A program made the position numbers and the translations under genes. This document shows positions 1 to 55,254 of a stretch of DNA of 55,254 bases, one piece after another (position 1 is the first letter of the stretch; every line of letters begins with the position of its first letter). A model generated the notes under the pieces. That model did no database searches, was not told the DNA's origin, and saw only the letters and a list, made by a program, of their open reading frames with translations. The DNA comes from Ignavibacteria bacterium. Lineage in GTDB: Bacteria > Bacteroidota > Ignavibacteria > Kapaibacteriales > UBA4661. The stretch is taken from the NCBI GenBank assembly GCA_013298775.1, contig JAAFIV010000008.1:95028-150281 (forward strand). The letters are read 5' to 3'.

Positions 1-1288
1 CGTTCAAAAACGGCGCGTAGGGCGACACTTGATTGCTCACAGTGGAAACGGTTAAGCCGTCATTGAAATCACCAAGAAGCACAAGCGCGGCGTACTGAGC
101 AAGCGGGCGTAACGCATCGTACAAAAGAATGGCATCTAACGTGCGAAGCTCGTAATCACGCGCTGTGGAGCCAGCTTTTGCATGAATAACGATAAAACTC
201 ATTGTACGCGGTGCATTGCGCAGGCGAACATCCATCAAAAAAGGAAAGCGACCCGCCGCAAACTGTGTATTGGTAAGCAGCATCGTTGTTCGCACGGTAT
301 CCATATCAGCTTTCTTGTACAAAAATGCGGTGCGCTGCGGGACAAATTGTGGTTGTGGCGGTGCGAAGGTGCTTATCGCCATGCCGTAGCGCGGCAGAGA
401 ATCGGTAATTTGCCGAAAGAGCGCGTTATTACTCACTTCTTGCAGACCAATAATGTCCGCATCAATGCTATCCAGCACGCGAATTGCATTGCGAAGTTGC
501 AAAAGCGAATCCGCCGGACCCAGCACCGTGACACCATCATTATCACGCGGACGACCAAACCATTTCATGTTCCACGTCGTAATATCCAGTGTGCGTGATT
601 TGGGAATAGAATCAAACGGATTCGCTTGCGCAGATTGTCCCAAATCAGCGAGAAAGCGCGGCGCAATCTGGTATGTACCGCGAAATTGCCCCAGCAACCC
701 CACTACCGCCACACGACCGCGTGGAATGCTTGTATTGACGAGATTTGTTCCGTTGGTGATACGTATTTGTGCGGTTGTCGAGCCATCGGAAACAAGATAG
801 TTGGTGTTTCCACGAAAAACGCCAGAGTCAAGGAATTGTACGTTGTTCAGGCGAATAAGAAGGCTTTCCAAATTTTCCGCAATCTCCCGCACGCCCAGAT
901 TTCGCGGGCTTGGTGGCACACGGTTTCCGGGAATAAGCCTCCACGTTACGCCATTGCCAGAAATTTGCAGAAGACCGCTCCCTAGAACGCCCGCCGTTGC
1001 TTGAAATTCGGCAAGTGCGCCAGTAATTTCTACCGAATCGCCAATTGCTGTACCGCTTGTAAAGGACGTATTGAAAATGGCGAGACCGCCCGTCGCATCT
1101 TGCACGTATGATGTCGTGCCAAGCTCTGCCGCCGAGCCAACACGCCCCGCCACACGCACAATGGTTGCCAGTGGCTGTTTGCGAGCTTCGGAAATGGCTT
1201 GGAGAGGAGGCTGCTGTGCAAGGATTGAAGGGACATTCAGGAGATTTGACCAAAGAATGAATATCAAAAAGAGAAAGAGTTTTTTCAT
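1..1288 (-). CDS. Secreted endonuclease/exonuclease/phosphatase-family nuclease (3' end cut by window)
   Basis: The reading frame is open from an ATG at 1288 to the window edge, about 429 codons. The N-terminus is a Sec signal peptide (MKKLFLFLIFILWSNLL, ending near SILAQQ). Residues of roughly 30-220 look like an OB-fold nucleic-acid-binding region of the kind found before extracellular nucleases (VRVAGRV, then YVQDATGGLAIF). From about residue 235 the EEP nuclease fold begins: TTWNMKWFG, GLQEVSN, and near the window edge LLGDFND, the metal-binding GDxN motif. The family hydrolyses phosphodiester bonds with a divalent metal. With the signal peptide this suggests an extracytoplasmic DNase or RNase, perhaps for scavenging nucleic acids. 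The catalytic SDH motif would lie beyond the window, so activity cannot be judged. It is divergent from the chemotaxis receptor to its right. Confidence 0.85.
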   Translation of the reverse strand, partial: MKKLFLFLIFILWSNLLNVPSILAQQPPLQAISEARKQPLATIVRVAGRVGSAAELGTTSYVQDATGGLAIFNTSFTSGTAIGDSVEITGALAEFQATAGVLGSGLLQISGNGVTWRLIPGNRVPPSPRNLGVREIAENLESLLIRLNNVQFLDSGVFRGNTNYLVSDGSTTAQIRITNGTNLVNTSIPRGRVAVVGLLGQFRGTYQIAPRFLADLGQSAQANPFDSIPKSRTLDITTWNMKWFGRPRDNDGVTVLGPADSLLQLRNAIRVLDSIDADIIGLQEVSNNALFRQITDSLPRYGMAISTFAPPQPQFVPQRTAFLYKKADMDTVRTTMLLTNTQFAAGRFPFLMDVRLRNAPRTMSFIVIHAKAGSTARDYELRTLDAILLYDALRPLAQYAALVLLGDFNDGLTVSTVSNQVSPYAPFLN

Positions 1289-1438
1289 AGCAATTTTACA
1301 GCAATGTGGTGAAAACGTAAGGAATAGTCCTGAACAGGACAAATACAAACCGAAGCGCGAAGTTACGTAGAAATTCCGTGAGCATCAACGAAAATAGGGC
1401 AATTTCTTATCGCAAAAGCGCATTTTCCGCAAAACATA

Positions 1439-1471
1439 TTTGTACGCACGACGGAAAATTCCGTATTTTTG
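1439..1471 (+). promoter_or_regulatory. Possible Bacteroidota-type promoter of the chemotaxis receptor
   Basis: TTTG at 1439-1442 is followed after 21 bases by TATTTTTG at 1464-1471. This fits the Bacteroidota -33/-7 pattern (TTTG, about 19-21 bases, TAnnTTTG) and lies about 47 bases before the chosen ATG at 1518. The pattern is short and could arise by chance. Confidence 0.3.
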
Positions 1472-1517
1472 CCCAATTCTTCGTGCTACCTTCATTAACC
1501 ATCATTTTTTCGGCACT

Positions 1518-3275
1518 ATGGCAGCAACGCAAAAGGGCATTCTTTCTCGCTTCATAGATTGGTTTCTTCCACGTACGCTTCATCGCGAAAACAAAAAAGA
1601 ACTCCAACGCGCTCGTTTATTCATTATCATTGTTCTCTCAAACTGGGCATTGGCACTTATTTCGATTGTCAATGTTCTGGCGACAGGCAATCTTCAATCC
1701 ATTCTTGTAACAATAGGCTTTGCGCTTGCGCACTTTACGTGTTTGCTGGTGTTTAAGTACACGGGCGCACTGAAACTCTGCCTCAGTATTGACCTCGCGG
1801 CGGTGCTTGTGGTGTCCGTCCTGACGGTTTCGATTGCGGGCGGCTTGCAGTCTGCCAGTGTGTGGCTTTTTGGGGCAGTACCGCTTTTGCCAATGCTTAT
1901 TTTAGGACAACGAAGCGGCTGGATGTGGGTGAGCATCTCGCTCGTAGCGGTCGTTGGGATTGGCATATTGCATGGCATTGGTGCAGAATTCCCGCCAGCT
2001 CAGGCGCAACCTGCTGTTGGATTGATTTTGCAAACGGCAATTATGATTCTCGTGTTTGCTGGAATCACCCAATTTTTCCTTACCGAGCGTCACCAGTCCG
2101 AAGCGGCATTAGAACTCGAAAAACTCTCGGTCGAGCGCAAAGTGGAAGAAGCACGCGAAGAATTGCGCAAGGAACAGGAAGTAGCACAGATGCGCGATGC
2201 AGAGAATTTACGTGCCGTGCAGGAGCAGCAAAAGTATTTAGAAGAAAGTGCGCGGCAAATTCTGGATGCAATGCAGCGTTTTGCATTTGGTGATTTGACT
2301 GCAAACGTAGATTCCAACGGGCGCGAAGACGATATTAACAAAATTTTTACGGGATTTAATCGCAGCGTTACATCGGTGCGGAAATTGGTTGAGCAGGTTG
2401 TTCATAATGTGGACCAAACCAGCACCATTGCTGAACATATCAGCTCGGCATCGGGACAAATGGCAGCCACGAGCGAGGAACAATCGGCACAAGTTGCCGA
2501 AATTGCTTCCGCCGTTGAAGCAATGGCGCGGTCTGCGAATGAGAATGCGCAACACACAGCGAAGGTAAATGTCATTACTGTTCAAAACGGCAAAAATGCC
2601 ACCGAAGGCGCACAGGTTGTGGATGCGGCAGTAAATAAAATTCAGGAAATAGCACGCGTGGTAACGGGCGCAGCGCAAGTCGTTGAAAAGCTCGGCAATT
2701 CTAGCGCAGAAATTGGCGAAATTGTGCAGGTAATTGAAGAAATTGCCGACCAAACAAACCTATTAGCCTTGAATGCCGCAATCGAAGCAGCCCGCGCAGG
2801 CGAGCAAGGACGCGGCTTTGCGGTTGTTGCCGATGAAGTTCGCAAACTCGCCGAGCGCACGGCACAAGCAACGAAACAAATTAGCCAGACCATTAAGCAA
2901 ATTCAACGCGATACCGATGTGGCAGTGCGAGGCATGAAACAAGGCGATACCGAAGTCCGCGAAGGCTTGGAGCTTGCACGCCGCGCTGGAACTGCGTTGG
3001 AGGGGATTGTAAACGGTTCGCGCGAGGTGGAAACAATGATTGCTGGCACAGCACAAGCCTTGCAAACGCAATCGTCGGTCTCTATTGAAATTGCAAAAAA
3101 TATCGAACACGTTTCCGCATCGGTGCATGAAACCACGATGAGCTTGAGCGAAATTGCGGGTTCTACCGAGACCTTGCGGGGCTTGACGGAAAATCTCCGC
3201 GAACTTATTGGACAGTTTGATATTGGCGAAACCCAGCAAATAGGCGGCTCCAAGCAAGCACAATTATTGCGATAA
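1518..3275 (+). CDS. Methyl-accepting chemotaxis protein with a six-helix membrane sensor
   Basis: The ATG at 1518 gives 585 residues. The frame can be extended to a TTG at 1440, but that adds a non-membrane leader and I do not favour it. Six hydrophobic helices fall at roughly residues 34-54, 57-78, 83-104, 110-128, 131-150 and 161-181, with only short loops. A coiled coil ([20 protein letters not shown]) follows, then the signalling domain with the conserved hairpin tip [20 protein letters not shown] and [16 protein letters not shown]. The protein would trimerise and control the CheA kinase. There is no periplasmic ligand domain, so it may sense a membrane-associated or intracellular cue such as lipid state, energy or light. 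No che genes are nearby. A palindromic element lies just after the stop. Confidence 0.93.
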
Positions 3276-3297
3276 GGTTGTGGACATCATTACTTTA

Positions 3298-3438
3298 CTC
3301 ACCTTACGCATATCCTCGTGCCGCCCTCACCCCTCGCTACGCGAGACCCTCTCCCAGAGGGCGAGGGTTGATGAGAACTAGCTCTGAAGCCCTCTCCCTC
3401 TGGGAGAGGGTTGGGTGAGGGCGATGTGCGTAAGGTGA
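3298..3438. mobile_element. MITE-like palindromic element with 9-bp target duplication
   Basis: The ends TCACCTTACGCA and TGCGTAAGGTGA are inverted repeats (CACCTTACGCATATC against CACCTTACGCACATC, 14 of 15). The interior holds the CCCTCTCCC / GGGAGAGGG palindrome. The 9-mer ATTACTTTA occurs immediately outside on both sides (3289-3297 and 3439-3447), as expected for a target duplication. The empty site can be read at 52630-52660, where the same flanks (TAAGGTTxTGGACA ... CAGACAAGAGTG) are joined without the insert. No coding capacity. Confidence 0.7.
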
Positions 3439-3450
3439 ATTACTTTATAT

Positions 3451-3530
3451 TGGACAGACAAGAGTGTCTGCCCTACCGAAGCCAGTATTTATACGGTAGC
3501 GCGTAAAACTCTTGTCTGCGCCATGAGATG
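3451..3530. repeat. Truncated family-1 repeat core
   Basis: Contains CAGACAAGAGTGTCTG, CCTACCGAAGCCAG and ACTCTTGTCTGCG, the internal core of the five MITEs at 27069, 27734, 33680, 50123 and 50960, but lacks the TAGGACTTTCGC ends. The two arms pair to form a long hairpin. Confidence 0.6.
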
Positions 3531-3579
3531 CCAAACTCTTGTATCCACAATCGTAACCATTTGAACCACACACCCACGT

Positions 3580-3822
3580 ATGACCCAAAAAACACTTGAT
3601 AACACCTTCATTCAGTATGGTATTCGCAGCGATGATTTTGTGCTGCTGGAAATGCTAGCACAAAAGCACGGCATTGACTTCGGCTGGCTTCAAACCTTGT
3701 TCCGCACACTTAATACCGAAAAAGCCCGCCATGAAGACCTCGACGAAAAAGCCCTTGAACGCATGATAGAATCAGCCTTGCAGAACATTCGTGCAGATGG
3801 TGAATTGAAATTCTATTCCTGA
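3580..3822 (+). CDS. Small conserved-looking hypothetical protein, 80 residues
   Basis: An ATG at 3580 opens an 80-residue charged, soluble, probably helical protein with no signal peptide. The pattern LLEMLAQKHGIDFGWLQTLF followed by a charged stretch and ALERMIESAL weakly resembles the short helical proteins annotated beside DNA-modification systems, but nothing of that kind lies nearby, so I assign no function. It is a single-gene unit between the chemotaxis receptor and a convergent oxidoreductase, followed by a strong bidirectional hairpin. The even codon use and the dedicated terminator support a real gene. Confidence 0.6.
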   Translation: MTQKTLDNTFIQYGIRSDDFVLLEMLAQKHGIDFGWLQTLFRTLNTEKARHEDLDEKALERMIESALQNIRADGELKFYS

Positions 3823-3875
3823 TTTCAGTTGTGGTGCGCGTGTGGACTTGATAATTTGAGCTATTGAAAAAAAAA

Positions 3876-3921
3876 AATGCCTGTGTTACTGATAGATACG
3901 CACTTCAGTAACACAGGCATT
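3876..3921. terminator. Bidirectional intrinsic terminator
   Basis: ATGCCTGTGTTACTGA (3877-3892) pairs perfectly with 3905-3920 across a 12-base loop, plus one more pair outside. An A-tract precedes it (T-tract on the minus strand) and TCTTATT follows. It separates the convergent genes ending at 3822 and 4081. Confidence 0.75.
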
Positions 3922-3930
3922 CTTATTGAT

Positions 3931-4052
3931 GCCTCTTTGAATACATTTGGCAGATTATTCGCCAAAGTATATTTGAAGAGGCACAGACAAGAGTGTCTGT
4001 GCTACCGAAGCCAGCATTCATCGGTAGCGCAGACACTTTTGTTAGCGATATA
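3931..4052. repeat. Inverted repeat joined to a family-1 core
   Basis: GCCTCTTTGAATACATTTGGC (3931-3951) is an imperfect inverted copy of 3961-3982. It runs into a family-1 core (CAGACAAGAGTGTCTG at 3984 onward, CGGTAGCGCAGACAC at 4022). AATACATTTGGCA recurs near 4066, giving a flanking direct repeat. There are no TAGGACTTTCGC ends. Confidence 0.5.
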
Positions 4053-4080
4053 AGACGCGCAAAATACATTTGGCAAATAC

Positions 4081-5661
4081 CTACTCCATCACCACGCTCA
4101 CGCTTTCCGCCACACAAACGGGTTTATCGCTGCCCTCGCGCTCGACGGCAAGGTCGAGATACACTTTATGTCCGCCTGGACCGCTTTCTACCTCGCGTAG
4201 CACCGCACTCATGCGCAAGCGGCTTCCCGACGGAACGGGCGAGATAAATCGCACTTTATTGTAGCCATAATTGAGCATCATTTTTGCGGAATCAACGGTC
4301 ATAAGTCCGTAGAGGAACTGCGGTGTGAGAGCGAGTGAAAGTAAGCCGTGCGCAATTGTTGTCCCAAACGGTGATTGCGTTTTGGCGCGTTCCACGTCCA
4401 CGTGAATCCATTGCTGGTCGAGCGTTGCATCGGCAAAGGTTTGAATCATTCCCTGCGAAACCTCTTGCCAAGCCGATGTACCAAGTTTTTTTCCAATAAA
4501 TGTTTTCATTGCCGCAACATTGCTGAAACGCACTCCGTATTCAGTACGCGACACGCCTTCTGCCAATGCTTGCTCAGAACCCGCTTCAGTGCTTGCTTTT
4601 GGAGATTCTCCTTTTGCATCTGCTTTTGTTTCTGCTTTCTGCGGACGTGCTGAGGGCGCGTCATCACTGGGGTTGTAGGCATCCGTGACGACAACAGCTT
4701 TGCCAATAACGTTGCGATTCATCAGAGCATCCAGAGCTTTCGGCGCGTCGGCGAGGGAATACACCTTGTACACGTGTGGTTTCAGCTTGCCTTGCACAAG
4801 GAAATTCGCCAGTTCGACGGTATTTTGGAAGGCTTTTGCGGATTCGCGCTGCACAAAACTTCCCCAGAACACGCCTAAAATGGCGCATCCCTTCAAAAGT
4901 GCGAGATTGAGCGGTATTTTGGGAATATCACCCGCCGCGTAGCCAACGGTCAGATATCGGCCTTTCCACGCCATTGTGCGTATTGCAGGCTCGGCGTACT
5001 TATCGCCAATGGGGTCATAAACCACGTCCACGCCTTTTTCGCCAACAATGGTTTTTAAGGCTTCACGCAAGTCTTGTTCGGCATAGTTAATCAAATGCTC
5101 CGCGCCTTTTTCCTTGCAAATAGCCAGCTTTTCCGCCGATGACGCAGCCGCAATCACATTCGCACCCATAAGTTTGCCTAATTCTACCGCAGCCAAGCCC
5201 ACGCCACCGCCCGCACCCAAGACAAGGAGCGTTTCCCCAGCTTTGAGTTCGGCGCGGTCTTTCAGCGCGTGGTACGAGGTTGCGTGATTGTAAAAAAAGG
5301 CTGCACCGCTCACAAAATCTATCATCGGGGGAATAGGAACGCAGCGTGTAGCCTCTACCAAGACTTCATCTGCCATACCGCCCCAACCCGTGAGTGCGAA
5401 CACGCGGTCGCCAACTTTGAAACCCTTCACACCCTCGCCAACTTCTTTCACAATACCCGTTACTTCACCGCCGGGCGAGAACGGAAGCGGTGGCTTGAAT
5501 TGGTACTTGTTTTGAATCATCAAGGTATCGGGAAAATTCACCCCACATGCTTTCACGGTGAGAATGAGATGCCCCGCTTGCAGTGTTGGTGCGGGTGCGT
5601 CGGTAAAAGTAAGCGTGTCGGGCAAGCCGAAGGTCGTGCAAAGAAGAGCTTTCATGGGCAT
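4081..5661 (-). CDS. Quinone-oxidoreductase-type MDR fused to a MaoC-like hydratase
   Basis: One 526-residue frame joins two enzymes. Residues 1-325 are a zinc-independent medium-chain dehydrogenase/reductase of the NADPH:quinone reductase type: N-terminal GroES-like fold, SYHAL, and the cofactor motif LGAGGGVGLAAVELG. Residues of roughly 330-390 are a polar Ala/Lys/Ser/Glu-rich linker. From about 395 to the end is a MaoC hot-dog domain carrying SPFGTTIAHG with the upstream D...H.D pattern of (R)-specific enoyl-CoA hydratases. The first half could reduce an enone or enoyl thioester with NADPH, and the second would hydrate an enoyl-CoA, so a fatty-acid or polyketide-type role is likely, but the substrate is unknown. 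ATG at 5661, with a second ATG two codons on. No clear SD. Confidence 0.88.
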   Translation of the reverse strand: MPMKALLCTTFGLPDTLTFTDAPAPTLQAGHLILTVKACGVNFPDTLMIQNKYQFKPPLPFSPGGEVTGIVKEVGEGVKGFKVGDRVFALTGWGGMADEVLVEATRCVPIPPMIDFVSGAAFFYNHATSYHALKDRAELKAGETLLVLGAGGGVGLAAVELGKLMGANVIAAASSAEKLAICKEKGAEHLINYAEQDLREALKTIVGEKGVDVVYDPIGDKYAEPAIRTMAWKGRYLTVGYAAGDIPKIPLNLALLKGCAILGVFWGSFVQRESAKAFQNTVELANFLVQGKLKPHVYKVYSLADAPKALDALMNRNVIGKAVVVTDAYNPSDDAPSARPQKAETKADAKGESPKASTEAGSEQALAEGVSRTEYGVRFSNVAAMKTFIGKKLGTSAWQEVSQGMIQTFADATLDQQWIHVDVERAKTQSPFGTTIAHGLLSLALTPQFLYGLMTVDSAKMMLNYGYNKVRFISPVPSGSRLRMSAVLREVESGPGGHKVYLDLAVEREGSDKPVCVAESVSVVME

Positions 5662-5721
5662 TGGAAATGGGATTGAACAACGTGAATTAAATTGGACTTA
5701 CACAAAACACCTGTTTTCGCT

Positions 5722-5793
5722 GTCATTCCGACGTAGGTCGGAATCTATCGGAAACGTGAAAACGACATGGATACCGACCTACGTCGGTATGAA
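5722..5793. repeat. Palindromic intergenic repeat (CCGACGTAGGTCGG type)
   Basis: CATTCCGACGTAGGTCGG is followed about 30 bases later by ACCGACCTACGTCGGTATG, its inverted counterpart. Each arm is itself a near-palindrome. It lies in the otherwise empty 250-bp gap upstream of the 4081-5661 gene. Confidence 0.6.
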
Positions 5794-5911
5794 CGATAGG
5801 ATATTGCGAAAACCCTATCAAGAAAAAGATGAAGTGAAAATGAAAGAGCAAAAAACTCAGAAGCCGCATGCTAACTGGCTTCTCCGCTTGATACACTTTT
5901 GCAAAACAAAT

Positions 5912-6367
5912 CTACCGAAATCCAACAGTCCCTGTTTTCTGCACTCCTTTATTCCACGAATCCAAGAGTTTGGTGCGCCCTGCAATGAGCTTTTCCGCGT
6001 CTGGCATGCTCAAAACGAGCGTTTGAAGGTGTTTCAGATATGTTTCGCGGTAGATTTTCTGCACCTCCGCCAAATACGGATGCACACGCGAATACACCGC
6101 CACATGCTCGGTGTTCGCGCCAAGAAAGACATCGCGGTCAATCGCGCCATTTTGCACGAGTGATGCTGCCATGTCCCAGTAGCTAGTAACCATGCGGTAT
6201 TGGCGGCTACCTTCAAAACTTTCGAGCAGCAAATTTACAATTTCTTGTGCGCTTTGCGGTTGAAATTTGGTAACATACCATTCGCGGGCATCCCGCATTT
6301 CCGCGTCGCGGCGGAGTTCGTAGAGCTTTAGCACGACGCTCGCGCTATCGGTTTTATTGATTTCCAT
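5912..6367 (-). CDS. Uncharacterised soluble helical protein, 151 residues
   Basis: ATG at 6367, 151 residues, no signal peptide and no clear membrane segment. The sequence is rich in charged and aromatic residues (YELRRDAEMRDAREWYVTKF, then SYWDMAASLVQNGAIDRDVF), suggesting an all-alpha protein. It resembles small DUF4760-like proteins in style, but I cannot confirm that by eye. It stands alone between the fusion oxidoreductase and the patatin gene, both on the same strand. The gaps on each side contain repeats, so it is probably transcribed independently. Confidence 0.6.
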   Translation of the reverse strand: MEINKTDSASVVLKLYELRRDAEMRDAREWYVTKFQPQSAQEIVNLLLESFEGSRQYRMVTSYWDMAASLVQNGAIDRDVFLGANTEHVAVYSRVHPYLAEVQKIYRETYLKHLQTLVLSMPDAEKLIAGRTKLLDSWNKGVQKTGTVGFR

Positions 6368-6450
6368 AGTACAATCTCTCGTAAAAGTGGTTTGGTAAAT
6401 GAAACAGACACAGTTTTTGAAGTATTTCAGAGGAATATCAGAGGAATATC

Positions 6451-6643
6451 AATGCGAATTAAAAGATAGTTTTGACACTGATTAAAATGATTTGACTGAT
6501 AAATGCTGATAACAGATTGAAGAATAATGATTTGAAAAGATTCTTTTTATATCACTCCACATCATTTATCTGTGAAAATCATTTTTACCAGTTAAATCAG
6601 TGTCAGAAAAATCAATAATTTAACCTAACTTTTAATTGGCATT
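6451..6643. mobile_element. Inverted-repeat element at the 3' end of the patatin gene
   Basis: The ends AATGCGAATTAAAAGATAG and the inverted AATGCCAATTAAAAGTTAG match at 17 of 19. A second inverted pair, TGACACTGATT / AATCAGTGTCA, lies inside. An exact 23-bp direct repeat (two units of CAGAGGAATAT plus C) flanks it at 6428-6450 and 6646-6668, the latter ending one base before the patatin stop codon. The interior is AT-rich without an open frame, which suggests a non-autonomous or decayed element. Confidence 0.5.
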
Positions 6644-6668
6644 ATCAGAGGAATATCAGAGGAATATC

Positions 6669-7952
6669 TTACCGCCGATACCGCCGCACATAATCGTGGA
6701 AATTCCACGCCGAGAGCTTATCCAGCACCGCTAACACGCCATTGCGGAAAAGCTGAATTTTCTCGTCGTCGGTGAGGGTAAAATCTATTGCGCTGATGTA
6801 ATTTTCGATAATTTCTGCTTCGCCTTCTTTCCCCTCAAAATTAGTATTGATGCGACTTCCAATCCGATTGCTGACGCGGATAATTCTCACGGTATTGCCC
6901 GGATTATTTTTGATATAGCCCTTATCTCCGTGTTGGCTGGCGGTTTGGAATATTGCCAAACCAAGCTGGACTAAATTCTCAATGCCCTGTGTTTGAGCGC
7001 GTTCTGGGCTTTGGTCTTCAATCGTGATACCAAAAGTGGGACATTTCGGAGGCGCGGAAAAATCGGAAACATCGAAGAGCGAAAGGGGGAAATTGGAAAC
7101 AATAAAACCATCCACAAAGCAGGTAGAATGCGGTGCGGTGATGTTTTCTGGTGGCGTTGAAAAATCACCCAAGCGATACGGTGCAAAAAAAACGGGAATA
7201 GACGCTGACGCTCGCACAAGGTCGCCGATGAGAATGGAATTAGGGTCGCGAACGTAATCGGGCAAATCAAGCGGAAAGACAGCTTTGGTGCGGTGTGTGA
7301 TGTCGGAAGCAACGATTTGAAAATCTTGCTCTAATTGCTCGCCATCAATCGTGATTGCATCCACACGCCATTTTCGACGAAGCGCACCGACCGTGAAGGC
7401 AGCACCGTTATTGAGTTTCTCAAGCTCTTGACACAGAAAGGCTTTCAAGCGTCCGCCCGGATTCAAGCCCAGACGGAGCATCACTTCGTTCATATTCCGT
7501 GCGGCTGCCAGCATGATTTTCGCTCGCGTGAGCATGGTTTCGAGCGCGTTTTCGTTGTCTGGCAACGTCAGCAATTTGATAACCGCTTGAGCATCATCGC
7601 CACCATCGGCAAAGCTAAGGAAGTCAATATTGGCAAGAATATCCAGTAATTGTGCGGTTTTGTGGTCGGCGGCACTTTTTCCTGCACATGCAAGAAAGGC
7701 TGCATTCAGCGCACCAGCACTTGTTCCGGCAATTTTACGAAAACGCAAACCACATTCTTCCAACGCGTACAAGGCTCCCAGCGCACCAATACCTTTTACG
7801 CCGCCGCCTTCAATAACGACATCAATAAAACCAATCCGCTCGCCAGAGGGTGTGGTAAACAGTAAATTGGTTGCAATTTCTGGCGTAAAATGCTTACGGA
7901 AGTGCTTGATTTCTTGCTCGGCGGCGGCAATGAAGTCGTAGGATGTAAGCAT
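6669..7952 (-). CDS. Patatin-like phospholipase
   Basis: ATG at 7952, 427 residues. The patatin catalytic features are visible: the oxyanion loop GGGVKG at residues 49-54, the nucleophile elbow GTSAG with Ser78, and the dyad aspartate in FVDGF at Asp281 (most family members have DGG or DGA). The family hydrolyses acyl esters of phospholipids or triglycerides with a Ser-Asp dyad. No signal peptide is present, so the protein is probably cytoplasmic or delivered otherwise. It is longer than a minimal patatin domain (about 200 residues), with an extra central helical region (residues about 95-190) and an extended C-terminus. It is a single gene flanked on both sides by inverted-repeat elements. 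Confidence 0.88.
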   Translation of the reverse strand: MLTSYDFIAAAEQEIKHFRKHFTPEIATNLLFTTPSGERIGFIDVVIEGGGVKGIGALGALYALEECGLRFRKIAGTSAGALNAAFLACAGKSAADHKTAQLLDILANIDFLSFADGGDDAQAVIKLLTLPDNENALETMLTRAKIMLAAARNMNEVMLRLGLNPGGRLKAFLCQELEKLNNGAAFTVGALRRKWRVDAITIDGEQLEQDFQIVASDITHRTKAVFPLDLPDYVRDPNSILIGDLVRASASIPVFFAPYRLGDFSTPPENITAPHSTCFVDGFIVSNFPLSLFDVSDFSAPPKCPTFGITIEDQSPERAQTQGIENLVQLGLAIFQTASQHGDKGYIKNNPGNTVRIIRVSNRIGSRINTNFEGKEGEAEIIENYISAIDFTLTDDEKIQLFRNGVLAVLDKLSAWNFHDYVRRYRR

Positions 7953-7984
7953 GGAAGGAAGAAGGAATATTGTCGTTCTTTTTC

Positions 7985-8166
7985 TTGAAGTTTAGATAAA
8001 ATTCTACAAACCGCATAAAATCTTGCCTCCGTGCGCCCCCTCACCCAACCCTCTCCCAGAAGGAGAGGGCTTCAGAAACGTTTGATTTTCTTCGTCTTAG
8101 CCCCTTCTCCCTTTGGGAGAAGGCGGGGGATGAGGGTGGCGACGAGCAATTTTATCTAAACTTCAA
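7985..8166. mobile_element. MITE-like element with 19-bp perfect terminal inverted repeats
   Basis: TTGAAGTTTAGATAAAATT at 7985-8003 is perfectly inverted at 8148-8166. The interior carries CCCTCACCC / CCCTCTCCC / GGGAGAAGG palindromes similar to those in the 3298-3438 element but with different ends. No target duplication and no open frame seen. It fills most of the 389-bp gap between the patatin and aminotransferase genes. Confidence 0.6.
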
Positions 8167-8195
8167 CTGTTCATTACACAACACAATTCCTTGTC

Positions 8196-8269
8196 CAGTG
8201 GCACAGACATTCTTGTCTGTGAGTCTTGATGAGGGGTTCAAGCGACAGACAAAAATGTCTGTGCCACTG
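8196..8269. repeat. Long hairpin repeat, CAGTGGCACAGACATT type
   Basis: A 24-base arm beginning CAGTGGCACAGACATT pairs with the arm at 8246-8269 with one mismatch, around a loop containing GAGGGGTTCAAGCG. A second copy lies at 52802-52879. It sits downstream of the aminotransferase stop and could end its transcription. Confidence 0.65.
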
Positions 8270-8341
8270 AAGGCTTATTCTATCCAGCGTTCAAAGATTT
8301 TGTCGTGTACTGCGTGTGCTACAAGTGTTCAAGTCGTTTTC

Positions 8342-9583
8342 TTACGCTTCCAGCCCCGCCAACTGACCATTTGTGGAAGCCTGTCCTTTCGGAGCATAGC
8401 CTTCTTTGCGGAAAAATTCCTTGATATTCTGCGCTGCTTGGCGAATACGATGCTCGTTTTCAATGAACGCAATACGCACGTATTCATCACCATACGGACC
8501 AAAGCCAATGCCGGGACTGACAGCAATATGCGCTTCATTGATGAGCTTTTTCGCAAATTCTAAACTGCCCATTGCACGAAACGGCTCTGGAATTTTTGCC
8601 CACACAAACATACTTGCTTTTGGTTCTTCCATCGCCCAGCCCGCACGGTTGAAGGATTCTACCAATACTTTCATACGTTTTTCATAGGTTTGGCGAATTT
8701 TCTCCACGTCGTCGTCGTGATTGTTGAGTGCTTCAATCGCAGCAACCTGCAACGCCGTGTGTACGCCGTAGTCGTAGTAGCTTTTAATTTTCGCCAGCAC
8801 GCCTACAAGCCGCTCATTTCCTACCATGAAGCCCATGCGCCAGCCTGCCATGTTGTAGCTTTTGGACATCGTGAAGGTTTCCACCGCAACATCTTTCGCG
8901 CCTTCAACCTGCATGATGGACGGCGTTTTGTAGCCATTAAAGCAAATATCGGCGTAGGCAATATCGCTCACAATATAGAAGCGTTCTTTTTTCGCCAACG
9001 CCACCAATTCCTTGTAAAAATCAAGCTCGGCGGTGATGGTTGTGGGATTATTTGGGAAATTTACGACCACAAATTTCGGCTTCGGAATGGCTTCCTTGAT
9101 AGCTTTGGAGAGATTCGTAAAGAAATCTTCATCAGGCGACAATTTCACGCGATTCACATTTCCACCCGCAATCACCACGCCGTAGGTGTGAATGGGATAG
9201 CTTGGGTCCGGCACCACCACAAGGTCGCCTGGATCCACTGCCGCAAGCATGAAGTGTGCGTAGGCATCTTTTGAACCAATGGCAGAAATGGCTTCGGTTT
9301 CGGGATTGATATACACGCCGTAGCGACGCTCGTACCATTTAGAAATCGCTTCACGCAATTTCGGAATGCCCTTTGAAGCCGAGTAACGGTGCGTTCTCGG
9401 ACGCTGCAAGACCTCCACTGCTTTTTCGACAATCGCCGCCGGCGTGTCGCCATCGGGATTGCCCATGCTGAGGTCTATTACGTCGTGTCCGGCGTAGCGA
9501 GCCTTCATTTTGAGGTCGTTGATATGTGCGAAAATATAGGGCGGAAGCCGTTTTATGCGGTTGAATTCAATTTCTTGGAACAT
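8342..9583 (-). CDS. alaC: PLP-dependent aminotransferase, AlaC/class I-II type
   Basis: ATG at 9583, 413 residues, the usual length for the family. Fold-type I aminotransferase motifs are all present: SMGNPDGDTP near residue 40, the YSASKGIPKLREA substrate loop, NFPNNP at 175-180, SDIAYAD with Asp207 and Tyr210 contacting PLP, and the Schiff-base lysine K241 in SKSYNMAGWRMGF. The C-terminal EYVRIAFIENEHRIRQA carries the carboxylate-binding arginine. This matches the glutamate-pyruvate aminotransferase AlaC group, which makes alanine from pyruvate. The closely related LL-diaminopimelate aminotransferases are an alternative that sequence inspection alone does not exclude. It lies downstream of the DUF4292 gene on the same strand, separated by a hairpin. 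Confidence 0.88.
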   Translation of the reverse strand: MFQEIEFNRIKRLPPYIFAHINDLKMKARYAGHDVIDLSMGNPDGDTPAAIVEKAVEVLQRPRTHRYSASKGIPKLREAISKWYERRYGVYINPETEAISAIGSKDAYAHFMLAAVDPGDLVVVPDPSYPIHTYGVVIAGGNVNRVKLSPDEDFFTNLSKAIKEAIPKPKFVVVNFPNNPTTITAELDFYKELVALAKKERFYIVSDIAYADICFNGYKTPSIMQVEGAKDVAVETFTMSKSYNMAGWRMGFMVGNERLVGVLAKIKSYYDYGVHTALQVAAIEALNNHDDDVEKIRQTYEKRMKVLVESFNRAGWAMEEPKASMFVWAKIPEPFRAMGSLEFAKKLINEAHIAVSPGIGFGPYGDEYVRIAFIENEHRIRQAAQNIKEFFRKEGYAPKGQASTNGQLAGLEA

Positions 9584-9638
9584 AGAGAGTACGTGAAAAA
9601 AGAAACAAAGAATTGATTACAAAACTACTACAACGCAA

Positions 9639-9668
9639 CACAGCAGACAAGCGTACTTGTCTGCTGTG
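9639..9668 (-). terminator. Hairpin between the DUF4292 and aminotransferase genes
   Basis: CACAGCAGACAAG (9639-9651) pairs perfectly with 9656-9668 around the 4-base loop CGTA. It lies after the stop of the gene at 9725 in the minus direction. The following minus-strand sequence is only moderately T-rich, so termination is likely but not certain. The stem shares CAGACAAG with the repeat families in this window. Confidence 0.5.
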
Positions 9669-9724
9669 CAAATTATTCTTCAAAAATTCGGGAAGACTGC
9701 GGAGCGACAATCTTTAACACCGCA

Positions 9725-10504
9725 TCAGAGCTTCTTTCGGCGAACTTCCATCGGCGGCGTAAAACTATATTTTTGGTCTTTGGGATTTGCCTCTACCGTC
9801 CGTGCTTGCACGGTAAACGTGGCATTGATTTGCGGAAAGACCACAATGGCTTCGTGCGGCAAGCGCACATCGTTGGAAACGGCGTAATTACCGTAGCGCA
9901 CATTGATTATCGTATTGCCACTTTTTTGCATCATGCGCTTATAGTTGATAAAACCTTCTTCGGCAAAGGAATAAATCACGCGCTCGGTTACTGAATCGCG
10001 TTGGCGCAGATACACTTGTTCGCTGTCATTTTCAACGGGTTGTGCCTTGAATCCAACAAAACCGCCCGGAACTTCGCCGCGCAAAAAGCACGCAATATCG
10101 CCATGCGAAAGCGGCACACCGAGCCGTGTTTGGAAGTTTTTCTGCGTTGGTGCGCCTTGATAAAGCGTACCACTTAACACATCGTAGAAATTCATAAAAT
10201 CAGCTGTCGAAGCAATTTTGTACGCAACGATGTTGAATGGACCAAAAACCGTCAGCATGAGCGAATCTTTTTTGTAGAGCGTGCCAGTGAACTGACCTTT
10301 TTGCACACGTCCATCCACATCCACCGTGATATTACCATCGGCGCGAAGGCTGATAAGTGCGGTGCTGCGTTTCTCCAAAAGCGGCTCTAATTCAAAGTTC
10401 CCCGATGGTCGCTTTCCTTTTGCGGTGCTTGCGCTACCAGCACATGCCGCGAGAACAAAAGTGGCTACGAGCGTCATTGCAACAAGCATCAACACTGATT
10501 GCAT
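9725..10504 (-). CDS. DUF4292-type envelope lipoprotein
   Basis: The ATG at 10504 gives 259 residues, with a hydrophobic N-terminus ending in the lipobox VLAAC (Cys21). A longer frame to an ATG at 10651 overlaps the preceding gene by 23 bases and would bury the lipoprotein signal 50 residues in, so the later start is preferred. The body (RADGNITVDVDGRVQKGQFTG, KDSLMLTVFGPFNIVAYKI) resembles the DUF4292 family, a LolA/LolB-like beta fold found across Bacteroidota, often right after a TPR-protein gene as here. A role in outer-membrane lipoprotein or lipid handling is inferred from fold and context. The DNA just before the start has imperfect GAGTATxTATGC repeats. Confidence 0.75.
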   Translation of the reverse strand: MQSVLMLVAMTLVATFVLAACAGSASTAKGKRPSGNFELEPLLEKRSTALISLRADGNITVDVDGRVQKGQFTGTLYKKDSLMLTVFGPFNIVAYKIASTADFMNFYDVLSGTLYQGAPTQKNFQTRLGVPLSHGDIACFLRGEVPGGFVGFKAQPVENDSEQVYLRQRDSVTERVIYSFAEEGFINYKRMMQKSGNTIINVRYGNYAVSNDVRLPHEAIVVFPQINATFTVQARTVEANPKDQKYSFTPPMEVRRKKL

Positions 10505-10628
10505 GGAACATTGCTTCTGAACCTTAGCAATTGCGCAGGTATTTGTACTAGTATCTATGCGAGTATGTATGCGAGTATATATGCGGCTTTCCGGCGATGG
10601 TGCCAAAAGAGAGGCACTCGAAGAAAGA

Positions 10629-12374
10629 TTATTTTTTTTGAGCCGTATCATTGGAAAGTCGCTCCTTTAGTGAATGACGTTGAGGTTCTTTGCTGAGTGC
10701 TTCGCGCCACGCCTCGACAGCTTTTTCGCGGTTGCCGAGCTTGTTGTAGGCATCGCCGAGATGCTCATAAATGGTCGCACTCACGTCGCCGTTATCAATT
10801 GCTTGGCGAATAAATTCTACTGCTTTTTGGTAATTTCCGCGCTGGTACAGAATCCACCCAAAGGTGTCCAAGTAGGACGGATTCTTGGGTTCAGCCTTGA
10901 GCGCGGTTTCAATCATTTGCTGTGCTTTGTCGAGTTCGAGATTGCGCTCCGAGAGCGAATAGGCGTAGTTGTTATTGGCAAGCGCGTTTGTGGGGTCGAG
11001 CTTCAAGACGCGCTGGTATGCGGCATCGGAAGCGATGAGATTGCCTTGTCCATTGTGCAAAATACCAAGCTGATTCCACGCATCAATGTTTGCTGAATCA
11101 AGGCGTATTGCCTTGTTGAGGACGGTTATTGCGCGAGCGGAGCTATCCATTTGCGAAAGTGCCAAGCCCCAGAGGAAAAAGAGCTGTCCATTTGCGGGAA
11201 AGCGCGTCGTTGCTTCTTCTGCGGTGCGAATCATTTCTGAAAAACGGCGTTTTTGGAATTGATATGCGCAAATTTGCAAGGACACTTCCACAACCGAATC
11301 TTTTGCCAATGCTGCTGCTTGGGAAAAATAGGCATTACTTTTGCCAATACGCTCTAAATTTCCAGCCAACAAGCCGCATAAAAGCTGGATTTGCCATGAC
11401 TGCGCATAGCCTACTTTATTGCGGAGTTCGATGCGGTCGAGGAATTTTTCTGCGTATATTTTCGCGCCGTTGCTTTGCTCAATGTTTTGCAACAGTGCAT
11501 TGCCAAACTGCCCCGCCAAACGAATTGCATCGTCGTCGGGAAGAACATTTTCCGACGACGTAAACAGCTCAAACCCCTGACGAAAGCTCTTCTGGAAGAG
11601 ATATGCTTCCATCAAGGTATAAAGAATCGCTTGGTTGTCGGGCGAGCTGGAACGCAGTTTTTCTAAGCATTCGAGAGCTTTTTGACTATTTCCCTTCTGC
11701 GAATACAGTTCCGCCAATCTTGCAAGAATCATGCCATCATTTTCATCTTGCTCGCGTAAAATTTCGTTGTATAATTCAATCGCCGTGTCCACGTTGCGAA
11801 GTTCGTAGAGCCGCGCAAGCATGTACACATTCATCGGGTCGTCGTCTTGCTGGCGAAGAAATTGATAGAGCGTAATTGCCTCATCCACGCGGAATTGCTG
11901 GACATAAATATCACCTAAGAGCCGAAAAGCGGGGAGAAACGTAGAATCTTTCGTAACGGCACGGCGCAATTCCTCAAGCGCGAGGTCAGGCTTACCGAGT
12001 TTATTGTAATTCACACCCATCGCATAATGAATAGCTGCTGCCGTATCGTAACGTGAGGCTTGTTGAAATTCCAAAATAGCTTCGGCGTAGCGTTCTTGCA
12101 TTTGCAAAAGTGCGCCTTTCACGTAGTAATCACGCGCCTTTCCGGGTTGGAATTGGAGCGAATCACCAAGCGGATTCGGTAATGGCACTTGGCGTGCGGC
12201 AACGCGGAGTTTGGATTGAGACTTGCTACTATTTTGGTCAGAAGCCGCTATTTTACTCGCATTCGAGCAAGATTCGGTGAATACACATACAGCAAAACCG
12301 CACAAAAGCAGGACGGCATGCGCACGCAAAGCGGAGAGCGACGGAGAAAGAAAATGTATTCGGAAACGAGACAT
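10629..12374 (-). CDS. TPR-repeat protein, probably exported
   Basis: The ATG at 12374 gives 581 residues. The frame runs on to 12743, but that part overlaps the divergent CCA-adding gene and has no domain. The N-terminus (MSRFRIHFLSPSL, then AHAVLLLCGFAVCVFTESC) is a signal sequence. The cysteine could be lipidated, although TESC is a poor lipobox. The rest is a run of about a dozen tetratricopeptide repeats, for example YYVKGALLQMQERYAEAILE, AIHYAMGVNYNKLGKPDLAL and ALANNNYAYSLSERNLELDK. TPR arrays hold protein complexes together. With DUF4292 directly downstream it matches the conserved Bacteroidota TPR-DUF4292 pair, so an envelope role is likely. The two genes are probably one operon. Confidence 0.82.
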   Translation of the reverse strand: MSRFRIHFLSPSLSALRAHAVLLLCGFAVCVFTESCSNASKIAASDQNSSKSQSKLRVAARQVPLPNPLGDSLQFQPGKARDYYVKGALLQMQERYAEAILEFQQASRYDTAAAIHYAMGVNYNKLGKPDLALEELRRAVTKDSTFLPAFRLLGDIYVQQFRVDEAITLYQFLRQQDDDPMNVYMLARLYELRNVDTAIELYNEILREQDENDGMILARLAELYSQKGNSQKALECLEKLRSSSPDNQAILYTLMEAYLFQKSFRQGFELFTSSENVLPDDDAIRLAGQFGNALLQNIEQSNGAKIYAEKFLDRIELRNKVGYAQSWQIQLLCGLLAGNLERIGKSNAYFSQAAALAKDSVVEVSLQICAYQFQKRRFSEMIRTAEEATTRFPANGQLFFLWGLALSQMDSSARAITVLNKAIRLDSANIDAWNQLGILHNGQGNLIASDAAYQRVLKLDPTNALANNNYAYSLSERNLELDKAQQMIETALKAEPKNPSYLDTFGWILYQRGNYQKAVEFIRQAIDNGDVSATIYEHLGDAYNKLGNREKAVEAWREALSKEPQRHSLKERLSNDTAQKK

Positions 12375-12688
12375 AGGTTCGTAAGGCGCATGAAATAAAG
12401 GGTTGGATGTGCGCCAAATGTACACCAATTCAGCAATACAACAAGGCGCAAGTGTCAATAAAATAGCATAAAATTGGATTTTTACCATATAAAATCGGAA
12501 AGAGAGCAGGGCTTTTCTTCCTGCGCGTTGTTCTTCCCTTCTTGCCCCAAGCATTCTTGCCCTAAGCATTCGTGCGAAAAACTCTCCTTGCATACCGTTG
12601 AAAATTTCCCCATTTTTGGCGGTTTCGCGTGTGCCTTTGCCGCGTACTATCTGTTTTTGCCGTCTGTTTTTGCCGTTTCCCCTCACCC
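12375..12688. other. Divergent intergenic region
   Basis: The 314 bp between the divergent TPR and CCA-adding genes should hold both promoters. It contains short direct repeats: AGCATTCxTGCCC near 12551-12575 and two units of CTGTTTTTGCCGT just before the CCA start. I see no further gene and no convincing promoter consensus. Confidence 0.5.
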
Positions 12689-14230
12689 ATGCAAACACCA
12701 GAACAAATATCGCCAGAACAACGCTCGTTTTCTCTCGAACCAATCATCCACGCTGTTGCTGAATTTGCTCAGGAATGCGGCGTAGAAGCATACGTCGTCG
12801 GTGGCTACGTGCGAGATATGATGCGGGATGCCGTGCGGAAAGACTTGGATTTTACCATCGTTGGCGATGCCGTGCGCTTTGCTGAACGCTTTGCAGAGCG
12901 CATGAAAACTCGCGCGGTGGTGTATGAACGCTTTCGCACTGCTCTTGTGCCAGTGGGCGAATATCATTGTGAATTTGTTGGGACGCGGCGTGAAAGCTAC
13001 ATGCCGCATTCGCGCAAGCCGATTGTGAGCGAAGGAACGTTTGAAGATGATTTGCGCCGCCGCGATTTCACCGTAAACGCAATGGCAATTTCTCTCAATA
13101 AACATGATTTTGGGCGGCTTGTGGATATGTTCGAGGGGCAAGCCGATATGAGCGCGAAAATCCTCCGCACCCCGCTCGACCCCGATGTAACCTTCAGCGA
13201 CGACCCGCTCCGAATGATGCGTGCTGCGCGGTTTGCATCGCAATTGCAATTTCGCATTGAAGACCGCACCCTTGCTGCCATTCGCGGGATGTGCGAGCGT
13301 ATTAGCATCATTTCCCAAGAGCGCATTACGGATGAATTTTTGAAAATTCTTGCCTCGCCCAAACCCAGTATTGGTCTTGGAATCCTGTACACGACGGGGC
13401 TGATGAAATTTATTTTTCCTGAGCTTCACGCGCTCGGCGGCGTAGATTTAATCAAGGTAGAAGGGCATGCGTATCGGCACAAAGACGTATTTTATCACAC
13501 CTTGCAGGTGGTGGATAATGTCGCGGCAGTAAGCGATAACCTGTGGTTGCGCTTCGCAACGCTCATGCACGACATTGCTAAACCCAAAACAAAACGCTTC
13601 CTAAGCGGCATCGGATGGTCGTTTCACGGACATGAAGACTTGGGCGCGAAGTGGCAAGACCGCATTTTTCGGAAATTGAAATTGCCCTTGCATCATTTGG
13701 AATACGTAAAAAACCTTGTACGCCTGCACCAACGCCCGATGCAGCTTGTGGATGAAGAAGTAACAGATTCTGCAATTCGCCGCGTGATTGTACAATCCGG
13801 CGACGCGCTCGAAGACCTGTTTATGCTCTGCCGCGCTGATATTACCACGAAAAACCACGCACGCGCCGCAGAATATCTGAATAATTACGAACTCGTATAT
13901 CAAAAAACCCTGCTCGTCCGCGAGCGTGACAAACTGATGGAGTTTCAATCTCCCGTGCGCGGCGAGGAGATTATGGAGCTATTTGCCATGCCGCCTTCAC
14001 GCGATATTGGCATTTTGAAAACAGCAGTGGAGAATGCAATTTTGGAAGGAATTATCACGAATGATTACGACGCTGCAAAGCAATATTTGCTGGAACAAAA
14101 AGAAACGATTCTCGCTCAAAAAAATGCCCCCTCAAACCGCAGAGGCGAGGTAGAACGCCACATTTCAGAGCAACGCAAGGAAATACATGAGCAGCACGCG
14201 GCGAAGAAAAAGGGCAAGAAAGAACTTTAA
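12689..14230 (+). CDS. CCA-adding / poly(A) polymerase-family nucleotidyltransferase with HD domain
   Basis: The ATG at 12689 gives 513 residues. A TTG-like start 60 bases upstream is possible but adds only a hydrophobic stretch. The class II nucleotidyltransferase head is clear: VVGGYVRD at 36-43, the metal-binding pair in KDLDF (Asp52, Asp54), RRRDFTVNAMA, then DPLRMMRAARFASQL and the RISIISQERITDEF neck. An HD phosphohydrolase region follows (DVFYHTLQV, LMHDIAKPKT, FHGHEDLG), as in bacterial CCA enzymes with 2',3'-phosphodiesterase or phosphatase activity. The very C-terminus is lysine-rich (KKKGKKEL). It would build or repair the tRNA 3' CCA end. Splitting into CC- and A-adding enzymes cannot be excluded. 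Confidence 0.92.
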   Translation: MQTPEQISPEQRSFSLEPIIHAVAEFAQECGVEAYVVGGYVRDMMRDAVRKDLDFTIVGDAVRFAERFAERMKTRAVVYERFRTALVPVGEYHCEFVGTRRESYMPHSRKPIVSEGTFEDDLRRRDFTVNAMAISLNKHDFGRLVDMFEGQADMSAKILRTPLDPDVTFSDDPLRMMRAARFASQLQFRIEDRTLAAIRGMCERISIISQERITDEFLKILASPKPSIGLGILYTTGLMKFIFPELHALGGVDLIKVEGHAYRHKDVFYHTLQVVDNVAAVSDNLWLRFATLMHDIAKPKTKRFLSGIGWSFHGHEDLGAKWQDRIFRKLKLPLHHLEYVKNLVRLHQRPMQLVDEEVTDSAIRRVIVQSGDALEDLFMLCRADITTKNHARAAEYLNNYELVYQKTLLVRERDKLMEFQSPVRGEEIMELFAMPPSRDIGILKTAVENAILEGIITNDYDAAKQYLLEQKETILAQKNAPSNRRGEVERHISEQRKEIHEQHAAKKKGKKEL

Positions 14231-14265
14231 TATACTGATAACGGGTAGAAATTGCACAAGTCAAA

Positions 14266-14326
14266 CCCGCCCGACGGCAGCGTTCTTGCACTCTTCAGCC
14301 GCCGGACGGGAAGAGCGTCCTACCCT
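14266..14326. terminator. Possible bidirectional terminator
   Basis: CCCGCCCGACGGC (14266-14278) and GCCGCCGGACGGG (14298-14310) form an imperfect G+C-rich stem between convergent genes. GGGTAG at 14243 and CTACCC at 14321 could extend it. There is no strong T-tract. Confidence 0.35.
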
Positions 14327-14353
14327 TGTTGAGTACAGAACTTTCATAAAATT

Positions 14354-17300
14354 TCACCGCACAATCACCATTGCCTTCGCGGCACGGAATCCTGCGCTTT
14401 CCAGCACGTAAAAATACACACCCGCCGCTAGTTCCTGCGTTGGTACATCCACCACGTAGCGACCGCTTTGCAACACGTTTTGTCCACTCAAGACCGTGTG
14501 AACTTTCTGCCCTTGCGCAGAGTAAATTTCCAAGCGCACAGGCGCAGTTTCGGCAAGTTCAAACTCGATAGAAGTCTTTTCTGATGCGGGATTGGGGGCA
14601 TTTTGTTTCAATTCAGCGAGCGCGTTTCCTGGTTTGGGAAATTGTAAATACGTTAAATCGCAAATGCCAAGCGTGGTAAAAATCGCAGTGGAGGCTTGCG
14701 GACGAATGCGCAAAAACATCAGCGAATCCGTGCGAAACGAGGCGGAATCAGGGCGGAGAACCATGCTCGAAACGAGCGTATCTGGCACAGCAGCGATAAA
14801 CCGCACCTGCGCTACTGTTCCTGCTTTCAGCGAATCCATTGCGGAAAAATCAAACGTAAGCGTATCGCGGAACTGATTCAGATTAGCGTTCATGCGCCCT
14901 TTCACATCCTGCACCAAACGCGCATCCAAAAACTTCAGCGAATACGGACTAAAGCGCAGACGCAGCGTAAAGGCAAATTGCCGCAGCCAGAACGTCTGTC
15001 CACGTAGCTGCGCGGCAATATCGCGGTTCAGGGCAATCGGTACATTCACGGTATCGGTGATTTGCCCACGAATGCTGTGCGGCTGCGGGCTTGCCGTCGC
15101 GGTGGTGAGCGTAAACTGCACGGGCAAATCGGTCAGAACGCCGCGCCCAGTGATGGTGGCAATCGTTGCAGAGGCGCATGGTTGCTCGCCTCGAATCCAA
15201 AGCGTTGTATCAATGCGGTTGCTCGTGCGCGGACAGTATTCGAGCGTGAGGCGCAGCGTTTGCCCAGCGCGAAGCGAATCCGAAAGTGCTGGAACACTAG
15301 CAACAATGCGCACTTCAGGCGGCAACTGCACAAGCGAAATTGCCCGCACCGCCACATCGCCCGTGTTGCGAATGCTGAGGTCTTGACGGCGACAATCCAA
15401 TATCTGCACGGAATCAAATTGCACCGGAAGCGGCTGAAGCGCAGTAATACTGGTTTCTTGGATGAATACTTGTGCTGAACGCGACTCTGGTGCGAGTGCT
15501 GGCTGCGTGGTATCACTGGTAACAACGCTGATGCTGTCAATTTCCATGCGAAAGGCAGCGCGGCGCGGCGAAATACTCTCAAACTGCACCGATGCTTGCT
15601 CTCGGAGCGAATCCGTCCGTGGCGTAACGATGCGCACCTGCACACCGCCTTGCGTGGCACGAATCGTGGCGGTTGATGCCAAAAGTGCCATAATTCCTTG
15701 CGTTCTAAAGACTGTATCTGTTCGTGATACGCCCACAAGCCGCACCGCCGTTGTATCGAAGCGGATTCGCGCTGTGATAGTGCGCGGAGTTGCAGCAATA
15801 GCCGCTCGCGTGTAAGCAAATATCGGCACCGTCAAACTTCCGCACGTCGTTGTGCGCAGCGTATCAGCCGCGAAACTGGTGCTACTGCTAAAGGAAAGTC
15901 GCAAAGGATTGGGTGTGCCATTAAAGCCATCGCCGCTTACAAGCACCGTCGTATCTTGGTCGCGGCAAGGCTGCGCTTGGTAAATCACCATGCGAGCTTG
16001 GTAGTTGCCCTGCGCACGCGGACGGAAGCCAAGCCGCACCGTTACTGGCGGTGCGTTGGGTTCGAGACGAATGGGAAAGCTCGGCGACAGCACACGAAAA
16101 ACATTCTGATTTGGTAAAAAGCTGATAGAATCTATCACGACGGGCTGTTGGGTTGGATTTTGCAAGACGCCTGGAATGCTCAAGACCACGCTTTGCGGCA
16201 TGAGATTATCATTATCCAGCAAAGTCGGCGTGAAGCACGCACACGGAACTTGCGCTGGAAGTGGCTTAAACACGAAGTTTCGTCTGCCCGCGAGAATGAC
16301 GGAATCTTCGCGTGGTCCGCGAGCGTCCTCCACAACAAAGAGCATTCGTGCGCGGCTTGTAGCGAAGCGGTCTTCGGCTGGAATGCGCGGGCAATAGCGC
16401 ACAAGCACAGTGTCGGCAGAATTAGGCGGAATTTGGTACGGCACTTGTCCCGACGGCGAGCGAAGCGATGTCCACGAGAACAGTTGCGGTGCGCCTCCGG
16501 GGATATTCACCGAATCAATCTCCACGCGGCGCACGGTCATTGGATTGACAAACGACGGATTCGACAAGGGAATACGACGCTCCGAGCAGTCACAGGGGCG
16601 CGTAAAACCAAAGGGAACTGGATAGCCGCCTAGCTCGAAGCGCACAACTTGCCCGCGTCCCTGCACTTCCCCTTCAATACTCGCAGGACACGGACTCTGC
16701 GACACCGCACGGAAACGCCCAGAATACACGCGGTCTTGCGTTGGCGCAAAGGCGACAATCACGCGAAATTGCTCACGCGGAGCGAGCGTTGCAGGGAAAG
16801 GTCGCGGCTGGAAGCGAATACTGAAGCCATCAGGCAGCTCAAGGCGCGTCAAATCAAGCGGTACTTGCGAAAGATTCTCTACAACGACGGTATCAAGCCG
16901 CGTATCGCCCACTTCCACTACGCCATACGCTACAACAGGCGTAGCAAAGAGCCGTGGCGCGACCGAGCTTGCGCGAATCACAATTTCCCACTGCTGCCCA
17001 CCGTTTTCAAAGCGGAAGAACGCAACATCCGTGCGGTCTTGCGTGAGGTCGTTTGGCACGTAGCGGAAAAGGAAGGTTTCGCTTGAATTTGCACGAATTC
17101 TTAGCATCGTAACACTCGCATTTATCAAACCTGAAAACTCCTGAATCCGACCGCCAGAACGGTCTTCAAACATAGGGTTATTGAGGAATTGGTCAGAATT
17201 GGTCACGTTGCGAATAATCACGCTGTCCGTGCGAAACTGGCATCCAAGCACATTGTCAATGCGTTTTACTGCCGAATCAATTTGAAAAACTGCCTGAATA

Positions 17301-19570
17301 GCGCGTCCCTGAACGCTTGCGCAGGTCGTAAAAAAGCAACGTTGCTCGAAAATGCAGAGTTCGTCGGTGAATGTGCCTGTTTGTACGGGACGGAACGAAA
17401 GCGGCACCATCACTGATTGGCGTGGAAGCAGCGTGAGTCCTCGTGCGCCTGTGAGCGCGAACACCGAGCCATTCCGAAAATACAGCGAAACCCGCAACGT
17501 GTCTTCGGTGCTGGGATTGGAGAGTGTTACTTGTTGCGAGCCAACTTGCCCAATCACAACATTGCCAAAGTTCACAGAGGCAGGTGTGAGGCGGGTTTGA
17601 AGGGCATTCCCGCGCCCCGACACGTACATACGCTTCTCGAAGGTACACGCGCTTGCTGGCGTAATCGGTCCGCCCGTTGGAACAAGACTTGCGCGAATAA
17701 TGACCGAATCCCGCACAAAACCTGCTTGCAGGGGCGCGAAACGAAGGAAATTTGGGTCTGCAAAAAGATTCGGACGCAGCAGCACGGGATAACGAATGGA
17801 ACGCCCACGAATAAACGCTGGGTAAATCACCGTATCAACCCGCACCGTTGCTGACGACGACGCACTTTCCCACGTAAAATCAACGGGGTCGCTGATGCCG
17901 CCTTCGGGACACTCGCGCCCAAAGGCAACGCTATCCAATCGCGCAAGCCCGTAGCCACGCCGAATAACGAGAGCTTCCTCAATCAAACCCCGCAGGGGAA
18001 CGGCGAGTTCGGGCTGGCAGGGGTCGCTGGTGCGAAAGCGGAGCGTGTCGGTGTACAGCCCAGCACTGTCGCGCTCGGCGGCGGCAAAGAACATCGTTAC
18101 TGGCACTGAGCCGTTTGCTGGGATAACTTGCGGTAAATTTACTCGCGCTTGAAACATCTGCGGACGAGTGCTGGCAAGGCTTTGCAGCGTTATTGGCTGT
18201 GCGCTGGTATTGCGCAGTGAAAAAGAGTTGATTAAAAATGGAATTTCGCGGCAGCCCGCGAATAGCGTTGCAAAGGTTACCGAGCGCACCGATGCTTGCA
18301 CGAGCGCGTTCCGCGTGACGCGAATGGGAACGCGGAGCGTGTCGCCGCAGGAATTCGTGCGGGCAATGGAGAGCATTGCTTCCAAATCGCCCGTGAAATT
18401 CGTTTGAAGGCGCACGGTTGCTTGCGTGGAAGAGTTTGGTGCAAGGGTGAAACGCTGACCCGTAGGAATGGAAAATAGCCCTGCATCTGCGCCTGAAATG
18501 CTGATAGATACTTGCTCGGAGCAACTTGGCGCGACATTGCGAATCTGCACTGAGTACGTGCGCACTTGGTCGCAGGAAAATGCTTCGGCGATTTGCGTAG
18601 GAACAGCCGCCAGAACTTGAGGAATGGTGCGGGTTTGCGTGGGCGCGAGGCAGCGTGCGCCACTGCGGAGGTCGCCGGTATTACCGTTGTTGCTCGCGTC
18701 GCAGAGCGTTACCGCCGAAGCCGCTTCATTGCAGCGATAGTACAGCACGAGGCGATTTTCATTTCCCGATGTACCCGTCAAGAGCGAGCGCGTTTGCCCG
18801 CAGAAAATCTCATCTTGCGGGAGCGCACGCGACCACAAGCGGATTTCGTCCATCTGCCCGCGATACGTGGCGTTGCGCTCGCCGATGTTGTTCAAGGCAT
18901 TGGAATTTCCAATTTGCATGAGAAGCGAAGTATTTTGCGGCACACGCAGATTTGATGCGGGATACATGGCATTACGGCTCTGCGCCACTTCCACGCCGTT
19001 GATGTACAAACGTGCGGTTTGCGACGCGCCATCGAAGACGGCAGCCGCATGAAACCATGTGTTGTAACGGCTTGCAATGCTGGCGCGGGCAATGGTATTA
19101 TCAGTCGCTCCGAGCGCAGTATTCGCCCCATTTACCTCGAAAACAAGTTCGTCGTTGGCATTCAGGGCGAGCAGCCACACATCGTTTGCATCAGCATTTG
19201 GTCCCCATTGCCCAGCGATAAATTGCCGCACACCTGCTTGGCGCGTGGGATTCAGCCATGCTTCAAACGTAAGAGCAGTAGTGAGCGTATTTTGTGAGGC
19301 AGTTTTGCGTACATCCACGTACTGCGCTTGAGCGGATTGCTGCAGCGTGAGAGCCGCACCAATGCAGGATTTGTCCACATCGCAGCGAGCTTGGGCGTGT
19401 GCGGTGCGTGGAATAATCATCGGGATAACGCATTGTACAAAACAGCATAAAAATACAAGCGCGGATAAGAAACGATTTTGCCAAGAGCAAGAAACAATGA
19501 AGGCTGGCGCAGAAACGTCTGAAGATTTGATAAACACTGGCGTTGAGGGATGTAGTGAAAAGCCTTGCAT
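14354..19570 (-). CDS. Large T9SS cargo protein with LamG and choice-of-anchor-D repeats
   Basis: The ATG at 19570 gives 1738 residues. The frame reaches a TTG at 19627, and both starts leave a long leader before the signal helix (FLSALVFLCCFVQCVIPMII ... AHAQ). A LamG/concanavalin-A-like domain follows (LTFEAWLNP, WFHAAAVFDGASQTARLYING, GQMDEIRLWSRAL). Then come many Ig-like ASH or choice-of-anchor-D modules with the hallmark VNFGNVVIGQVGSQQVTLSN, and a cohesin-like beta domain (ITARIRFDTTAVRLVGVSR). The C-terminal 80 residues are a type A T9SS sorting domain: LKQNAPNPASEKTSIEFEL ... GVYFYVLES ... AMVIVR. The protein should cross the outer membrane by T9SS and be anchored or released at the surface. 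The ligand is unknown. Codon use matches its neighbours. Confidence 0.88.
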   Translation of the reverse strand: MQGFSLHPSTPVFIKSSDVSAPAFIVSCSWQNRFLSALVFLCCFVQCVIPMIIPRTAHAQARCDVDKSCIGAALTLQQSAQAQYVDVRKTASQNTLTTALTFEAWLNPTRQAGVRQFIAGQWGPNADANDVWLLALNANDELVFEVNGANTALGATDNTIARASIASRYNTWFHAAAVFDGASQTARLYINGVEVAQSRNAMYPASNLRVPQNTSLLMQIGNSNALNNIGERNATYRGQMDEIRLWSRALPQDEIFCGQTRSLLTGTSGNENRLVLYYRCNEAASAVTLCDASNNGNTGDLRSGARCLAPTQTRTIPQVLAAVPTQIAEAFSCDQVRTYSVQIRNVAPSCSEQVSISISGADAGLFSIPTGQRFTLAPNSSTQATVRLQTNFTGDLEAMLSIARTNSCGDTLRVPIRVTRNALVQASVRSVTFATLFAGCREIPFLINSFSLRNTSAQPITLQSLASTRPQMFQARVNLPQVIPANGSVPVTMFFAAAERDSAGLYTDTLRFRTSDPCQPELAVPLRGLIEEALVIRRGYGLARLDSVAFGRECPEGGISDPVDFTWESASSSATVRVDTVIYPAFIRGRSIRYPVLLRPNLFADPNFLRFAPLQAGFVRDSVIIRASLVPTGGPITPASACTFEKRMYVSGRGNALQTRLTPASVNFGNVVIGQVGSQQVTLSNPSTEDTLRVSLYFRNGSVFALTGARGLTLLPRQSVMVPLSFRPVQTGTFTDELCIFEQRCFFTTCASVQGRAIQAVFQIDSAVKRIDNVLGCQFRTDSVIIRNVTNSDQFLNNPMFEDRSGGRIQEFSGLINASVTMLRIRANSSETFLFRYVPNDLTQDRTDVAFFRFENGGQQWEIVIRASSVAPRLFATPVVAYGVVEVGDTRLDTVVVENLSQVPLDLTRLELPDGFSIRFQPRPFPATLAPREQFRVIVAFAPTQDRVYSGRFRAVSQSPCPASIEGEVQGRGQVVRFELGGYPVPFGFTRPCDCSERRIPLSNPSFVNPMTVRRVEIDSVNIPGGAPQLFSWTSLRSPSGQVPYQIPPNSADTVLVRYCPRIPAEDRFATSRARMLFVVEDARGPREDSVILAGRRNFVFKPLPAQVPCACFTPTLLDNDNLMPQSVVLSIPGVLQNPTQQPVVIDSISFLPNQNVFRVLSPSFPIRLEPNAPPVTVRLGFRPRAQGNYQARMVIYQAQPCRDQDTTVLVSGDGFNGTPNPLRLSFSSSTSFAADTLRTTTCGSLTVPIFAYTRAAIAATPRTITARIRFDTTAVRLVGVSRTDTVFRTQGIMALLASTATIRATQGGVQVRIVTPRTDSLREQASVQFESISPRRAAFRMEIDSISVVTSDTTQPALAPESRSAQVFIQETSITALQPLPVQFDSVQILDCRRQDLSIRNTGDVAVRAISLVQLPPEVRIVASVPALSDSLRAGQTLRLTLEYCPRTSNRIDTTLWIRGEQPCASATIATITGRGVLTDLPVQFTLTTATASPQPHSIRGQITDTVNVPIALNRDIAAQLRGQTFWLRQFAFTLRLRFSPYSLKFLDARLVQDVKGRMNANLNQFRDTLTFDFSAMDSLKAGTVAQVRFIAAVPDTLVSSMVLRPDSASFRTDSLMFLRIRPQASTAIFTTLGICDLTYLQFPKPGNALAELKQNAPNPASEKTSIEFELAETAPVRLEIYSAQGQKVHTVLSGQNVLQSGRYVVDVPTQELAAGVYFYVLESAGFRAAKAMVIVR

Positions 19571-19738
19571 CAATGATGGCAAGCGTATTTTCTCTCTGTA
19601 ATTTCTCACTTTTTGCCCTGCTGTCAAAGGAAAAAGTCGTAGATTAAAGGGTGTGGCGCGAGAGCCTCACATCCATCATCGGTGTTTCTTTCTCTGGTAT
19701 TTATTTCACCTTTTGTTTCTTTTCCAATTTTTTTGCCA

Positions 19739-20677
19739 ATGCTTCATCTTGATTCCATTTCCAAACGCTATTCGTCGGGCGTTGTCGGCGTAGAAAATCT
19801 TACACTCGGCTTGGAGAGCGGTGTTGTGGGCTTGCTCGGTCCCAACGGCGCGGGCAAATCTACCCTTATCCAAATGATTGCCACTGTGACGAAACCAACG
19901 TCGGGGACAATCACCTTCGACGGCGCGGATATTGTCAAAAAGCCAGACGCAATGCGCTCTCGACTGGGTTTTTTGCCACAAGATTTTGATGTCTATGACA
20001 ATCTCACCGCCGAAGAATTTTTAAGCTACGTCGCGGCATTGAAGGGCATTCGCTCGAAAGCGCGGGTGATGGAATTGCTGGAAATGGTGAATTTGCATAC
20101 CGTCGCAAAGCGCATTGCATCTGGGTTTTCGGGTGGAATGAAGCAACGCCTCGGCATTGCGCAAGCACTCATCAACGACCCCGATGTGCTGATTGTCGAT
20201 GAACCCACCGCCGGACTTGACCCCGAAGAGCGTATTCGCCTTCGCAATATCCTTTCGGAAATCGGCGGCGGCAAACTCGTGATTCTCTCCACGCACATTG
20301 TTTCGGATATTGAAGCCATTGCCACGCACATCGCAATCATGGCGCAGAGCCGCTTGCAAGCCTATTCCACGCCAGAAGCATTGCTCAAAACCGCCGAAGG
20401 AAGCTGCTGGCACGGCGTAATATCGTCGGAGGCATTCGACCGCCTGCGCGTCATGGTGCGGGTTTCCAACGCGGTGCGCAAGGCGGATGGCGTTCACGTA
20501 AGCGTGGTCGCACCCGCACAGCCTTTTGATGGTGCTGTTGCCGCCGAACCAACACTGGAAGATGCATTTTTACTCACTTTGCAGCGAGCGGGCGCGTCGC
20601 AAGCCTTACCGCAAGGCACTTCTCAAAGCATGTCTCAAAGCACTTCTTCTCAAGCAGGAGGTCGTTCATGGAAATAA
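19739..20677 (+). CDS. ABC transporter ATP-binding protein
   Basis: The ATG at 19739 gives 312 residues. An upstream start at 19682 adds only a hydrophobic leader. All nucleotide-binding motifs are present: Walker A GPNGAGKST at 34-42, Q-loop LGFLPQDF, signature FSGGMKQRLGIAQAL, Walker B VLIVDEPTAGLD and the switch histidine in ILSTHIV. A C-terminal extension of about 90 residues ends in a Ser/Gln-rich tail (TSQSMSQSTSSQ). It powers the permease whose start overlaps its end by 10 bases (ATG at 20668), so the pair is translationally coupled. It belongs to the ABC-2 exporter type, but the substrate cannot be deduced. Confidence 0.92.
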   Translation: MLHLDSISKRYSSGVVGVENLTLGLESGVVGLLGPNGAGKSTLIQMIATVTKPTSGTITFDGADIVKKPDAMRSRLGFLPQDFDVYDNLTAEEFLSYVAALKGIRSKARVMELLEMVNLHTVAKRIASGFSGGMKQRLGIAQALINDPDVLIVDEPTAGLDPEERIRLRNILSEIGGGKLVILSTHIVSDIEAIATHIAIMAQSRLQAYSTPEALLKTAEGSCWHGVISSEAFDRLRVMVRVSNAVRKADGVHVSVVAPAQPFDGAVAAEPTLEDAFLLTLQRAGASQALPQGTSQSMSQSTSSQAGGRSWK

Positions 20678-22311
20678 TACTGCGCCTCTGGGCAATTGTC
20701 AGAACCGACGCGCTTTTGCGTTTGCGTCGCACCTCCACGCTTGTTCTCATGCTGATTACAGGGCTTTTTGCCTATTCAATGGTTCCCGACCCCGCAAGCG
20801 GACAGGGGTTGTTCGTTATCAACGGCGCACGAACCTTGTACAATTCAGCATCTATCAGCTTTGCAACGTCTATGCTGTGTTCGATATTAGGCATCGGATT
20901 GTTTGGATTTTACATGGTCAGCAATAGCATCCGCCGCGACGTAGATAGCCACGTCGGCGGCATTCTTGCTGCTACGCCGATGCGTTCGTGGGAATATTTG
21001 TTTGGAAAATTTTTGGGTAATGTTGCGTTTCTTTCCGTCCTGATGCTGGTGTTTATGCTGGCAATGATGGGAATGTACGCGCTACGCGGCGAAGCACCCT
21101 TTGAACTGCTTGTGTTTGTGCGCACCTACGCGGTGATGTGCGCTTCGGCGACAGTGTTTGTCGCGGTTGTGGCGTTGGTGTTTGAAAGTTTGCCCGTTTT
21201 TTCTGGGCGCGTGGGCGATGTGGTGTACTTTGTTCTGTGGGTTGCCGCGCTTGCTGTTCCGATTGTTCAGCTTGAAGGGAAAATGGCTGCAGAGCGCATG
21301 AGAAATGGTGTAGCAGCCTTGCCACTTTCCTTTACAGACATTCCTTGGGCGGCGTACATTGATGTTTTCGGGATGGGCGCAGGAATGATGAGCGTAAACG
21401 CACAAATGCAAGCCGTTTCCAATGGTTTTTCGATTGGTTCATCGCCCTTCGACCCGCATCTCGCGCCGATTGTACTGCGCGAAATCACGCTTCCGGGCGA
21501 TTGGTGGCTGGTGAAAATACTTTCGTTGCTCGCAATGACGAGCGTTCTCAGCCTTGCTTACATCGCCTTTCACCGCTTCGACCCAACGCGCGTGAAGGCA
21601 ACGGTGCGGCAGTCGCGGAAGAATATTTTTTCCGCAATCAATCTCGCATTGAAACCCATCAACACCGCAACAATGGCGGCGTGGAATGCGGTATTGCCGC
21701 GCATCGGTGGAAATAGCGTTGTGGCGGCGGTGTTGGGAGAATTATTTGTGCTGATTGCTCAAAAGCCGCTCGCGCTTGTGTGCATTATCGCCCTGAATGC
21801 CTCTTCATTCCTCATGCCGCTTGATTCTGTGCAAGCAAAGCTGTTACCGATTGCAAGCGTCGTTTTTGTGATAACGTGTAGCAGTATCGCGCTCCGTGAG
21901 CGGCAGCGTGGCACAACAGGCTTGATATGGAGCTTGCCCGCAATGAAACCGCATTTTGTCTGGATAAAGCTCATAGCTGCGTATTTGCTTGCTCTCGCGC
22001 TTGTCGCAGTGCCGTTTGTACGCCTTGTTGTGGATTCGCCAAGCACTGGTCTCAGCCTTCTTGTTGGAATGCTCTTTTTATCTGCCGCAGCCGTCGCGCT
22101 CGGCACGGTAAGCGGCACGGCGAAGGTTTTTGTGGTGAGCGCATTGCTACTTTTTTACCTGTGCCTGAATATGGGCGCAAACATTCCCGCAATGGACTTT
22201 GCTGGCTGGCACGGCACGGCGGATGCAAGCGTACAAGCGGGTTATTGCGCAGGAGCGGCATTATTACTTGCATTGGGGTATGTGGTGCATCGGATACGAG
22301 CCGAGGGATAA
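20668..22311 (+). CDS. ABC-2 type transporter permease
   Basis: The ATG at 20668 has an AGGAGG ribosome site within the end of the ATP-binding gene and gives 547 residues. The protein is hydrophobic with about 10-12 predicted membrane helices in two clusters (first MLITGLFAYSM, ISFATSMLCSILGIGLFGFYM, NVAFLSVLMLVFMLAMMGMY; second FVLIAQKPLALVCIIALNAS, LIAAYLLALALVAVPFV, VFVVSALLLFYLCLNMG). Between them is a soluble region with VKATVRQSRKNIF. NSIRRDVDSHVGGILAATPM near residue 90 resembles the coupling helix of ABC-2 membrane proteins. It forms an exporter with the preceding ATPase. It ends only 27 bp from the convergent kinase gene. Confidence 0.88.
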   Translation: MEIILRLWAIVRTDALLRLRRTSTLVLMLITGLFAYSMVPDPASGQGLFVINGARTLYNSASISFATSMLCSILGIGLFGFYMVSNSIRRDVDSHVGGILAATPMRSWEYLFGKFLGNVAFLSVLMLVFMLAMMGMYALRGEAPFELLVFVRTYAVMCASATVFVAVVALVFESLPVFSGRVGDVVYFVLWVAALAVPIVQLEGKMAAERMRNGVAALPLSFTDIPWAAYIDVFGMGAGMMSVNAQMQAVSNGFSIGSSPFDPHLAPIVLREITLPGDWWLVKILSLLAMTSVLSLAYIAFHRFDPTRVKATVRQSRKNIFSAINLALKPINTATMAAWNAVLPRIGGNSVVAAVLGELFVLIAQKPLALVCIIALNASSFLMPLDSVQAKLLPIASVVFVITCSSIALRERQRGTTGLIWSLPAMKPHFVWIKLIAAYLLALALVAVPFVRLVVDSPSTGLSLLVGMLFLSAAAVALGTVSGTAKVFVVSALLLFYLCLNMGANIPAMDFAGWHGTADASVQAGYCAGAALLLALGYVVHRIRAEG

Positions 22312-22338
22312 ACAAACATACCAGATGGGGGTGAGATA

Positions 22339-24492
22339 TTATGCCACTTCTTCACTCGGTGTCTCCGCTTTGGGAAGCTCAATAATGAAGGTCGCGCCTT
22401 CCCCCACAACGGATTCGCACCAGACATTTCCTTGCATTGCTTCCACCATTTTTTTTACAATAGAAAGACCTAAACCCGTAGAATGCTCACCACCAGTGGG
22501 TTGGGCGGTAAGGCGAGCAAATTTCCCGAAGAGCTTGCGTTTGTCGGCTTCGGATATACCTGGACCTTCGTCCTGTACTTCTACACGCACCTTCCCCGCA
22601 AGCTCCAGAAGCCGCACAAATACACGCTTCCGGGGCGGTGAATATTTCACGGCGTTTGAAATAAGATTATCCAGAACCTGCTCGACTGCTGCGTGGTCGG
22701 CGAGTGCGAAAGCCCGTGTTTCGGCAGAAAATGTGAGCGTGATATTTTTATTGTTTGCGCGAGATTGATAATGGTCAGCCGAAAGAGCGGCTATTTGTGC
22801 GATGTTTACGGGTTTCGCGCTCAAGGAAAAACCACCGCGCTCAAGAGCATTCACATCCAACAAATTCTTGATAAGTTCAAACATTCGCTCCGATGATTTT
22901 ATTACATGGTTCAGCATCTCGCGACGAGCATCGGCGGGCAGTTCCTCGTCCATAATCAGCACTTCAGCGATATTTTGAATACCACTGAGTGGGTTTTTCA
23001 AGTCGTGTGCGGCAATTCCCAAAAACTCGTTCTTCTCTTCGTTCAATTCCTTCAACTGCACATTTTGTAGCTCTTGGCGCAGATTGAGTTCTTGAAGCTC
23101 GGTGTTGCTGAGTTGAATAATGTGAGCTTGCTCTCCCAAAAGCCCCATTTGGCGCGTGATTTCAGCATTTGCGGTGCCGAGTGCTGAGTTTGCTTCCAAG
23201 AGTTTGTCATGGCTTGCACGCACTTCTTTCAATGCCGCTCGCTTGATGTGATAACGATTGATAACGAGCCAAAGAATGACCACAATAACGAATAAACCTG
23301 CCAAAAGAACGTTGCGCTGCAAGGTTGAAAGCTGCTGTTCTTTCTGCAATAGCTGAATTTCCTTGTCTTTGCGCTCGGTAACAAGACGCGTTTGCAAGGC
23401 ATCCATATTCTTGCGCACGTCGGCGGAGAAAAGCGAGTCTTGAAGCGTGGTTGAGCGTGATTGATACGCCAGAGCTTGTTCAAAATTTCCCTGCAAACGG
23501 TACATTTCTACAAACGCCGCGAGTGCTTCCTTCACGCGCTCGGCAAATTTCGCTTGCTCGGCAATACGCAAGCCCTTTGCGATATTTTGCTCGGCATTGG
23601 CAAAGTTTCCTTGATACGCATTGACTAAACCAATCAAGTAATGGAGCTGCGAAAGATATTTTTCATTGCGCAATTCTTCGGCAAGTCGCAATCCCCGCGA
23701 GTAATAGCCAAGCGCACTGTCGTACTCTTTGCGAAAAGTGTAGTACGAGCCAATGTTTGTGCAAGCAAAGACAATACCGTAGGTGTAGCCAATACTCTCG
23801 CCTAATGCTAAGGCTTCGGTACTATGCTTGAATCCAGCAGCGTGATTGCCCGCCATACGCTCAGTTGCGCCCATATTTGCGAGAATCAGTACCGTTCCTT
23901 CTTTATCGAAAATTGCTCGAAAGCCTGATAATGCCTTGCTGTAATACTGCATTGCCTCGGTGTAGCGATGCTGACGCTTGTAGATATTCCCCAATTCATT
24001 CATAGTGTACGCCGTCCCGCTTGTATCCTTGAGTTGCTCAAATATCGGTGCAACTTCACTCAGTTTTTCCAGTGCGAGGTCGTATTTCCCCTGACTGTAC
24101 AACGCATAGCTTTGGTGATACAATGCCCACGCTTTTTCGCGCACATCGCCGATGCTGCGGGCAATTGCGAAGGCTTCTTCAGCAAAAGCCAGAGCGGAAT
24201 CGGTGGAATGGTACCGATACGCATCTGCCAACGCGTTCAGTAATCGTGCGTCTTCGGCGGTATTGCGCGGCGCGGAGGCGCGGAGTTTCTGTAAGGAATC
24301 AATCGTGCTGAGGCTTTTGCCAAGCCGTATGCCACGCTCTTCGGGCTGCGCAGAAAGAGGTACTATGACGCATTGCACAAGGCACCAAACCGCAAGCCAG
24401 ACAAGGGACAATCTGGTGGTGCATTTGGAAAGAGTATTGCGAACAATATTGCGAACAGTATCGCGGAGAGTATTGGTGGAAATACGGTTCAT
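22339..24492 (-). CDS. TPR-containing sensor histidine kinase
   Basis: The ATG at 24492 gives 717 residues. Other starts at 24516 (ATG) and 24603 (TTG) lengthen the leader without adding a domain. An N-terminal signal or anchor (LSLVWLAVWCLVQCVIVPLS) precedes about seven TPR units (residues about 90-330, such as TAYTMNELGNIYKRQHRYTEA). A coiled coil follows, then a membrane helix (NVLLAGLFVIVVILWLVI), a second coiled coil and the kinase core: H-box FLGIAAHDLKNPLSGI, N-box LDNLISNAVKYS, G1 DEGPGIS, F-box LFGKFARL, G2 GLGLSIVKKMV. TPRs would lie in the periplasm and sense a protein or peptide partner. No response regulator is adjacent. The NarL-type regulator at 50265 is a possible but unproven partner. 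Confidence 0.92.
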   Translation of the reverse strand: MNRISTNTLRDTVRNIVRNTLSKCTTRLSLVWLAVWCLVQCVIVPLSAQPEERGIRLGKSLSTIDSLQKLRASAPRNTAEDARLLNALADAYRYHSTDSALAFAEEAFAIARSIGDVREKAWALYHQSYALYSQGKYDLALEKLSEVAPIFEQLKDTSGTAYTMNELGNIYKRQHRYTEAMQYYSKALSGFRAIFDKEGTVLILANMGATERMAGNHAAGFKHSTEALALGESIGYTYGIVFACTNIGSYYTFRKEYDSALGYYSRGLRLAEELRNEKYLSQLHYLIGLVNAYQGNFANAEQNIAKGLRIAEQAKFAERVKEALAAFVEMYRLQGNFEQALAYQSRSTTLQDSLFSADVRKNMDALQTRLVTERKDKEIQLLQKEQQLSTLQRNVLLAGLFVIVVILWLVINRYHIKRAALKEVRASHDKLLEANSALGTANAEITRQMGLLGEQAHIIQLSNTELQELNLRQELQNVQLKELNEEKNEFLGIAAHDLKNPLSGIQNIAEVLIMDEELPADARREMLNHVIKSSERMFELIKNLLDVNALERGGFSLSAKPVNIAQIAALSADHYQSRANNKNITLTFSAETRAFALADHAAVEQVLDNLISNAVKYSPPRKRVFVRLLELAGKVRVEVQDEGPGISEADKRKLFGKFARLTAQPTGGEHSTGLGLSIVKKMVEAMQGNVWCESVVGEGATFIIELPKAETPSEEVA

Positions 24493-24654
24493 AACTTCAT
24501 CCAGAAACTCGTACATAATGTGGTGATTAAATTCAAGATGTCCAGATACATCGAAAAGAAATCGCCATTGAGATACGCCCCTTTTGTACCTCAATGCGTT
24601 CAATAGCGCGGTGCGACGTGCTTACTAATGTGACAATTAGACATTATACAGATA

Positions 24655-24766
24655 AAGCCTTCTGCGGCTTCGGTAGTGGAGATACCCTTGTCTGCACCAG
24701 TATTCATGCGGCGTTGGCGGTAATACTGCGCAGACCAGAGTGTCTGCGTCATTTGCGAAAAGTGTA
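24655..24766. repeat. Degenerate family-1 repeat
   Basis: Contains CTTCGGTAGTGGAGATACCC, CTTGTCTGCACCAG, GCAGACCAGAGTGTCTGCG and a right end TCATTTGCGAAAAGTG, so it is a family-1 MITE that has lost its left terminus. It occupies part of the 393-bp gap between the kinase start and the glycosyltransferase stop. The remainder shows no gene. Confidence 0.5.
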
Positions 24767-24885
24767 TAAGAAAATAGCCGTTACACATCGTTGGTGGTGA
24801 TGTTTGTGAACATCTCAAATTGCAATGTACAAAATAAAAATACGCTGGCGAACAAGAACCGTGAAGACTGGATGTTCTCTCGGTT

Positions 24886-25818
24886 TTAGTGCTTTTTCGC
24901 ACCAGAGCGCAGCTGATTCCACTTGCGCTTCACGCGGTAGCCCAGCGACCAATTCAACAGATAGTCCTGCACATATTTTTCAAACGATTTTTCGGTAATC
25001 ATGTAGGGCGGATGACGCATTGGAAAGGGCATTTCTTCGACGGGAACGTTTGCCGTTGGGTGGTCTGCGTCGGTGATGTGAGTTGCTTCTGCGCCGAAAC
25101 CGATATTGATTACTTGGTTGTAATTCGGTATAATGCCCACCATTCCTTGCATCCAGACGGCAAAGGTGAATTGATAATCCCACGTAGATTCGCGCCCATC
25201 GTAGGCGGATTGAAAGATTTTTGTCCAATACTTGACGGAAAAATCATCGCCAAGCATATCTGCGAGCAAGCCGTTATCGCGGACTTCGGGAAAAATACTC
25301 ATATTCAGGTCGTAATGCTTCCACACGCGCCGCCACGAAGCCCAGCCCGTGATAGGATGAATCCGCGAATAATAATAGCTATACTGCGTTTCACGTTTGA
25401 TGCGAAAATTTGCCGCCGAAATAAGTCCAATGCGCTCATCGTGGCGATACCGCTCCAAAAGCTCTTGCGCATAGCGAAAGAAGCCAGGATGCGGCAAACA
25501 GTCATCTTCCAAGATAATTGCTTCTTCTTCCTCTTGAAACACCCAATCTAAGCCGCTTGAGACGCGTCCACGACAGCCCAAATTCTGCGGTGCAATGTTC
25601 GTTTTTACTTCGCATTCCCAATCCACTCCTTCCAAGACCAGTCGCCGTGCCTCTTCGCAGCGTTCTTGCTCGCCATCGCGGTTTGCCCGTGCGCCATCGG
25701 CAACGATGAGGAGTTTGCTGGGTTGTGCTTTGCGAATTGCCTCAAAAACAGGTTTTGTTGTTTCGGGACGATTGAAAATAATCATCGCAACGGGAGTTGT
25801 TAGCTTAAAATTGCTCAT
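24886..25818 (-). CDS. Family-2-like glycosyltransferase (HlpA-like)
   Basis: ATG at 25818, 310 residues. The GT-A fold is recognisable from TPVAMIIFNRPETTKPVFEA at residue 8, the nucleotide-binding strand LLIVADGAR and the metal/nucleotide motif AIILEDDCLPHPGFFRY. HPITGWASWRRVWKHYD is typical of the group annotated as hemolytic protein HlpA-like glycosyltransferases in Bacteroidota and cyanobacteria. No membrane segment is present, so it acts in the cytoplasm, probably on a surface polysaccharide or glycolipid precursor. Its acceptor and sugar donor are unknown. It is not in a polysaccharide operon here. Confidence 0.82.
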   Translation of the reverse strand: MSNFKLTTPVAMIIFNRPETTKPVFEAIRKAQPSKLLIVADGARANRDGEQERCEEARRLVLEGVDWECEVKTNIAPQNLGCRGRVSSGLDWVFQEEEEAIILEDDCLPHPGFFRYAQELLERYRHDERIGLISAANFRIKRETQYSYYYSRIHPITGWASWRRVWKHYDLNMSIFPEVRDNGLLADMLGDDFSVKYWTKIFQSAYDGRESTWDYQFTFAVWMQGMVGIIPNYNQVINIGFGAEATHITDADHPTANVPVEEMPFPMRHPPYMITEKSFEKYVQDYLLNWSLGYRVKRKWNQLRSGAKKH

Positions 25819-25988
25819 AAAGAACAGAAAAAAGAATCAGAGAATGAAGATTTAATGCGGGTTTGGAGCGAGAAACGCCCCAAAAGAGGAAACGCCCTTC
25901 ACCCACAATGGATGAAGAGCGCGTAGATACTGGCTTTGGAGAGATTTTTTGTTTGCAATGGTATTCTTTGAAATCGTGTACAATCCGC

Positions 25989-26492
25989 TCAATCATTGAT
26001 GGCTACTTGCGGCAATGCTGTTTTTATCTTCGTCAGCTCGCTCGACATAAACTGATTTTGCGTAATGTCAATCCATTTCAAGTTTTTCAGTGCCGTAATT
26101 TCCGCTGGAAGCCGCTTGATACCGTTTGTTGCGAGATTCAAGCGTTGGAGTTTGGTGAGTTTTCCAAGCTCGGCGGGAACGTCAATAATACCGTTGTTGC
26201 TGAGATTCAGGCTTTGGAGATTGGGAAATTGCAAAATTTCACGCGGAAACTCCGACAAGCCGCTATAACTGAGGTCGAGGCGATAGACGGAACTTGGATT
26301 TTTAAGAGCTTCATCAAGCGAAGTAAATTCTTTCTTTTGTATGAGTGCCGCAGAATCCAGTAATGATGCCTCTTGTGCAAAAATCGAACTGCCGTTCGCA
26401 CACACACACATCACCAACACACACACACCAACAATCATGCTACGCTGAGGATTATTTCCCCAAGCACGAACAGCATTCGTCAAGATATTCAT
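25989..26492 (-). CDS. Exported leucine-rich-repeat protein
   Basis: The ATG at 26492 is preceded by GGAG seven bases upstream and gives 167 residues. A longer frame to 26624 adds a second hydrophobic leader without such a site. A signal peptide (MIVGVCVLVMCVCANGSSIFAQE) is followed by a short spacer and about five LRR units of the LxxLxLSxNxIxxIPxE type: LDLSYSGLSEFPREI, LQSLNLSNNGIIDVPAELG, LQRLNLATNGIKRLPAEI, LKWIDITQNQF. The solenoid probably binds a protein partner in the periplasm or at the surface. No sorting tail or lipobox is visible. It stands alone, with about 580 bp of gene-free DNA upstream. Confidence 0.8.
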   Translation of the reverse strand: MNILTNAVRAWGNNPQRSMIVGVCVLVMCVCANGSSIFAQEASLLDSAALIQKKEFTSLDEALKNPSSVYRLDLSYSGLSEFPREILQFPNLQSLNLSNNGIIDVPAELGKLTKLQRLNLATNGIKRLPAEITALKNLKWIDITQNQFMSSELTKIKTALPQVAIND

Positions 26493-27068
26493 AACACATC
26501 TCCGAAGAAGAAATGAAGTGGGAAAAGGAGAGGAAAAATTTATTGATACGTGAAAAAACGCCGGAAAAACTATGACGCAACACACATTGTACAACACAAA
26601 CAATACCGATAGTTTCGACAACAAATAGCCTGAACACGTTTTTCAGCAAATCTTATGAAATATACAAGGATTTAGCGTCATTGTCAAGATAAGTTGCTAC
26701 CCAAACGCAGATTTATTTTCAAATTGTGAACGTTTCCATTGCTCGACGCAAACGTGGTGGAGCAATGATAAACGGCAATTCTCTCTACATCCTTTATACA
26801 TACCGTTTATACATACCGTGCGACAATCGTACCCTAATTGTACCCTAATTGTACGACAATGCTGATTTGATGCGGTGTCTTCTGGTAAAGTTTAATCGTC
26901 TTTCCGTATTTTTCTATCCTTTTCAACAAGCCTCCATGCAAGGTAGAATCAAGGCTTGAAGCCTATTTTATGATTTCTACACTTTTGAATGCTATCCGCT
27001 ACAAGCAAGATGTATTCTACTGTGGAGAGCTTTTTTCTTTCACGGTCGGTGAAGTTTTTTGAATATTT
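26493..27068. other. Gene-free region with short tandem repeats
   Basis: No convincing gene. TTTATACATACCG occurs twice in tandem (26793-26818) and TACCCTAATTG twice (26830-26851). The second pair is bracketed by CGACAAT on both sides (26821 and 26854). It probably contains the promoter of the LRR gene at its left end. Confidence 0.5.
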
Positions 27069-27192
27069 TAGGACTTTCGCAAACGGCTCGTTTCAGGAGG
27101 CAGACAAGAGTGTCTGCCCTGCCGAAGCCTCATAAAACCTACGTTCATGGTAGCGCAGACACTCTTGTTACGCGCCATTTGCGAAAGTCCTA
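27069..27192. mobile_element. Family-1 MITE, copy 1
   Basis: The terminal inverted repeats TAGGACTTTCGCAAA and TTTGCGAAAGTCCTA are perfect (27069-27083, 27178-27192). The flanks TATTT (27064-27068) and TATTA (27193-27197) match at 4 of 5, as for a target duplication. The interior contains CAGACAAGAGTGTCTG and GTAGCGCAGACACTC. No open frame. Confidence 0.8.
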
Positions 27193-27207
27193 TATTAGAG
27201 TTTATCT

Positions 27208-27275
27208 CGAATAAGTTTTTTAGAGTTTTGGAGCAAGGCAGCATGCTGCCTTGTTTAGTAAAAAAGTCTATTCGG
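27208..27275 (-). terminator. Possible terminator of the small membrane-protein gene
   Basis: CAAGGCAGCATGCTGCCTTG (27234-27253) is a perfect palindrome nested in a weaker inverted repeat (CGAATAAGTTTTTTAG with TAAAAAAGTCTATTCG). It lies just after the stop at 27329 in the minus direction, with T-runs on both strands. Confidence 0.45.
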
Positions 27276-27328
27276 AATAAAGTCTATTGTTTGAATATTC
27301 TTTTGAATATCGCTTCTGGTATGAATTT

Positions 27329-27688
27329 TTACTTCAAACTCTCCCAAAGCGAGTAACCAAGAGCAATTGCGCCGAGAAGAATCGCGAAAACCTGCACATT
27401 GTACACGCGTGTCAGTGTTTGCAATGCTTCAACGAGGTGGTCAATATCATGGTTCTGCGTGGTGATAATGCGCTTAAATGCTTGTCCTGCATAAATTGCC
27501 AATGCACCAAAAATGAGACTGAGACCGCCAATGAGCAGTCCGTTCAGATTTCCATGCCGAACAAACATCATAAGTATCACACCTGCGCCAACTAAAAAAC
27601 AGACAATACCAATGATATTAAGGCGCACCGCTAAACCATTGATAATAGCGTTTTGCGCTTTGTCGAATTCATAACGAGGACGTATCAT
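27329..27688 (-). CDS. Small integral membrane protein, 119 residues
   Basis: ATG at 27688, 119 residues. Three membrane helices are visible: LNIIGIVCFLVGAGVILMMF, LNGLLIGGLSLIFGALAIYA and VQVFAILLGAIALGYSLW. The N-terminal 20 residues and the loop AFKRIITTQNHDIDHLVEAL are polar, with a possible amphipathic helix. I recognise no family. It is a single gene with a MITE directly upstream (27734-27858), so that element may influence its promoter. Confidence 0.7.
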   Translation of the reverse strand: MIRPRYEFDKAQNAIINGLAVRLNIIGIVCFLVGAGVILMMFVRHGNLNGLLIGGLSLIFGALAIYAGQAFKRIITTQNHDIDHLVEALQTLTRVYNVQVFAILLGAIALGYSLWESLK

Positions 27689-27733
27689 AGTTGTTCAAAA
27701 AAATGTGGGAGAATCTTGTAATATTTTTTGCGT

Positions 27734-27858
27734 TAGGACTTTCACAACATGCTCGTTTTGTGGCACAGACAAGAGTGTTTGTGCTATCGAAGACGCGTAC
27801 AATCTGCATCACGTGGTAGCGCGTAACACTCCTGTCTGCGCCATTTGCGAAAGTCCGA
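27734..27858. mobile_element. Family-1 MITE, copy 2
   Basis: Begins TAGGACTTTCACAAC and ends TTTGCGAAAGTCCGA. Exact 5-bp direct repeats TGCGT flank it (27729-27733 and 27859-27863), a clear target duplication. The interior CACAGACAAGAGTGTTTGTG and GTAGCGCGTAACACTC run in the same orientation as copy 1. Confidence 0.85.
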
Positions 27859-27975
27859 TGCGTGTTATTTGCCAATATTTTTGCATCACTGCCCGCAACT
27901 TACCATCATTTGCGGGAATGAGCAAAGGGATTGTGCGCTTTTGCGCGTTTCGGTTGCTGCCTCGTAGAAACACAA

Positions 27976-27999
27976 AAAGGCAGTACAACGACTGCCTTT
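27976..27999 (-). terminator. Intrinsic terminator of the 98-residue gene
   Basis: AAAGGCAGT pairs with ACTGCCTTT around a 6-base loop, with a T-run on the minus strand after the stem. It lies 34 bases beyond the stop at 28033. Confidence 0.8.
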
Positions 28000-28032
28000 C
28001 AGGGAATTTTTCTACAATGAAATACGACGTTC

Positions 28033-28329
28033 TTACGCAATCTCATTTGCGGTAGAATAGCTTACTTTGCGGTCTTTAGCAAGAGCGTAGATTTGCTCAA
28101 TGAGTTCTTCCGCTTGAGCATTTTCCGTATCGTCTGACGCTTCGTATGCCTCGCTGCTCGGATAAATGTACATTTCTTGAAAATGATTGCGCTTGTTGTC
28201 CAGCTCGTACACGCTGTAAACGGTACCGCCAGTATTCAATAACGGCTTGAGCTGACTCATCAAGCTAATATATTGACCGCGTTGGGGTTCTGGAATTTCA
28301 TATGAAACTGTAAATACAACTTTAGCCAC
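28033..28329 (-). CDS. Small uncharacterised protein, possibly dimeric alpha/beta barrel
   Basis: The start is GTG at 28329 with GGAGA about seven bases upstream, giving 98 residues. VVFTVSYEIPEPQRGQYISL, SVYELDNKRNHFQEMYIY and the acidic helix ENAQAEELIEQIYAL follow a beta-alpha-beta-beta order. This suggests a ferredoxin-like dimeric barrel of the ABM/stress-responsive kind, an inference from pattern only. No catalytic residues can be assigned. It is divergent from the symporter gene and has its own terminator. Confidence 0.65.
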   Translation of the reverse strand: MAKVVFTVSYEIPEPQRGQYISLMSQLKPLLNTGGTVYSVYELDNKRNHFQEMYIYPSSEAYEASDDTENAQAEELIEQIYALAKDRKVSYSTANEIA

Positions 28330-28579
28330 TCAAGTGTCTCCGTAATGTTTTGGAAAACAGTAAAATCAGGTGCAATTTACGTGATTGCGGGCGAGTTACC
28401 CAAAGGAAAATTCATTTATGCCGAGAAATTTCATAAAAGTACGCAACTTTGCGCGTCTCTCCACGTTTGTCGAAATGTGATATTTTCCGTCAGCTTGGGG
28501 AATGGTCTCTCGGAAAACCTCACAAATACAGGCTGACACACGCTTCACAATCCATCATTCATACCTTATTCTTGCCATT

Positions 28580-30289
28580 ATGCAGCTTCTCGACTGGCTC
28601 GTTTTACTTTCAACGCTTTCCTTCGTTGTTGTATGGAGTATTCGGCGTACCTACCTTGCAAAGCGCATGAATGCTGGGGATGGGAATACAATGCAGGATT
28701 ACGTCCTCTCGGGACGCGAGGCAAAATGGTACACCGTCGCCGTTTCGGTCATGGCAACCCAAGCCAGTGCAATCACCTTCATTTCCCTTCCCGGACAAGC
28801 CTACACCGATGGTATGCGCTTTGTGCAATCCTATTTTGGGCTGCCGCTTGCCATGGTGATTCTCTGCATCACCGCAATTCCCATGTATCGTAAACTCAAT
28901 GTTTTGACTGCATACGAATTCTTGGGCAAACGCTTCGACCTGAAAACACGCGGCTTGGCGGCATTTCTTTTTCTGACGCAGCGGAGTTTAGCAGCATCCA
29001 TTTCTATTTACGCACCTTCGATTGTCCTCGCTATTTTGCTCGGTTGGAATGTCCATTACGTGATTTTGGTGATTGGCATACTTGTGGTACTCTACACAAC
29101 GCTTGGTGGGACGCGGGCTGTGAGCTGGGCGCAATCGTATCAAATGGCAATTATTTCGCTTGGCATGGTTTCGGTAGGATTCCTCGTTGTTTTTTCGCTT
29201 CCGCAGGATGTTTCTTTTACCGACGCGCTCAGTATTGCCGCCATTTCTGGCAAATTAAACACAGTGGATTTTACCTTCGATTTGAACAATAAATACACCT
29301 TTTGGTCCGGACTTTTGGGCGGTTTATTCCTCCAGCTTTCCTACTTCGGCACCGACCAATCGCAGGTACAACGCTATCTTTCGGGCGAATCCACGACGCA
29401 AAGTCGCTTGGGATTGCTCTTCAACGGCATGATGAAAATTCCAATGCAATTCGGCATTTTGCTCATTGGCGCACTGCTGTTTGTGTTTTATCAATTCACC
29501 GCACCACCGATTTTTTTTAATACCGCCGAACTCCAAAAAATCAAACAAAACCCCGCTTCTAGCCAGCAATTTAGCGGCTTAGAGGGTTCGTATTCCAAAC
29601 ACCATGCCGAGCGCATTCAGCATTATCGGGCGTATCTTGCAGCAAAAGAGCAACACAACGAAACCGCTCAAACACAAGCACAGGAGCAGCTTTCCGCTTC
29701 CAATGCCGAAATCGCAAGCGTCCGCACAAATGCGCTTGAGCTTTTGAAAAGCAATGGCGCGAATACCAACGACACCAACTATATTTTCCTCACATTTGTC
29801 ATGCAGCATCTTCCGGTGGGGCTTGTTGGCTTGCTGATAGCGGTGGTGTTCTCCGCTTCGATGTCGTCTGCATCATCGGAAATAAACGCGCTTGCTTCTA
29901 CGACGGTGATAGACGTATATCACAATATCTTTCACGGCTCCAGAACGGAAACCCGCTCGGTAGCAATGACGCAGCTTGCAACAGTTTTTTGGGGAGCAAT
30001 GATTGTCGTCTTTGCGCAGTTTATGGGCAGTTTAGGCTCGTTGATTGAGGCGGTCAATACGGTAGGTTCGCTCTTTTATGGTGCGATTTTAGGGATATTT
30101 TGTGTGGCGTTTTATTTCAAGAAGATTGGCGGAACAGCAGTATTTATCGCAGCTTTGGTAACGGAGGGAATTATTTTTTCCTTGTACAATCTTACTTCTA
30201 TTGGCTTTTTGTGGTACAATCTTATCGGTTGCGTATGTGTGGTGGCTCTCTCGGCAGGAATACAAGCAATCACGAGGGCTGAAGTATGA
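28580..30289 (+). CDS. Sodium:solute symporter (SSS family)
   Basis: The ATG at 28580 gives 569 residues. The frame extends to 28502, but the extra residues precede the first helix and look untranslated. About 13-14 membrane helices are predicted. Family hallmarks include GREAKWYTVAVSVMATQASAI, LGKRFDLKTRGLA in the second to third helix region, YTTLGGTRAVSWAQSYQM, and GTDQSQVQRYLSG followed by a long soluble insert (residues about 345-435, rich in Gln/Glu/Ala). It then continues with SASMSSASSEINALASTTVID. Members use the sodium gradient to import sugars, amino acids, vitamins or organic acids. The substrate cannot be named here. The insert between helices is longer than usual and probably cytoplasmic. 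Confidence 0.9.
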   Translation: MQLLDWLVLLSTLSFVVVWSIRRTYLAKRMNAGDGNTMQDYVLSGREAKWYTVAVSVMATQASAITFISLPGQAYTDGMRFVQSYFGLPLAMVILCITAIPMYRKLNVLTAYEFLGKRFDLKTRGLAAFLFLTQRSLAASISIYAPSIVLAILLGWNVHYVILVIGILVVLYTTLGGTRAVSWAQSYQMAIISLGMVSVGFLVVFSLPQDVSFTDALSIAAISGKLNTVDFTFDLNNKYTFWSGLLGGLFLQLSYFGTDQSQVQRYLSGESTTQSRLGLLFNGMMKIPMQFGILLIGALLFVFYQFTAPPIFFNTAELQKIKQNPASSQQFSGLEGSYSKHHAERIQHYRAYLAAKEQHNETAQTQAQEQLSASNAEIASVRTNALELLKSNGANTNDTNYIFLTFVMQHLPVGLVGLLIAVVFSASMSSASSEINALASTTVIDVYHNIFHGSRTETRSVAMTQLATVFWGAMIVVFAQFMGSLGSLIEAVNTVGSLFYGAILGIFCVAFYFKKIGGTAVFIAALVTEGIIFSLYNLTSIGFLWYNLIGCVCVVALSAGIQAITRAEV

Positions 30290-30343
30290 GGGATGAAGTA
30301 TGGAAGTACAGTGTTCATAAAACTTCATCATTCATCCCTCATA
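30285..30343. terminator. Bidirectional terminator-like hairpin
   Basis: TATGAGGGATGAA (30285-30297), overlapping the symporter stop, pairs perfectly with TTCATCCCTCATA (30331-30343). It separates the convergent symporter and PHA-type genes. The 33-base loop is long. Confidence 0.5.
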
Positions 30344-30360
30344 ATTCATCCTTTCTGCAA

Positions 30361-30642
30361 TTATCCCGGAAGTTTCGAGAAGGTTTTTTCGAGTGTGCCT
30401 TCGATTTGACCTTTTGCCATTTTGCCAAACATCGACAAATCTACTTGCACCTTTACTTCGTTATCAACGATGTTGAATGTACCAGACGAAACCAGTCCTG
30501 ATGAGAACTTCAGCGTATTACCTTCCCATGACGTTTCACCAAAAAACATCTGCACATCTTGGCGCGATAATACGTTATCAACCATGATTTGCTTCATTTT
30601 GTCGGCGGGTGTGCCGGTGGGAAATGATTTTTCGATATCCAT
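30361..30642 (-). CDS. Polyhydroxyalkanoic acid system-like small protein
   Basis: ATG at 30642 with AGGAG seven bases upstream, 93 residues. Longer frames run into an unrelated hydrophobic stretch and are rejected. The arrangement of an N-terminal helix (ADKMKQIMVDNVL), WEGNTLKFSSGLVSSGTFNIV, VDLSMFGKMAKGQIEGTL and a final helix matches the PHA_gran_rgn (polyhydroxyalkanoic acid system) family by pattern. Those proteins are linked to PHA granules in other bacteria, but no PHA synthase lies here, so the role is an inference. Confidence 0.6.
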   Translation of the reverse strand: MDIEKSFPTGTPADKMKQIMVDNVLSRQDVQMFFGETSWEGNTLKFSSGLVSSGTFNIVDNEVKVQVDLSMFGKMAKGQIEGTLEKTFSKLPG

Positions 30643-30948
30643 ATCAATACTCCTACATTTTGAGAGTGGTAAAAGAAAAAGAATTGAGAATACAATTTGT
30701 GTGATGCAAAGGAAAAAAGAAAGCGTGGAAAAGTGTGGAAACATCAGCCAAAAGGCACACACAGACAGAACACACGCAAACGTGGCGAATATACAAAACC
30801 TTTGCCCAAAATTCCTCGTGAAATTATACAGTGTGGGAAAAAATTTACTCATTTCCAATTGCCGATAATGCTTGGTGCTACTCATCAAACCTGTGATAGA
30901 CGACCTGTGATAAACGATGTGTGATTTTTTCTGTGTACGCAAGAAATC

Positions 30949-31114
30949 GAAACCGGTCAAATCTTCCCGTCCTACCGTCTCTGAACGGTAGAATTCTGAA
31001 TGGTAGAACGGATTTCACGATGCTATTTTCTGGAAAAAGCATTACCGCGACAGCATTACCGTGAAACCCGTTCTACGCTTAGGAAAGCGTAGGACGGGAA
31101 GACCTGACCAGTTA
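30949..31114. mobile_element. MITE-like element with CTTCCCGTCCTAC ends
   Basis: The outer arms GGTCAxxTCTTCCCGTCCTAC are inverted at the two ends (about 30956-30976 and 31089-31109). An inner pair, GTAGAACGGATTTCACG against CGTGAAACCCGTTCTAC, adds a second stem. Exact 9-bp direct repeats CAAGAAATC lie at 30940-30948 and 31115-31123. It accounts for part of the 627-bp gap between 30643 and 31269. The rest holds no gene I can support. Confidence 0.6.
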
Positions 31115-31269
31115 CAAGAAATCTACAATAAAATACCTCATTGAGAGTCTTTCACTCAGTAATCATGCCTCGTGTACGCCCATACCGTTGAGTGTCGTGT
31201 GCTGAATGTGCCACGAAAATTTGTTTGAATTTGCAAAAATATTTTTTTATCAATTATCCCCCAAAAGCT

Positions 31270-31554
31270 ATGCCCCGTGCGCTCTGGAATGGTGTTGTCG
31301 TTGCGGAATCCGACACCTACGAACTTGTAGAAGGAAATGTTTATTTTCCTTCTTCCGCGCTCAAACGCGAGTATTTCAAAGAAAGCTCCACCAATACAAA
31401 ATGCCCATGGAAAGGCACCGCCAGCTATTATACGCTCTCGGTGAACGGTCAGGAAAATCCTGATGCGGCATGGTTTTATCCTAAAACGCTGCCTTCGGCG
31501 AAGCATATCGAAGGATATATTGCCTTTTGGCGCGGTGTGCAGGTTGAGAAATAA
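31270..31554 (+). CDS. DUF427-family protein
   Basis: The ATG at 31270 gives 94 residues. An in-frame extension to 31192 is Cys-rich and unlike the family. The pattern ALWNGVVVAESDTYELVEGNVYFP, TKCPWKGTASYYTL, NPDAAWFYPKTL and GYIAFW is characteristic of DUF427, a small beta-rich domain of unknown biochemical role. The conserved CPWKG and W-Y-P residues are intact. It precedes the peroxiredoxin gene on the same strand by 74 bp and could be co-transcribed with it. Confidence 0.85.
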   Translation: MPRALWNGVVVAESDTYELVEGNVYFPSSALKREYFKESSTNTKCPWKGTASYYTLSVNGQENPDAAWFYPKTLPSAKHIEGYIAFWRGVQVEK

Positions 31555-31628
31555 CGTTGAAAATATAGGTTACTTACGCTCTTCATACAGATTTGAACTC
31601 AAAAACTCATCACTAATTTTTTTGTTGT

Positions 31629-32096
31629 ATGGCACTTCCCATTGGCGCAAACGCGCCTGATTTCACGCTGCCTTCCACCTCAGGCAGCACCTTTTCTCTC
31701 TCGAAAGATTTTCGTGGTAAAGTAGGCGTTTTGTATTTTTATCCAAAAGATTTCACCGCAGGATGTACCGCAGAAGCCTGCTCATTCCGTGATTCCTTCG
31801 AGCTTTTCCGTAATGTGAATGTTCCGATTGTTGGCATTAGCCCCGACGATATTCCCACGCATAACCGTTTTCGCGAGGCACACAATCTTCCATTTCATCT
31901 GCTTTCCGATGAGAATAAAACCGTTTCTGCGAGCTACGATGTGCTTGCTCCTATCGTCAAATTTGTTCAACGAGTTACCTTACTCATTGATACAGATATG
32001 AAAATTGCGGCGGTTTATCAGGATTTGTTCGATGCACGGGCGCATATTGACCAAATGATAAAAGCACTCAATACCAAGACGTTCAGCCGCGTGTAG
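31629..32096 (+). CDS. bcp: Peroxiredoxin, BCP/PrxQ type
   Basis: ATG at 31629, 155 residues, the normal length. The peroxidatic motif PKDFTAGCTAEAC places the peroxidatic Cys46 and, five residues later, the resolving Cys51, as in alpha-helical PrxQ/BCP enzymes. GANAPDFTLP at the N-terminus and GISPDDIPTHNRF also fit. It reduces hydroperoxides using thioredoxin in the cytoplasm. One unusual point is a shortened region after YDVLAPIVKFVQRVTLLID, where the usual GRVTYVIDKDG form has changed. Confidence 0.92.
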   Translation: MALPIGANAPDFTLPSTSGSTFSLSKDFRGKVGVLYFYPKDFTAGCTAEACSFRDSFELFRNVNVPIVGISPDDIPTHNRFREAHNLPFHLLSDENKTVSASYDVLAPIVKFVQRVTLLIDTDMKIAAVYQDLFDARAHIDQMIKALNTKTFSRV

Positions 32097-32256
32097 CTCT
32101 TTTCTCTGAAACACTTTTTTCGTTCAAAAGCATTCTTGAAACCATCAATTTCGAGACAAGATTCAGTGCGCCCTGCAAGCTCTGTGGCAGAAAGGGGGGA
32201 ATGATACTTCTGAAACAAAAAATTGTCGGAAAGGAAATTTTTCCACAGATTTGCAC

Positions 32257-33660
32257 ATGAATATTCATAATACTCTCGTCAATATCATCCTTGTTGAATC
32301 GCAGCACGATGGCTGGAAGCCTGATAATTGCTATCCTTTTAGCGTGCTACATCCACTTTTTGAACTACGCTCTGGCGCGTTGCGATTATTTGAGAAAGTT
32401 CGTGCTGCATTTCCCCATGCCAATATTTTTGCATCTGGTCGCACGCCGCATATATCCTCGTTTGTAGCAAGATTCCCTGATGTGTTAGCACATAGTTCCA
32501 CCTTCAATTCCGAGTCTGGAACGCTCCTCCTGCAAGCAAACACGCTGCTTTCAGGCAATGTATGTGAGCAAATACAGAGCGCACTTCAACAGGAGCAAGC
32601 AAGCCCAGAAAGCGCACCAATACTCATTTTCACGACATCTTCTTCCAGAGAAAATGCCACAGAAAATGCCCCAGAAAACTCCGCAGAAAAGCTGCCTTTT
32701 GCAGTGTATTTGCCGCCGAAAAGCATTTCGCCGTCCCTGAGCGTAGAAGATGTGTGCGCGTATGATGCGTCTGGAACGAAGCACTTTGGCGAAGCATCAG
32801 TTTTGAAGAGGCTTTCAGGGCGAGACGACCATCATTTTGCGATAAAAACTATCGAAATTGAAAAGGTTGTCCGTATTCGCTATTTGTGGGATGCAATTGC
32901 GCATTCGCAAGAAGCAATCGGGGATGATGCTCGGTTCTTTACTATGAATGGAAGCAAGGTTGTAAGCGGTTTGCAGGGTGTGTACGCTCTTGCTCCCGAC
33001 CATATCCATATTGGAGAGAATACTGATATTGCGCCGCTTGTGGTGATTGATGCACGAAAAGGTGTGGTCATTATTGGTAAGAATGTAGAAATACAGCCCC
33101 ATTGCACCATCATCGGTCCCTGCGCAATTGGCGATAATGCGGTCATCAAAGCAAATACGCGGCTGTACGAAGGCACTGCTTTGGGAGAATACTCGAAAGT
33201 AGCTGGAGAGCTGAAGAATACTATCTTCCAGAGCTTTGGCAATAAACAGCATGAAGGCTGTTTGGGCTATTCTTTTATCGGTGAATGGGTGAATCTTGGC
33301 GCGGGAACGGATGTTTCGGACTTAAAAAATAATTATAGCACCATTCGTGTCCGCTTTGGGGCAGACAAAGCGAAGGAAATCAACACGGGAACGCGCTCGC
33401 TCGGTTTGCTCGCTGGCTGCCACACGAAAAGCGCGATTAACACATCCTTCAATACTGGCACAGTTACTGGTGTTGGGGCGAATGTCTTTGAAGCAAAGCC
33501 CGATAAGTTCGTCGCGCCGTACTCGTGGGGCGGCTTGCCAGATTCACCACGCTTTGAAGAAGAAAAAGCTATACAACTCGCACAAACAGTGATGTTACGC
33601 CGAAACCGTGTACTCTCTCCCGAAGAAGAATTTTTGCTTCGCGCAGCTTTTCAGAGTTGA
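32257..33660 (+). CDS. GlmU-like sugar-nucleotide transferase with left-handed beta-helix
   Basis: The ATG at 32257 gives 467 residues. A TTG two codons upstream is also possible. The N-terminal half resembles the GlmU_Nter region of Bacteroidota proteins (FSVLHPLFELRSGALRLFEKV, RLSGRD), lacking the usual GxGTRM nucleotide loop. The C-terminal half has hexapeptide repeats of the left-handed beta-helix: IHIGENTDIAPLVVIDARKG, VIIGKNVEIQPHCTIIGPCA, IGDNAVIKANTRLYEGTALG, then SYSFIGEWVNLGAGTDVSDLKNNYS, which resembles the acetyltransferase site. It may act in UDP-sugar metabolism, but without the nucleotide loop its uridylyltransferase activity is doubtful. Confidence 0.82.
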   Translation: MNIHNTLVNIILVESQHDGWKPDNCYPFSVLHPLFELRSGALRLFEKVRAAFPHANIFASGRTPHISSFVARFPDVLAHSSTFNSESGTLLLQANTLLSGNVCEQIQSALQQEQASPESAPILIFTTSSSRENATENAPENSAEKLPFAVYLPPKSISPSLSVEDVCAYDASGTKHFGEASVLKRLSGRDDHHFAIKTIEIEKVVRIRYLWDAIAHSQEAIGDDARFFTMNGSKVVSGLQGVYALAPDHIHIGENTDIAPLVVIDARKGVVIIGKNVEIQPHCTIIGPCAIGDNAVIKANTRLYEGTALGEYSKVAGELKNTIFQSFGNKQHEGCLGYSFIGEWVNLGAGTDVSDLKNNYSTIRVRFGADKAKEINTGTRSLGLLAGCHTKSAINTSFNTGTVTGVGANVFEAKPDKFVAPYSWGGLPDSPRFEEEKAIQLAQTVMLRRNRVLSPEEEFLLRAAFQS

Positions 33661-33679
33661 AGTCAGCATCTTTACTTGA

Positions 33680-33804
33680 TAGGACTTTCGCAAATGGCGC
33701 AGACAGCAGTGTTACGCGCTACCACGTGAGGCAGATTTTATGTGTCTTCAGTAGCACAGATACTCTTGTCTGTGCCACAAAACGAATATGTTGCGAAAGT
33801 CCTA
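33680..33804. mobile_element. Family-1 MITE, copy 3 (inverted orientation)
   Basis: Begins TAGGACTTTCGCAAATGG and ends TTGCGAAAGTCCTA. Read on the minus strand it matches copy 2 closely, so it lies in the opposite orientation. No clear 5-bp target duplication (CTTGA against TTAAA). Confidence 0.75.
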
Positions 33805-33807
33805 TTA

Positions 33808-33855
33808 AACACAAACGGCTGAAGAAACCACGTTGTTTCTTCAGCCGTTTGTGTT
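33808..33855. terminator. Strong bidirectional terminator
   Basis: A perfect 21-bp stem (33808-33828 with 33835-33855; core ACGGCTGAAGAAAC) around a 6-base loop, followed by TTTTT. It separates the convergent GlmU-like and giant-protein genes. Confidence 0.88.
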
Positions 33856-33876
33856 TTTTTGTGCGAATGCATCTTC

Positions 33877-36800
33877 TTACCGCACCACATCCATTCGCTT
33901 AAACACCAGTGAATTCGCTGCTTGCAAGCGCACAATATACGCGCCACTTGGCAAATCCTGCGCATTGAAGCCAAGCACGTATTCACCTGCTTTGTGGTCG
34001 CCTTCTGCAATGCGCTTCGCTACTGCTCCTGTGGCAGCATTCACAATTTCAATCACCACGTCGCCGTCTTCGCGCACTGCATAGGCAATTTCACCTTGTC
34101 CGTTTTTCATCGGGTTTGGCGTAAGCGCGATGATTTTCGTTGCTTGTGCCGTCGTTACAAGCCGCTTCCCACCCGCTGCACAGGCTTGTGCGGTGAAGTA
34201 ATTGACAACGGGGTCTTCCACGAAAACTTTTGTTTCCCATATCTCTGGTTTGCGCCCTTGCACGCCCCATTTGATGTCCTCAATTTGCAACGAATCTTTA
34301 TCCCATTCGCCCGCAACCGACCGTGCTTTGATGGTGAGAAGCGAGTAAGAACGCCCATTCCACGAGGTTTGTGGAATAATTGCCGTCGCTGGACCACGCG
34401 CACTTTCTACGCTTCCGCGCCGCAGCGTCCGCACTGCTTTTTCGCTAGGGTCGAGTGCCAGCACTTGCGAGCCAAAGCGCACGCTGCCTTGAAATATCGG
34501 CTGTGCAGAGCGAAGAATCTTGTTCAAATCGCTGCTCCGCTCTTTATCCAAATACAACTCCAGTGTTACTGCGCCTCCTGGGGCAATCGAATCGGGCATA
34601 GCACGCAATCCAAACACCGCAACGGCATCGTCTGGCTTCGGCAAGCGAGCATACGCACCCACTTCAGCAAAGGTGGTGTCTTCTTCGGCGCGAATTTCTA
34701 TCCGTGCTGCTTTCAGCCCCGCCGTGCGCGGGAAGCAACGAATAAGCGCGTAGGCAGTATCGAGCGGCGCAAGCACGAGATTTGCCACGCCTTGTACGGT
34801 GTAGGTAGAATCTTTTTCCTCGCCAAGCGGTGGAATCACGCGAGCCTCGCGCACACGCACATTCCGCGAACCACGATTGACAATGAGCATCGAACCCAGA
34901 GACCGCTTGCCAACACGCACGGTGTCGAATTCTACCACCAGTGCTTTTAGTGGCGTTCCGCGTGCGCGAAGTGCTTCTTCAAACACAATATTCCGCAGAG
35001 TCCGCATGAAATCAGTATAGGTAACGCTAATTGTTGCCCGCACAACGCCTTCTTCCTTTGGTACAAAGACAATTTTCACAGGAATTTCCTCACGCGGTTG
35101 CAGCACGCGACCCCGCACGGAATCAAGGTCGAAGACTTGGTCGCCCGCCGCAATTTGAATACGGTCGAGCGTAATCGGATTTTCACTCACATTGATAATC
35201 ACACCTCGCGCTTCACTTTTTTCACCAATAATTGCTTTCCCTACGTCCAATGTTGTGAAAGCAAGCTCACGCCCCACAGGAACAGTCGTGAAGCGGTATT
35301 TGAGCGATTGACTCGCCGCAGCACCAATGCTCACATTTGCGTTCAGCGATTGTACTTGCCAATAATAGGTTACACCCCGCTCCAAATCTGTAATTGTCGT
35401 CGAAACAGTATTCGTGTCCGCGAGCGCACCGGTAAGCATGGGCTGAGGAACGGTGCGGCGTACAACAACATCGCGCAAGGCAGAATCCCGCGCAAGAACG
35501 CAGAAATACTCGTCGGCAGCCTGAACGCGTTGCCATTGCAAGCGTGTGGTAATACCCACATTTTGCGCAGCTTGAGGCGGGAAAATGAGGTTTGGTGCGG
35601 CAAGCACGACGTTTGGCGTAGTTGCACTGATACGCATTCCAAAGGTGGAAAGCGTGAGATTCGGCACCGCCGCATTGCTCACGCGGCATGTGTACACGCC
35701 CGTATCTTGGCGCGTCAGCGACGGAATGACCAATACATCTGTTTCTGCATTCGGCACGGCTGCGCCATTCTTGAACCATTGATAGCGATTACCTGTGCCG
35801 CTCGAAACTGCCGTCAAAACAAGTGCGCGATTCAAAAACACGAGCGTATCAATCCGCCGACCTAAGGAATCTTGCGGGGTGTAGCGGAATGCTTTAATGC
35901 CCATATTCGGCTGAAGCGAACCAAATTGCAAACGATTATTCTCCGCCCGCACCGAATCAAGGCGCGAGATGCTACTGATGTTCGGAAGCACGGTAAAACG
36001 GTTGTTGGCAATATCAACAAGCCGCAAACGCTGCGCGTCGGGCAGACTTGGTGGAATAATGCCCGTAAAACGGTTGTTCGCCAGCACCAATTCACGCAAT
36101 TGCGCGAGCGGCAAGCTGCCCGGAAGCTCGCCCGTGAGTTGATTTCCCACAACGCGCAAGACCTGAAGATTGCGCCACGCCGTCAGATTTTGCGGCAGCC
36201 CGCCTTCCAAGCGGTTTCCAGAGAGATGCAATTCTTCCAGCGTCGCGATATTGCCCCATTCCTGCGGTATTCGTCCAGAGAGCTGATTATTGCTTGCGTC
36301 GAAGATACGCAGGGTTTCGGTTTGGTTTGTGCGCGAGGTTGTTTTTGCTGTGGTTTTAGCAAATACTCCAAACTCGCGCGGCAATTCACCAGTGAGTAAA
36401 TTCCCTGCAAGGCGCAATTCTTCGAGGTTTCCAGCACTTGCGAATTCAGTTGGAATGCTGCCCGTGAAACGATTGTCCGAGAGATTGATATTTTGTGCGC
36501 CACTGCTCGCCAAGCAGCGCGGAATCTCGCCTGTAAAGCGATTGCCCGCCAAATTCAACACCCGCAAACGCGGCAGTGCGCAAACTGACGTGAGCGATGC
36601 TGTTTCACTCAGTTGATTACCAGAAAGATTAAGCGTTTGCACATCAGTACATGCTGAAAAGCCCGTTGGAATGCCGCCTGTGAGCGCATTCCCTGAAAGA
36701 TTCAGTTCGCGAAGTTTGGTTAATTCGGCAAGTGCCGTGGGAAGTGCGCCCTGAAGCCCACGCGACGGCACGGAAACACGAATAACGCGGTTGTTCAACA

Positions 36801-39800
36801 CCTCAACGCCGCTCCAGACCGCAATCGGAAGGGGATTGCCCCAATCCATAATGCGCTTCATGGGCGCAAGCGTGGCAAGGCTGGCAAGTGCGATAGAATC
36901 TTGCTCAAGGGATTCGGTAAAGATAAAACGCCCTGCAAGCGTAACACTGGAGCCAGTTGCACTCAAAAGCTGCACCGTTCCGAAGCGATTACGGCTTGCC
37001 GTTGCAGGAAGCTGCCCACGTACTTCGCTCGGCGAAATACGGCGCAAATTCAGGAGCGGAACGCCATTTATCTGGATTGCCGCCACAACGCTCATGTTCG
37101 CGCCTGTGACGCTGATTTCCGTCAGTGAATTGCCCGAAGGCGGCGTAAAGCCAAGCGGCAACGGCAATCCCGCCAAAAGCGGAGCGTTCAGAATATCGGA
37201 GGTAATGCGGAAACTCGGCTCTGCGCCTGTATTTCCCTGCATTTCGCCTGATGATGGCGGTAAGGATGCACCGACAAGCGTAATCACGCCCGCAGCTGGA
37301 AGACCAGTCGTGGAGACATCGATGGAGGGCATGGTGAAAATAATTCGCTCATTTCCTTCGCGGCGGAACGGAACACGCGTGTCGCCAATGAAGAGTTCTG
37401 ACACTGCTTGAAGATTTGTTCCCGACAAAACAACGGTCTCACCAACAAAAGCAATGGTGCGGCTTACAGAAGATACGCTCGGCAAAAGCAAAAGCGTAAA
37501 GGCATTTTGTAATGCGCTTTGCTGCGGAGGATTTGCCCGCGAAATAGCTTCAATGCTCACTTGTGCCATGACTGATGTTCCGCTTGTTGTGGCGAGCAAG
37601 CCCGCAAGCGGCACGGTTACAAGCATTTCTTCGGTGGAGCGCACTTTGTAGGTTGCCATTGTTGCACCCAAATTCGTGCGAAGGCGCAAAGCTCCGATAA
37701 CATCAAGGTTCTGCCCTTGCAGCACGATTTCCTGACCGCCAACCGCCGTTTTCTCCACCACTTTCGTCAGCACAAGCGGACGCGCAAGATTGCCAATCCC
37801 ACCACTGAAGGGCGGAGCCGACGAATACGTAAAATCTCCACCAACAGTGCCGCCCGCCGAAACCAGTTCCACGCGCACTTGTGGCGACGCACCTGCACGA
37901 AGAGGCGGAACAATAGCACTGACGCGGGTTTCGGAGTTTACCGTAAACGACGAAGCGGACACGCCACCAATGCGCACCGATTGAACACCCTCAAAGCCGC
38001 TTCCCGTCAGGGTTATCACCTCACCCGTCGAGCCGATACTGGGCGAAATGGTGAGATTTGCTGGCTTGTCGGCAATCACAAAGGCATCGGTAGAGGTAAT
38101 GGTGCCGTTGGGCGTAGTAATGACCAGTGTTCCGTCGGTTACATTCGGTGGGATAATTACTTGAACGCTGCCGTTTGGCAAAAACACAAATTGCGCGGGA
38201 ACGCCGCCAATCGTTAAGCCCAGTAATTGTGCGGGTGTCAAGCCAACGAGAACAAGCGGATTTCCGGGTCCAAGCGGAATCGGCGTGCTACCAAACGCCC
38301 CACCATTACCCGCACCACCAGCAATGATGCCGCCGCCAAGCCCTACGCCGCCGCCAGTAATGCCACTTCCAGCAGGTGGCGTAATAGTGCCGCCTGTACC
38401 TGTTCCACCGCCGCTCGTCCCGCCACCACTCATCGTTCCGCCGCCACCGAGCGGTGGAATAAAGGTCAGCGTTGCCGTCGAAGTAGCCGTACCGTTTGGT
38501 GCAATCACGCTTACTGCGCCCGTTGCAACATTGCCAAGTACCGCAGTCACGGTCGTGGAATTGACCACCGTAAAGCTCTGCACCGCCACGCCACCCACGC
38601 GCACAGCCGTCGCGCCCGTGAAGTTGTCACCAATAATAGTAAGGAGCGTTCCTGTTGTGCCTGTAAGCGGCGTAAACGCTGCGATGCGGGGTGATGCAGG
38701 TAAAATTTCCAGATAGCTGATGAATTGCTCAAACGGAATAGGACTTGCCGCAGGGAGCGCAGAACTGAGTAACCGTGCGCCTTGCGGAGTAAATTCTTTC
38801 GTGCCGCCTTTTTCCGCATACGCGCCAGCGCGAGTAGCCGAAACGCCCATTTTCGCGCTGACAGGAATGCTGTCACGGCTTGTTGCAATGCGGTGTTGGA
38901 GCAAATCACCCGCAAGGACACGCATTTGCCAATGCTCGCTTGCGGAAACCGAACCATTGCTGCCCGCACCAACACTGCCGCCTGAAGCAGCATTGAACGC
39001 TTCCAGCGAAACAAGCGGTGAAGCTGTTCCAGTCGTTGCGGCAATCACGGAGGCTGGTAAATACTGTCCGCCTTTGCCAATCGGAAAGCGGAATTGCGGT
39101 GTTGTCGGATTATTTCCATTCACATTTGCTGGCAAAACACGAGCAAATGCGCCCTGCACGAAGGATTGCGCCGAGCCGCCTTGCAATGCCGTGTCTTGCG
39201 GACTGCCAAGTGTGAGCGTGAAGCCCATTTGCGGCTCAATCACCCCTGCTTGTAGCGTGAGCGTCGTGCTAACGCGGAGATTGCTGGCAAGGCGAATAAG
39301 CGCACTGGAGCGTTGTAGCGTGAGGCGAGCAATGACGGGCGTTCCAGACATTGTTGCAAAACTCATCGCGCCTGTGAATACGCCACCGCCCGCAATCGTC
39401 AAACTATTTGAGGAATCAGTATTGAAGCGGCTCGCGCCCGTCATCGTGATTGCGCCTAAGAGCGAAAGCGAATTACCCACGCCCGCCAAAGTCGCACCAA
39501 ATCTCACTTCGCTGCCATTTTCTGCCGTGAACGCGCCCGTGATGCTTTTGGTTTCATCCAAGCGAAGTTGGGCATTGTCTAATTTCAACGAAGAAGGAAA
39601 ACTTTGCGGAAAAATATCGCTGGACGTAAGACGGTTACTTGCGTTGGCGTATTCCAATGTCGCATTTGCGCCTAAGTATTGCACACCGCTTACTGCTGTT
39701 ACATTTCCCGTGCCTTCCAAGCGCAAACGCCCGCCGTTGTTCACGCGCAGGATGCCGTTTACGGTCAAAACTTGTCCGCTTGGAACAATGATTGTACCGC

Positions 39801-42800
39801 CATTTTCCGCTTGTAGCACTACGCCCGCACCAAATGTGCCGCCGACGTTGAAGTTTGCGGTGCGCCCGCTCGGAACGTAGAACGATTGTCCGCTCATCGC
39901 GAAACTTCCAGCCGTCAAGCCACCGCCACCAACAATCGTGTTCCAATTCGCGGGATTGTCTGCTGGACCAGATTGATAGTAAAATTCATTCGACGAAGCA
40001 GTCAGCGTGAAGGATGCAAGCGAATTTGCCGTGCCGCCAGGAGTAGTAACCGAGAGCGGTGCGCTTGGTGCGCCAATCGGCACAATGGCTGTTATTTGCG
40101 TTGGTGAAACAACTGTAAATGATGCTGCATTTGTACCACCAAACTGCACTGCGCTCGCGCCCGTGAAGTTTGTTCCCGTGATAGTGACGGTCGCGCCTTG
40201 TGCAGCCGCGCTTGGTGTGAAACTTGTGAGTGTTGGCGGCGCAAAGAAGGAATATACGCCGAGCGAAACCGTACCGCCTGGCGTTGTCAGGCTCACATTT
40301 CCCGTCGCGCCACCCGCCGCAACGACCGCCGTTACTTGCGTTGCAGACACAGGCGTAAACGATGCTGCCGCAACGCCACCAAAACTGACCGCCGAAACGC
40401 CCGTTAAATTCGTACCGTTAATCGTAATCGTCGCACCAGCAATGGAGCCAGTTGGCGTGAAGTTCGTGATAGTCGGCGGTGCTTGTTGGATTGAAATATT
40501 AAACGGCGTGGAATTGAACGAACCCGCACCGTTCATGGCTTGTATGGTAATTGGTCCGAATGGTCCGGCAATGGTCGGAGTGCCAGAAAGTACGCCTGTT
40601 GCGGCATTCAGTGTAAGTCCCGTTGGCAATGTTCCTGCAACAACGCTGTACGTCGGGCTTGGCGAGCCGTTGGCAACAAAGGTGTAGGTGTATGGAACGG
40701 TTTGATTGCCGTTGGGTGGTGTTTGTGCCGAAAATGCCGTCGGCGCAATGGCGGCAGCACTGACGCTTATGCTCATATTCACGGTGTTTACATTGCCAAA
40801 GGCGTTCTGCGCTTTTACCACAATCCCAGCAAATACGCCGCTTGCAGATGGTGTGCCAGAAAGTACGCCCGCGCCGCTTAGGGTCAATCCTGCGGGCAAT
40901 GTGCCAGAGACCAGTGAATACGCGGGTGCTGGGAAGCCATTGGCAACAAGCGTGTAGCTGTATGCCGTGCCAACTGCGCCATTTGGCGGTGTTTGCGCCG
41001 TGAAACTGGATGGTGCTTCATTGACCGTGATGTTGAATGGTGCAGAAGTTGTTGAGCCGAAGCCGTTTGTCGCAGCAAGAGTGATTGGTCCAAATACGCC
41101 CGCCGTCGTCGGAACACCAGAGAGTAAGCCGTTTGCAGCCGTAAGTGTCAGTCCTGCGGGAAGCGTACCAGTATTCACTGCGTAACTTGGTGCGGGCGAA
41201 CCGTTTGCCGCGAAGGTGTAAGCGTATGAGCCGCCTACCAAGCCGTTTGGCGGGGATTGGAGCGTGAAGGCAGTCGGCGCAGTACCAGTTGCGGTAATCG
41301 TGATGCTGAACGCGCTTGTATTCACCGAACCTAGACCATTACTTGCTTGTACGGTGATTGGTCCGAATGTCGCGGCAACGCTTGGTGTTCCTGAAATCAC
41401 GCCCGCACCGCTCAGAGTCAAGCCTGTGGGCAATGTTCCTGAAAGCACAGTAAACGTTGATGCGGGCAAACCATTCACGGCGAAAGCATAATTATACGGC
41501 GTTCCCACCACACCATTTCCAGGCGTTTGCGCGGAAAAGCTCGTTGGTGCGCCGTTGATGGTGATGTTGAATGGTGTGGAATTGAGCGTGCCAGAGCCGT
41601 TGCTTGCTTGAATTGTGATTGGTCCGAATGCGCCAGAAACCGTCGGCGTACCAGTGATTACGCCCGTTGCAGCGTTCAGCGTTAAGCCTGTGGGCAATGT
41701 TCCCGCGACCACACTGTACATTGGCGATGGAAAGCCGTTGGCAACAACGGTGTAGCTGTATGCCGCACCAGCAGTGCCGTTCACGGGTGTTTGCGCTGAG
41801 AATGCCGTCGGCGATGACGGTGCGGCAGCAATCGTGATGTTGAAACTGTTGGAATTAAGCGAACCCGCACCATTGCTTGCGCGAATGACCGTTACGCCAA
41901 ACACGCCCGCCGCCGTTGGTGTGCCAGAAAGCTCGCCCGTGCTTGCGTTTAGGCTTAATCCCGTTGGCAGAACACCCGAGAAGAGCGCGTAGGTCGGCGC
42001 AGGAAAGCCATTTGCCAAGAAGAACGAACTGTATGGCGTTCCCACAACTCCGTTTGCGGGCGCGGCGACAAAGCTCGTCGGTGCGCCGCTCACGGTAATG
42101 CTGACGGGGTTGGAATTAAGCGCACCCGCAATATTGCTTGCGCGAATGACAATGCCGCTATACGTACCACCAGAGCTTGGTGTACCAGAGAGCGCACCCG
42201 TACTTGGGTTCAGCGTCAGTCCGGGCGGAAGCGTTCCTGCAAAGAGGCTGTACGTCGGCGCAGGAGTGCCATTTGCCGCAAACGTGTAGGAATACGCGCT
42301 GCCACTTGTTCCTGCGGGTGGCGTTTGCGCAGTAAAGGCTGTTGGTGCGGTGTTGATGGCAATGCTGAAAGGCGCAGTATCAAAGGTTCCCATGATATTC
42401 GTTGCGCGAATCGTGATTGGTCCGAATGTTCCCGTCGCGCTTGGAGTGCCAGAGAGCGCACCCGTACTAGCGTTCAGCGTTACTCCTGCGGGAAGTGCGC
42501 CTGATTGCACCGTGTAGGTAGGTGCGGGCAAGCCATTTGCGGTAAAAATGTATGAGTATGGCAGCCCAAACGCGCCTGTTGGCGGGGTTTGCGCGGAATA
42601 TGCCGTCGGTGCAGTGCCAAGGGTAATGGTAAAGGGCGCAGTATCAAACGTTCCCGCAATATTGCTTGCGCGAACCGTGTAAGGACCAAATGCTCCACTC
42701 ACGGTTGGTGTTCCAGAAAGTACGCCCGCGCCGCTTAGGGTCAAGCCTGTGGGCAATGCGCCGCCTGATTGCACGGCGTAGGTAGGAGTTGGAAAACCGT

Positions 42801-45800
42801 CGGCAACAAAGCTATACGGAGCGTAGGCAATAAACGGGACACCAATCGGCGGCGTTTGTGCCGTGAATGCCGTAGGAGCCTTATTGATAGTGATGTTGAA
42901 GGGTGCGCAGTCAAAAAATCCACCAACATTTGTTGCCCGAATGACGATTGGTCCAAACGTACCGCCCACGCCCGTTGGCGTTCCCGAAAGTACGCCCGCG
43001 CCACTTAGTGTCAAGCCCGGCGGCAATGCGCCAGATTGCACGGCGTAGGTAGGCGCGGGTGCGCCATTGGCAACAAAAGTGTAGGTGTACGCGCTGCCGA
43101 CTATGCCTGTTGGCGGCGTAGCTGCGCTAAAGGCAGTTGGAGCAACGATGAAGGCAAAGCCCGTTAAACTGCCTGTACCGGCAGGTGTCGTAACGCTCAC
43201 GTTCCCACTTGCGCCGCCAGCCGCGACGACGGCAGAAATTTCCGTTGCAGAAATAACCGTAAAGGATGCAGCATTTACGCCACCGAACTGTACTTGCGTT
43301 GTTCCAGTGAAATTTGTTCCGCGAATTACTATTGTTGCCCCCGCAAGTGCGCTTGTTGGCAAGAAACTCGCAACCGTTGGCAGAGGCGTGGCAAAGGTTG
43401 GTCCAAAGACCAGAACGCGGTTATTTGCTTGGTCGGCAATGATAAGTTGTCCGGCGGCACTCAGGGAAATATTATGCGCTCCGTTCAATTTCGCTTGTGT
43501 TAGTCCTGTTGTAAGCGTTGTCATATTTGGCTGACCAATCACAGCATCCGGCGCGGCACCGCTTGTTTTGCTATTCACATTCAAATACACCAACACACGA
43601 TTATTCGCAAAATCCATTGCAAACAAGTCCGTGCCATTGGTGTAGAGGTCTTGGGGAACATTCAAACCCAATGTAGAATTAGGATTATTCGCCCCTCCCG
43701 TCGTCATCGTTGGTTGCCCCAGCACGATGCTTGCTGCCATGCCAGTTGTGTATGGTGCATCGAAGCGCAGAATACGGTTATTGGTAACATCACTGACAAA
43801 AATAGATGTACCGACAACGGCAATATCTCCAGTGTTTCCTGTTCTGACGGTACTTGGCGCGACGGCATTGTTTGTGGTAAAATCTGGTACGCCAAGCGCG
43901 ACGGCTGCACTTTGAAATGTACTCAACGGCGCATTAAACCTGAGTACGCGACGGTTGAGATTATCCGCTACCCACATATTTCCCGACGCATCAAGCCGCG
44001 CCGCGTAAGGCGTGGAAAAATTCTGCGCCGATAAGCCCGGAGTATTGCTTGTCAAATTTGGCTGCCCAATTACCATTGTCGCAGAAGCCCCATTTGCTGC
44101 GGTGTGCGCGGCAGGAATCATCACAAAGCGATTGTTCAAAACATCGGTTATCCACAAATCCCCGCCCGTGCCAACATTCATCGTGAATGGTCCACTCACA
44201 CCTGCTGCATTCGTACCGCCGCCGCCATTTGCCGCACCACTGGTGAAATTCACTTGCCCGAACACAGCTTCAGGAAGCTGCGAATTTTGCGTAATCGGCA
44301 AACTAAAGCGCATGACGCGATTATTCGCCCATTCGGCGACGTAGAGTTTATTGTTTGCCGCATCAATCGTCAAGGCATTGGGCTGATTAAATTTATTGTT
44401 CAGCAATCCGGGCGTACTTGTCGTGAAATTCGTCTGCCCCAAAACGTAGGTGGCAAGATAGGTAAAGCCGCCCGCGCTTGTTGCAGAGCCGTTTGGCGTA
44501 TTCACGGTTATCAAGCCGCTACTGCTCACATTCGGAACAACGAAGGAAATTTGCGTTGCCGAAATAGGCGTAAATGCTACGGATTGATTGCCGATAAAGA
44601 CCGAAGTCGCGCCCGTCAGGTTTGTTCCCGTAATGGTAATCGTTGCTCCGGCTTGTGCAGATGCGGGTAGGACGGTTGTAATCGTTGGTCCGGGTGCGGG
44701 GTTTGGTCCAATGCCGATACCGCGCAAATTGGTGAATCCAGTGGAAAAGGTCTGGGTCGCGCCCGCACCCGACATCACAGAGCGTCCGATATTGCCCGTG
44801 CCTTGATTTGACCAAAACAAAAATGTGCCGTCGCTGGTGATGCCAACGGGCGAACTACATCCTGTAACAAGCGGCGTTACGCCTGTTCCCGTGCTTAATT
44901 GAGCGCGTTGAATGGTGTTGCTTGCGCCACCTTGGGTGAAATAAATGAAGTTGTTCGGGTTGTCAATCCAGATACCGCCCGGATTGGTGAGACCCGTCAT
45001 AAACGACGCATTTAAGCCCGTTACGCCGTCTAATGCTACTCTCCCAATTGAGGCAAAATTTGTCCGCGACCAATAAATGAAGCCGCCCGTCACATCAACA
45101 GCAATGCTCACTGGCTGCGCAACGCCTGTGTTGCAGAAGGATTGGTTTACGCCCGTTCCGTCCAGATTGGCACGTCCGAGCGTTGTTGAACCGTAATTTG
45201 TCCAATAAATGTTGGTGGCGGTAACAAACACGCCATTTGGCGCGGAACAGCCTGTGATAAAGGTTGGATTTGGTGAAGAGCCGTCCGCGTTGGCGCGTCC
45301 GATGGCATTGCCTGTTTCATTGCACCAATAAATGTAGGCTCCTGCGCGGAAAACATCGCGTCCGAAGCCGATACCTGTTGCAGCGGCGAGGTTTTGCGAT
45401 GTGCCATCGGTGCGAACAGTGCCGATTTGTCCGCCTGTGCGAGCGGCGTAGAGCGTGGTTACAGGCGGCGCATTGTAGGTGAAGCCTGCAAAACTCGCGG
45501 TTCCTCCTAGCGCATCAACACTGACCGTGCCGCTTGCTCCAGCGTTCACCACAGCCGTTATTTGCGATGCTGAAACGAAATTAAATGAAGCTGCATTCAC
45601 ACCGCCAAAGCGCACTTGTGTAGGACTGGTGAAATTTGTACCGTTAATGGTGATTGTTTGTCCAGGTCCGCCGTTTGTTGGCGTGAATCCAGAAATGGTT
45701 GGTGCTGGAGGGATTATTATGTTTGCCAAACCAGAAAAGACGTTTTCTCCAACCCCAGAAAATTCACTTCCTCCCTCTGAGTATCCGTACCAACGACCCG

Positions 45801-46641
45801 TCCACGGCGAAACAGTGATTGAGCCGCAATCGTTCAGGTTGCTAAAGATGGTGTTGGCTACTTCAACGCCAGTAGTTGCGTTTCTCCGCATGATTCTGTT
45901 TACATTACCGGCAGCACCGTGATACAACACATAATACGCGCCGCCGAAATATTCGGCAACGCCCCATGCAAGCCAGTTCTCAGTACCAGTATAGGAACCA
46001 GTAATGTTGATAGTACCAAGCGTTGTTACATTTCCCGTCGCAATATCAATCGCAAAAAACGTCTGCGTACCGGAACGCCAAAGAAGAAAGAACCCACGCC
46101 CCGCAAAGATACACGAGCTTGCATCAACCATGATAGGCGTAGAAAGCGTTACCTGCGTCGCCAAAATATTCAAATCGGCATCCATCTGGCGAATTGCCGT
46201 CAGCATAAAGGGACCGGTGTTTGTCCCGTTAATTGGGTCGGAAGAGCCATTCCACAGCGTCCATAATTGCCCCGTTGCTAAATCGCTAAAAATGCCATCT
46301 CTGCGCGGCAACGTACCATTATTCAACGACAAGGTAGAAGGGTCAAGTCGCACGGTGAAATTATCCTGCACACGATACACCCAAGAGTTTGTTACCGCAA
46401 TGCCGCCTCGGTCGTCTCCCGCACCAGCCGCTTGTAAATCCACAGAAGCAAGTGGTAAAGAGTTACCGAAAGTTACTACTTGTAATGCGGCTTGCGCGAA
46501 AAGCTGGGTTTGCAACGTACACATACTTGCAAGGAGAACAATTGCCGTTGCGAAAAAATCTCGCAAAAGCCTACGACAATGGTTTAGCGTACTGCAACAG
46601 TTTGTGGGGATGGTCAAGGAATAAGCAAAAAGAGGAAGCAT
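33877..46641 (-). CDS. Giant 4254-residue T9SS cargo protein
   Basis: ATG at 46641 with an AAAGG site upstream. Signal peptide at residues about 28-50 (ATAIVLLASMCTLQTQLFAQA). In order: an N-terminal beta domain; IPT/TIG domains (for example PTISGFTPTNGGPGQTITING); YWTD/NHL-like repeats at about 394-650; NHL repeats at about 740-1090; ten Ig-like He_PIG modules at 1168-2054; more IPT domains; a beta-helix-like stretch (about 2220-2680); a Gly-rich linker near 2730-2785; further IPT-like domains; plant-type leucine-rich repeats (about 3263-3588); an Ig-like domain with YQWFKNGAAV and GVYTCRV; fibronectin- and ASH-like parts. It ends in a type A T9SS sorting domain (ITPNPMKNGQGEIAYAV ... GAYIVRLQA ... 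DVVR). A secreted adhesin or matrix protein is the likely role. No enzymatic motif seen. Confidence 0.9.
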   Translation of the reverse strand: MLPLFAYSLTIPTNCCSTLNHCRRLLRDFFATAIVLLASMCTLQTQLFAQAALQVVTFGNSLPLASVDLQAAGAGDDRGGIAVTNSWVYRVQDNFTVRLDPSTLSLNNGTLPRRDGIFSDLATGQLWTLWNGSSDPINGTNTGPFMLTAIRQMDADLNILATQVTLSTPIMVDASSCIFAGRGFFLLWRSGTQTFFAIDIATGNVTTLGTINITGSYTGTENWLAWGVAEYFGGAYYVLYHGAAGNVNRIMRRNATTGVEVANTIFSNLNDCGSITVSPWTGRWYGYSEGGSEFSGVGENVFSGLANIIIPPAPTISGFTPTNGGPGQTITINGTNFTSPTQVRFGGVNAASFNFVSASQITAVVNAGASGTVSVDALGGTASFAGFTYNAPPVTTLYAARTGGQIGTVRTDGTSQNLAAATGIGFGRDVFRAGAYIYWCNETGNAIGRANADGSSPNPTFITGCSAPNGVFVTATNIYWTNYGSTTLGRANLDGTGVNQSFCNTGVAQPVSIAVDVTGGFIYWSRTNFASIGRVALDGVTGLNASFMTGLTNPGGIWIDNPNNFIYFTQGGASNTIQRAQLSTGTGVTPLVTGCSSPVGITSDGTFLFWSNQGTGNIGRSVMSGAGATQTFSTGFTNLRGIGIGPNPAPGPTITTVLPASAQAGATITITGTNLTGATSVFIGNQSVAFTPISATQISFVVPNVSSSGLITVNTPNGSATSAGGFTYLATYVLGQTNFTTSTPGLLNNKFNQPNALTIDAANNKLYVAEWANNRVMRFSLPITQNSQLPEAVFGQVNFTSGAANGGGGTNAAGVSGPFTMNVGTGGDLWITDVLNNRFVMIPAAHTAANGASATMVIGQPNLTSNTPGLSAQNFSTPYAARLDASGNMWVADNLNRRVLRFNAPLSTFQSAAVALGVPDFTTNNAVAPSTVRTGNTGDIAVVGTSIFVSDVTNNRILRFDAPYTTGMAASIVLGQPTMTTGGANNPNSTLGLNVPQDLYTNGTDLFAMDFANNRVLVYLNVNSKTSGAAPDAVIGQPNMTTLTTGLTQAKLNGAHNISLSAAGQLIIADQANNRVLVFGPTFATPLPTVASFLPTSALAGATIVIRGTNFTGTTQVQFGGVNAASFTVISATEISAVVAAGGASGNVSVTTPAGTGSLTGFAFIVAPTAFSAATPPTGIVGSAYTYTFVANGAPAPTYAVQSGALPPGLTLSGAGVLSGTPTGVGGTFGPIVIRATNVGGFFDCAPFNITINKAPTAFTAQTPPIGVPFIAYAPYSFVADGFPTPTYAVQSGGALPTGLTLSGAGVLSGTPTVSGAFGPYTVRASNIAGTFDTAPFTITLGTAPTAYSAQTPPTGAFGLPYSYIFTANGLPAPTYTVQSGALPAGVTLNASTGALSGTPSATGTFGPITIRATNIMGTFDTAPFSIAINTAPTAFTAQTPPAGTSGSAYSYTFAANGTPAPTYSLFAGTLPPGLTLNPSTGALSGTPSSGGTYSGIVIRASNIAGALNSNPVSITVSGAPTSFVAAPANGVVGTPYSSFFLANGFPAPTYALFSGVLPTGLSLNASTGELSGTPTAAGVFGVTVIRASNGAGSLNSNSFNITIAAAPSSPTAFSAQTPVNGTAGAAYSYTVVANGFPSPMYSVVAGTLPTGLTLNAATGVITGTPTVSGAFGPITIQASNGSGTLNSTPFNITINGAPTSFSAQTPGNGVVGTPYNYAFAVNGLPASTFTVLSGTLPTGLTLSGAGVISGTPSVAATFGPITVQASNGLGSVNTSAFSITITATGTAPTAFTLQSPPNGLVGGSYAYTFAANGSPAPSYAVNTGTLPAGLTLTAANGLLSGVPTTAGVFGPITLAATNGFGSTTSAPFNITVNEAPSSFTAQTPPNGAVGTAYSYTLVANGFPAPAYSLVSGTLPAGLTLSGAGVLSGTPSASGVFAGIVVKAQNAFGNVNTVNMSISVSAAAIAPTAFSAQTPPNGNQTVPYTYTFVANGSPSPTYSVVAGTLPTGLTLNAATGVLSGTPTIAGPFGPITIQAMNGAGSFNSTPFNISIQQAPPTITNFTPTGSIAGATITINGTNLTGVSAVSFGGVAAASFTPVSATQVTAVVAAGGATGNVSLTTPGGTVSLGVYSFFAPPTLTSFTPSAAAQGATVTITGTNFTGASAVQFGGTNAASFTVVSPTQITAIVPIGAPSAPLSVTTPGGTANSLASFTLTASSNEFYYQSGPADNPANWNTIVGGGGLTAGSFAMSGQSFYVPSGRTANFNVGGTFGAGVVLQAENGGTIIVPSGQVLTVNGILRVNNGGRLRLEGTGNVTAVSGVQYLGANATLEYANASNRLTSSDIFPQSFPSSLKLDNAQLRLDETKSITGAFTAENGSEVRFGATLAGVGNSLSLLGAITMTGASRFNTDSSNSLTIAGGGVFTGAMSFATMSGTPVIARLTLQRSSALIRLASNLRVSTTLTLQAGVIEPQMGFTLTLGSPQDTALQGGSAQSFVQGAFARVLPANVNGNNPTTPQFRFPIGKGGQYLPASVIAATTGTASPLVSLEAFNAASGGSVGAGSNGSVSASEHWQMRVLAGDLLQHRIATSRDSIPVSAKMGVSATRAGAYAEKGGTKEFTPQGARLLSSALPAASPIPFEQFISYLEILPASPRIAAFTPLTGTTGTLLTIIGDNFTGATAVRVGGVAVQSFTVVNSTTVTAVLGNVATGAVSVIAPNGTATSTATLTFIPPLGGGGTMSGGGTSGGGTGTGGTITPPAGSGITGGGVGLGGGIIAGGAGNGGAFGSTPIPLGPGNPLVLVGLTPAQLLGLTIGGVPAQFVFLPNGSVQVIIPPNVTDGTLVITTPNGTITSTDAFVIADKPANLTISPSIGSTGEVITLTGSGFEGVQSVRIGGVSASSFTVNSETRVSAIVPPLRAGASPQVRVELVSAGGTVGGDFTYSSAPPFSGGIGNLARPLVLTKVVEKTAVGGQEIVLQGQNLDVIGALRLRTNLGATMATYKVRSTEEMLVTVPLAGLLATTSGTSVMAQVSIEAISRANPPQQSALQNAFTLLLLPSVSSVSRTIAFVGETVVLSGTNLQAVSELFIGDTRVPFRREGNERIIFTMPSIDVSTTGLPAAGVITLVGASLPPSSGEMQGNTGAEPSFRITSDILNAPLLAGLPLPLGFTPPSGNSLTEISVTGANMSVVAAIQINGVPLLNLRRISPSEVRGQLPATASRNRFGTVQLLSATGSSVTLAGRFIFTESLEQDSIALASLATLAPMKRIMDWGNPLPIAVWSGVEVLNNRVIRVSVPSRGLQGALPTALAELTKLRELNLSGNALTGGIPTGFSACTDVQTLNLSGNQLSETASLTSVCALPRLRVLNLAGNRFTGEIPRCLASSGAQNINLSDNRFTGSIPTEFASAGNLEELRLAGNLLTGELPREFGVFAKTTAKTTSRTNQTETLRIFDASNNQLSGRIPQEWGNIATLEELHLSGNRLEGGLPQNLTAWRNLQVLRVVGNQLTGELPGSLPLAQLRELVLANNRFTGIIPPSLPDAQRLRLVDIANNRFTVLPNISSISRLDSVRAENNRLQFGSLQPNMGIKAFRYTPQDSLGRRIDTLVFLNRALVLTAVSSGTGNRYQWFKNGAAVPNAETDVLVIPSLTRQDTGVYTCRVSNAAVPNLTLSTFGMRISATTPNVVLAAPNLIFPPQAAQNVGITTRLQWQRVQAADEYFCVLARDSALRDVVVRRTVPQPMLTGALADTNTVSTTITDLERGVTYYWQVQSLNANVSIGAAASQSLKYRFTTVPVGRELAFTTLDVGKAIIGEKSEARGVIINVSENPITLDRIQIAAGDQVFDLDSVRGRVLQPREEIPVKIVFVPKEEGVVRATISVTYTDFMRTLRNIVFEEALRARGTPLKALVVEFDTVRVGKRSLGSMLIVNRGSRNVRVREARVIPPLGEEKDSTYTVQGVANLVLAPLDTAYALIRCFPRTAGLKAARIEIRAEEDTTFAEVGAYARLPKPDDAVAVFGLRAMPDSIAPGGAVTLELYLDKERSSDLNKILRSAQPIFQGSVRFGSQVLALDPSEKAVRTLRRGSVESARGPATAIIPQTSWNGRSYSLLTIKARSVAGEWDKDSLQIEDIKWGVQGRKPEIWETKVFVEDPVVNYFTAQACAAGGKRLVTTAQATKIIALTPNPMKNGQGEIAYAVREDGDVVIEIVNAATGAVAKRIAEGDHKAGEYVLGFNAQDLPSGAYIVRLQAANSLVFKRMDVVR
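35881..36856 (-). repeat. Leucine-rich repeats of the giant protein
   Basis: This part encodes about ten LRR units with the LxxLxLSGNxLTGxIP pattern, for example LRELNLSGNALTGGIP, LRVLNLAGNRFTGEIP and NINLSDNRFTGSIP. The GxIP ending is the plant-specific LRR form. Units vary enough that copies are not identical at DNA level. Confidence 0.8.
40480..43140 (-). repeat. Ten tandem He_PIG modules of the giant protein
   Basis: Ten consecutive units of about 266 bp (about 88 residues) each begin near PTAFxAQTPPxG, continue YSYTFxANGxPAPTY and LPxGLTLxxxTGxLSGTP and end FGPITIxAxN. They correspond to residues 1168-2054. Units differ at many positions, so the array is not a very recent expansion. Confidence 0.88.
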
Positions 46642-46815
46642 AGTATAACCTTTAAGAGGACAATAGCAAGGCGTAGGAACGAAAAGAATAACACGTTAAT
46701 TCACGACATAATAACAGCTACAAAAATACGAAATATCTCTATCGGAAAATAGTGATGGTCATCATGTATTCTTACGTCGAGGGGCAGGAATACTACGTTT
46801 GTGTCATGTTTTAGG

Positions 46816-46850
46816 TTCACAAAATGAAAACGACGCATTCATTTTGTGAA
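46816..46850. other. Perfect hairpin after the lipoprotein array
   Basis: TTCACAAAATGAA (46816-46828) is perfectly inverted at 46838-46850 around a 9-base loop. It lies where the truncated sorting tail ends and could stop transcription of the array, but no T-tract follows on the minus strand. The rest of the 46642-46815 gap shows no gene. Confidence 0.45.
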
Positions 46851-46961
46851 GAGTGAGTTACTCGCTGGCGTAGCAACAACCTGTTGGAGCGTATTGACAA
46901 CTTCTACGCTGACATTTGCGTCAGCTGGGAGCGTGAAAGACAGCGTTGTTTGTGCGTCGGC
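46839..46961 (-). pseudogene. Truncated T9SS sorting tail (tail 3)
   Basis: Directly after the TGA of lipoprotein A, and in its frame, come 40 codons starting ADAQTTLSFTLPADANVSVE and continuing to VVATPASN. There the homology to the full tails stops and the frame ends with SLFTK and a stop. It lacks its own start codon and the C-terminal half (LANGxYTVHIS ... LLIMR). Confidence 0.7.
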
Positions 46962-47792
46962 TCACGGCGCAGGTACTCTGTCCCGATAGCGCAAGCGTAC
47001 ATTTTCAAAGGTGCCATTTTCAATATCCACGGTTTCGCCTTTAAGGTTGGTAGCCCGAAAGCTAAAGGCACCCGAAACACGCCACTTTACGAGGTCGTAG
47101 CGGTCAATGCGCAGCCATGCCCGCTCTATGCGCGAATCGTAGCGCCCTCTATAAAAAGGGTCGCCAAATAAATCGCGCCAATATTTAATTTCTATTTCGT
47201 CATTGACTCTAATATCAACAGTAGTACTCCACTGAGGGGTAGAACTTCCAGAGGGTCGAAAACTGAACAGGCGATAGACTTCATAGTACGAGCCAGCTGC
47301 CCAACTAAATCGGTCTAAGGAATCTTGTTCGAGTCGGAGCGGAAGTATGATAGTTTTGGGCATACGAAAGGCAAAAGATATACCTGCAAATTGCCAATCG
47401 CGGACAGCCCCCGTTGTGGTCGCTGTCGGCGAAGGCACCCCATTAATGATAGCGGGAACCTGCACTTCGCGGGAGCGCACGTTAAAACGCCCCCCTCCCC
47501 CAAGGGAAAAGGGCTCGTTTAATACCTTATCATATTGCGCTAATACACTATTAAAGAGTGGCTCATCTCGTCGGTAGAGGTTACCATTATTGTCGTAGGC
47601 ACCGATAGAGACGGTATCGGGTGTAACGAACTTCCACGGTTTTCCATTGACGGTAGCTGTAACGGTAGATTTGACGGTATCGGGTTCAGTGGGAGATTGT
47701 ATATCAATCGTTGTCGGTTGCAAAGGATCTTTACAGGCAGCAAGTGAGAGCATGGCTGTAACGAGACTCCCAAGATAAAACATTGTTTTCAT
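46962..47792 (-). CDS. Lipoprotein A of the tandem array
   Basis: The ATG at 47792 has AGGA six bases upstream and gives 276 residues. A lipoprotein signal ends at LSLAACKDP (Cys20), so the mature protein should be membrane-anchored, probably in the outer membrane. TATVNGKPWKFVTPDTVSIG recalls small Bacteroidota lipoproteins with an NGKxW core. The rest is predicted beta-rich (LRIDRYDLVKWRVSGAFSFR near the end). I recognise no function. It is nearly identical over its full length to lipoprotein C, 2200 bp to the right (one visible change is ATGGCT against ATCGCT near the signal), and clearly homologous to lipoprotein B. The start lies 19 bases after the stop of sorting tail 2. Confidence 0.82.
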   Translation of the reverse strand: MKTMFYLGSLVTAMLSLAACKDPLQPTTIDIQSPTEPDTVKSTVTATVNGKPWKFVTPDTVSIGAYDNNGNLYRRDEPLFNSVLAQYDKVLNEPFSLGGGGRFNVRSREVQVPAIINGVPSPTATTTGAVRDWQFAGISFAFRMPKTIILPLRLEQDSLDRFSWAAGSYYEVYRLFSFRPSGSSTPQWSTTVDIRVNDEIEIKYWRDLFGDPFYRGRYDSRIERAWLRIDRYDLVKWRVSGAFSFRATNLKGETVDIENGTFENVRLRYRDRVPAP

Positions 47793-47811
47793 AAGATTTC
47801 CTAGAAAATGT

Positions 47812-48069
47812 TTAACGCATGATGAGGAGTTGTACGCTGGTACGATAAATCGCTCCTTGCTGAGTAACAGCAGAAATGTGAACGGTGTATATTCCATTGG
47901 CAAGTGTGGCGGTCGGTATCATAAGGGAGTTAGTCCCCATGTTGAAGGCTTGATTGCTCGCGGGCGTAGCAACAACCTGTTGGAGTGTATTGACAACTTC
48001 CACGCTGACGTTTGCCGCTGCTGGGAGCGAAAAGGAAAGGGTTGTTTGTGCGTCTGCTAGGTTAAGCAC
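47812..48069 (-). pseudogene. Orphan T9SS sorting tail (tail 2)
   Basis: An 85-residue frame from a GTG at 48069 encodes a type A T9SS sorting domain and nothing else: LNLADAQTTLSFSLPAAANV, VNTLQQVVATPASN, then TATLANGIYTVHISAVTQQG and LLIMR. No signal peptide, no Shine-Dalgarno. It follows lipoprotein B after 8 bases in a different frame. Such tails normally end much larger secreted proteins, so this is most likely a fragment carried along by duplication. Confidence 0.7.
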
Positions 48070-48077
48070 ACAAAGTT

Positions 48078-48896
48078 TTACTGAGAAATACGCTCAAAAT
48101 AGTCCAGCTTAACATTTTCAAAGGTACCATTTTCAATATCAACGGTCTCCCCCTTGAGGTTGGTAGCCCGGAAGCTAAAGGCACCTGAGACGCGCCACTT
48201 TACGAGGTCATAGCGGTCTATGCGCAGCCACGCTCGCTCTACGCGCGAATCGTAGCGTCCTTGGTAAATAGGGTCTCCAAAACCAAATCGATACTTAATC
48301 TCTATCCCTTCATTCACCCTTGTATCGACAGTAATGCTCCATTGGGGATTATTGCCGCCCGGGAGCTGAAAGCTAAAGAGGCGATAGACTTCAAAATAAG
48401 AACCGACACTCCAGCTAAATTGATCTAATGAGTCTTTTTCAAGGAGAAAGGGGAGAGTGATGTTTTTGGGCATACGGAAGGCAAAATACAGACCAGAAGA
48501 TTGCCAATCACGGACAGCACCCGTAGTGGTAGCCGTCGGAGAGGGTACCCCATTGACAATAGCGGTAACTTGTACTTCGCGGGAGCGCACATTGAAAGCT
48601 CCCCCCCCCCCAACGGAAAAGGGGGAATTAAGAACTTTGTCATATTTTGCTGAAACGATGTTGTAGAGGGGTTCATCTCGCCGGTACAGATTTCCATTAT
48701 TATCATACGCCCCAAGAGAGACGGTATCAGGGGTGACGAATTTCCACGGCTTTCCATTAACAATAGCGGAAACAGTGGAACGCACGGTATCGGGTTCTTC
48801 AAAAGATTGAATATATGTTGGTGTTATCGGGTTCGTACAAGCGGTGAGGCATAGCCCCACCGCAAGAATAGTTTGAAGATAATGTATGATTTTCAT
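48078..48896 (-). CDS. Lipoprotein B of the tandem array, with an 11-G tract
   Basis: The ATG at 48896 with AGGA upstream gives 272 residues. Lipobox LCLTACTNP (Cys21). It is a diverged paralogue of lipoproteins A and C, sharing VNGKPWKFVTPDTVSLGAYD, RDEPLYNIVSAKYDKVLN and the conserved C-terminal ATNLKGETVDIENGTFENVK. Differences spread along the length suggest an older duplication. Its coding strand contains 11 consecutive G residues (48601-48611) encoding GGGG, while A and C have the tract interrupted by an A. Slippage by one base would shift the frame at about residue 98 and abolish the C-terminal two-thirds. The function is unknown. Confidence 0.82.
   Translation of the reverse strand: MKIIHYLQTILAVGLCLTACTNPITPTYIQSFEEPDTVRSTVSAIVNGKPWKFVTPDTVSLGAYDNNGNLYRRDEPLYNIVSAKYDKVLNSPFSVGGGGAFNVRSREVQVTAIVNGVPSPTATTTGAVRDWQSSGLYFAFRMPKNITLPFLLEKDSLDQFSWSVGSYFEVYRLFSFQLPGGNNPQWSITVDTRVNEGIEIKYRFGFGDPIYQGRYDSRVERAWLRIDRYDLVKWRVSGAFSFRATNLKGETVDIENGTFENVKLDYFERISQ
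48601..48611 (-). repeat. Homopolymeric G11 tract inside lipoprotein B
   Basis: Eleven consecutive C on the plus strand (G on the coding strand) lie in codons for a four-glycine run. Tracts of this length are known to slip during replication. The homologous site in copies A and C reads GGGGGAGGGGGG. Confidence 0.85.
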
Positions 48897-48915
48897 GGTT
48901 TTTTCCTTGAAAAAG

Positions 48916-49161
48916 TTAGCGCATAATGAGAAGTTGGACACTGGAACGATAAATCGCTCCTTGCTGAGTAACAGCAGAGATATGAACCGTGTACATCCCG
49001 TTGGCAAGTGTAGCAGTCGGTATCACAACGGAATGTGATCCCATGCTGAAGGCTTGACTGCTGGCAGGTGTAGCCACCACTTGCTGGAGTGTGTTCACAA
49101 CTTCTACGCTGAGGTTTGCGTCAGCTGGGAGCGTGAAAGACAGCGTTGTTTGTGCGTCGGC
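48916..49161 (-). pseudogene. T9SS sorting tail in frame after lipoprotein C (tail 1)
   Basis: 81 codons begin immediately after the TGA of lipoprotein C and in the same frame: ADAQTTLSFTLPADANLSVE, VVNTLQQVVATPASSQAF, TATLANGMYTVHISAV and LLIMR at the stop at 48916. The domain is complete. Without read-through of the TGA it has no good start codon (an internal start is possible at about 49098). Confidence 0.7.
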
Positions 49162-49992
49162 TCACGGCGCAGGTACTCTGTCCCGATAGCGCAAGCGTAC
49201 ATTTTCAAAGGTGCCATTTTCAATATCCACGGTTTCGCCTTTAAGGTTGGTAGCCCGAAAGCTAAAGGCACCCGAAACACGCCACTTTACGAGGTCGTAG
49301 CGGTCAATGCGCAGCCATGCCCGCTCTATGCGCGAATCGTAGCGCCCTCTATAAAAAGGGTCGCCAAATAAATCGCGCCAATATTTAATTTCTATTTCGT
49401 CATTGACTCTAATATCAACAGTAGTACTCCACTGAGGGGTAGAACTTCCAGAGGGTCGAAAACTGAACAGGCGATAGACTTCATAGTACGAGCCAGCTGC
49501 CCAACTAAATCGGTCTAAGGAATCTTGTTCGAGTCGGAGCGGAAGTATGATAGTTTTGGGCATACGAAAGGCAAAAGATATACCTGCAAATTGCCAATCG
49601 CGGACAGCCCCCGTTGTGGTCGCTGTCGGCGAAGGCACCCCATTAATGATAGCGGGAACCTGCACTTCGCGGGAGCGCACGTTAAAACGCCCCCCTCCCC
49701 CAAGGGAAAAGGGCTCGTTTAATACCTTATCATATTGCGCTAATACACTATTAAAGAGTGGCTCATCTCGTCGGTAGAGGTTACCATTATTGTCGTAGGC
49801 ACCGATAGAGACGGTATCGGGTGTAACGAACTTCCACGGTTTTCCATTGACGGTAGCTGTAACGGTAGATTTGACGGTATCGGGTTCAGTGGGAGATTGT
49901 ATATCAATCGTTGTCGGTTGCAAAGGATCTTTACAGGCAGCAAGTGAGAGCATCGCTGTAACGAGACTCCCAAGATAAAACATTGTTTTCAT
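49162..49992 (-). CDS. Lipoprotein C of the tandem array
   Basis: The ATG at 49992 with AGGA upstream gives 276 residues, essentially the same protein as lipoprotein A: lipobox LSLAAC, NGKPWKF core, SFRATNLKGETVDIENGTFE near the end, terminating RDRVPAP. The near-identity continues past the gene on both sides (about 49100-50022 matches 46900-47822), marking a recent duplication or gene conversion. It is followed in frame, across one TGA, by a full sorting tail. A T9SS tail on a lipoprotein would be unusual. Upstream lies a sorting-tail remnant and then a family-1 MITE. Confidence 0.82.
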   Translation of the reverse strand: MKTMFYLGSLVTAMLSLAACKDPLQPTTIDIQSPTEPDTVKSTVTATVNGKPWKFVTPDTVSIGAYDNNGNLYRRDEPLFNSVLAQYDKVLNEPFSLGGGGRFNVRSREVQVPAIINGVPSPTATTTGAVRDWQFAGISFAFRMPKTIILPLRLEQDSLDRFSWAAGSYYEVYRLFSFRPSGSSTPQWSTTVDIRVNDEIEIKYWRDLFGDPFYRGRYDSRIERAWLRIDRYDLVKWRVSGAFSFRATNLKGETVDIENGTFENVRLRYRDRVPAP

Positions 49993-50011
49993 AAAATTTC
50001 CTAGAAAATGT

Positions 50012-50080
50012 TTAACGCATAATGAGGAGTTGGACACTGGAACGATAAATCGCTCCTTGTGTGCTAGCAGCAAAGGTATG
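50012..50080 (-). pseudogene. Remnant of a T9SS sorting tail (tail 0)
   Basis: The last 22 codons of a sorting tail remain (HTFAASTQGAIYRSSVQLLI, then MR and stop at 50012), matching the ends of tails 1 and 2. The upstream part of that gene is gone. A family-1 MITE begins about 40 bases further upstream. Confidence 0.6.
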
Positions 50081-50122
50081 TATTCTCTTTACAAAATGCT
50101 CATTGGTACGCTTTAGTACGCA

Positions 50123-50246
50123 TAGGACTTTCGCAAACGGCGCAGACAGGAGTGTCTGCGCTACCATTTGAAGCAGATTTCATGCGACTTCGGTAGAACA
50201 GACACTCTTGTCTGTTTCATAAGGTGAGTATTTTGCGAAAATCCTA
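50123..50246. mobile_element. Family-1 MITE, copy 4
   Basis: TAGGACTTTCGCAAACGG at the left end, TTTTGCGAAAATCCTA at the right. Exact 5-bp direct repeats ACGCA flank it (50118-50122 and 50247-50251). Orientation as copy 3. It lies 18 bases beyond the stop of the response regulator. Confidence 0.85.
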
Positions 50247-50264
50247 ACGCATTTACATTCGATG

Positions 50265-50924
50265 TTATTTTGATGGCTTGTCTTGTGTGGTTGGTGGTGG
50301 AGCCAGAAGCAAGGTATTCTGCACCCACTCAGCAAGTTCGGCGCGTGTACTGATATTGGTTTTCTGATAAATCGCGCTTATGCTGTTGCGCACAGTTCCT
50401 TCTGAGATATTGCATTCTTTCGCAACCTCAGTATTATTCAGATGCAAAAGGCGCAAGATATTCTGCTCAAGAGGCGAGAAATAATACTTCATCAGCTCGC
50501 GATTTGCGCGATAGAATTTCTCTCCCAACACGGGACTAATCCAGATACCATCTTGCTCGGTCCAGTTGAGCACTTGGGTAATCACGCGGGGATTATCTTC
50601 TTTCAGCATACACCCATTCGCACCAGCTTCTATGGCACTTCGCGCCCAATCTGCTCTGCCAGAAAGGACAAAAATGCGCATTTTGGGAAACTCTGCTCGC
50701 ATCGCTGAGATAATATCTATCCCGCTCATATCTGGCAATTGTACATCTTGCAAGAGAATATCGGGCTTGTAGGTGCGCACGGCTTTCATAGTTTCGGCTC
50801 CTGTGGATGCTATCGCGGAGACCTCCACAGGAGGAACATTCGGCATGTCCTTCACCTGCTGCAACCAAAGCTGCATCAGATTTGCGAACATAACGTGGTC
50901 GTCGGAAATTACAACACGAAGCAT
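50265..50924 (-). CDS. Orphan NarL/FixJ-type response regulator
   Basis: The ATG at 50924 gives 219 residues. An earlier in-frame ATG region adds 23 residues before the receiver and is rejected. Receiver domain at residues 1-125: acidic pocket VVISDDHV, phospho-acceptor aspartate in LLQDVQLPDMSG, FVLSGRA, and the conserved lysine in CMLKED. LuxR-type helix-turn-helix at the C-terminus: SPLEQNILRLLHLNNTEVAK, ISEGTVRNSISAIYQK, the recognition helix intact. It should bind promoters as a dimer after phosphorylation. No kinase is adjacent. It is bracketed by two inverted family-1 MITEs, which may isolate or influence its transcription. Confidence 0.9.
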   Translation of the reverse strand: MLRVVISDDHVMFANLMQLWLQQVKDMPNVPPVEVSAIASTGAETMKAVRTYKPDILLQDVQLPDMSGIDIISAMRAEFPKMRIFVLSGRADWARSAIEAGANGCMLKEDNPRVITQVLNWTEQDGIWISPVLGEKFYRANRELMKYYFSPLEQNILRLLHLNNTEVAKECNISEGTVRNSISAIYQKTNISTRAELAEWVQNTLLLAPPPTTQDKPSK

Positions 50925-50959
50925 AAGCAGTATGGGCGTTAGGAGTGATGCAATACAAA

Positions 50960-51082
50960 TAGAACTTTCGCAAAATAGGCTGTCGAAGAACATAGACAGG
51001 AAGTCTCAAGCCACCGAAGCCAGTATTTATCAGTTTTGTAGTGGCACAGGCATTCTTGCCTGTGAGGTTTGCGAAAGTCCTA
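50960..51082. mobile_element. Family-1 MITE, copy 5
   Basis: TAGAACTTTCGCAAA at the left end, TTTGCGAAAGTCCTA at the right. Exact 5-bp direct repeats ACAAA flank it (50955-50959 and 51083-51087). It begins 35 bases upstream of the response-regulator start, in the orientation opposite to copy 4. The interior is more diverged than in other copies. Confidence 0.85.
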
Positions 51083-51276
51083 ACAAAAAAGACGATGAAT
51101 TATGAATGCCTAAAATAGAGCATCTGACGAAGCCCTGCAAGAAGTTTAGGAACGCGGGCATTGTTTTGTGTCTCTGTTGTGTACACACGCCAATAGAGCG
51201 AGGCGCGTACAACGATTCTATCCTATTGTACGAGTAATAGTCTGGGTTATCACGCACTTGCATAAACTCTATTTTT

Positions 51277-51290
51277 AGCGAAATTTCGCT
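51277..51290. promoter_or_regulatory. Palindromic operator-like dyad
   Basis: AGCGAAATTTCGCT is a perfect 14-bp palindrome within a larger dyad (TTTTAGCGA ... TCGCTAAAA). It lies about 50 bases upstream of the putative -35 of the TonB-C-like gene, a typical operator position. The 51088-51276 stretch shows no gene. Confidence 0.35.
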
Positions 51291-51340
51291 CGTCGCTAAA
51301 ATTAGCTGTTTTTTCATGTTGTTTTCATTGTTTATTCATT

Positions 51341-51368
51341 TTTACTGCCGTAAGTTTGTAGGTATAAT
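51341..51368 (+). promoter_or_regulatory. Possible promoter of the TonB-C-like gene
   Basis: TTTACT (51341-51346), 16 bases, TATAAT (51363-51368). A start about 7 bases downstream would give a leader of about 25 bases to the GTG at 51400. Confidence 0.35.
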
Positions 51369-51399
51369 TTACAATCGTTTCACAACCCAAGAGGTTGCT

Positions 51400-51873
51400 G
51401 TGATTACATCTTCCAATTCTCGCTCTTTTACAACAACATTTTTTGCAAACGCTCTTCTCGCACTTGTATTTGGTGCTACGGCTGCTTTCGCGCAGACCGA
51501 GACCACTACAAATAAAGCTCCAAACGTAACGGAAGCAGCAGAATCGTTTGTCAGCGCATCGGAGCTTCTCCAAAATGAAGTTGCTTTTACCCCCGCTCGC
51601 GTCGATATTGCGGCGATTAAGAAAAGCGTTCAATACCCAGAAGCCGCACTGAAAACACGCGAAACAGGTCGTTTCGATATTATCGTGTACGTCAATAACA
51701 ATGGCGAAGTAAACACGGTAAATTTTGTTTCAGAACGTGCTGAAAGCAATAACATGAACGCCATGATTGCGGCAGCGTGCGATGCGGTAAAAAAAGCTCG
51801 CTTCACGCCCGCAATGCTGAACAATAAAGCTATTAGCAGCACTGTTCGCATTCCGTTTAGCTTTGTTATGTAA
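51400..51873 (+). CDS. Exported TonB C-terminal-like protein
   Basis: GTG at 51400 preceded by AAGAGG gives 157 residues with a clean signal peptide (SFTTTFFANALLALVFGA, cleaved after AFAQ). An ATG at 51316 is in frame but would extend the leader upstream of the putative promoter. Residues about 60-157 resemble the TonB C-terminal fold: VQYPEAALKTRETGRFDIIV, then AAACDAVKKARFTPAMLNNK and VRIPFSF. Ordinary TonB proteins have a membrane anchor and Pro-rich spacer. Both are missing here, so this is a free periplasmic or secreted domain, as seen in many Bacteroidota. It may not transduce energy at all. Confidence 0.78.
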   Translation: MITSSNSRSFTTTFFANALLALVFGATAAFAQTETTTNKAPNVTEAAESFVSASELLQNEVAFTPARVDIAAIKKSVQYPEAALKTRETGRFDIIVYVNNNGEVNTVNFVSERAESNNMNAMIAAACDAVKKARFTPAMLNNKAISSTVRIPFSFVM

Positions 51874-52099
51874 ATGTATGGCGAGTTTCCGTCTTTATCA
51901 GACGGAGTGTGGAATACTCACGGAAAGACACTTGCACATGCAGGATTTGCAAACGCAAGATTTGCTAGGAAAATACGAAATGCTCACCGTACACAAACAA
52001 ACTGCTCCGCTTTCTGCGAGAGGATATTGTGTAGCACGGGTGAAGCGGTACAACGGCTCGTAAGATATAACAATAATCACCACTCAAGGAAATCACACT

Positions 52100-52279
52100 G
52101 TGTTTAATACTAGTCTTCAATCTATCGTTGGCGTGGAAATCTACGCAATTGTTTCCATGCTTTTGCTTCCCGCAGTAGTAGTAGGCATGATAGTGTATGC
52201 GCTGCATATTGCAACCTCGACCATGAAGCTCATTTCTCGTTTGCCGCTTGATGGCGATGATGGAATGCATTGGAATTAA
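52100..52279 (+). CDS. Very small membrane protein, 59 residues
   Basis: GTG at 52100 with AAGGA about nine bases upstream. The frame encodes MFNTSLQSIVGVEIYAIVSM, then LLLPAVVVGMIVYALHIATS and a charged tail ending DGDDGMHWN. One or two membrane helices, a short soluble tail. The layout is similar to tiny cytochrome-oxidase accessory subunits (CcoQ-like), but no oxidase genes are present, so I leave it unnamed. It is followed by a terminator-like hairpin. The 226 bp before it contain only weak overlapping frames. Confidence 0.6.
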   Translation: MFNTSLQSIVGVEIYAIVSMLLLPAVVVGMIVYALHIATSTMKLISRLPLDGDDGMHWN

Positions 52280-52297
52280 CCGATATTGCGAGAGAGC

Positions 52298-52346
52298 GTG
52301 AGGCTTTCAGCTTTGGATGATATATTGAATGAGATGAGAGCCTCAC
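52298..52346 (+). terminator. Terminator of the 59-residue gene
   Basis: GTGAGGCTTTCA (52298-52309) pairs with TGAGAGCCTCAC (52335-52346), 11 of 12, followed by TTTCTTTC. Confidence 0.5.
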
Positions 52347-52439
52347 TTTCTTTCACTTCAGAATATGCCTCAGGGTGTATTCATTCAAGAAAATAATCGC
52401 TCATCGTATGGTGAGTAGGAAAAGTTTATGACAATGTTA

Positions 52440-52531
52440 TGACGATTGCTATTATTTATTTAATAGCAAACCTCCTGAACACACAAACTCTCCTTGCAGC
52501 ATTTTTAGGGGTCTGCGAGGAGTTTTTTTTT
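52440..52531 (+). ncRNA. Candidate small RNA ending in a strong terminator
   Basis: CTCCTTGCAG (52490-52499) pairs with CTGCGAGGAG (52513-52522; one G-U pair), followed by nine T. No gene precedes it in the 140 bases after the previous terminator. Upstream is another hairpin (TTGCTATT / AATAGCAA, 52446-52469) and then CCTCCT (52471-52476), complementary to a Shine-Dalgarno sequence, in a single-stranded position. This is the layout of a trans-acting sRNA. No clear promoter seen. A 46-codon frame starting at 52439 overlaps it and is an alternative. Confidence 0.4.
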
Positions 52532-52654
52532 GCCCTGTCTTCACAATCCCCCATTTTGGAAAACATAAGCAGAGACTGAGTACGTCAGAGAAGGGACGAT
52601 GCACTTCAGTAGAAAAAATAATGACGTAAGGTTATGGACACAATTACATTCCAT

Positions 52655-52728
52655 TGGGCAGACAAGAGTGTCTGCTGGTGCCGAAGCCAGTATTTATCGG
52701 TAGCGCAGACCACTCTTGTCTGCACCAC
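52655..52728. repeat. Truncated family-1 repeat core
   Basis: GGGCAGACAAGAGTGTCTG, CCGAAGCCAGTATTTATCGG and CACTCTTGTCTGC match the core at 3451-3530. The left flank (GTAAGGTTATGGACA) also matches that locus. No TAGGACTTTCGC ends. The 52532-52654 gap holds no gene. Confidence 0.55.
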
Positions 52729-52769
52729 AAGAGCCGCAAAACTCATTTGACAGACTACTAGTTACTAAA

Positions 52770-52934
52770 TGATTTTAGTTGGAAAAAGTCCTTGACCCAT
52801 GAGTGGCACAGACATTCTTGTCTGTGAGTGTTGGTGCGGGGTTCAGGCGAACAACACAGACAAGAATGTCTGTGCCACTAGTGTTATTTTTACCTTTTCA
52901 ATCCAATGCTGCGCTTGATTTCTAACTAAAATCA
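52770..52934. mobile_element. Inverted-repeat element, TGATTTTAGTT ends, with nested hairpin
   Basis: TGATTTTAGTTGGAAA (52770-52785) is inverted at 52919-52934 with one mismatch (15 of 16). It encloses the 52802-52879 hairpin repeat. No target duplication recognised. Confidence 0.5.
52802..52879. repeat. Long hairpin repeat, second copy
   Basis: A perfect 25-bp inverted repeat (arms beginning AGTGGCACAGACATTC), related to the copy at 8196-8269 including the loop (GGGGTTCAxGCGA). Confidence 0.7.
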
Positions 52935-52997
52935 GGTAGTACCATTTGAAGCAGTATTCAGCCTTTCGTCGTACCTTCAAAAGCATCAATCAAGCCA

Positions 52998-54125
52998 TTA
53001 CAAATCTTTTCGCTGCAATTCTCGAAATTTTTTATTGGCTTCTTTCCCAATCTTGCTGCGTGGGTCCATCTTAAAAACATTGATGTAGCATTTCAAGGCT
53101 TCTGGTTTATTGCGTTGGCGTTCATAGACACGTGCAAGCCCCATCAGAGCAGGCGTATGGCGTGGATGCACCGTCAATGCTTGCTGATAGACGCGAATTG
53201 CTTCCTCAAAACGCTCCTGCGAAGCCAGAACATCGCCCAAGCCTTGCAGTACAAACATATTCGTGGAATCAATCTGCAAACAACGCTGATAGCACTCCAC
53301 AGCTTCGTTGTAGCGTTTTTCACCAACGTAAAAACTGGCGAATTCACTCAGCACATCAACATTTTTCTTATCGTTCTCCACAGCGCGTCGGTACTCGTCT
53401 TCGGCGGCGGCGGGCTTTTTTTCTGCTCGATACACACTTGCCAAAATACGCCGCGCATTCACTTCATCGAAACTCATTGCCTCATTTGCCAACTTTCGTG
53501 CCTCTTTGAAGCTCCCACCCGCATACGGTGGTGCTTGCAAGTAATATTGCGCCAGTGCAAAACGGGCGTTTCCATGCTTTGGATTCAGTTTCATTGCCTT
53601 TGTGAAGGCTTCGCGCAAACGGCTTGCCACCGCAAGTGCATCAATAAGCTCACCGTTAATCGCTTGCAAACCATACACCGCACCCAGCCAGTAATGATAA
53701 TCCGCATTTTTGCTTTGGAGCTGTACCGCACGGAGACAGTATTCCTCAGCTTTTTCGAGGTTCCGCTCTTGAACAATTTCCATCTGACACAAACGACAAT
53801 GCGCTTCAGAATTTTTCGGGTCAATTTTCACAACCGCCTCAAACGCGCTCTGCGCCTCAGCATAACGACGAAGTTTCATTTGCTCCATACCAAATTGCAA
53901 AAGTGAATCGCCTGAAACACGAGCATTGATGAGGCTTTGAACAGTTGTCGCCGTTGTAGCATTCGCCGTTCCGGTAGTAGTGCTGGTTTGTGCGGAAAGG
54001 AGTGGCACACACACCAACGCGCTTACCAAAAAAACGAGTAGCACTGCATGTACATAGATGCAAGTGTTGGTGCGGTCTTGAGCAATCAAGGTATAGAAAA
54101 ACCTAGGAGCAATGCGAAGTATCAT
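52998..54125 (-). CDS. Exported TPR-repeat protein
   Basis: ATG at 54125, 375 residues. The leader (residues 1-46) holds a hydrophobic stretch (YVHAVLLVFLVSALVCVPLL) ending LLSAQ, so the protein is probably exported. A Thr/Ala-rich linker follows (TTTGTANATTATTV), then about eight tetratricopeptide repeats: LLQFGMEQMKLRRYAEAQSA, AHCRLCQMEIVQERNLEKAE, DVLSEFASFYVGEKRYNEAV, ALMGLARVYERQRNKPEALK. The C-terminus is basic. TPRs imply a protein-protein scaffold in the periplasm. The partner is unknown. It lies alone, with repeats downstream. Confidence 0.82.
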   Translation of the reverse strand: MILRIAPRFFYTLIAQDRTNTCIYVHAVLLVFLVSALVCVPLLSAQTSTTTGTANATTATTVQSLINARVSGDSLLQFGMEQMKLRRYAEAQSAFEAVVKIDPKNSEAHCRLCQMEIVQERNLEKAEEYCLRAVQLQSKNADYHYWLGAVYGLQAINGELIDALAVASRLREAFTKAMKLNPKHGNARFALAQYYLQAPPYAGGSFKEARKLANEAMSFDEVNARRILASVYRAEKKPAAAEDEYRRAVENDKKNVDVLSEFASFYVGEKRYNEAVECYQRCLQIDSTNMFVLQGLGDVLASQERFEEAIRVYQQALTVHPRHTPALMGLARVYERQRNKPEALKCYINVFKMDPRSKIGKEANKKFRELQRKDL

Positions 54126-54190
54126 TTTGAAGCGAAAGCAAAAAGAATGGGGAATGAATCAAAGGCAGGGCAAATCTACAAAAAACAACA

Positions 54191-54221
54191 AGACCTTGCA
54201 AGCCTGATACTTACAAGGTCT
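54191..54221 (-). terminator. Intrinsic terminator of the TspO-like gene
   Basis: AGACCTTG (54191-54198) pairs with CAAGGTCT (54214-54221). In the minus direction the stem is followed by TTGTTGTTTTT. Confidence 0.7.
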
Positions 54222-54261
54222 GAAGCTAATTTCTGTCTCTATCCACGTACCAAGAACGCTT

Positions 54262-55098
54262 TTACGCCATTTCTATACGCCGAGTTTTGCGCATTTCTGT
54301 AAAAATAATTACACCAACAAGCACAAACAACAGTGTAAAAGCCGCATAAACAATAGGTTCGTAGGCAAGCTGTTTTACAATAATTCCCACAAACGCCCAA
54401 ACGAACACGCTCCGATACACATTGTCCTGCTTCGCAAGACCGCCAACCAGCACAGCAACAAGTGTTGCGGCAATGAGCATCATCACCGTCCACGTGATAG
54501 GCGAAATGCCGAACGCATCCCAACCAAGCGCGTTCAGTGCCGATGCGCTATTTGCGACCGTTGCAACCGAGAGCCAGCCTACGTACACGCGCGTTGAGAA
54601 CTGAAGCACACGCTCAAATCTGCTTGTTTGAACGCCTTGTCCTTCAGCATCATTCGCCGTAACACCATTGATACCTAATCGAAAATATGCCAACCACGCC
54701 GTTATTTCCATGCCAAGCAACACAGGCAAAGTCATAGCGGAAAGCGCACCCGACTGGCTTGCAAAGAACATCCAGACAAGGTTCAATGCCGCCGAAAGCG
54801 CGAGAAATGGAGCGGCAGCCATAAGGCGAGTATTCATGCGCTGTCTGGGCAATGCCATAAAAATACCCCAACCAATACATCCTGCATAAATAATACCCCA
54901 AACGGAAAAAGCGTACCCTGCGGGCAAGAAGTATTCCGTCGTTGGTTTATCGGGTGTTCCGCCATTAAACGCGCCGAGAATACCAAGCAAAGGCGTTCCG
55001 ATAACCGACACAATAGTAATAATGCCCAGTACAAGCATTAGGAAGGTTTTTTCATTTCTGCCCGAAGCGTGAAGCGGGTGCGAGAGTATGTTCGTCAT
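54262..55098 (-). CDS. TspO/MBR-like tryptophan-rich membrane protein
   Basis: ATG at 55098, 278 residues. A TTG at 55119 is in frame and less likely. About eight membrane helices, including MLVLGIITIVSVIGTPLLGI, AGYAFSVWGIIYAGCIGWGI, TVMMLIAATLVAVLVGGLA and FTLLFVLVGVIIFTEM. FLPAGYAFSVWGIIY and ALNLVWMFFASQ resemble the TspO and TspO-like families, some members of which bind porphyrins or steroids. At 278 residues it is longer than classical TspO (about 160), with extra helices at the C-terminus, so it belongs to the extended TspO-like group. It has its own terminator. Confidence 0.75.
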   Translation of the reverse strand: MTNILSHPLHASGRNEKTFLMLVLGIITIVSVIGTPLLGILGAFNGGTPDKPTTEYFLPAGYAFSVWGIIYAGCIGWGIFMALPRQRMNTRLMAAAPFLALSAALNLVWMFFASQSGALSAMTLPVLLGMEITAWLAYFRLGINGVTANDAEGQGVQTSRFERVLQFSTRVYVGWLSVATVANSASALNALGWDAFGISPITWTVMMLIAATLVAVLVGGLAKQDNVYRSVFVWAFVGIIVKQLAYEPIVYAAFTLLFVLVGVIIFTEMRKTRRIEMA

Positions 55099-55145
55099 TG
55101 AAGGTGGTGATAATTTCAAAGAAATACGTGTATGGGTTCAAGAGG

Positions 55146-55254
55146 TTATACCCAGACCGCCGCATGATAAGGATACTTCTGTCGAAAGACCTCCAACGGT
55201 GTTTTGTTGTTGATGCCTTGATGTGGTCGTTGGGAGTTGTAGTACATCTCCCAC
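55146..55254 (-). CDS. C-terminal end of an integrase-core transposase (5' part beyond window)
   Basis: The frame open at the window edge ends at 55146. It reads WEMYYNSQRPHQGINNKTPL, EVFRQKYPYH and AAVWV. YNSQRPHQGINNKTP is the C-terminal signature of DDE integrase-core transposases of the IS3/IS481 kind (YNxxRPHxxLxxxTP). The catalytic DDE residues lie outside the window, so intactness cannot be judged, and the IS end should fall somewhere in 55099-55145. No copy of its end is visible within the MITEs. Confidence 0.85.
   Translation of the reverse strand, partial: WEMYYNSQRPHQGINNKTPLEVFRQKYPYHAAVWV

Follow-up and report, generated by a model that had tools for sequence, protein, structure and literature searches.

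The way in which short palindromic repeats proliferate in bacterial genomes is still an open question, commonly answered with the RAYT tyrosine transposase. A 2013 paper noted REP dimers within palindromes; the available part of it gives no link to an insertion sequence and says that for the large CGTC class of REPs a dedicated transposase had not been found (PMC3733652). GTGG-tagged REPs are listed in the accessible part of PMC2817692. Here, we analysed a 55,254-nucleotide stretch from an Ignavibacteria bacterium (the window) that contains short elements, named T1, which we consider likely to be MITEs mobilised by an IS701 transposase and carrying an interchangeable REP dimer.

The initial annotation had described five MITE copies in the window. 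All were recovered at their positions with the ends given, and their flanking repeats are as it had reported: exact at three copies, matching at four of five bases at copy 1 and missing at copy 3 (Table 1). Its count of five was one short, as it had overlooked a sixth, decayed copy. The 15-mer T1 end, with up to three mismatches allowed, occurs 13 times in the window against 2.3 expected, a count reached in none of 100 shuffles. The core 16-mer occurs 17 times against 0.24 expected. An Rfam search of the window returned no family at gathering score. Copy 3 lies between the 3' ends of the convergent ORFs 32251-33660 (+) and 33877-46641 (-). Copy 5 has kindred copies in the sister genome G005, where the locus compared as its orthologous empty site is divergent on the upstream side. 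Four further loci had been annotated as carrying the core only. Two of these, at 3451 and 52655, align to shells of a different type, T4, and the one at 3984 resembles T5-like copies; the locus at 24655 is without an assigned shell.

Table 1. Hairpin-carrying elements in the window (TIR, terminal inverted repeat; TSD, target duplication).
Feature	Position	Strand	Length (bp)	Core	Flanks and remarks
T1 copy 1	27069..27192	+	124	A (hairpin dimer)	TATTT/TATTA, 4/5 match
T1 copy 2	27734..27858	+	125	A	TSD TGCGT at 27729-27733 and 27859-27863
T1 copy 3	33680..33804	-	125	A	no TSD
T1 copy 4	50123..50246	-	124	A	TSD ACGCA at 50118-50122 and 50247-50251
T1 copy 5	50960..51082	+	123	A' (CAGGCATTCTTGCCTG type)	TSD ACAAA at 50955-50959 and 51083-51087
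T1 copy 6, decayed	5692..5817	+		B, unrelated (CCGACGTAGGTCGG hairpins)	3+3 end mismatches; no TSD
T4 shell copy (TIR TAAGGTTGTGGACATAAT type)	52627..52732	+		A	right end truncated; 96% identity to L293:385-490
T4 shell copy, decayed	3438..3555	+		A	
T2 shell copy, decayed (TIR CTTTGTACACGACAAAA type)	8171..8311			A'	
T6 shell copy (TIR GGTACTAAATGATTTTAGTTGGAAA type)	52761..52943		183	A'	no TSD in this copy
Core dimer, T5-like flanks	3964..4058			A	resembles L292 and L295
Core hairpin pair	24679..24746			A	no shell assigned

Across the whole genome, the T1 end had 100 matches with at most one mismatch, compared to three for a reversed control. We examined 58 copies in this genome, accepting ends with up to three mismatches, and 41 of them measured 123-127 bp. 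Exact 5-bp TSDs flank 24 of the 58 (shuffled mean 0.47, maximum 3), rising to 36 when one mismatch is allowed (shuffled mean 2.42, maximum 9). The signal is confined to 5 bp, with other lengths close to background. Two or more TSD mismatches were found at 22 of the 58 copies, which counts against our explanation. When all genomes were pooled, 76 of 137 T1 shells had an exact 5-bp TSD.

Sites lacking the element were sought with 135 joined-flank junctions, which gave 50 BLAST rows across a junction; self-matches and repeat-driven rows were excluded. Of 11 alignments inspected, from seven junctions, rows for four junctions read as empty sites, and in these shell and core are absent together. The G005 element L131 (TSD ATGGT) corresponds to G000 L037:14891-15035, with 88% identity over 145 bp and an ungapped junction. 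The other three pairs are element L130 (TSD ACTTT) with L238, L142 with L161, where only 17 bases lie left of the junction, and L037 with L084, where the TSD of the L037 element is itself imperfect. Junctions L190, L086 and L072 were gapped or disturbed and gave no empty site, as did rows L130/L162 and L037/L228. T1 elements are short and non-coding, with terminal inverted repeats and a target duplication of constant length (5 bp), and the five elements first annotated in the window are transposons. Their description as MITEs with 5-bp target duplications is borne out by the genome-wide TSDs, the relatives and the empty sites. Copies without duplications and sharing of the same site by distant relatives, either of which would speak against a MITE, were both checked, and the outcome favours the MITE reading.

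A helper insertion sequence had been proposed to exist, now or formerly, in this genome. Insertion sequences with T1 ends and an equal duplication length do occur in sister genomes. L176 of G002 has GGACTTTCGCAAA at both ends and a transposase that scores 364.6 bits against NF049921 (cut-off 250), placing it in the IS701 family. A related insertion sequence, L211, is 1111 bp long with TSD AAATT, and in G006 three of four 3'-end flanks pair with a 5'-end flank as 5-bp TSDs. Autonomous insertion sequences with T1 ends are found in G002 and G006, which belong to the same genus, but we found none in the element's own genome, so this part of the proposal is unsupported. From the shared ends and duplication length, we infer that an IS701 transposase moves T1.

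None of 138 shell interiors matched the helper sequences (BLAST, E-value 0.01). The palindromic core noted in the initial annotation does contain hairpins, but it has no match to the IS701-family helper; what had been missed is that it is a REP-like hairpin dimer, also present in several other shells, and that T1 shells elsewhere hold unrelated cores. As part of the overall explanation, the T1 cargo is probably such a dimer rather than a transposase remnant. With at most one mismatch, the core hairpin has 697 matches in the whole genome against none for the control (664 for a widened pattern), and both core A and core A' are short palindromes of high copy number. Each carries a GTAG-type tag beside the hairpin, GGTAG in core A and GTGG in core A'. 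In 110 of 137 shells, compared to nine of 138 random segments, interior stems exceeded 38 of 40 shuffles, and the stem pairs of shell interiors covary. The fourth outer stem pair lacks pairing (nine of 82, with 38 in shuffled sequences), which counts against our explanation. In G000, no cognate RAYT gene flanked by a core A or A' REP was found, and the two Y1_Tnp loci adjoin other palindromes. Relatives also carry Y1 loci. We infer that the dimers are REPs in the strict sense. Core B reads TGTCATTCCGACG... and may belong to a class resembling REPs with a CGTC tag at one end.

T1 shells carry genome-specific hairpin classes. Sorting 138 shells placed unrelated hairpin dimers within T1 ends in related genomes and some Bacteroidota, yet total lengths are alike, mostly 114 or 123-125 bp. 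Sorting was by regular expression, which left nine shells of the own genome in the class 'none' that by eye hold a degenerate core A, and filed an Abditibacteriales shell under C that by eye holds another hairpin. Not every core is a proven independent repeat, because cores C and D occurred only inside shells in the stretches compared (14 inside and none outside in G007; nine and none in G001). T1 matches in Abditibacteriales, Pirellulaceae and Clostridium are without TSD and may be due to chance. Viral contigs contained no exact-end T1 shell, and plasmids had no match to a window element.

The dimers of the own genome also sit in other inverted-repeat shells, namely T2 (9-bp TSD), T6 (8-bp TSD) and T4, where no consistent TSD was seen (1/6). 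No inverted pairs were found for T5 and T7. One T2 row (L036:2643), with a chance left end, was dropped from the element count and retained in the T2 TSD table.

Could T1 elements be MITEs of the ordinary kind, in which the hairpin interior originated within the element itself and free or otherwise flanked REP copies are decayed shells? The restriction of cores C and D to shells agrees with this, as do T1-like flanks, which 14 of 38 (+-) A pairs have where the null gives 1.9%; because of these flanks, some shell-less A pairs are best seen as decayed shells. Still, we consider this account unlikely, as unrelated cores lie within the same T1 ends, the same dimers occupy shells with other ends and TSD lengths, and (-+) A' pairs have sharp AGTGG...CCACT ends with no T1 excess (1/19 at score 18 or more). 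It is also conceivable, although we hold it to be rather doubtful, that any hairpin suffices. Unrelated cores would then have converged without REP exchange, their hairpins making insertion tolerable or movable, perhaps as terminators, mRNA ends or host-factor sites. The similar total lengths and covarying stems of unrelated sequences are consistent with this, but it leaves unexplained why one REP sequence recurs in T1, T2, T4 and T6 of a single genome.

A reading near the wording of the accessible part of PMC3733652 section 7 takes shells to be pre-existing palindromes and the inserted REP dimers to be the sole mobile part. REP dimers are indeed central in several palindromes of the own genome, and the same source gives comparable examples from A. 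variabilis and H. neapolitanus. This reading is already weakened and now very improbable, since the TSDs lie outside the shell, empty sites lack both shell and core, and an insertion sequence has the same ends. Moreover, by eye, the only listed T1 shells that lacked palindromic content were the match in Clostridium and a number of decayed or odd copies.

In the explanation that we favour, a MITE moved by an IS701 transposase with a REP dimer as cargo, the T1 shell consists of two inverted ends of about 15 bp (TAGGACTTTCGCAAA). An IS701-family DDE transposase would recognise these in trans and insert the element, creating the 5-bp target duplication. Cargo and shell are separable, as T1 holds different dimers per genome and the dimers of the own genome also occur in other shells, which suggests a new route for the spread of common bacterial hairpin repeats. 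We guess that a core is gained when a dimer inserts into, or recombines with, a palindromic shell, and that the composite may then spread as one unit. REP-like dimers inside IS701 shells with target duplications, including core B with its possible likeness to CGTC repeats, would provide a concrete vehicle for REP spread, and they show the smallest mobile elements recombining in a modular way. More tentatively, and with some leaning against it, REP hairpin dimers might be passengers of bacterial DDE transposons in general, swapped as modules between shells of different IS families and spreading without a dedicated REP transposase. If true, this would also explain REP classes that still lacked a known enzyme in 2013, the CGTC type among them.

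Among known systems, ISPlag1 (IS701 family, Planktothrix plasmid) resembles T1 in its ends (CAGGACTTACGCA) and 5-bp TSD (TTCAA), and its transposase is 47.6% identical to the G002 helper transposase. Unlike T1, it is autonomous and about 1.3 kb long, whereas T1 interiors lack a match to the helper sequences compared. The bacterial MITEs RUP, NEMIS, Nezha and ERIC, as named in the available part of PMC3733652, are likewise short and non-coding, with inverted ends and target duplication, but each has one conserved interior where T1 has an interchangeable REP dimer. Cores A and A' share with REPINs and REP dimers (PMC3116915, PMC2817692 and the accessible text of PMC3733652) two inverted palindromes, hundreds of copies and GTAG- or GTGG-tagged hairpins. 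They differ in riding in TIR shells with target duplications and in having no cognate RAYT gene found beside them in their own genome. Similar too are the REP dimers of A. variabilis, T. roseum and H. neapolitanus, described in the available portion of PMC3733652 section 7 as inserted within target palindromes, with neither a TSD nor a same-ended insertion sequence mentioned in that portion. Like T1, these have dimers centred in long palindromes, and the A. variabilis consensus given there begins, as T1 does, with TATAGGA. Such REP dimers inside palindromes may alternatively be read as transposon shells.

All five T1 elements that the initial annotation had proposed in the window were found at their coordinates, with 15-bp inverted ends and the flanking repeats described. 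These ends define a shell, T1, and the end sequence TAGGACTTTCGCAAA occurs 100 times in the organism's own genome (G000; 5.19 Mb in 95 contigs) at up to one mismatch, against three times for a reversed control. Pairing ends at up to three mismatches each, in stretches around end matches, gave 58 T1 elements, with lengths of 123-127 bp in 41 cases. The claim of 5-bp target duplication held genome-wide: 24 of the 58 have an exact flanking repeat and 36 one with at most one mismatch, compared with means of 0.47 and 2.42 for re-paired flanks, and the signal is confined to 5 bp, with none at neighbouring lengths. Across all genomes examined, T1 shells carry exact 5-bp repeats in 76 and near-exact ones in 98 of 137 cases. 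An end's CAAA is answered by TTTG 4-14 bases on in 76 of 134 shells (shuffled total, 14), and in 74 of these the pair is restricted to one end, which adds a short hairpin to that arm; these counts are descriptive, as shell copies are not independent. A window ORF of 4254 aa, with repeats putatively of Ig, IPT/TIG and leucine-rich type, ends beside a T1 element.

The suggested comparison with related genomes also yielded empty sites. Among 135 junctions built from joined element flanks and aligned to genome stretches, four have an alignment that we read as an empty site. The two clearest are L131 from the related genome G005 (duplication ATGGT), whose site is continuous in G000 (88% over 145 bp), and L130 (ACTTT), which sits in a repeat continuous in G000 (95% over 100 bp). 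Window element 5 matched 40 G005 rows (40 of 381 candidates scored), and in 33 of these the match begins no more than 10 bases from the element's left end and stops no more than 10 from its right.

The same annotation had argued that a helper IS must exist or have existed in this genome. An IS with T1 ends does exist, as an IS701-family element, in the related genomes G002 and G006; none was found in G000. An IS701-type transposase used as query had some match at E 0.001 in six of ten genomes searched, and at this threshold G000 had no match. The G002 helper copy has GGACTTTCGCAAA at both ends and a 342-aa transposase scoring 364.6 bits to NF049921 (IS701; cut-off 250); another IS, which encodes a DDE_Tnp_4 transposase, breaks this copy in two. 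G002 also has a complete relative, 1111 bp long, with ends TAGGACTTACGAAAAA and duplication AAATT. In G006 the IS is present at contig ends only, as a multi-copy element would be if its copies had collapsed. Three of four 3′-end flanks there (ATTTT, AGTAA, CTAAT) are identical to a 5′-end flank, and we infer that matching flanks are two sides of one insertion. The interiors of 138 MITEs gave no match to helper sequences at E 0.01.

Those interiors hold hairpin dimers, which we sorted into core classes. The core hairpin has 697 matches in G000 (at most one mismatch; control, 0), making it far commoner than the shell, and is a thing separate from it. Core A reads as GGTAG plus a hairpin and core A′ as GTGG plus a hairpin, the REP tag pattern (REP tables of PMC2817692). 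Covariation is seen in the core stem: 76 of 82 hairpins have a Watson-Crick first flanking pair (42 G-C and 34 A-T; shuffled, 41), and 76 a Watson-Crick second pair, of three types (shuffled, 44.5). The third position shows no covariation (65 of 82; shuffled, 66), and the fourth does not pair (9 of 82). The longest interior stem was reached by at most two of 40 shuffles in 110 of 137 shells versus 9 of 138 random segments. In many core A hairpins one arm, GTTACGCGC or GCGCGTAAC, replaces GTCTGCGC, so that the palindrome is recurrently broken.

Table. Positions and composition of the elements, cores and genes discussed.
Feature	Location	Ends and length	Elements and cores
T1, window elements 1-5	27069-27192; 27734-27858; 33680-33804; 50123-50246; 50960-51082		
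T2		CTTTGTACACGACAAAA, about 151 bp	10; core A′
T6		GGTACTAAATGATTTTAGTTGGAAA, about 183 bp	6; core A′
T4		TAAGGTTGTGGACATAAT, 132-136 bp	6; core A
T3, inverted-repeat element	L033:2944; L068:2797; L069:2281	TTATCTGTAGTGG, 297-462 bp	
T2 inside core A	L036:2748; L068:3152; L076:2052; L079:2582; L236:15685; L239:18668		
Core A with GTTACGCGC/GCGCGTAAC arm, examples	window 33680-33804, 27069-27192; L045:2937; L085:2632		
T1 shells, G000			A 42, plus nine degenerate A by eye; A′ 1; B 1
T1 shells, G001			B 21; D 5; A 2; C 1
T1 shells, G005			A′ 13; E 4; singles of B, C and H
T1 shells, G007			C 18
T1 shells, Flexibacter and Bernardetia			a further hairpin, 5
IS701 helper, G002	L176 (G002:C129:1-2100)		
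Small GIY-YIG genes	L228:11381-11920 (G000:C23:91618-91845); L308; L310		
Y1 (RAYT-like) genes	L094:3400-4100; L095:2600-3600		
4254-aa ORF	window 33877-46641		

One shell holds many cores. Exact short T1 ends occurred in 70 stretches across genome contigs, mostly Candidatus Kapaibacterium records, the others being from Bacteroidota (Flexibacter, Bernardetia, a Cytophagaceae and one further Bacteroidetes) and a few others. Across 138 T1 shells, core class goes with genome. Exact duplications flank four of the five Flexibacter and Bernardetia shells and the further Bacteroidetes shell. No relation is apparent among cores A/A′, B, C, D/E and the Flexibacter hairpin; by eye, D and E may be related to each other. 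The hairpins might alternatively be convergent.

Conversely, G000 dimers also occupy shells T2, T4 and T6, and the window itself has two T4 copies, a T2, a T6 and one T5-like copy. The 9-bp flanks of T2 are exact in four and within two mismatches in seven of 11 rows, a count that includes one chance pair removed from the element total; the 8-bp flanks of T6 are exact in two and within one mismatch in four of six. The six T4 elements showed no consistent duplication. Dimers outside T1 could instead stem from decay of one ancestral shell, and two observations count against one core in many shells. Cores C and D, in the stretches examined, lie only within T1 shells (14 and 9 places, 0 outside; the whole G007 genome has 43 core C places), and T1-like flanks accompany 14 of 38 (+-) A pairs (null 1.9%), in a sample partly picked away from T1 matches. 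Together these imply that some free copies are decayed shells. In three of three cases T3 occupies the core A loop, with a duplication of CAAGAGTG; six of ten T2 MITEs lie by eye within core A hairpins as nested mobile elements, and REPs are shown to be IS targets in PMC1525189. The reading we favour is that T1 elements are MITEs that an IS701 transposase would move in trans, with the REP-like dimer as probable cargo; palindromes acting as passive targets are a less likely alternative. A core may have been gained when a dimer inserted into a palindromic shell or when dimers recombined, after which the composite would have been amplified.

Three small GIY-YIG nuclease genes, the only such matches in eight genus genomes, have core-B hairpins on either side in G000, G001 and G007, and appear to be one orthologous locus beside ABC-transporter genes; the other 16 matches, in frames of 368-708 aa, are presumably UvrC. 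The Ssn nuclease family may be a relevant comparison. The association of the small genes with core B may link an enzyme to CGTC-like repeats. There are also two Y1 (RAYT-like) genes, of which one carries an internal stop; each is surrounded by palindromic repeats of its own, tagged GGGAG in one case and GGTAG in the other, that differ from core A.

A search of mainly openly available literature found no account of IS701 MITEs whose REP cores can be exchanged; related work includes PMC3116915, PMC2817692, PMC10969869 and PMC4853749. Among plasmids, the closest named relative of the helper is ISPlag1, a copy of which has ends CAGGACTTACGCA and duplication TTCAA. PMC3733652 describes CGTC REPs as lacking a dedicated transposase, and reports that A. 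variabilis, T. roseum and H. neapolitanus have REP dimers inside long palindromes, there termed targets.
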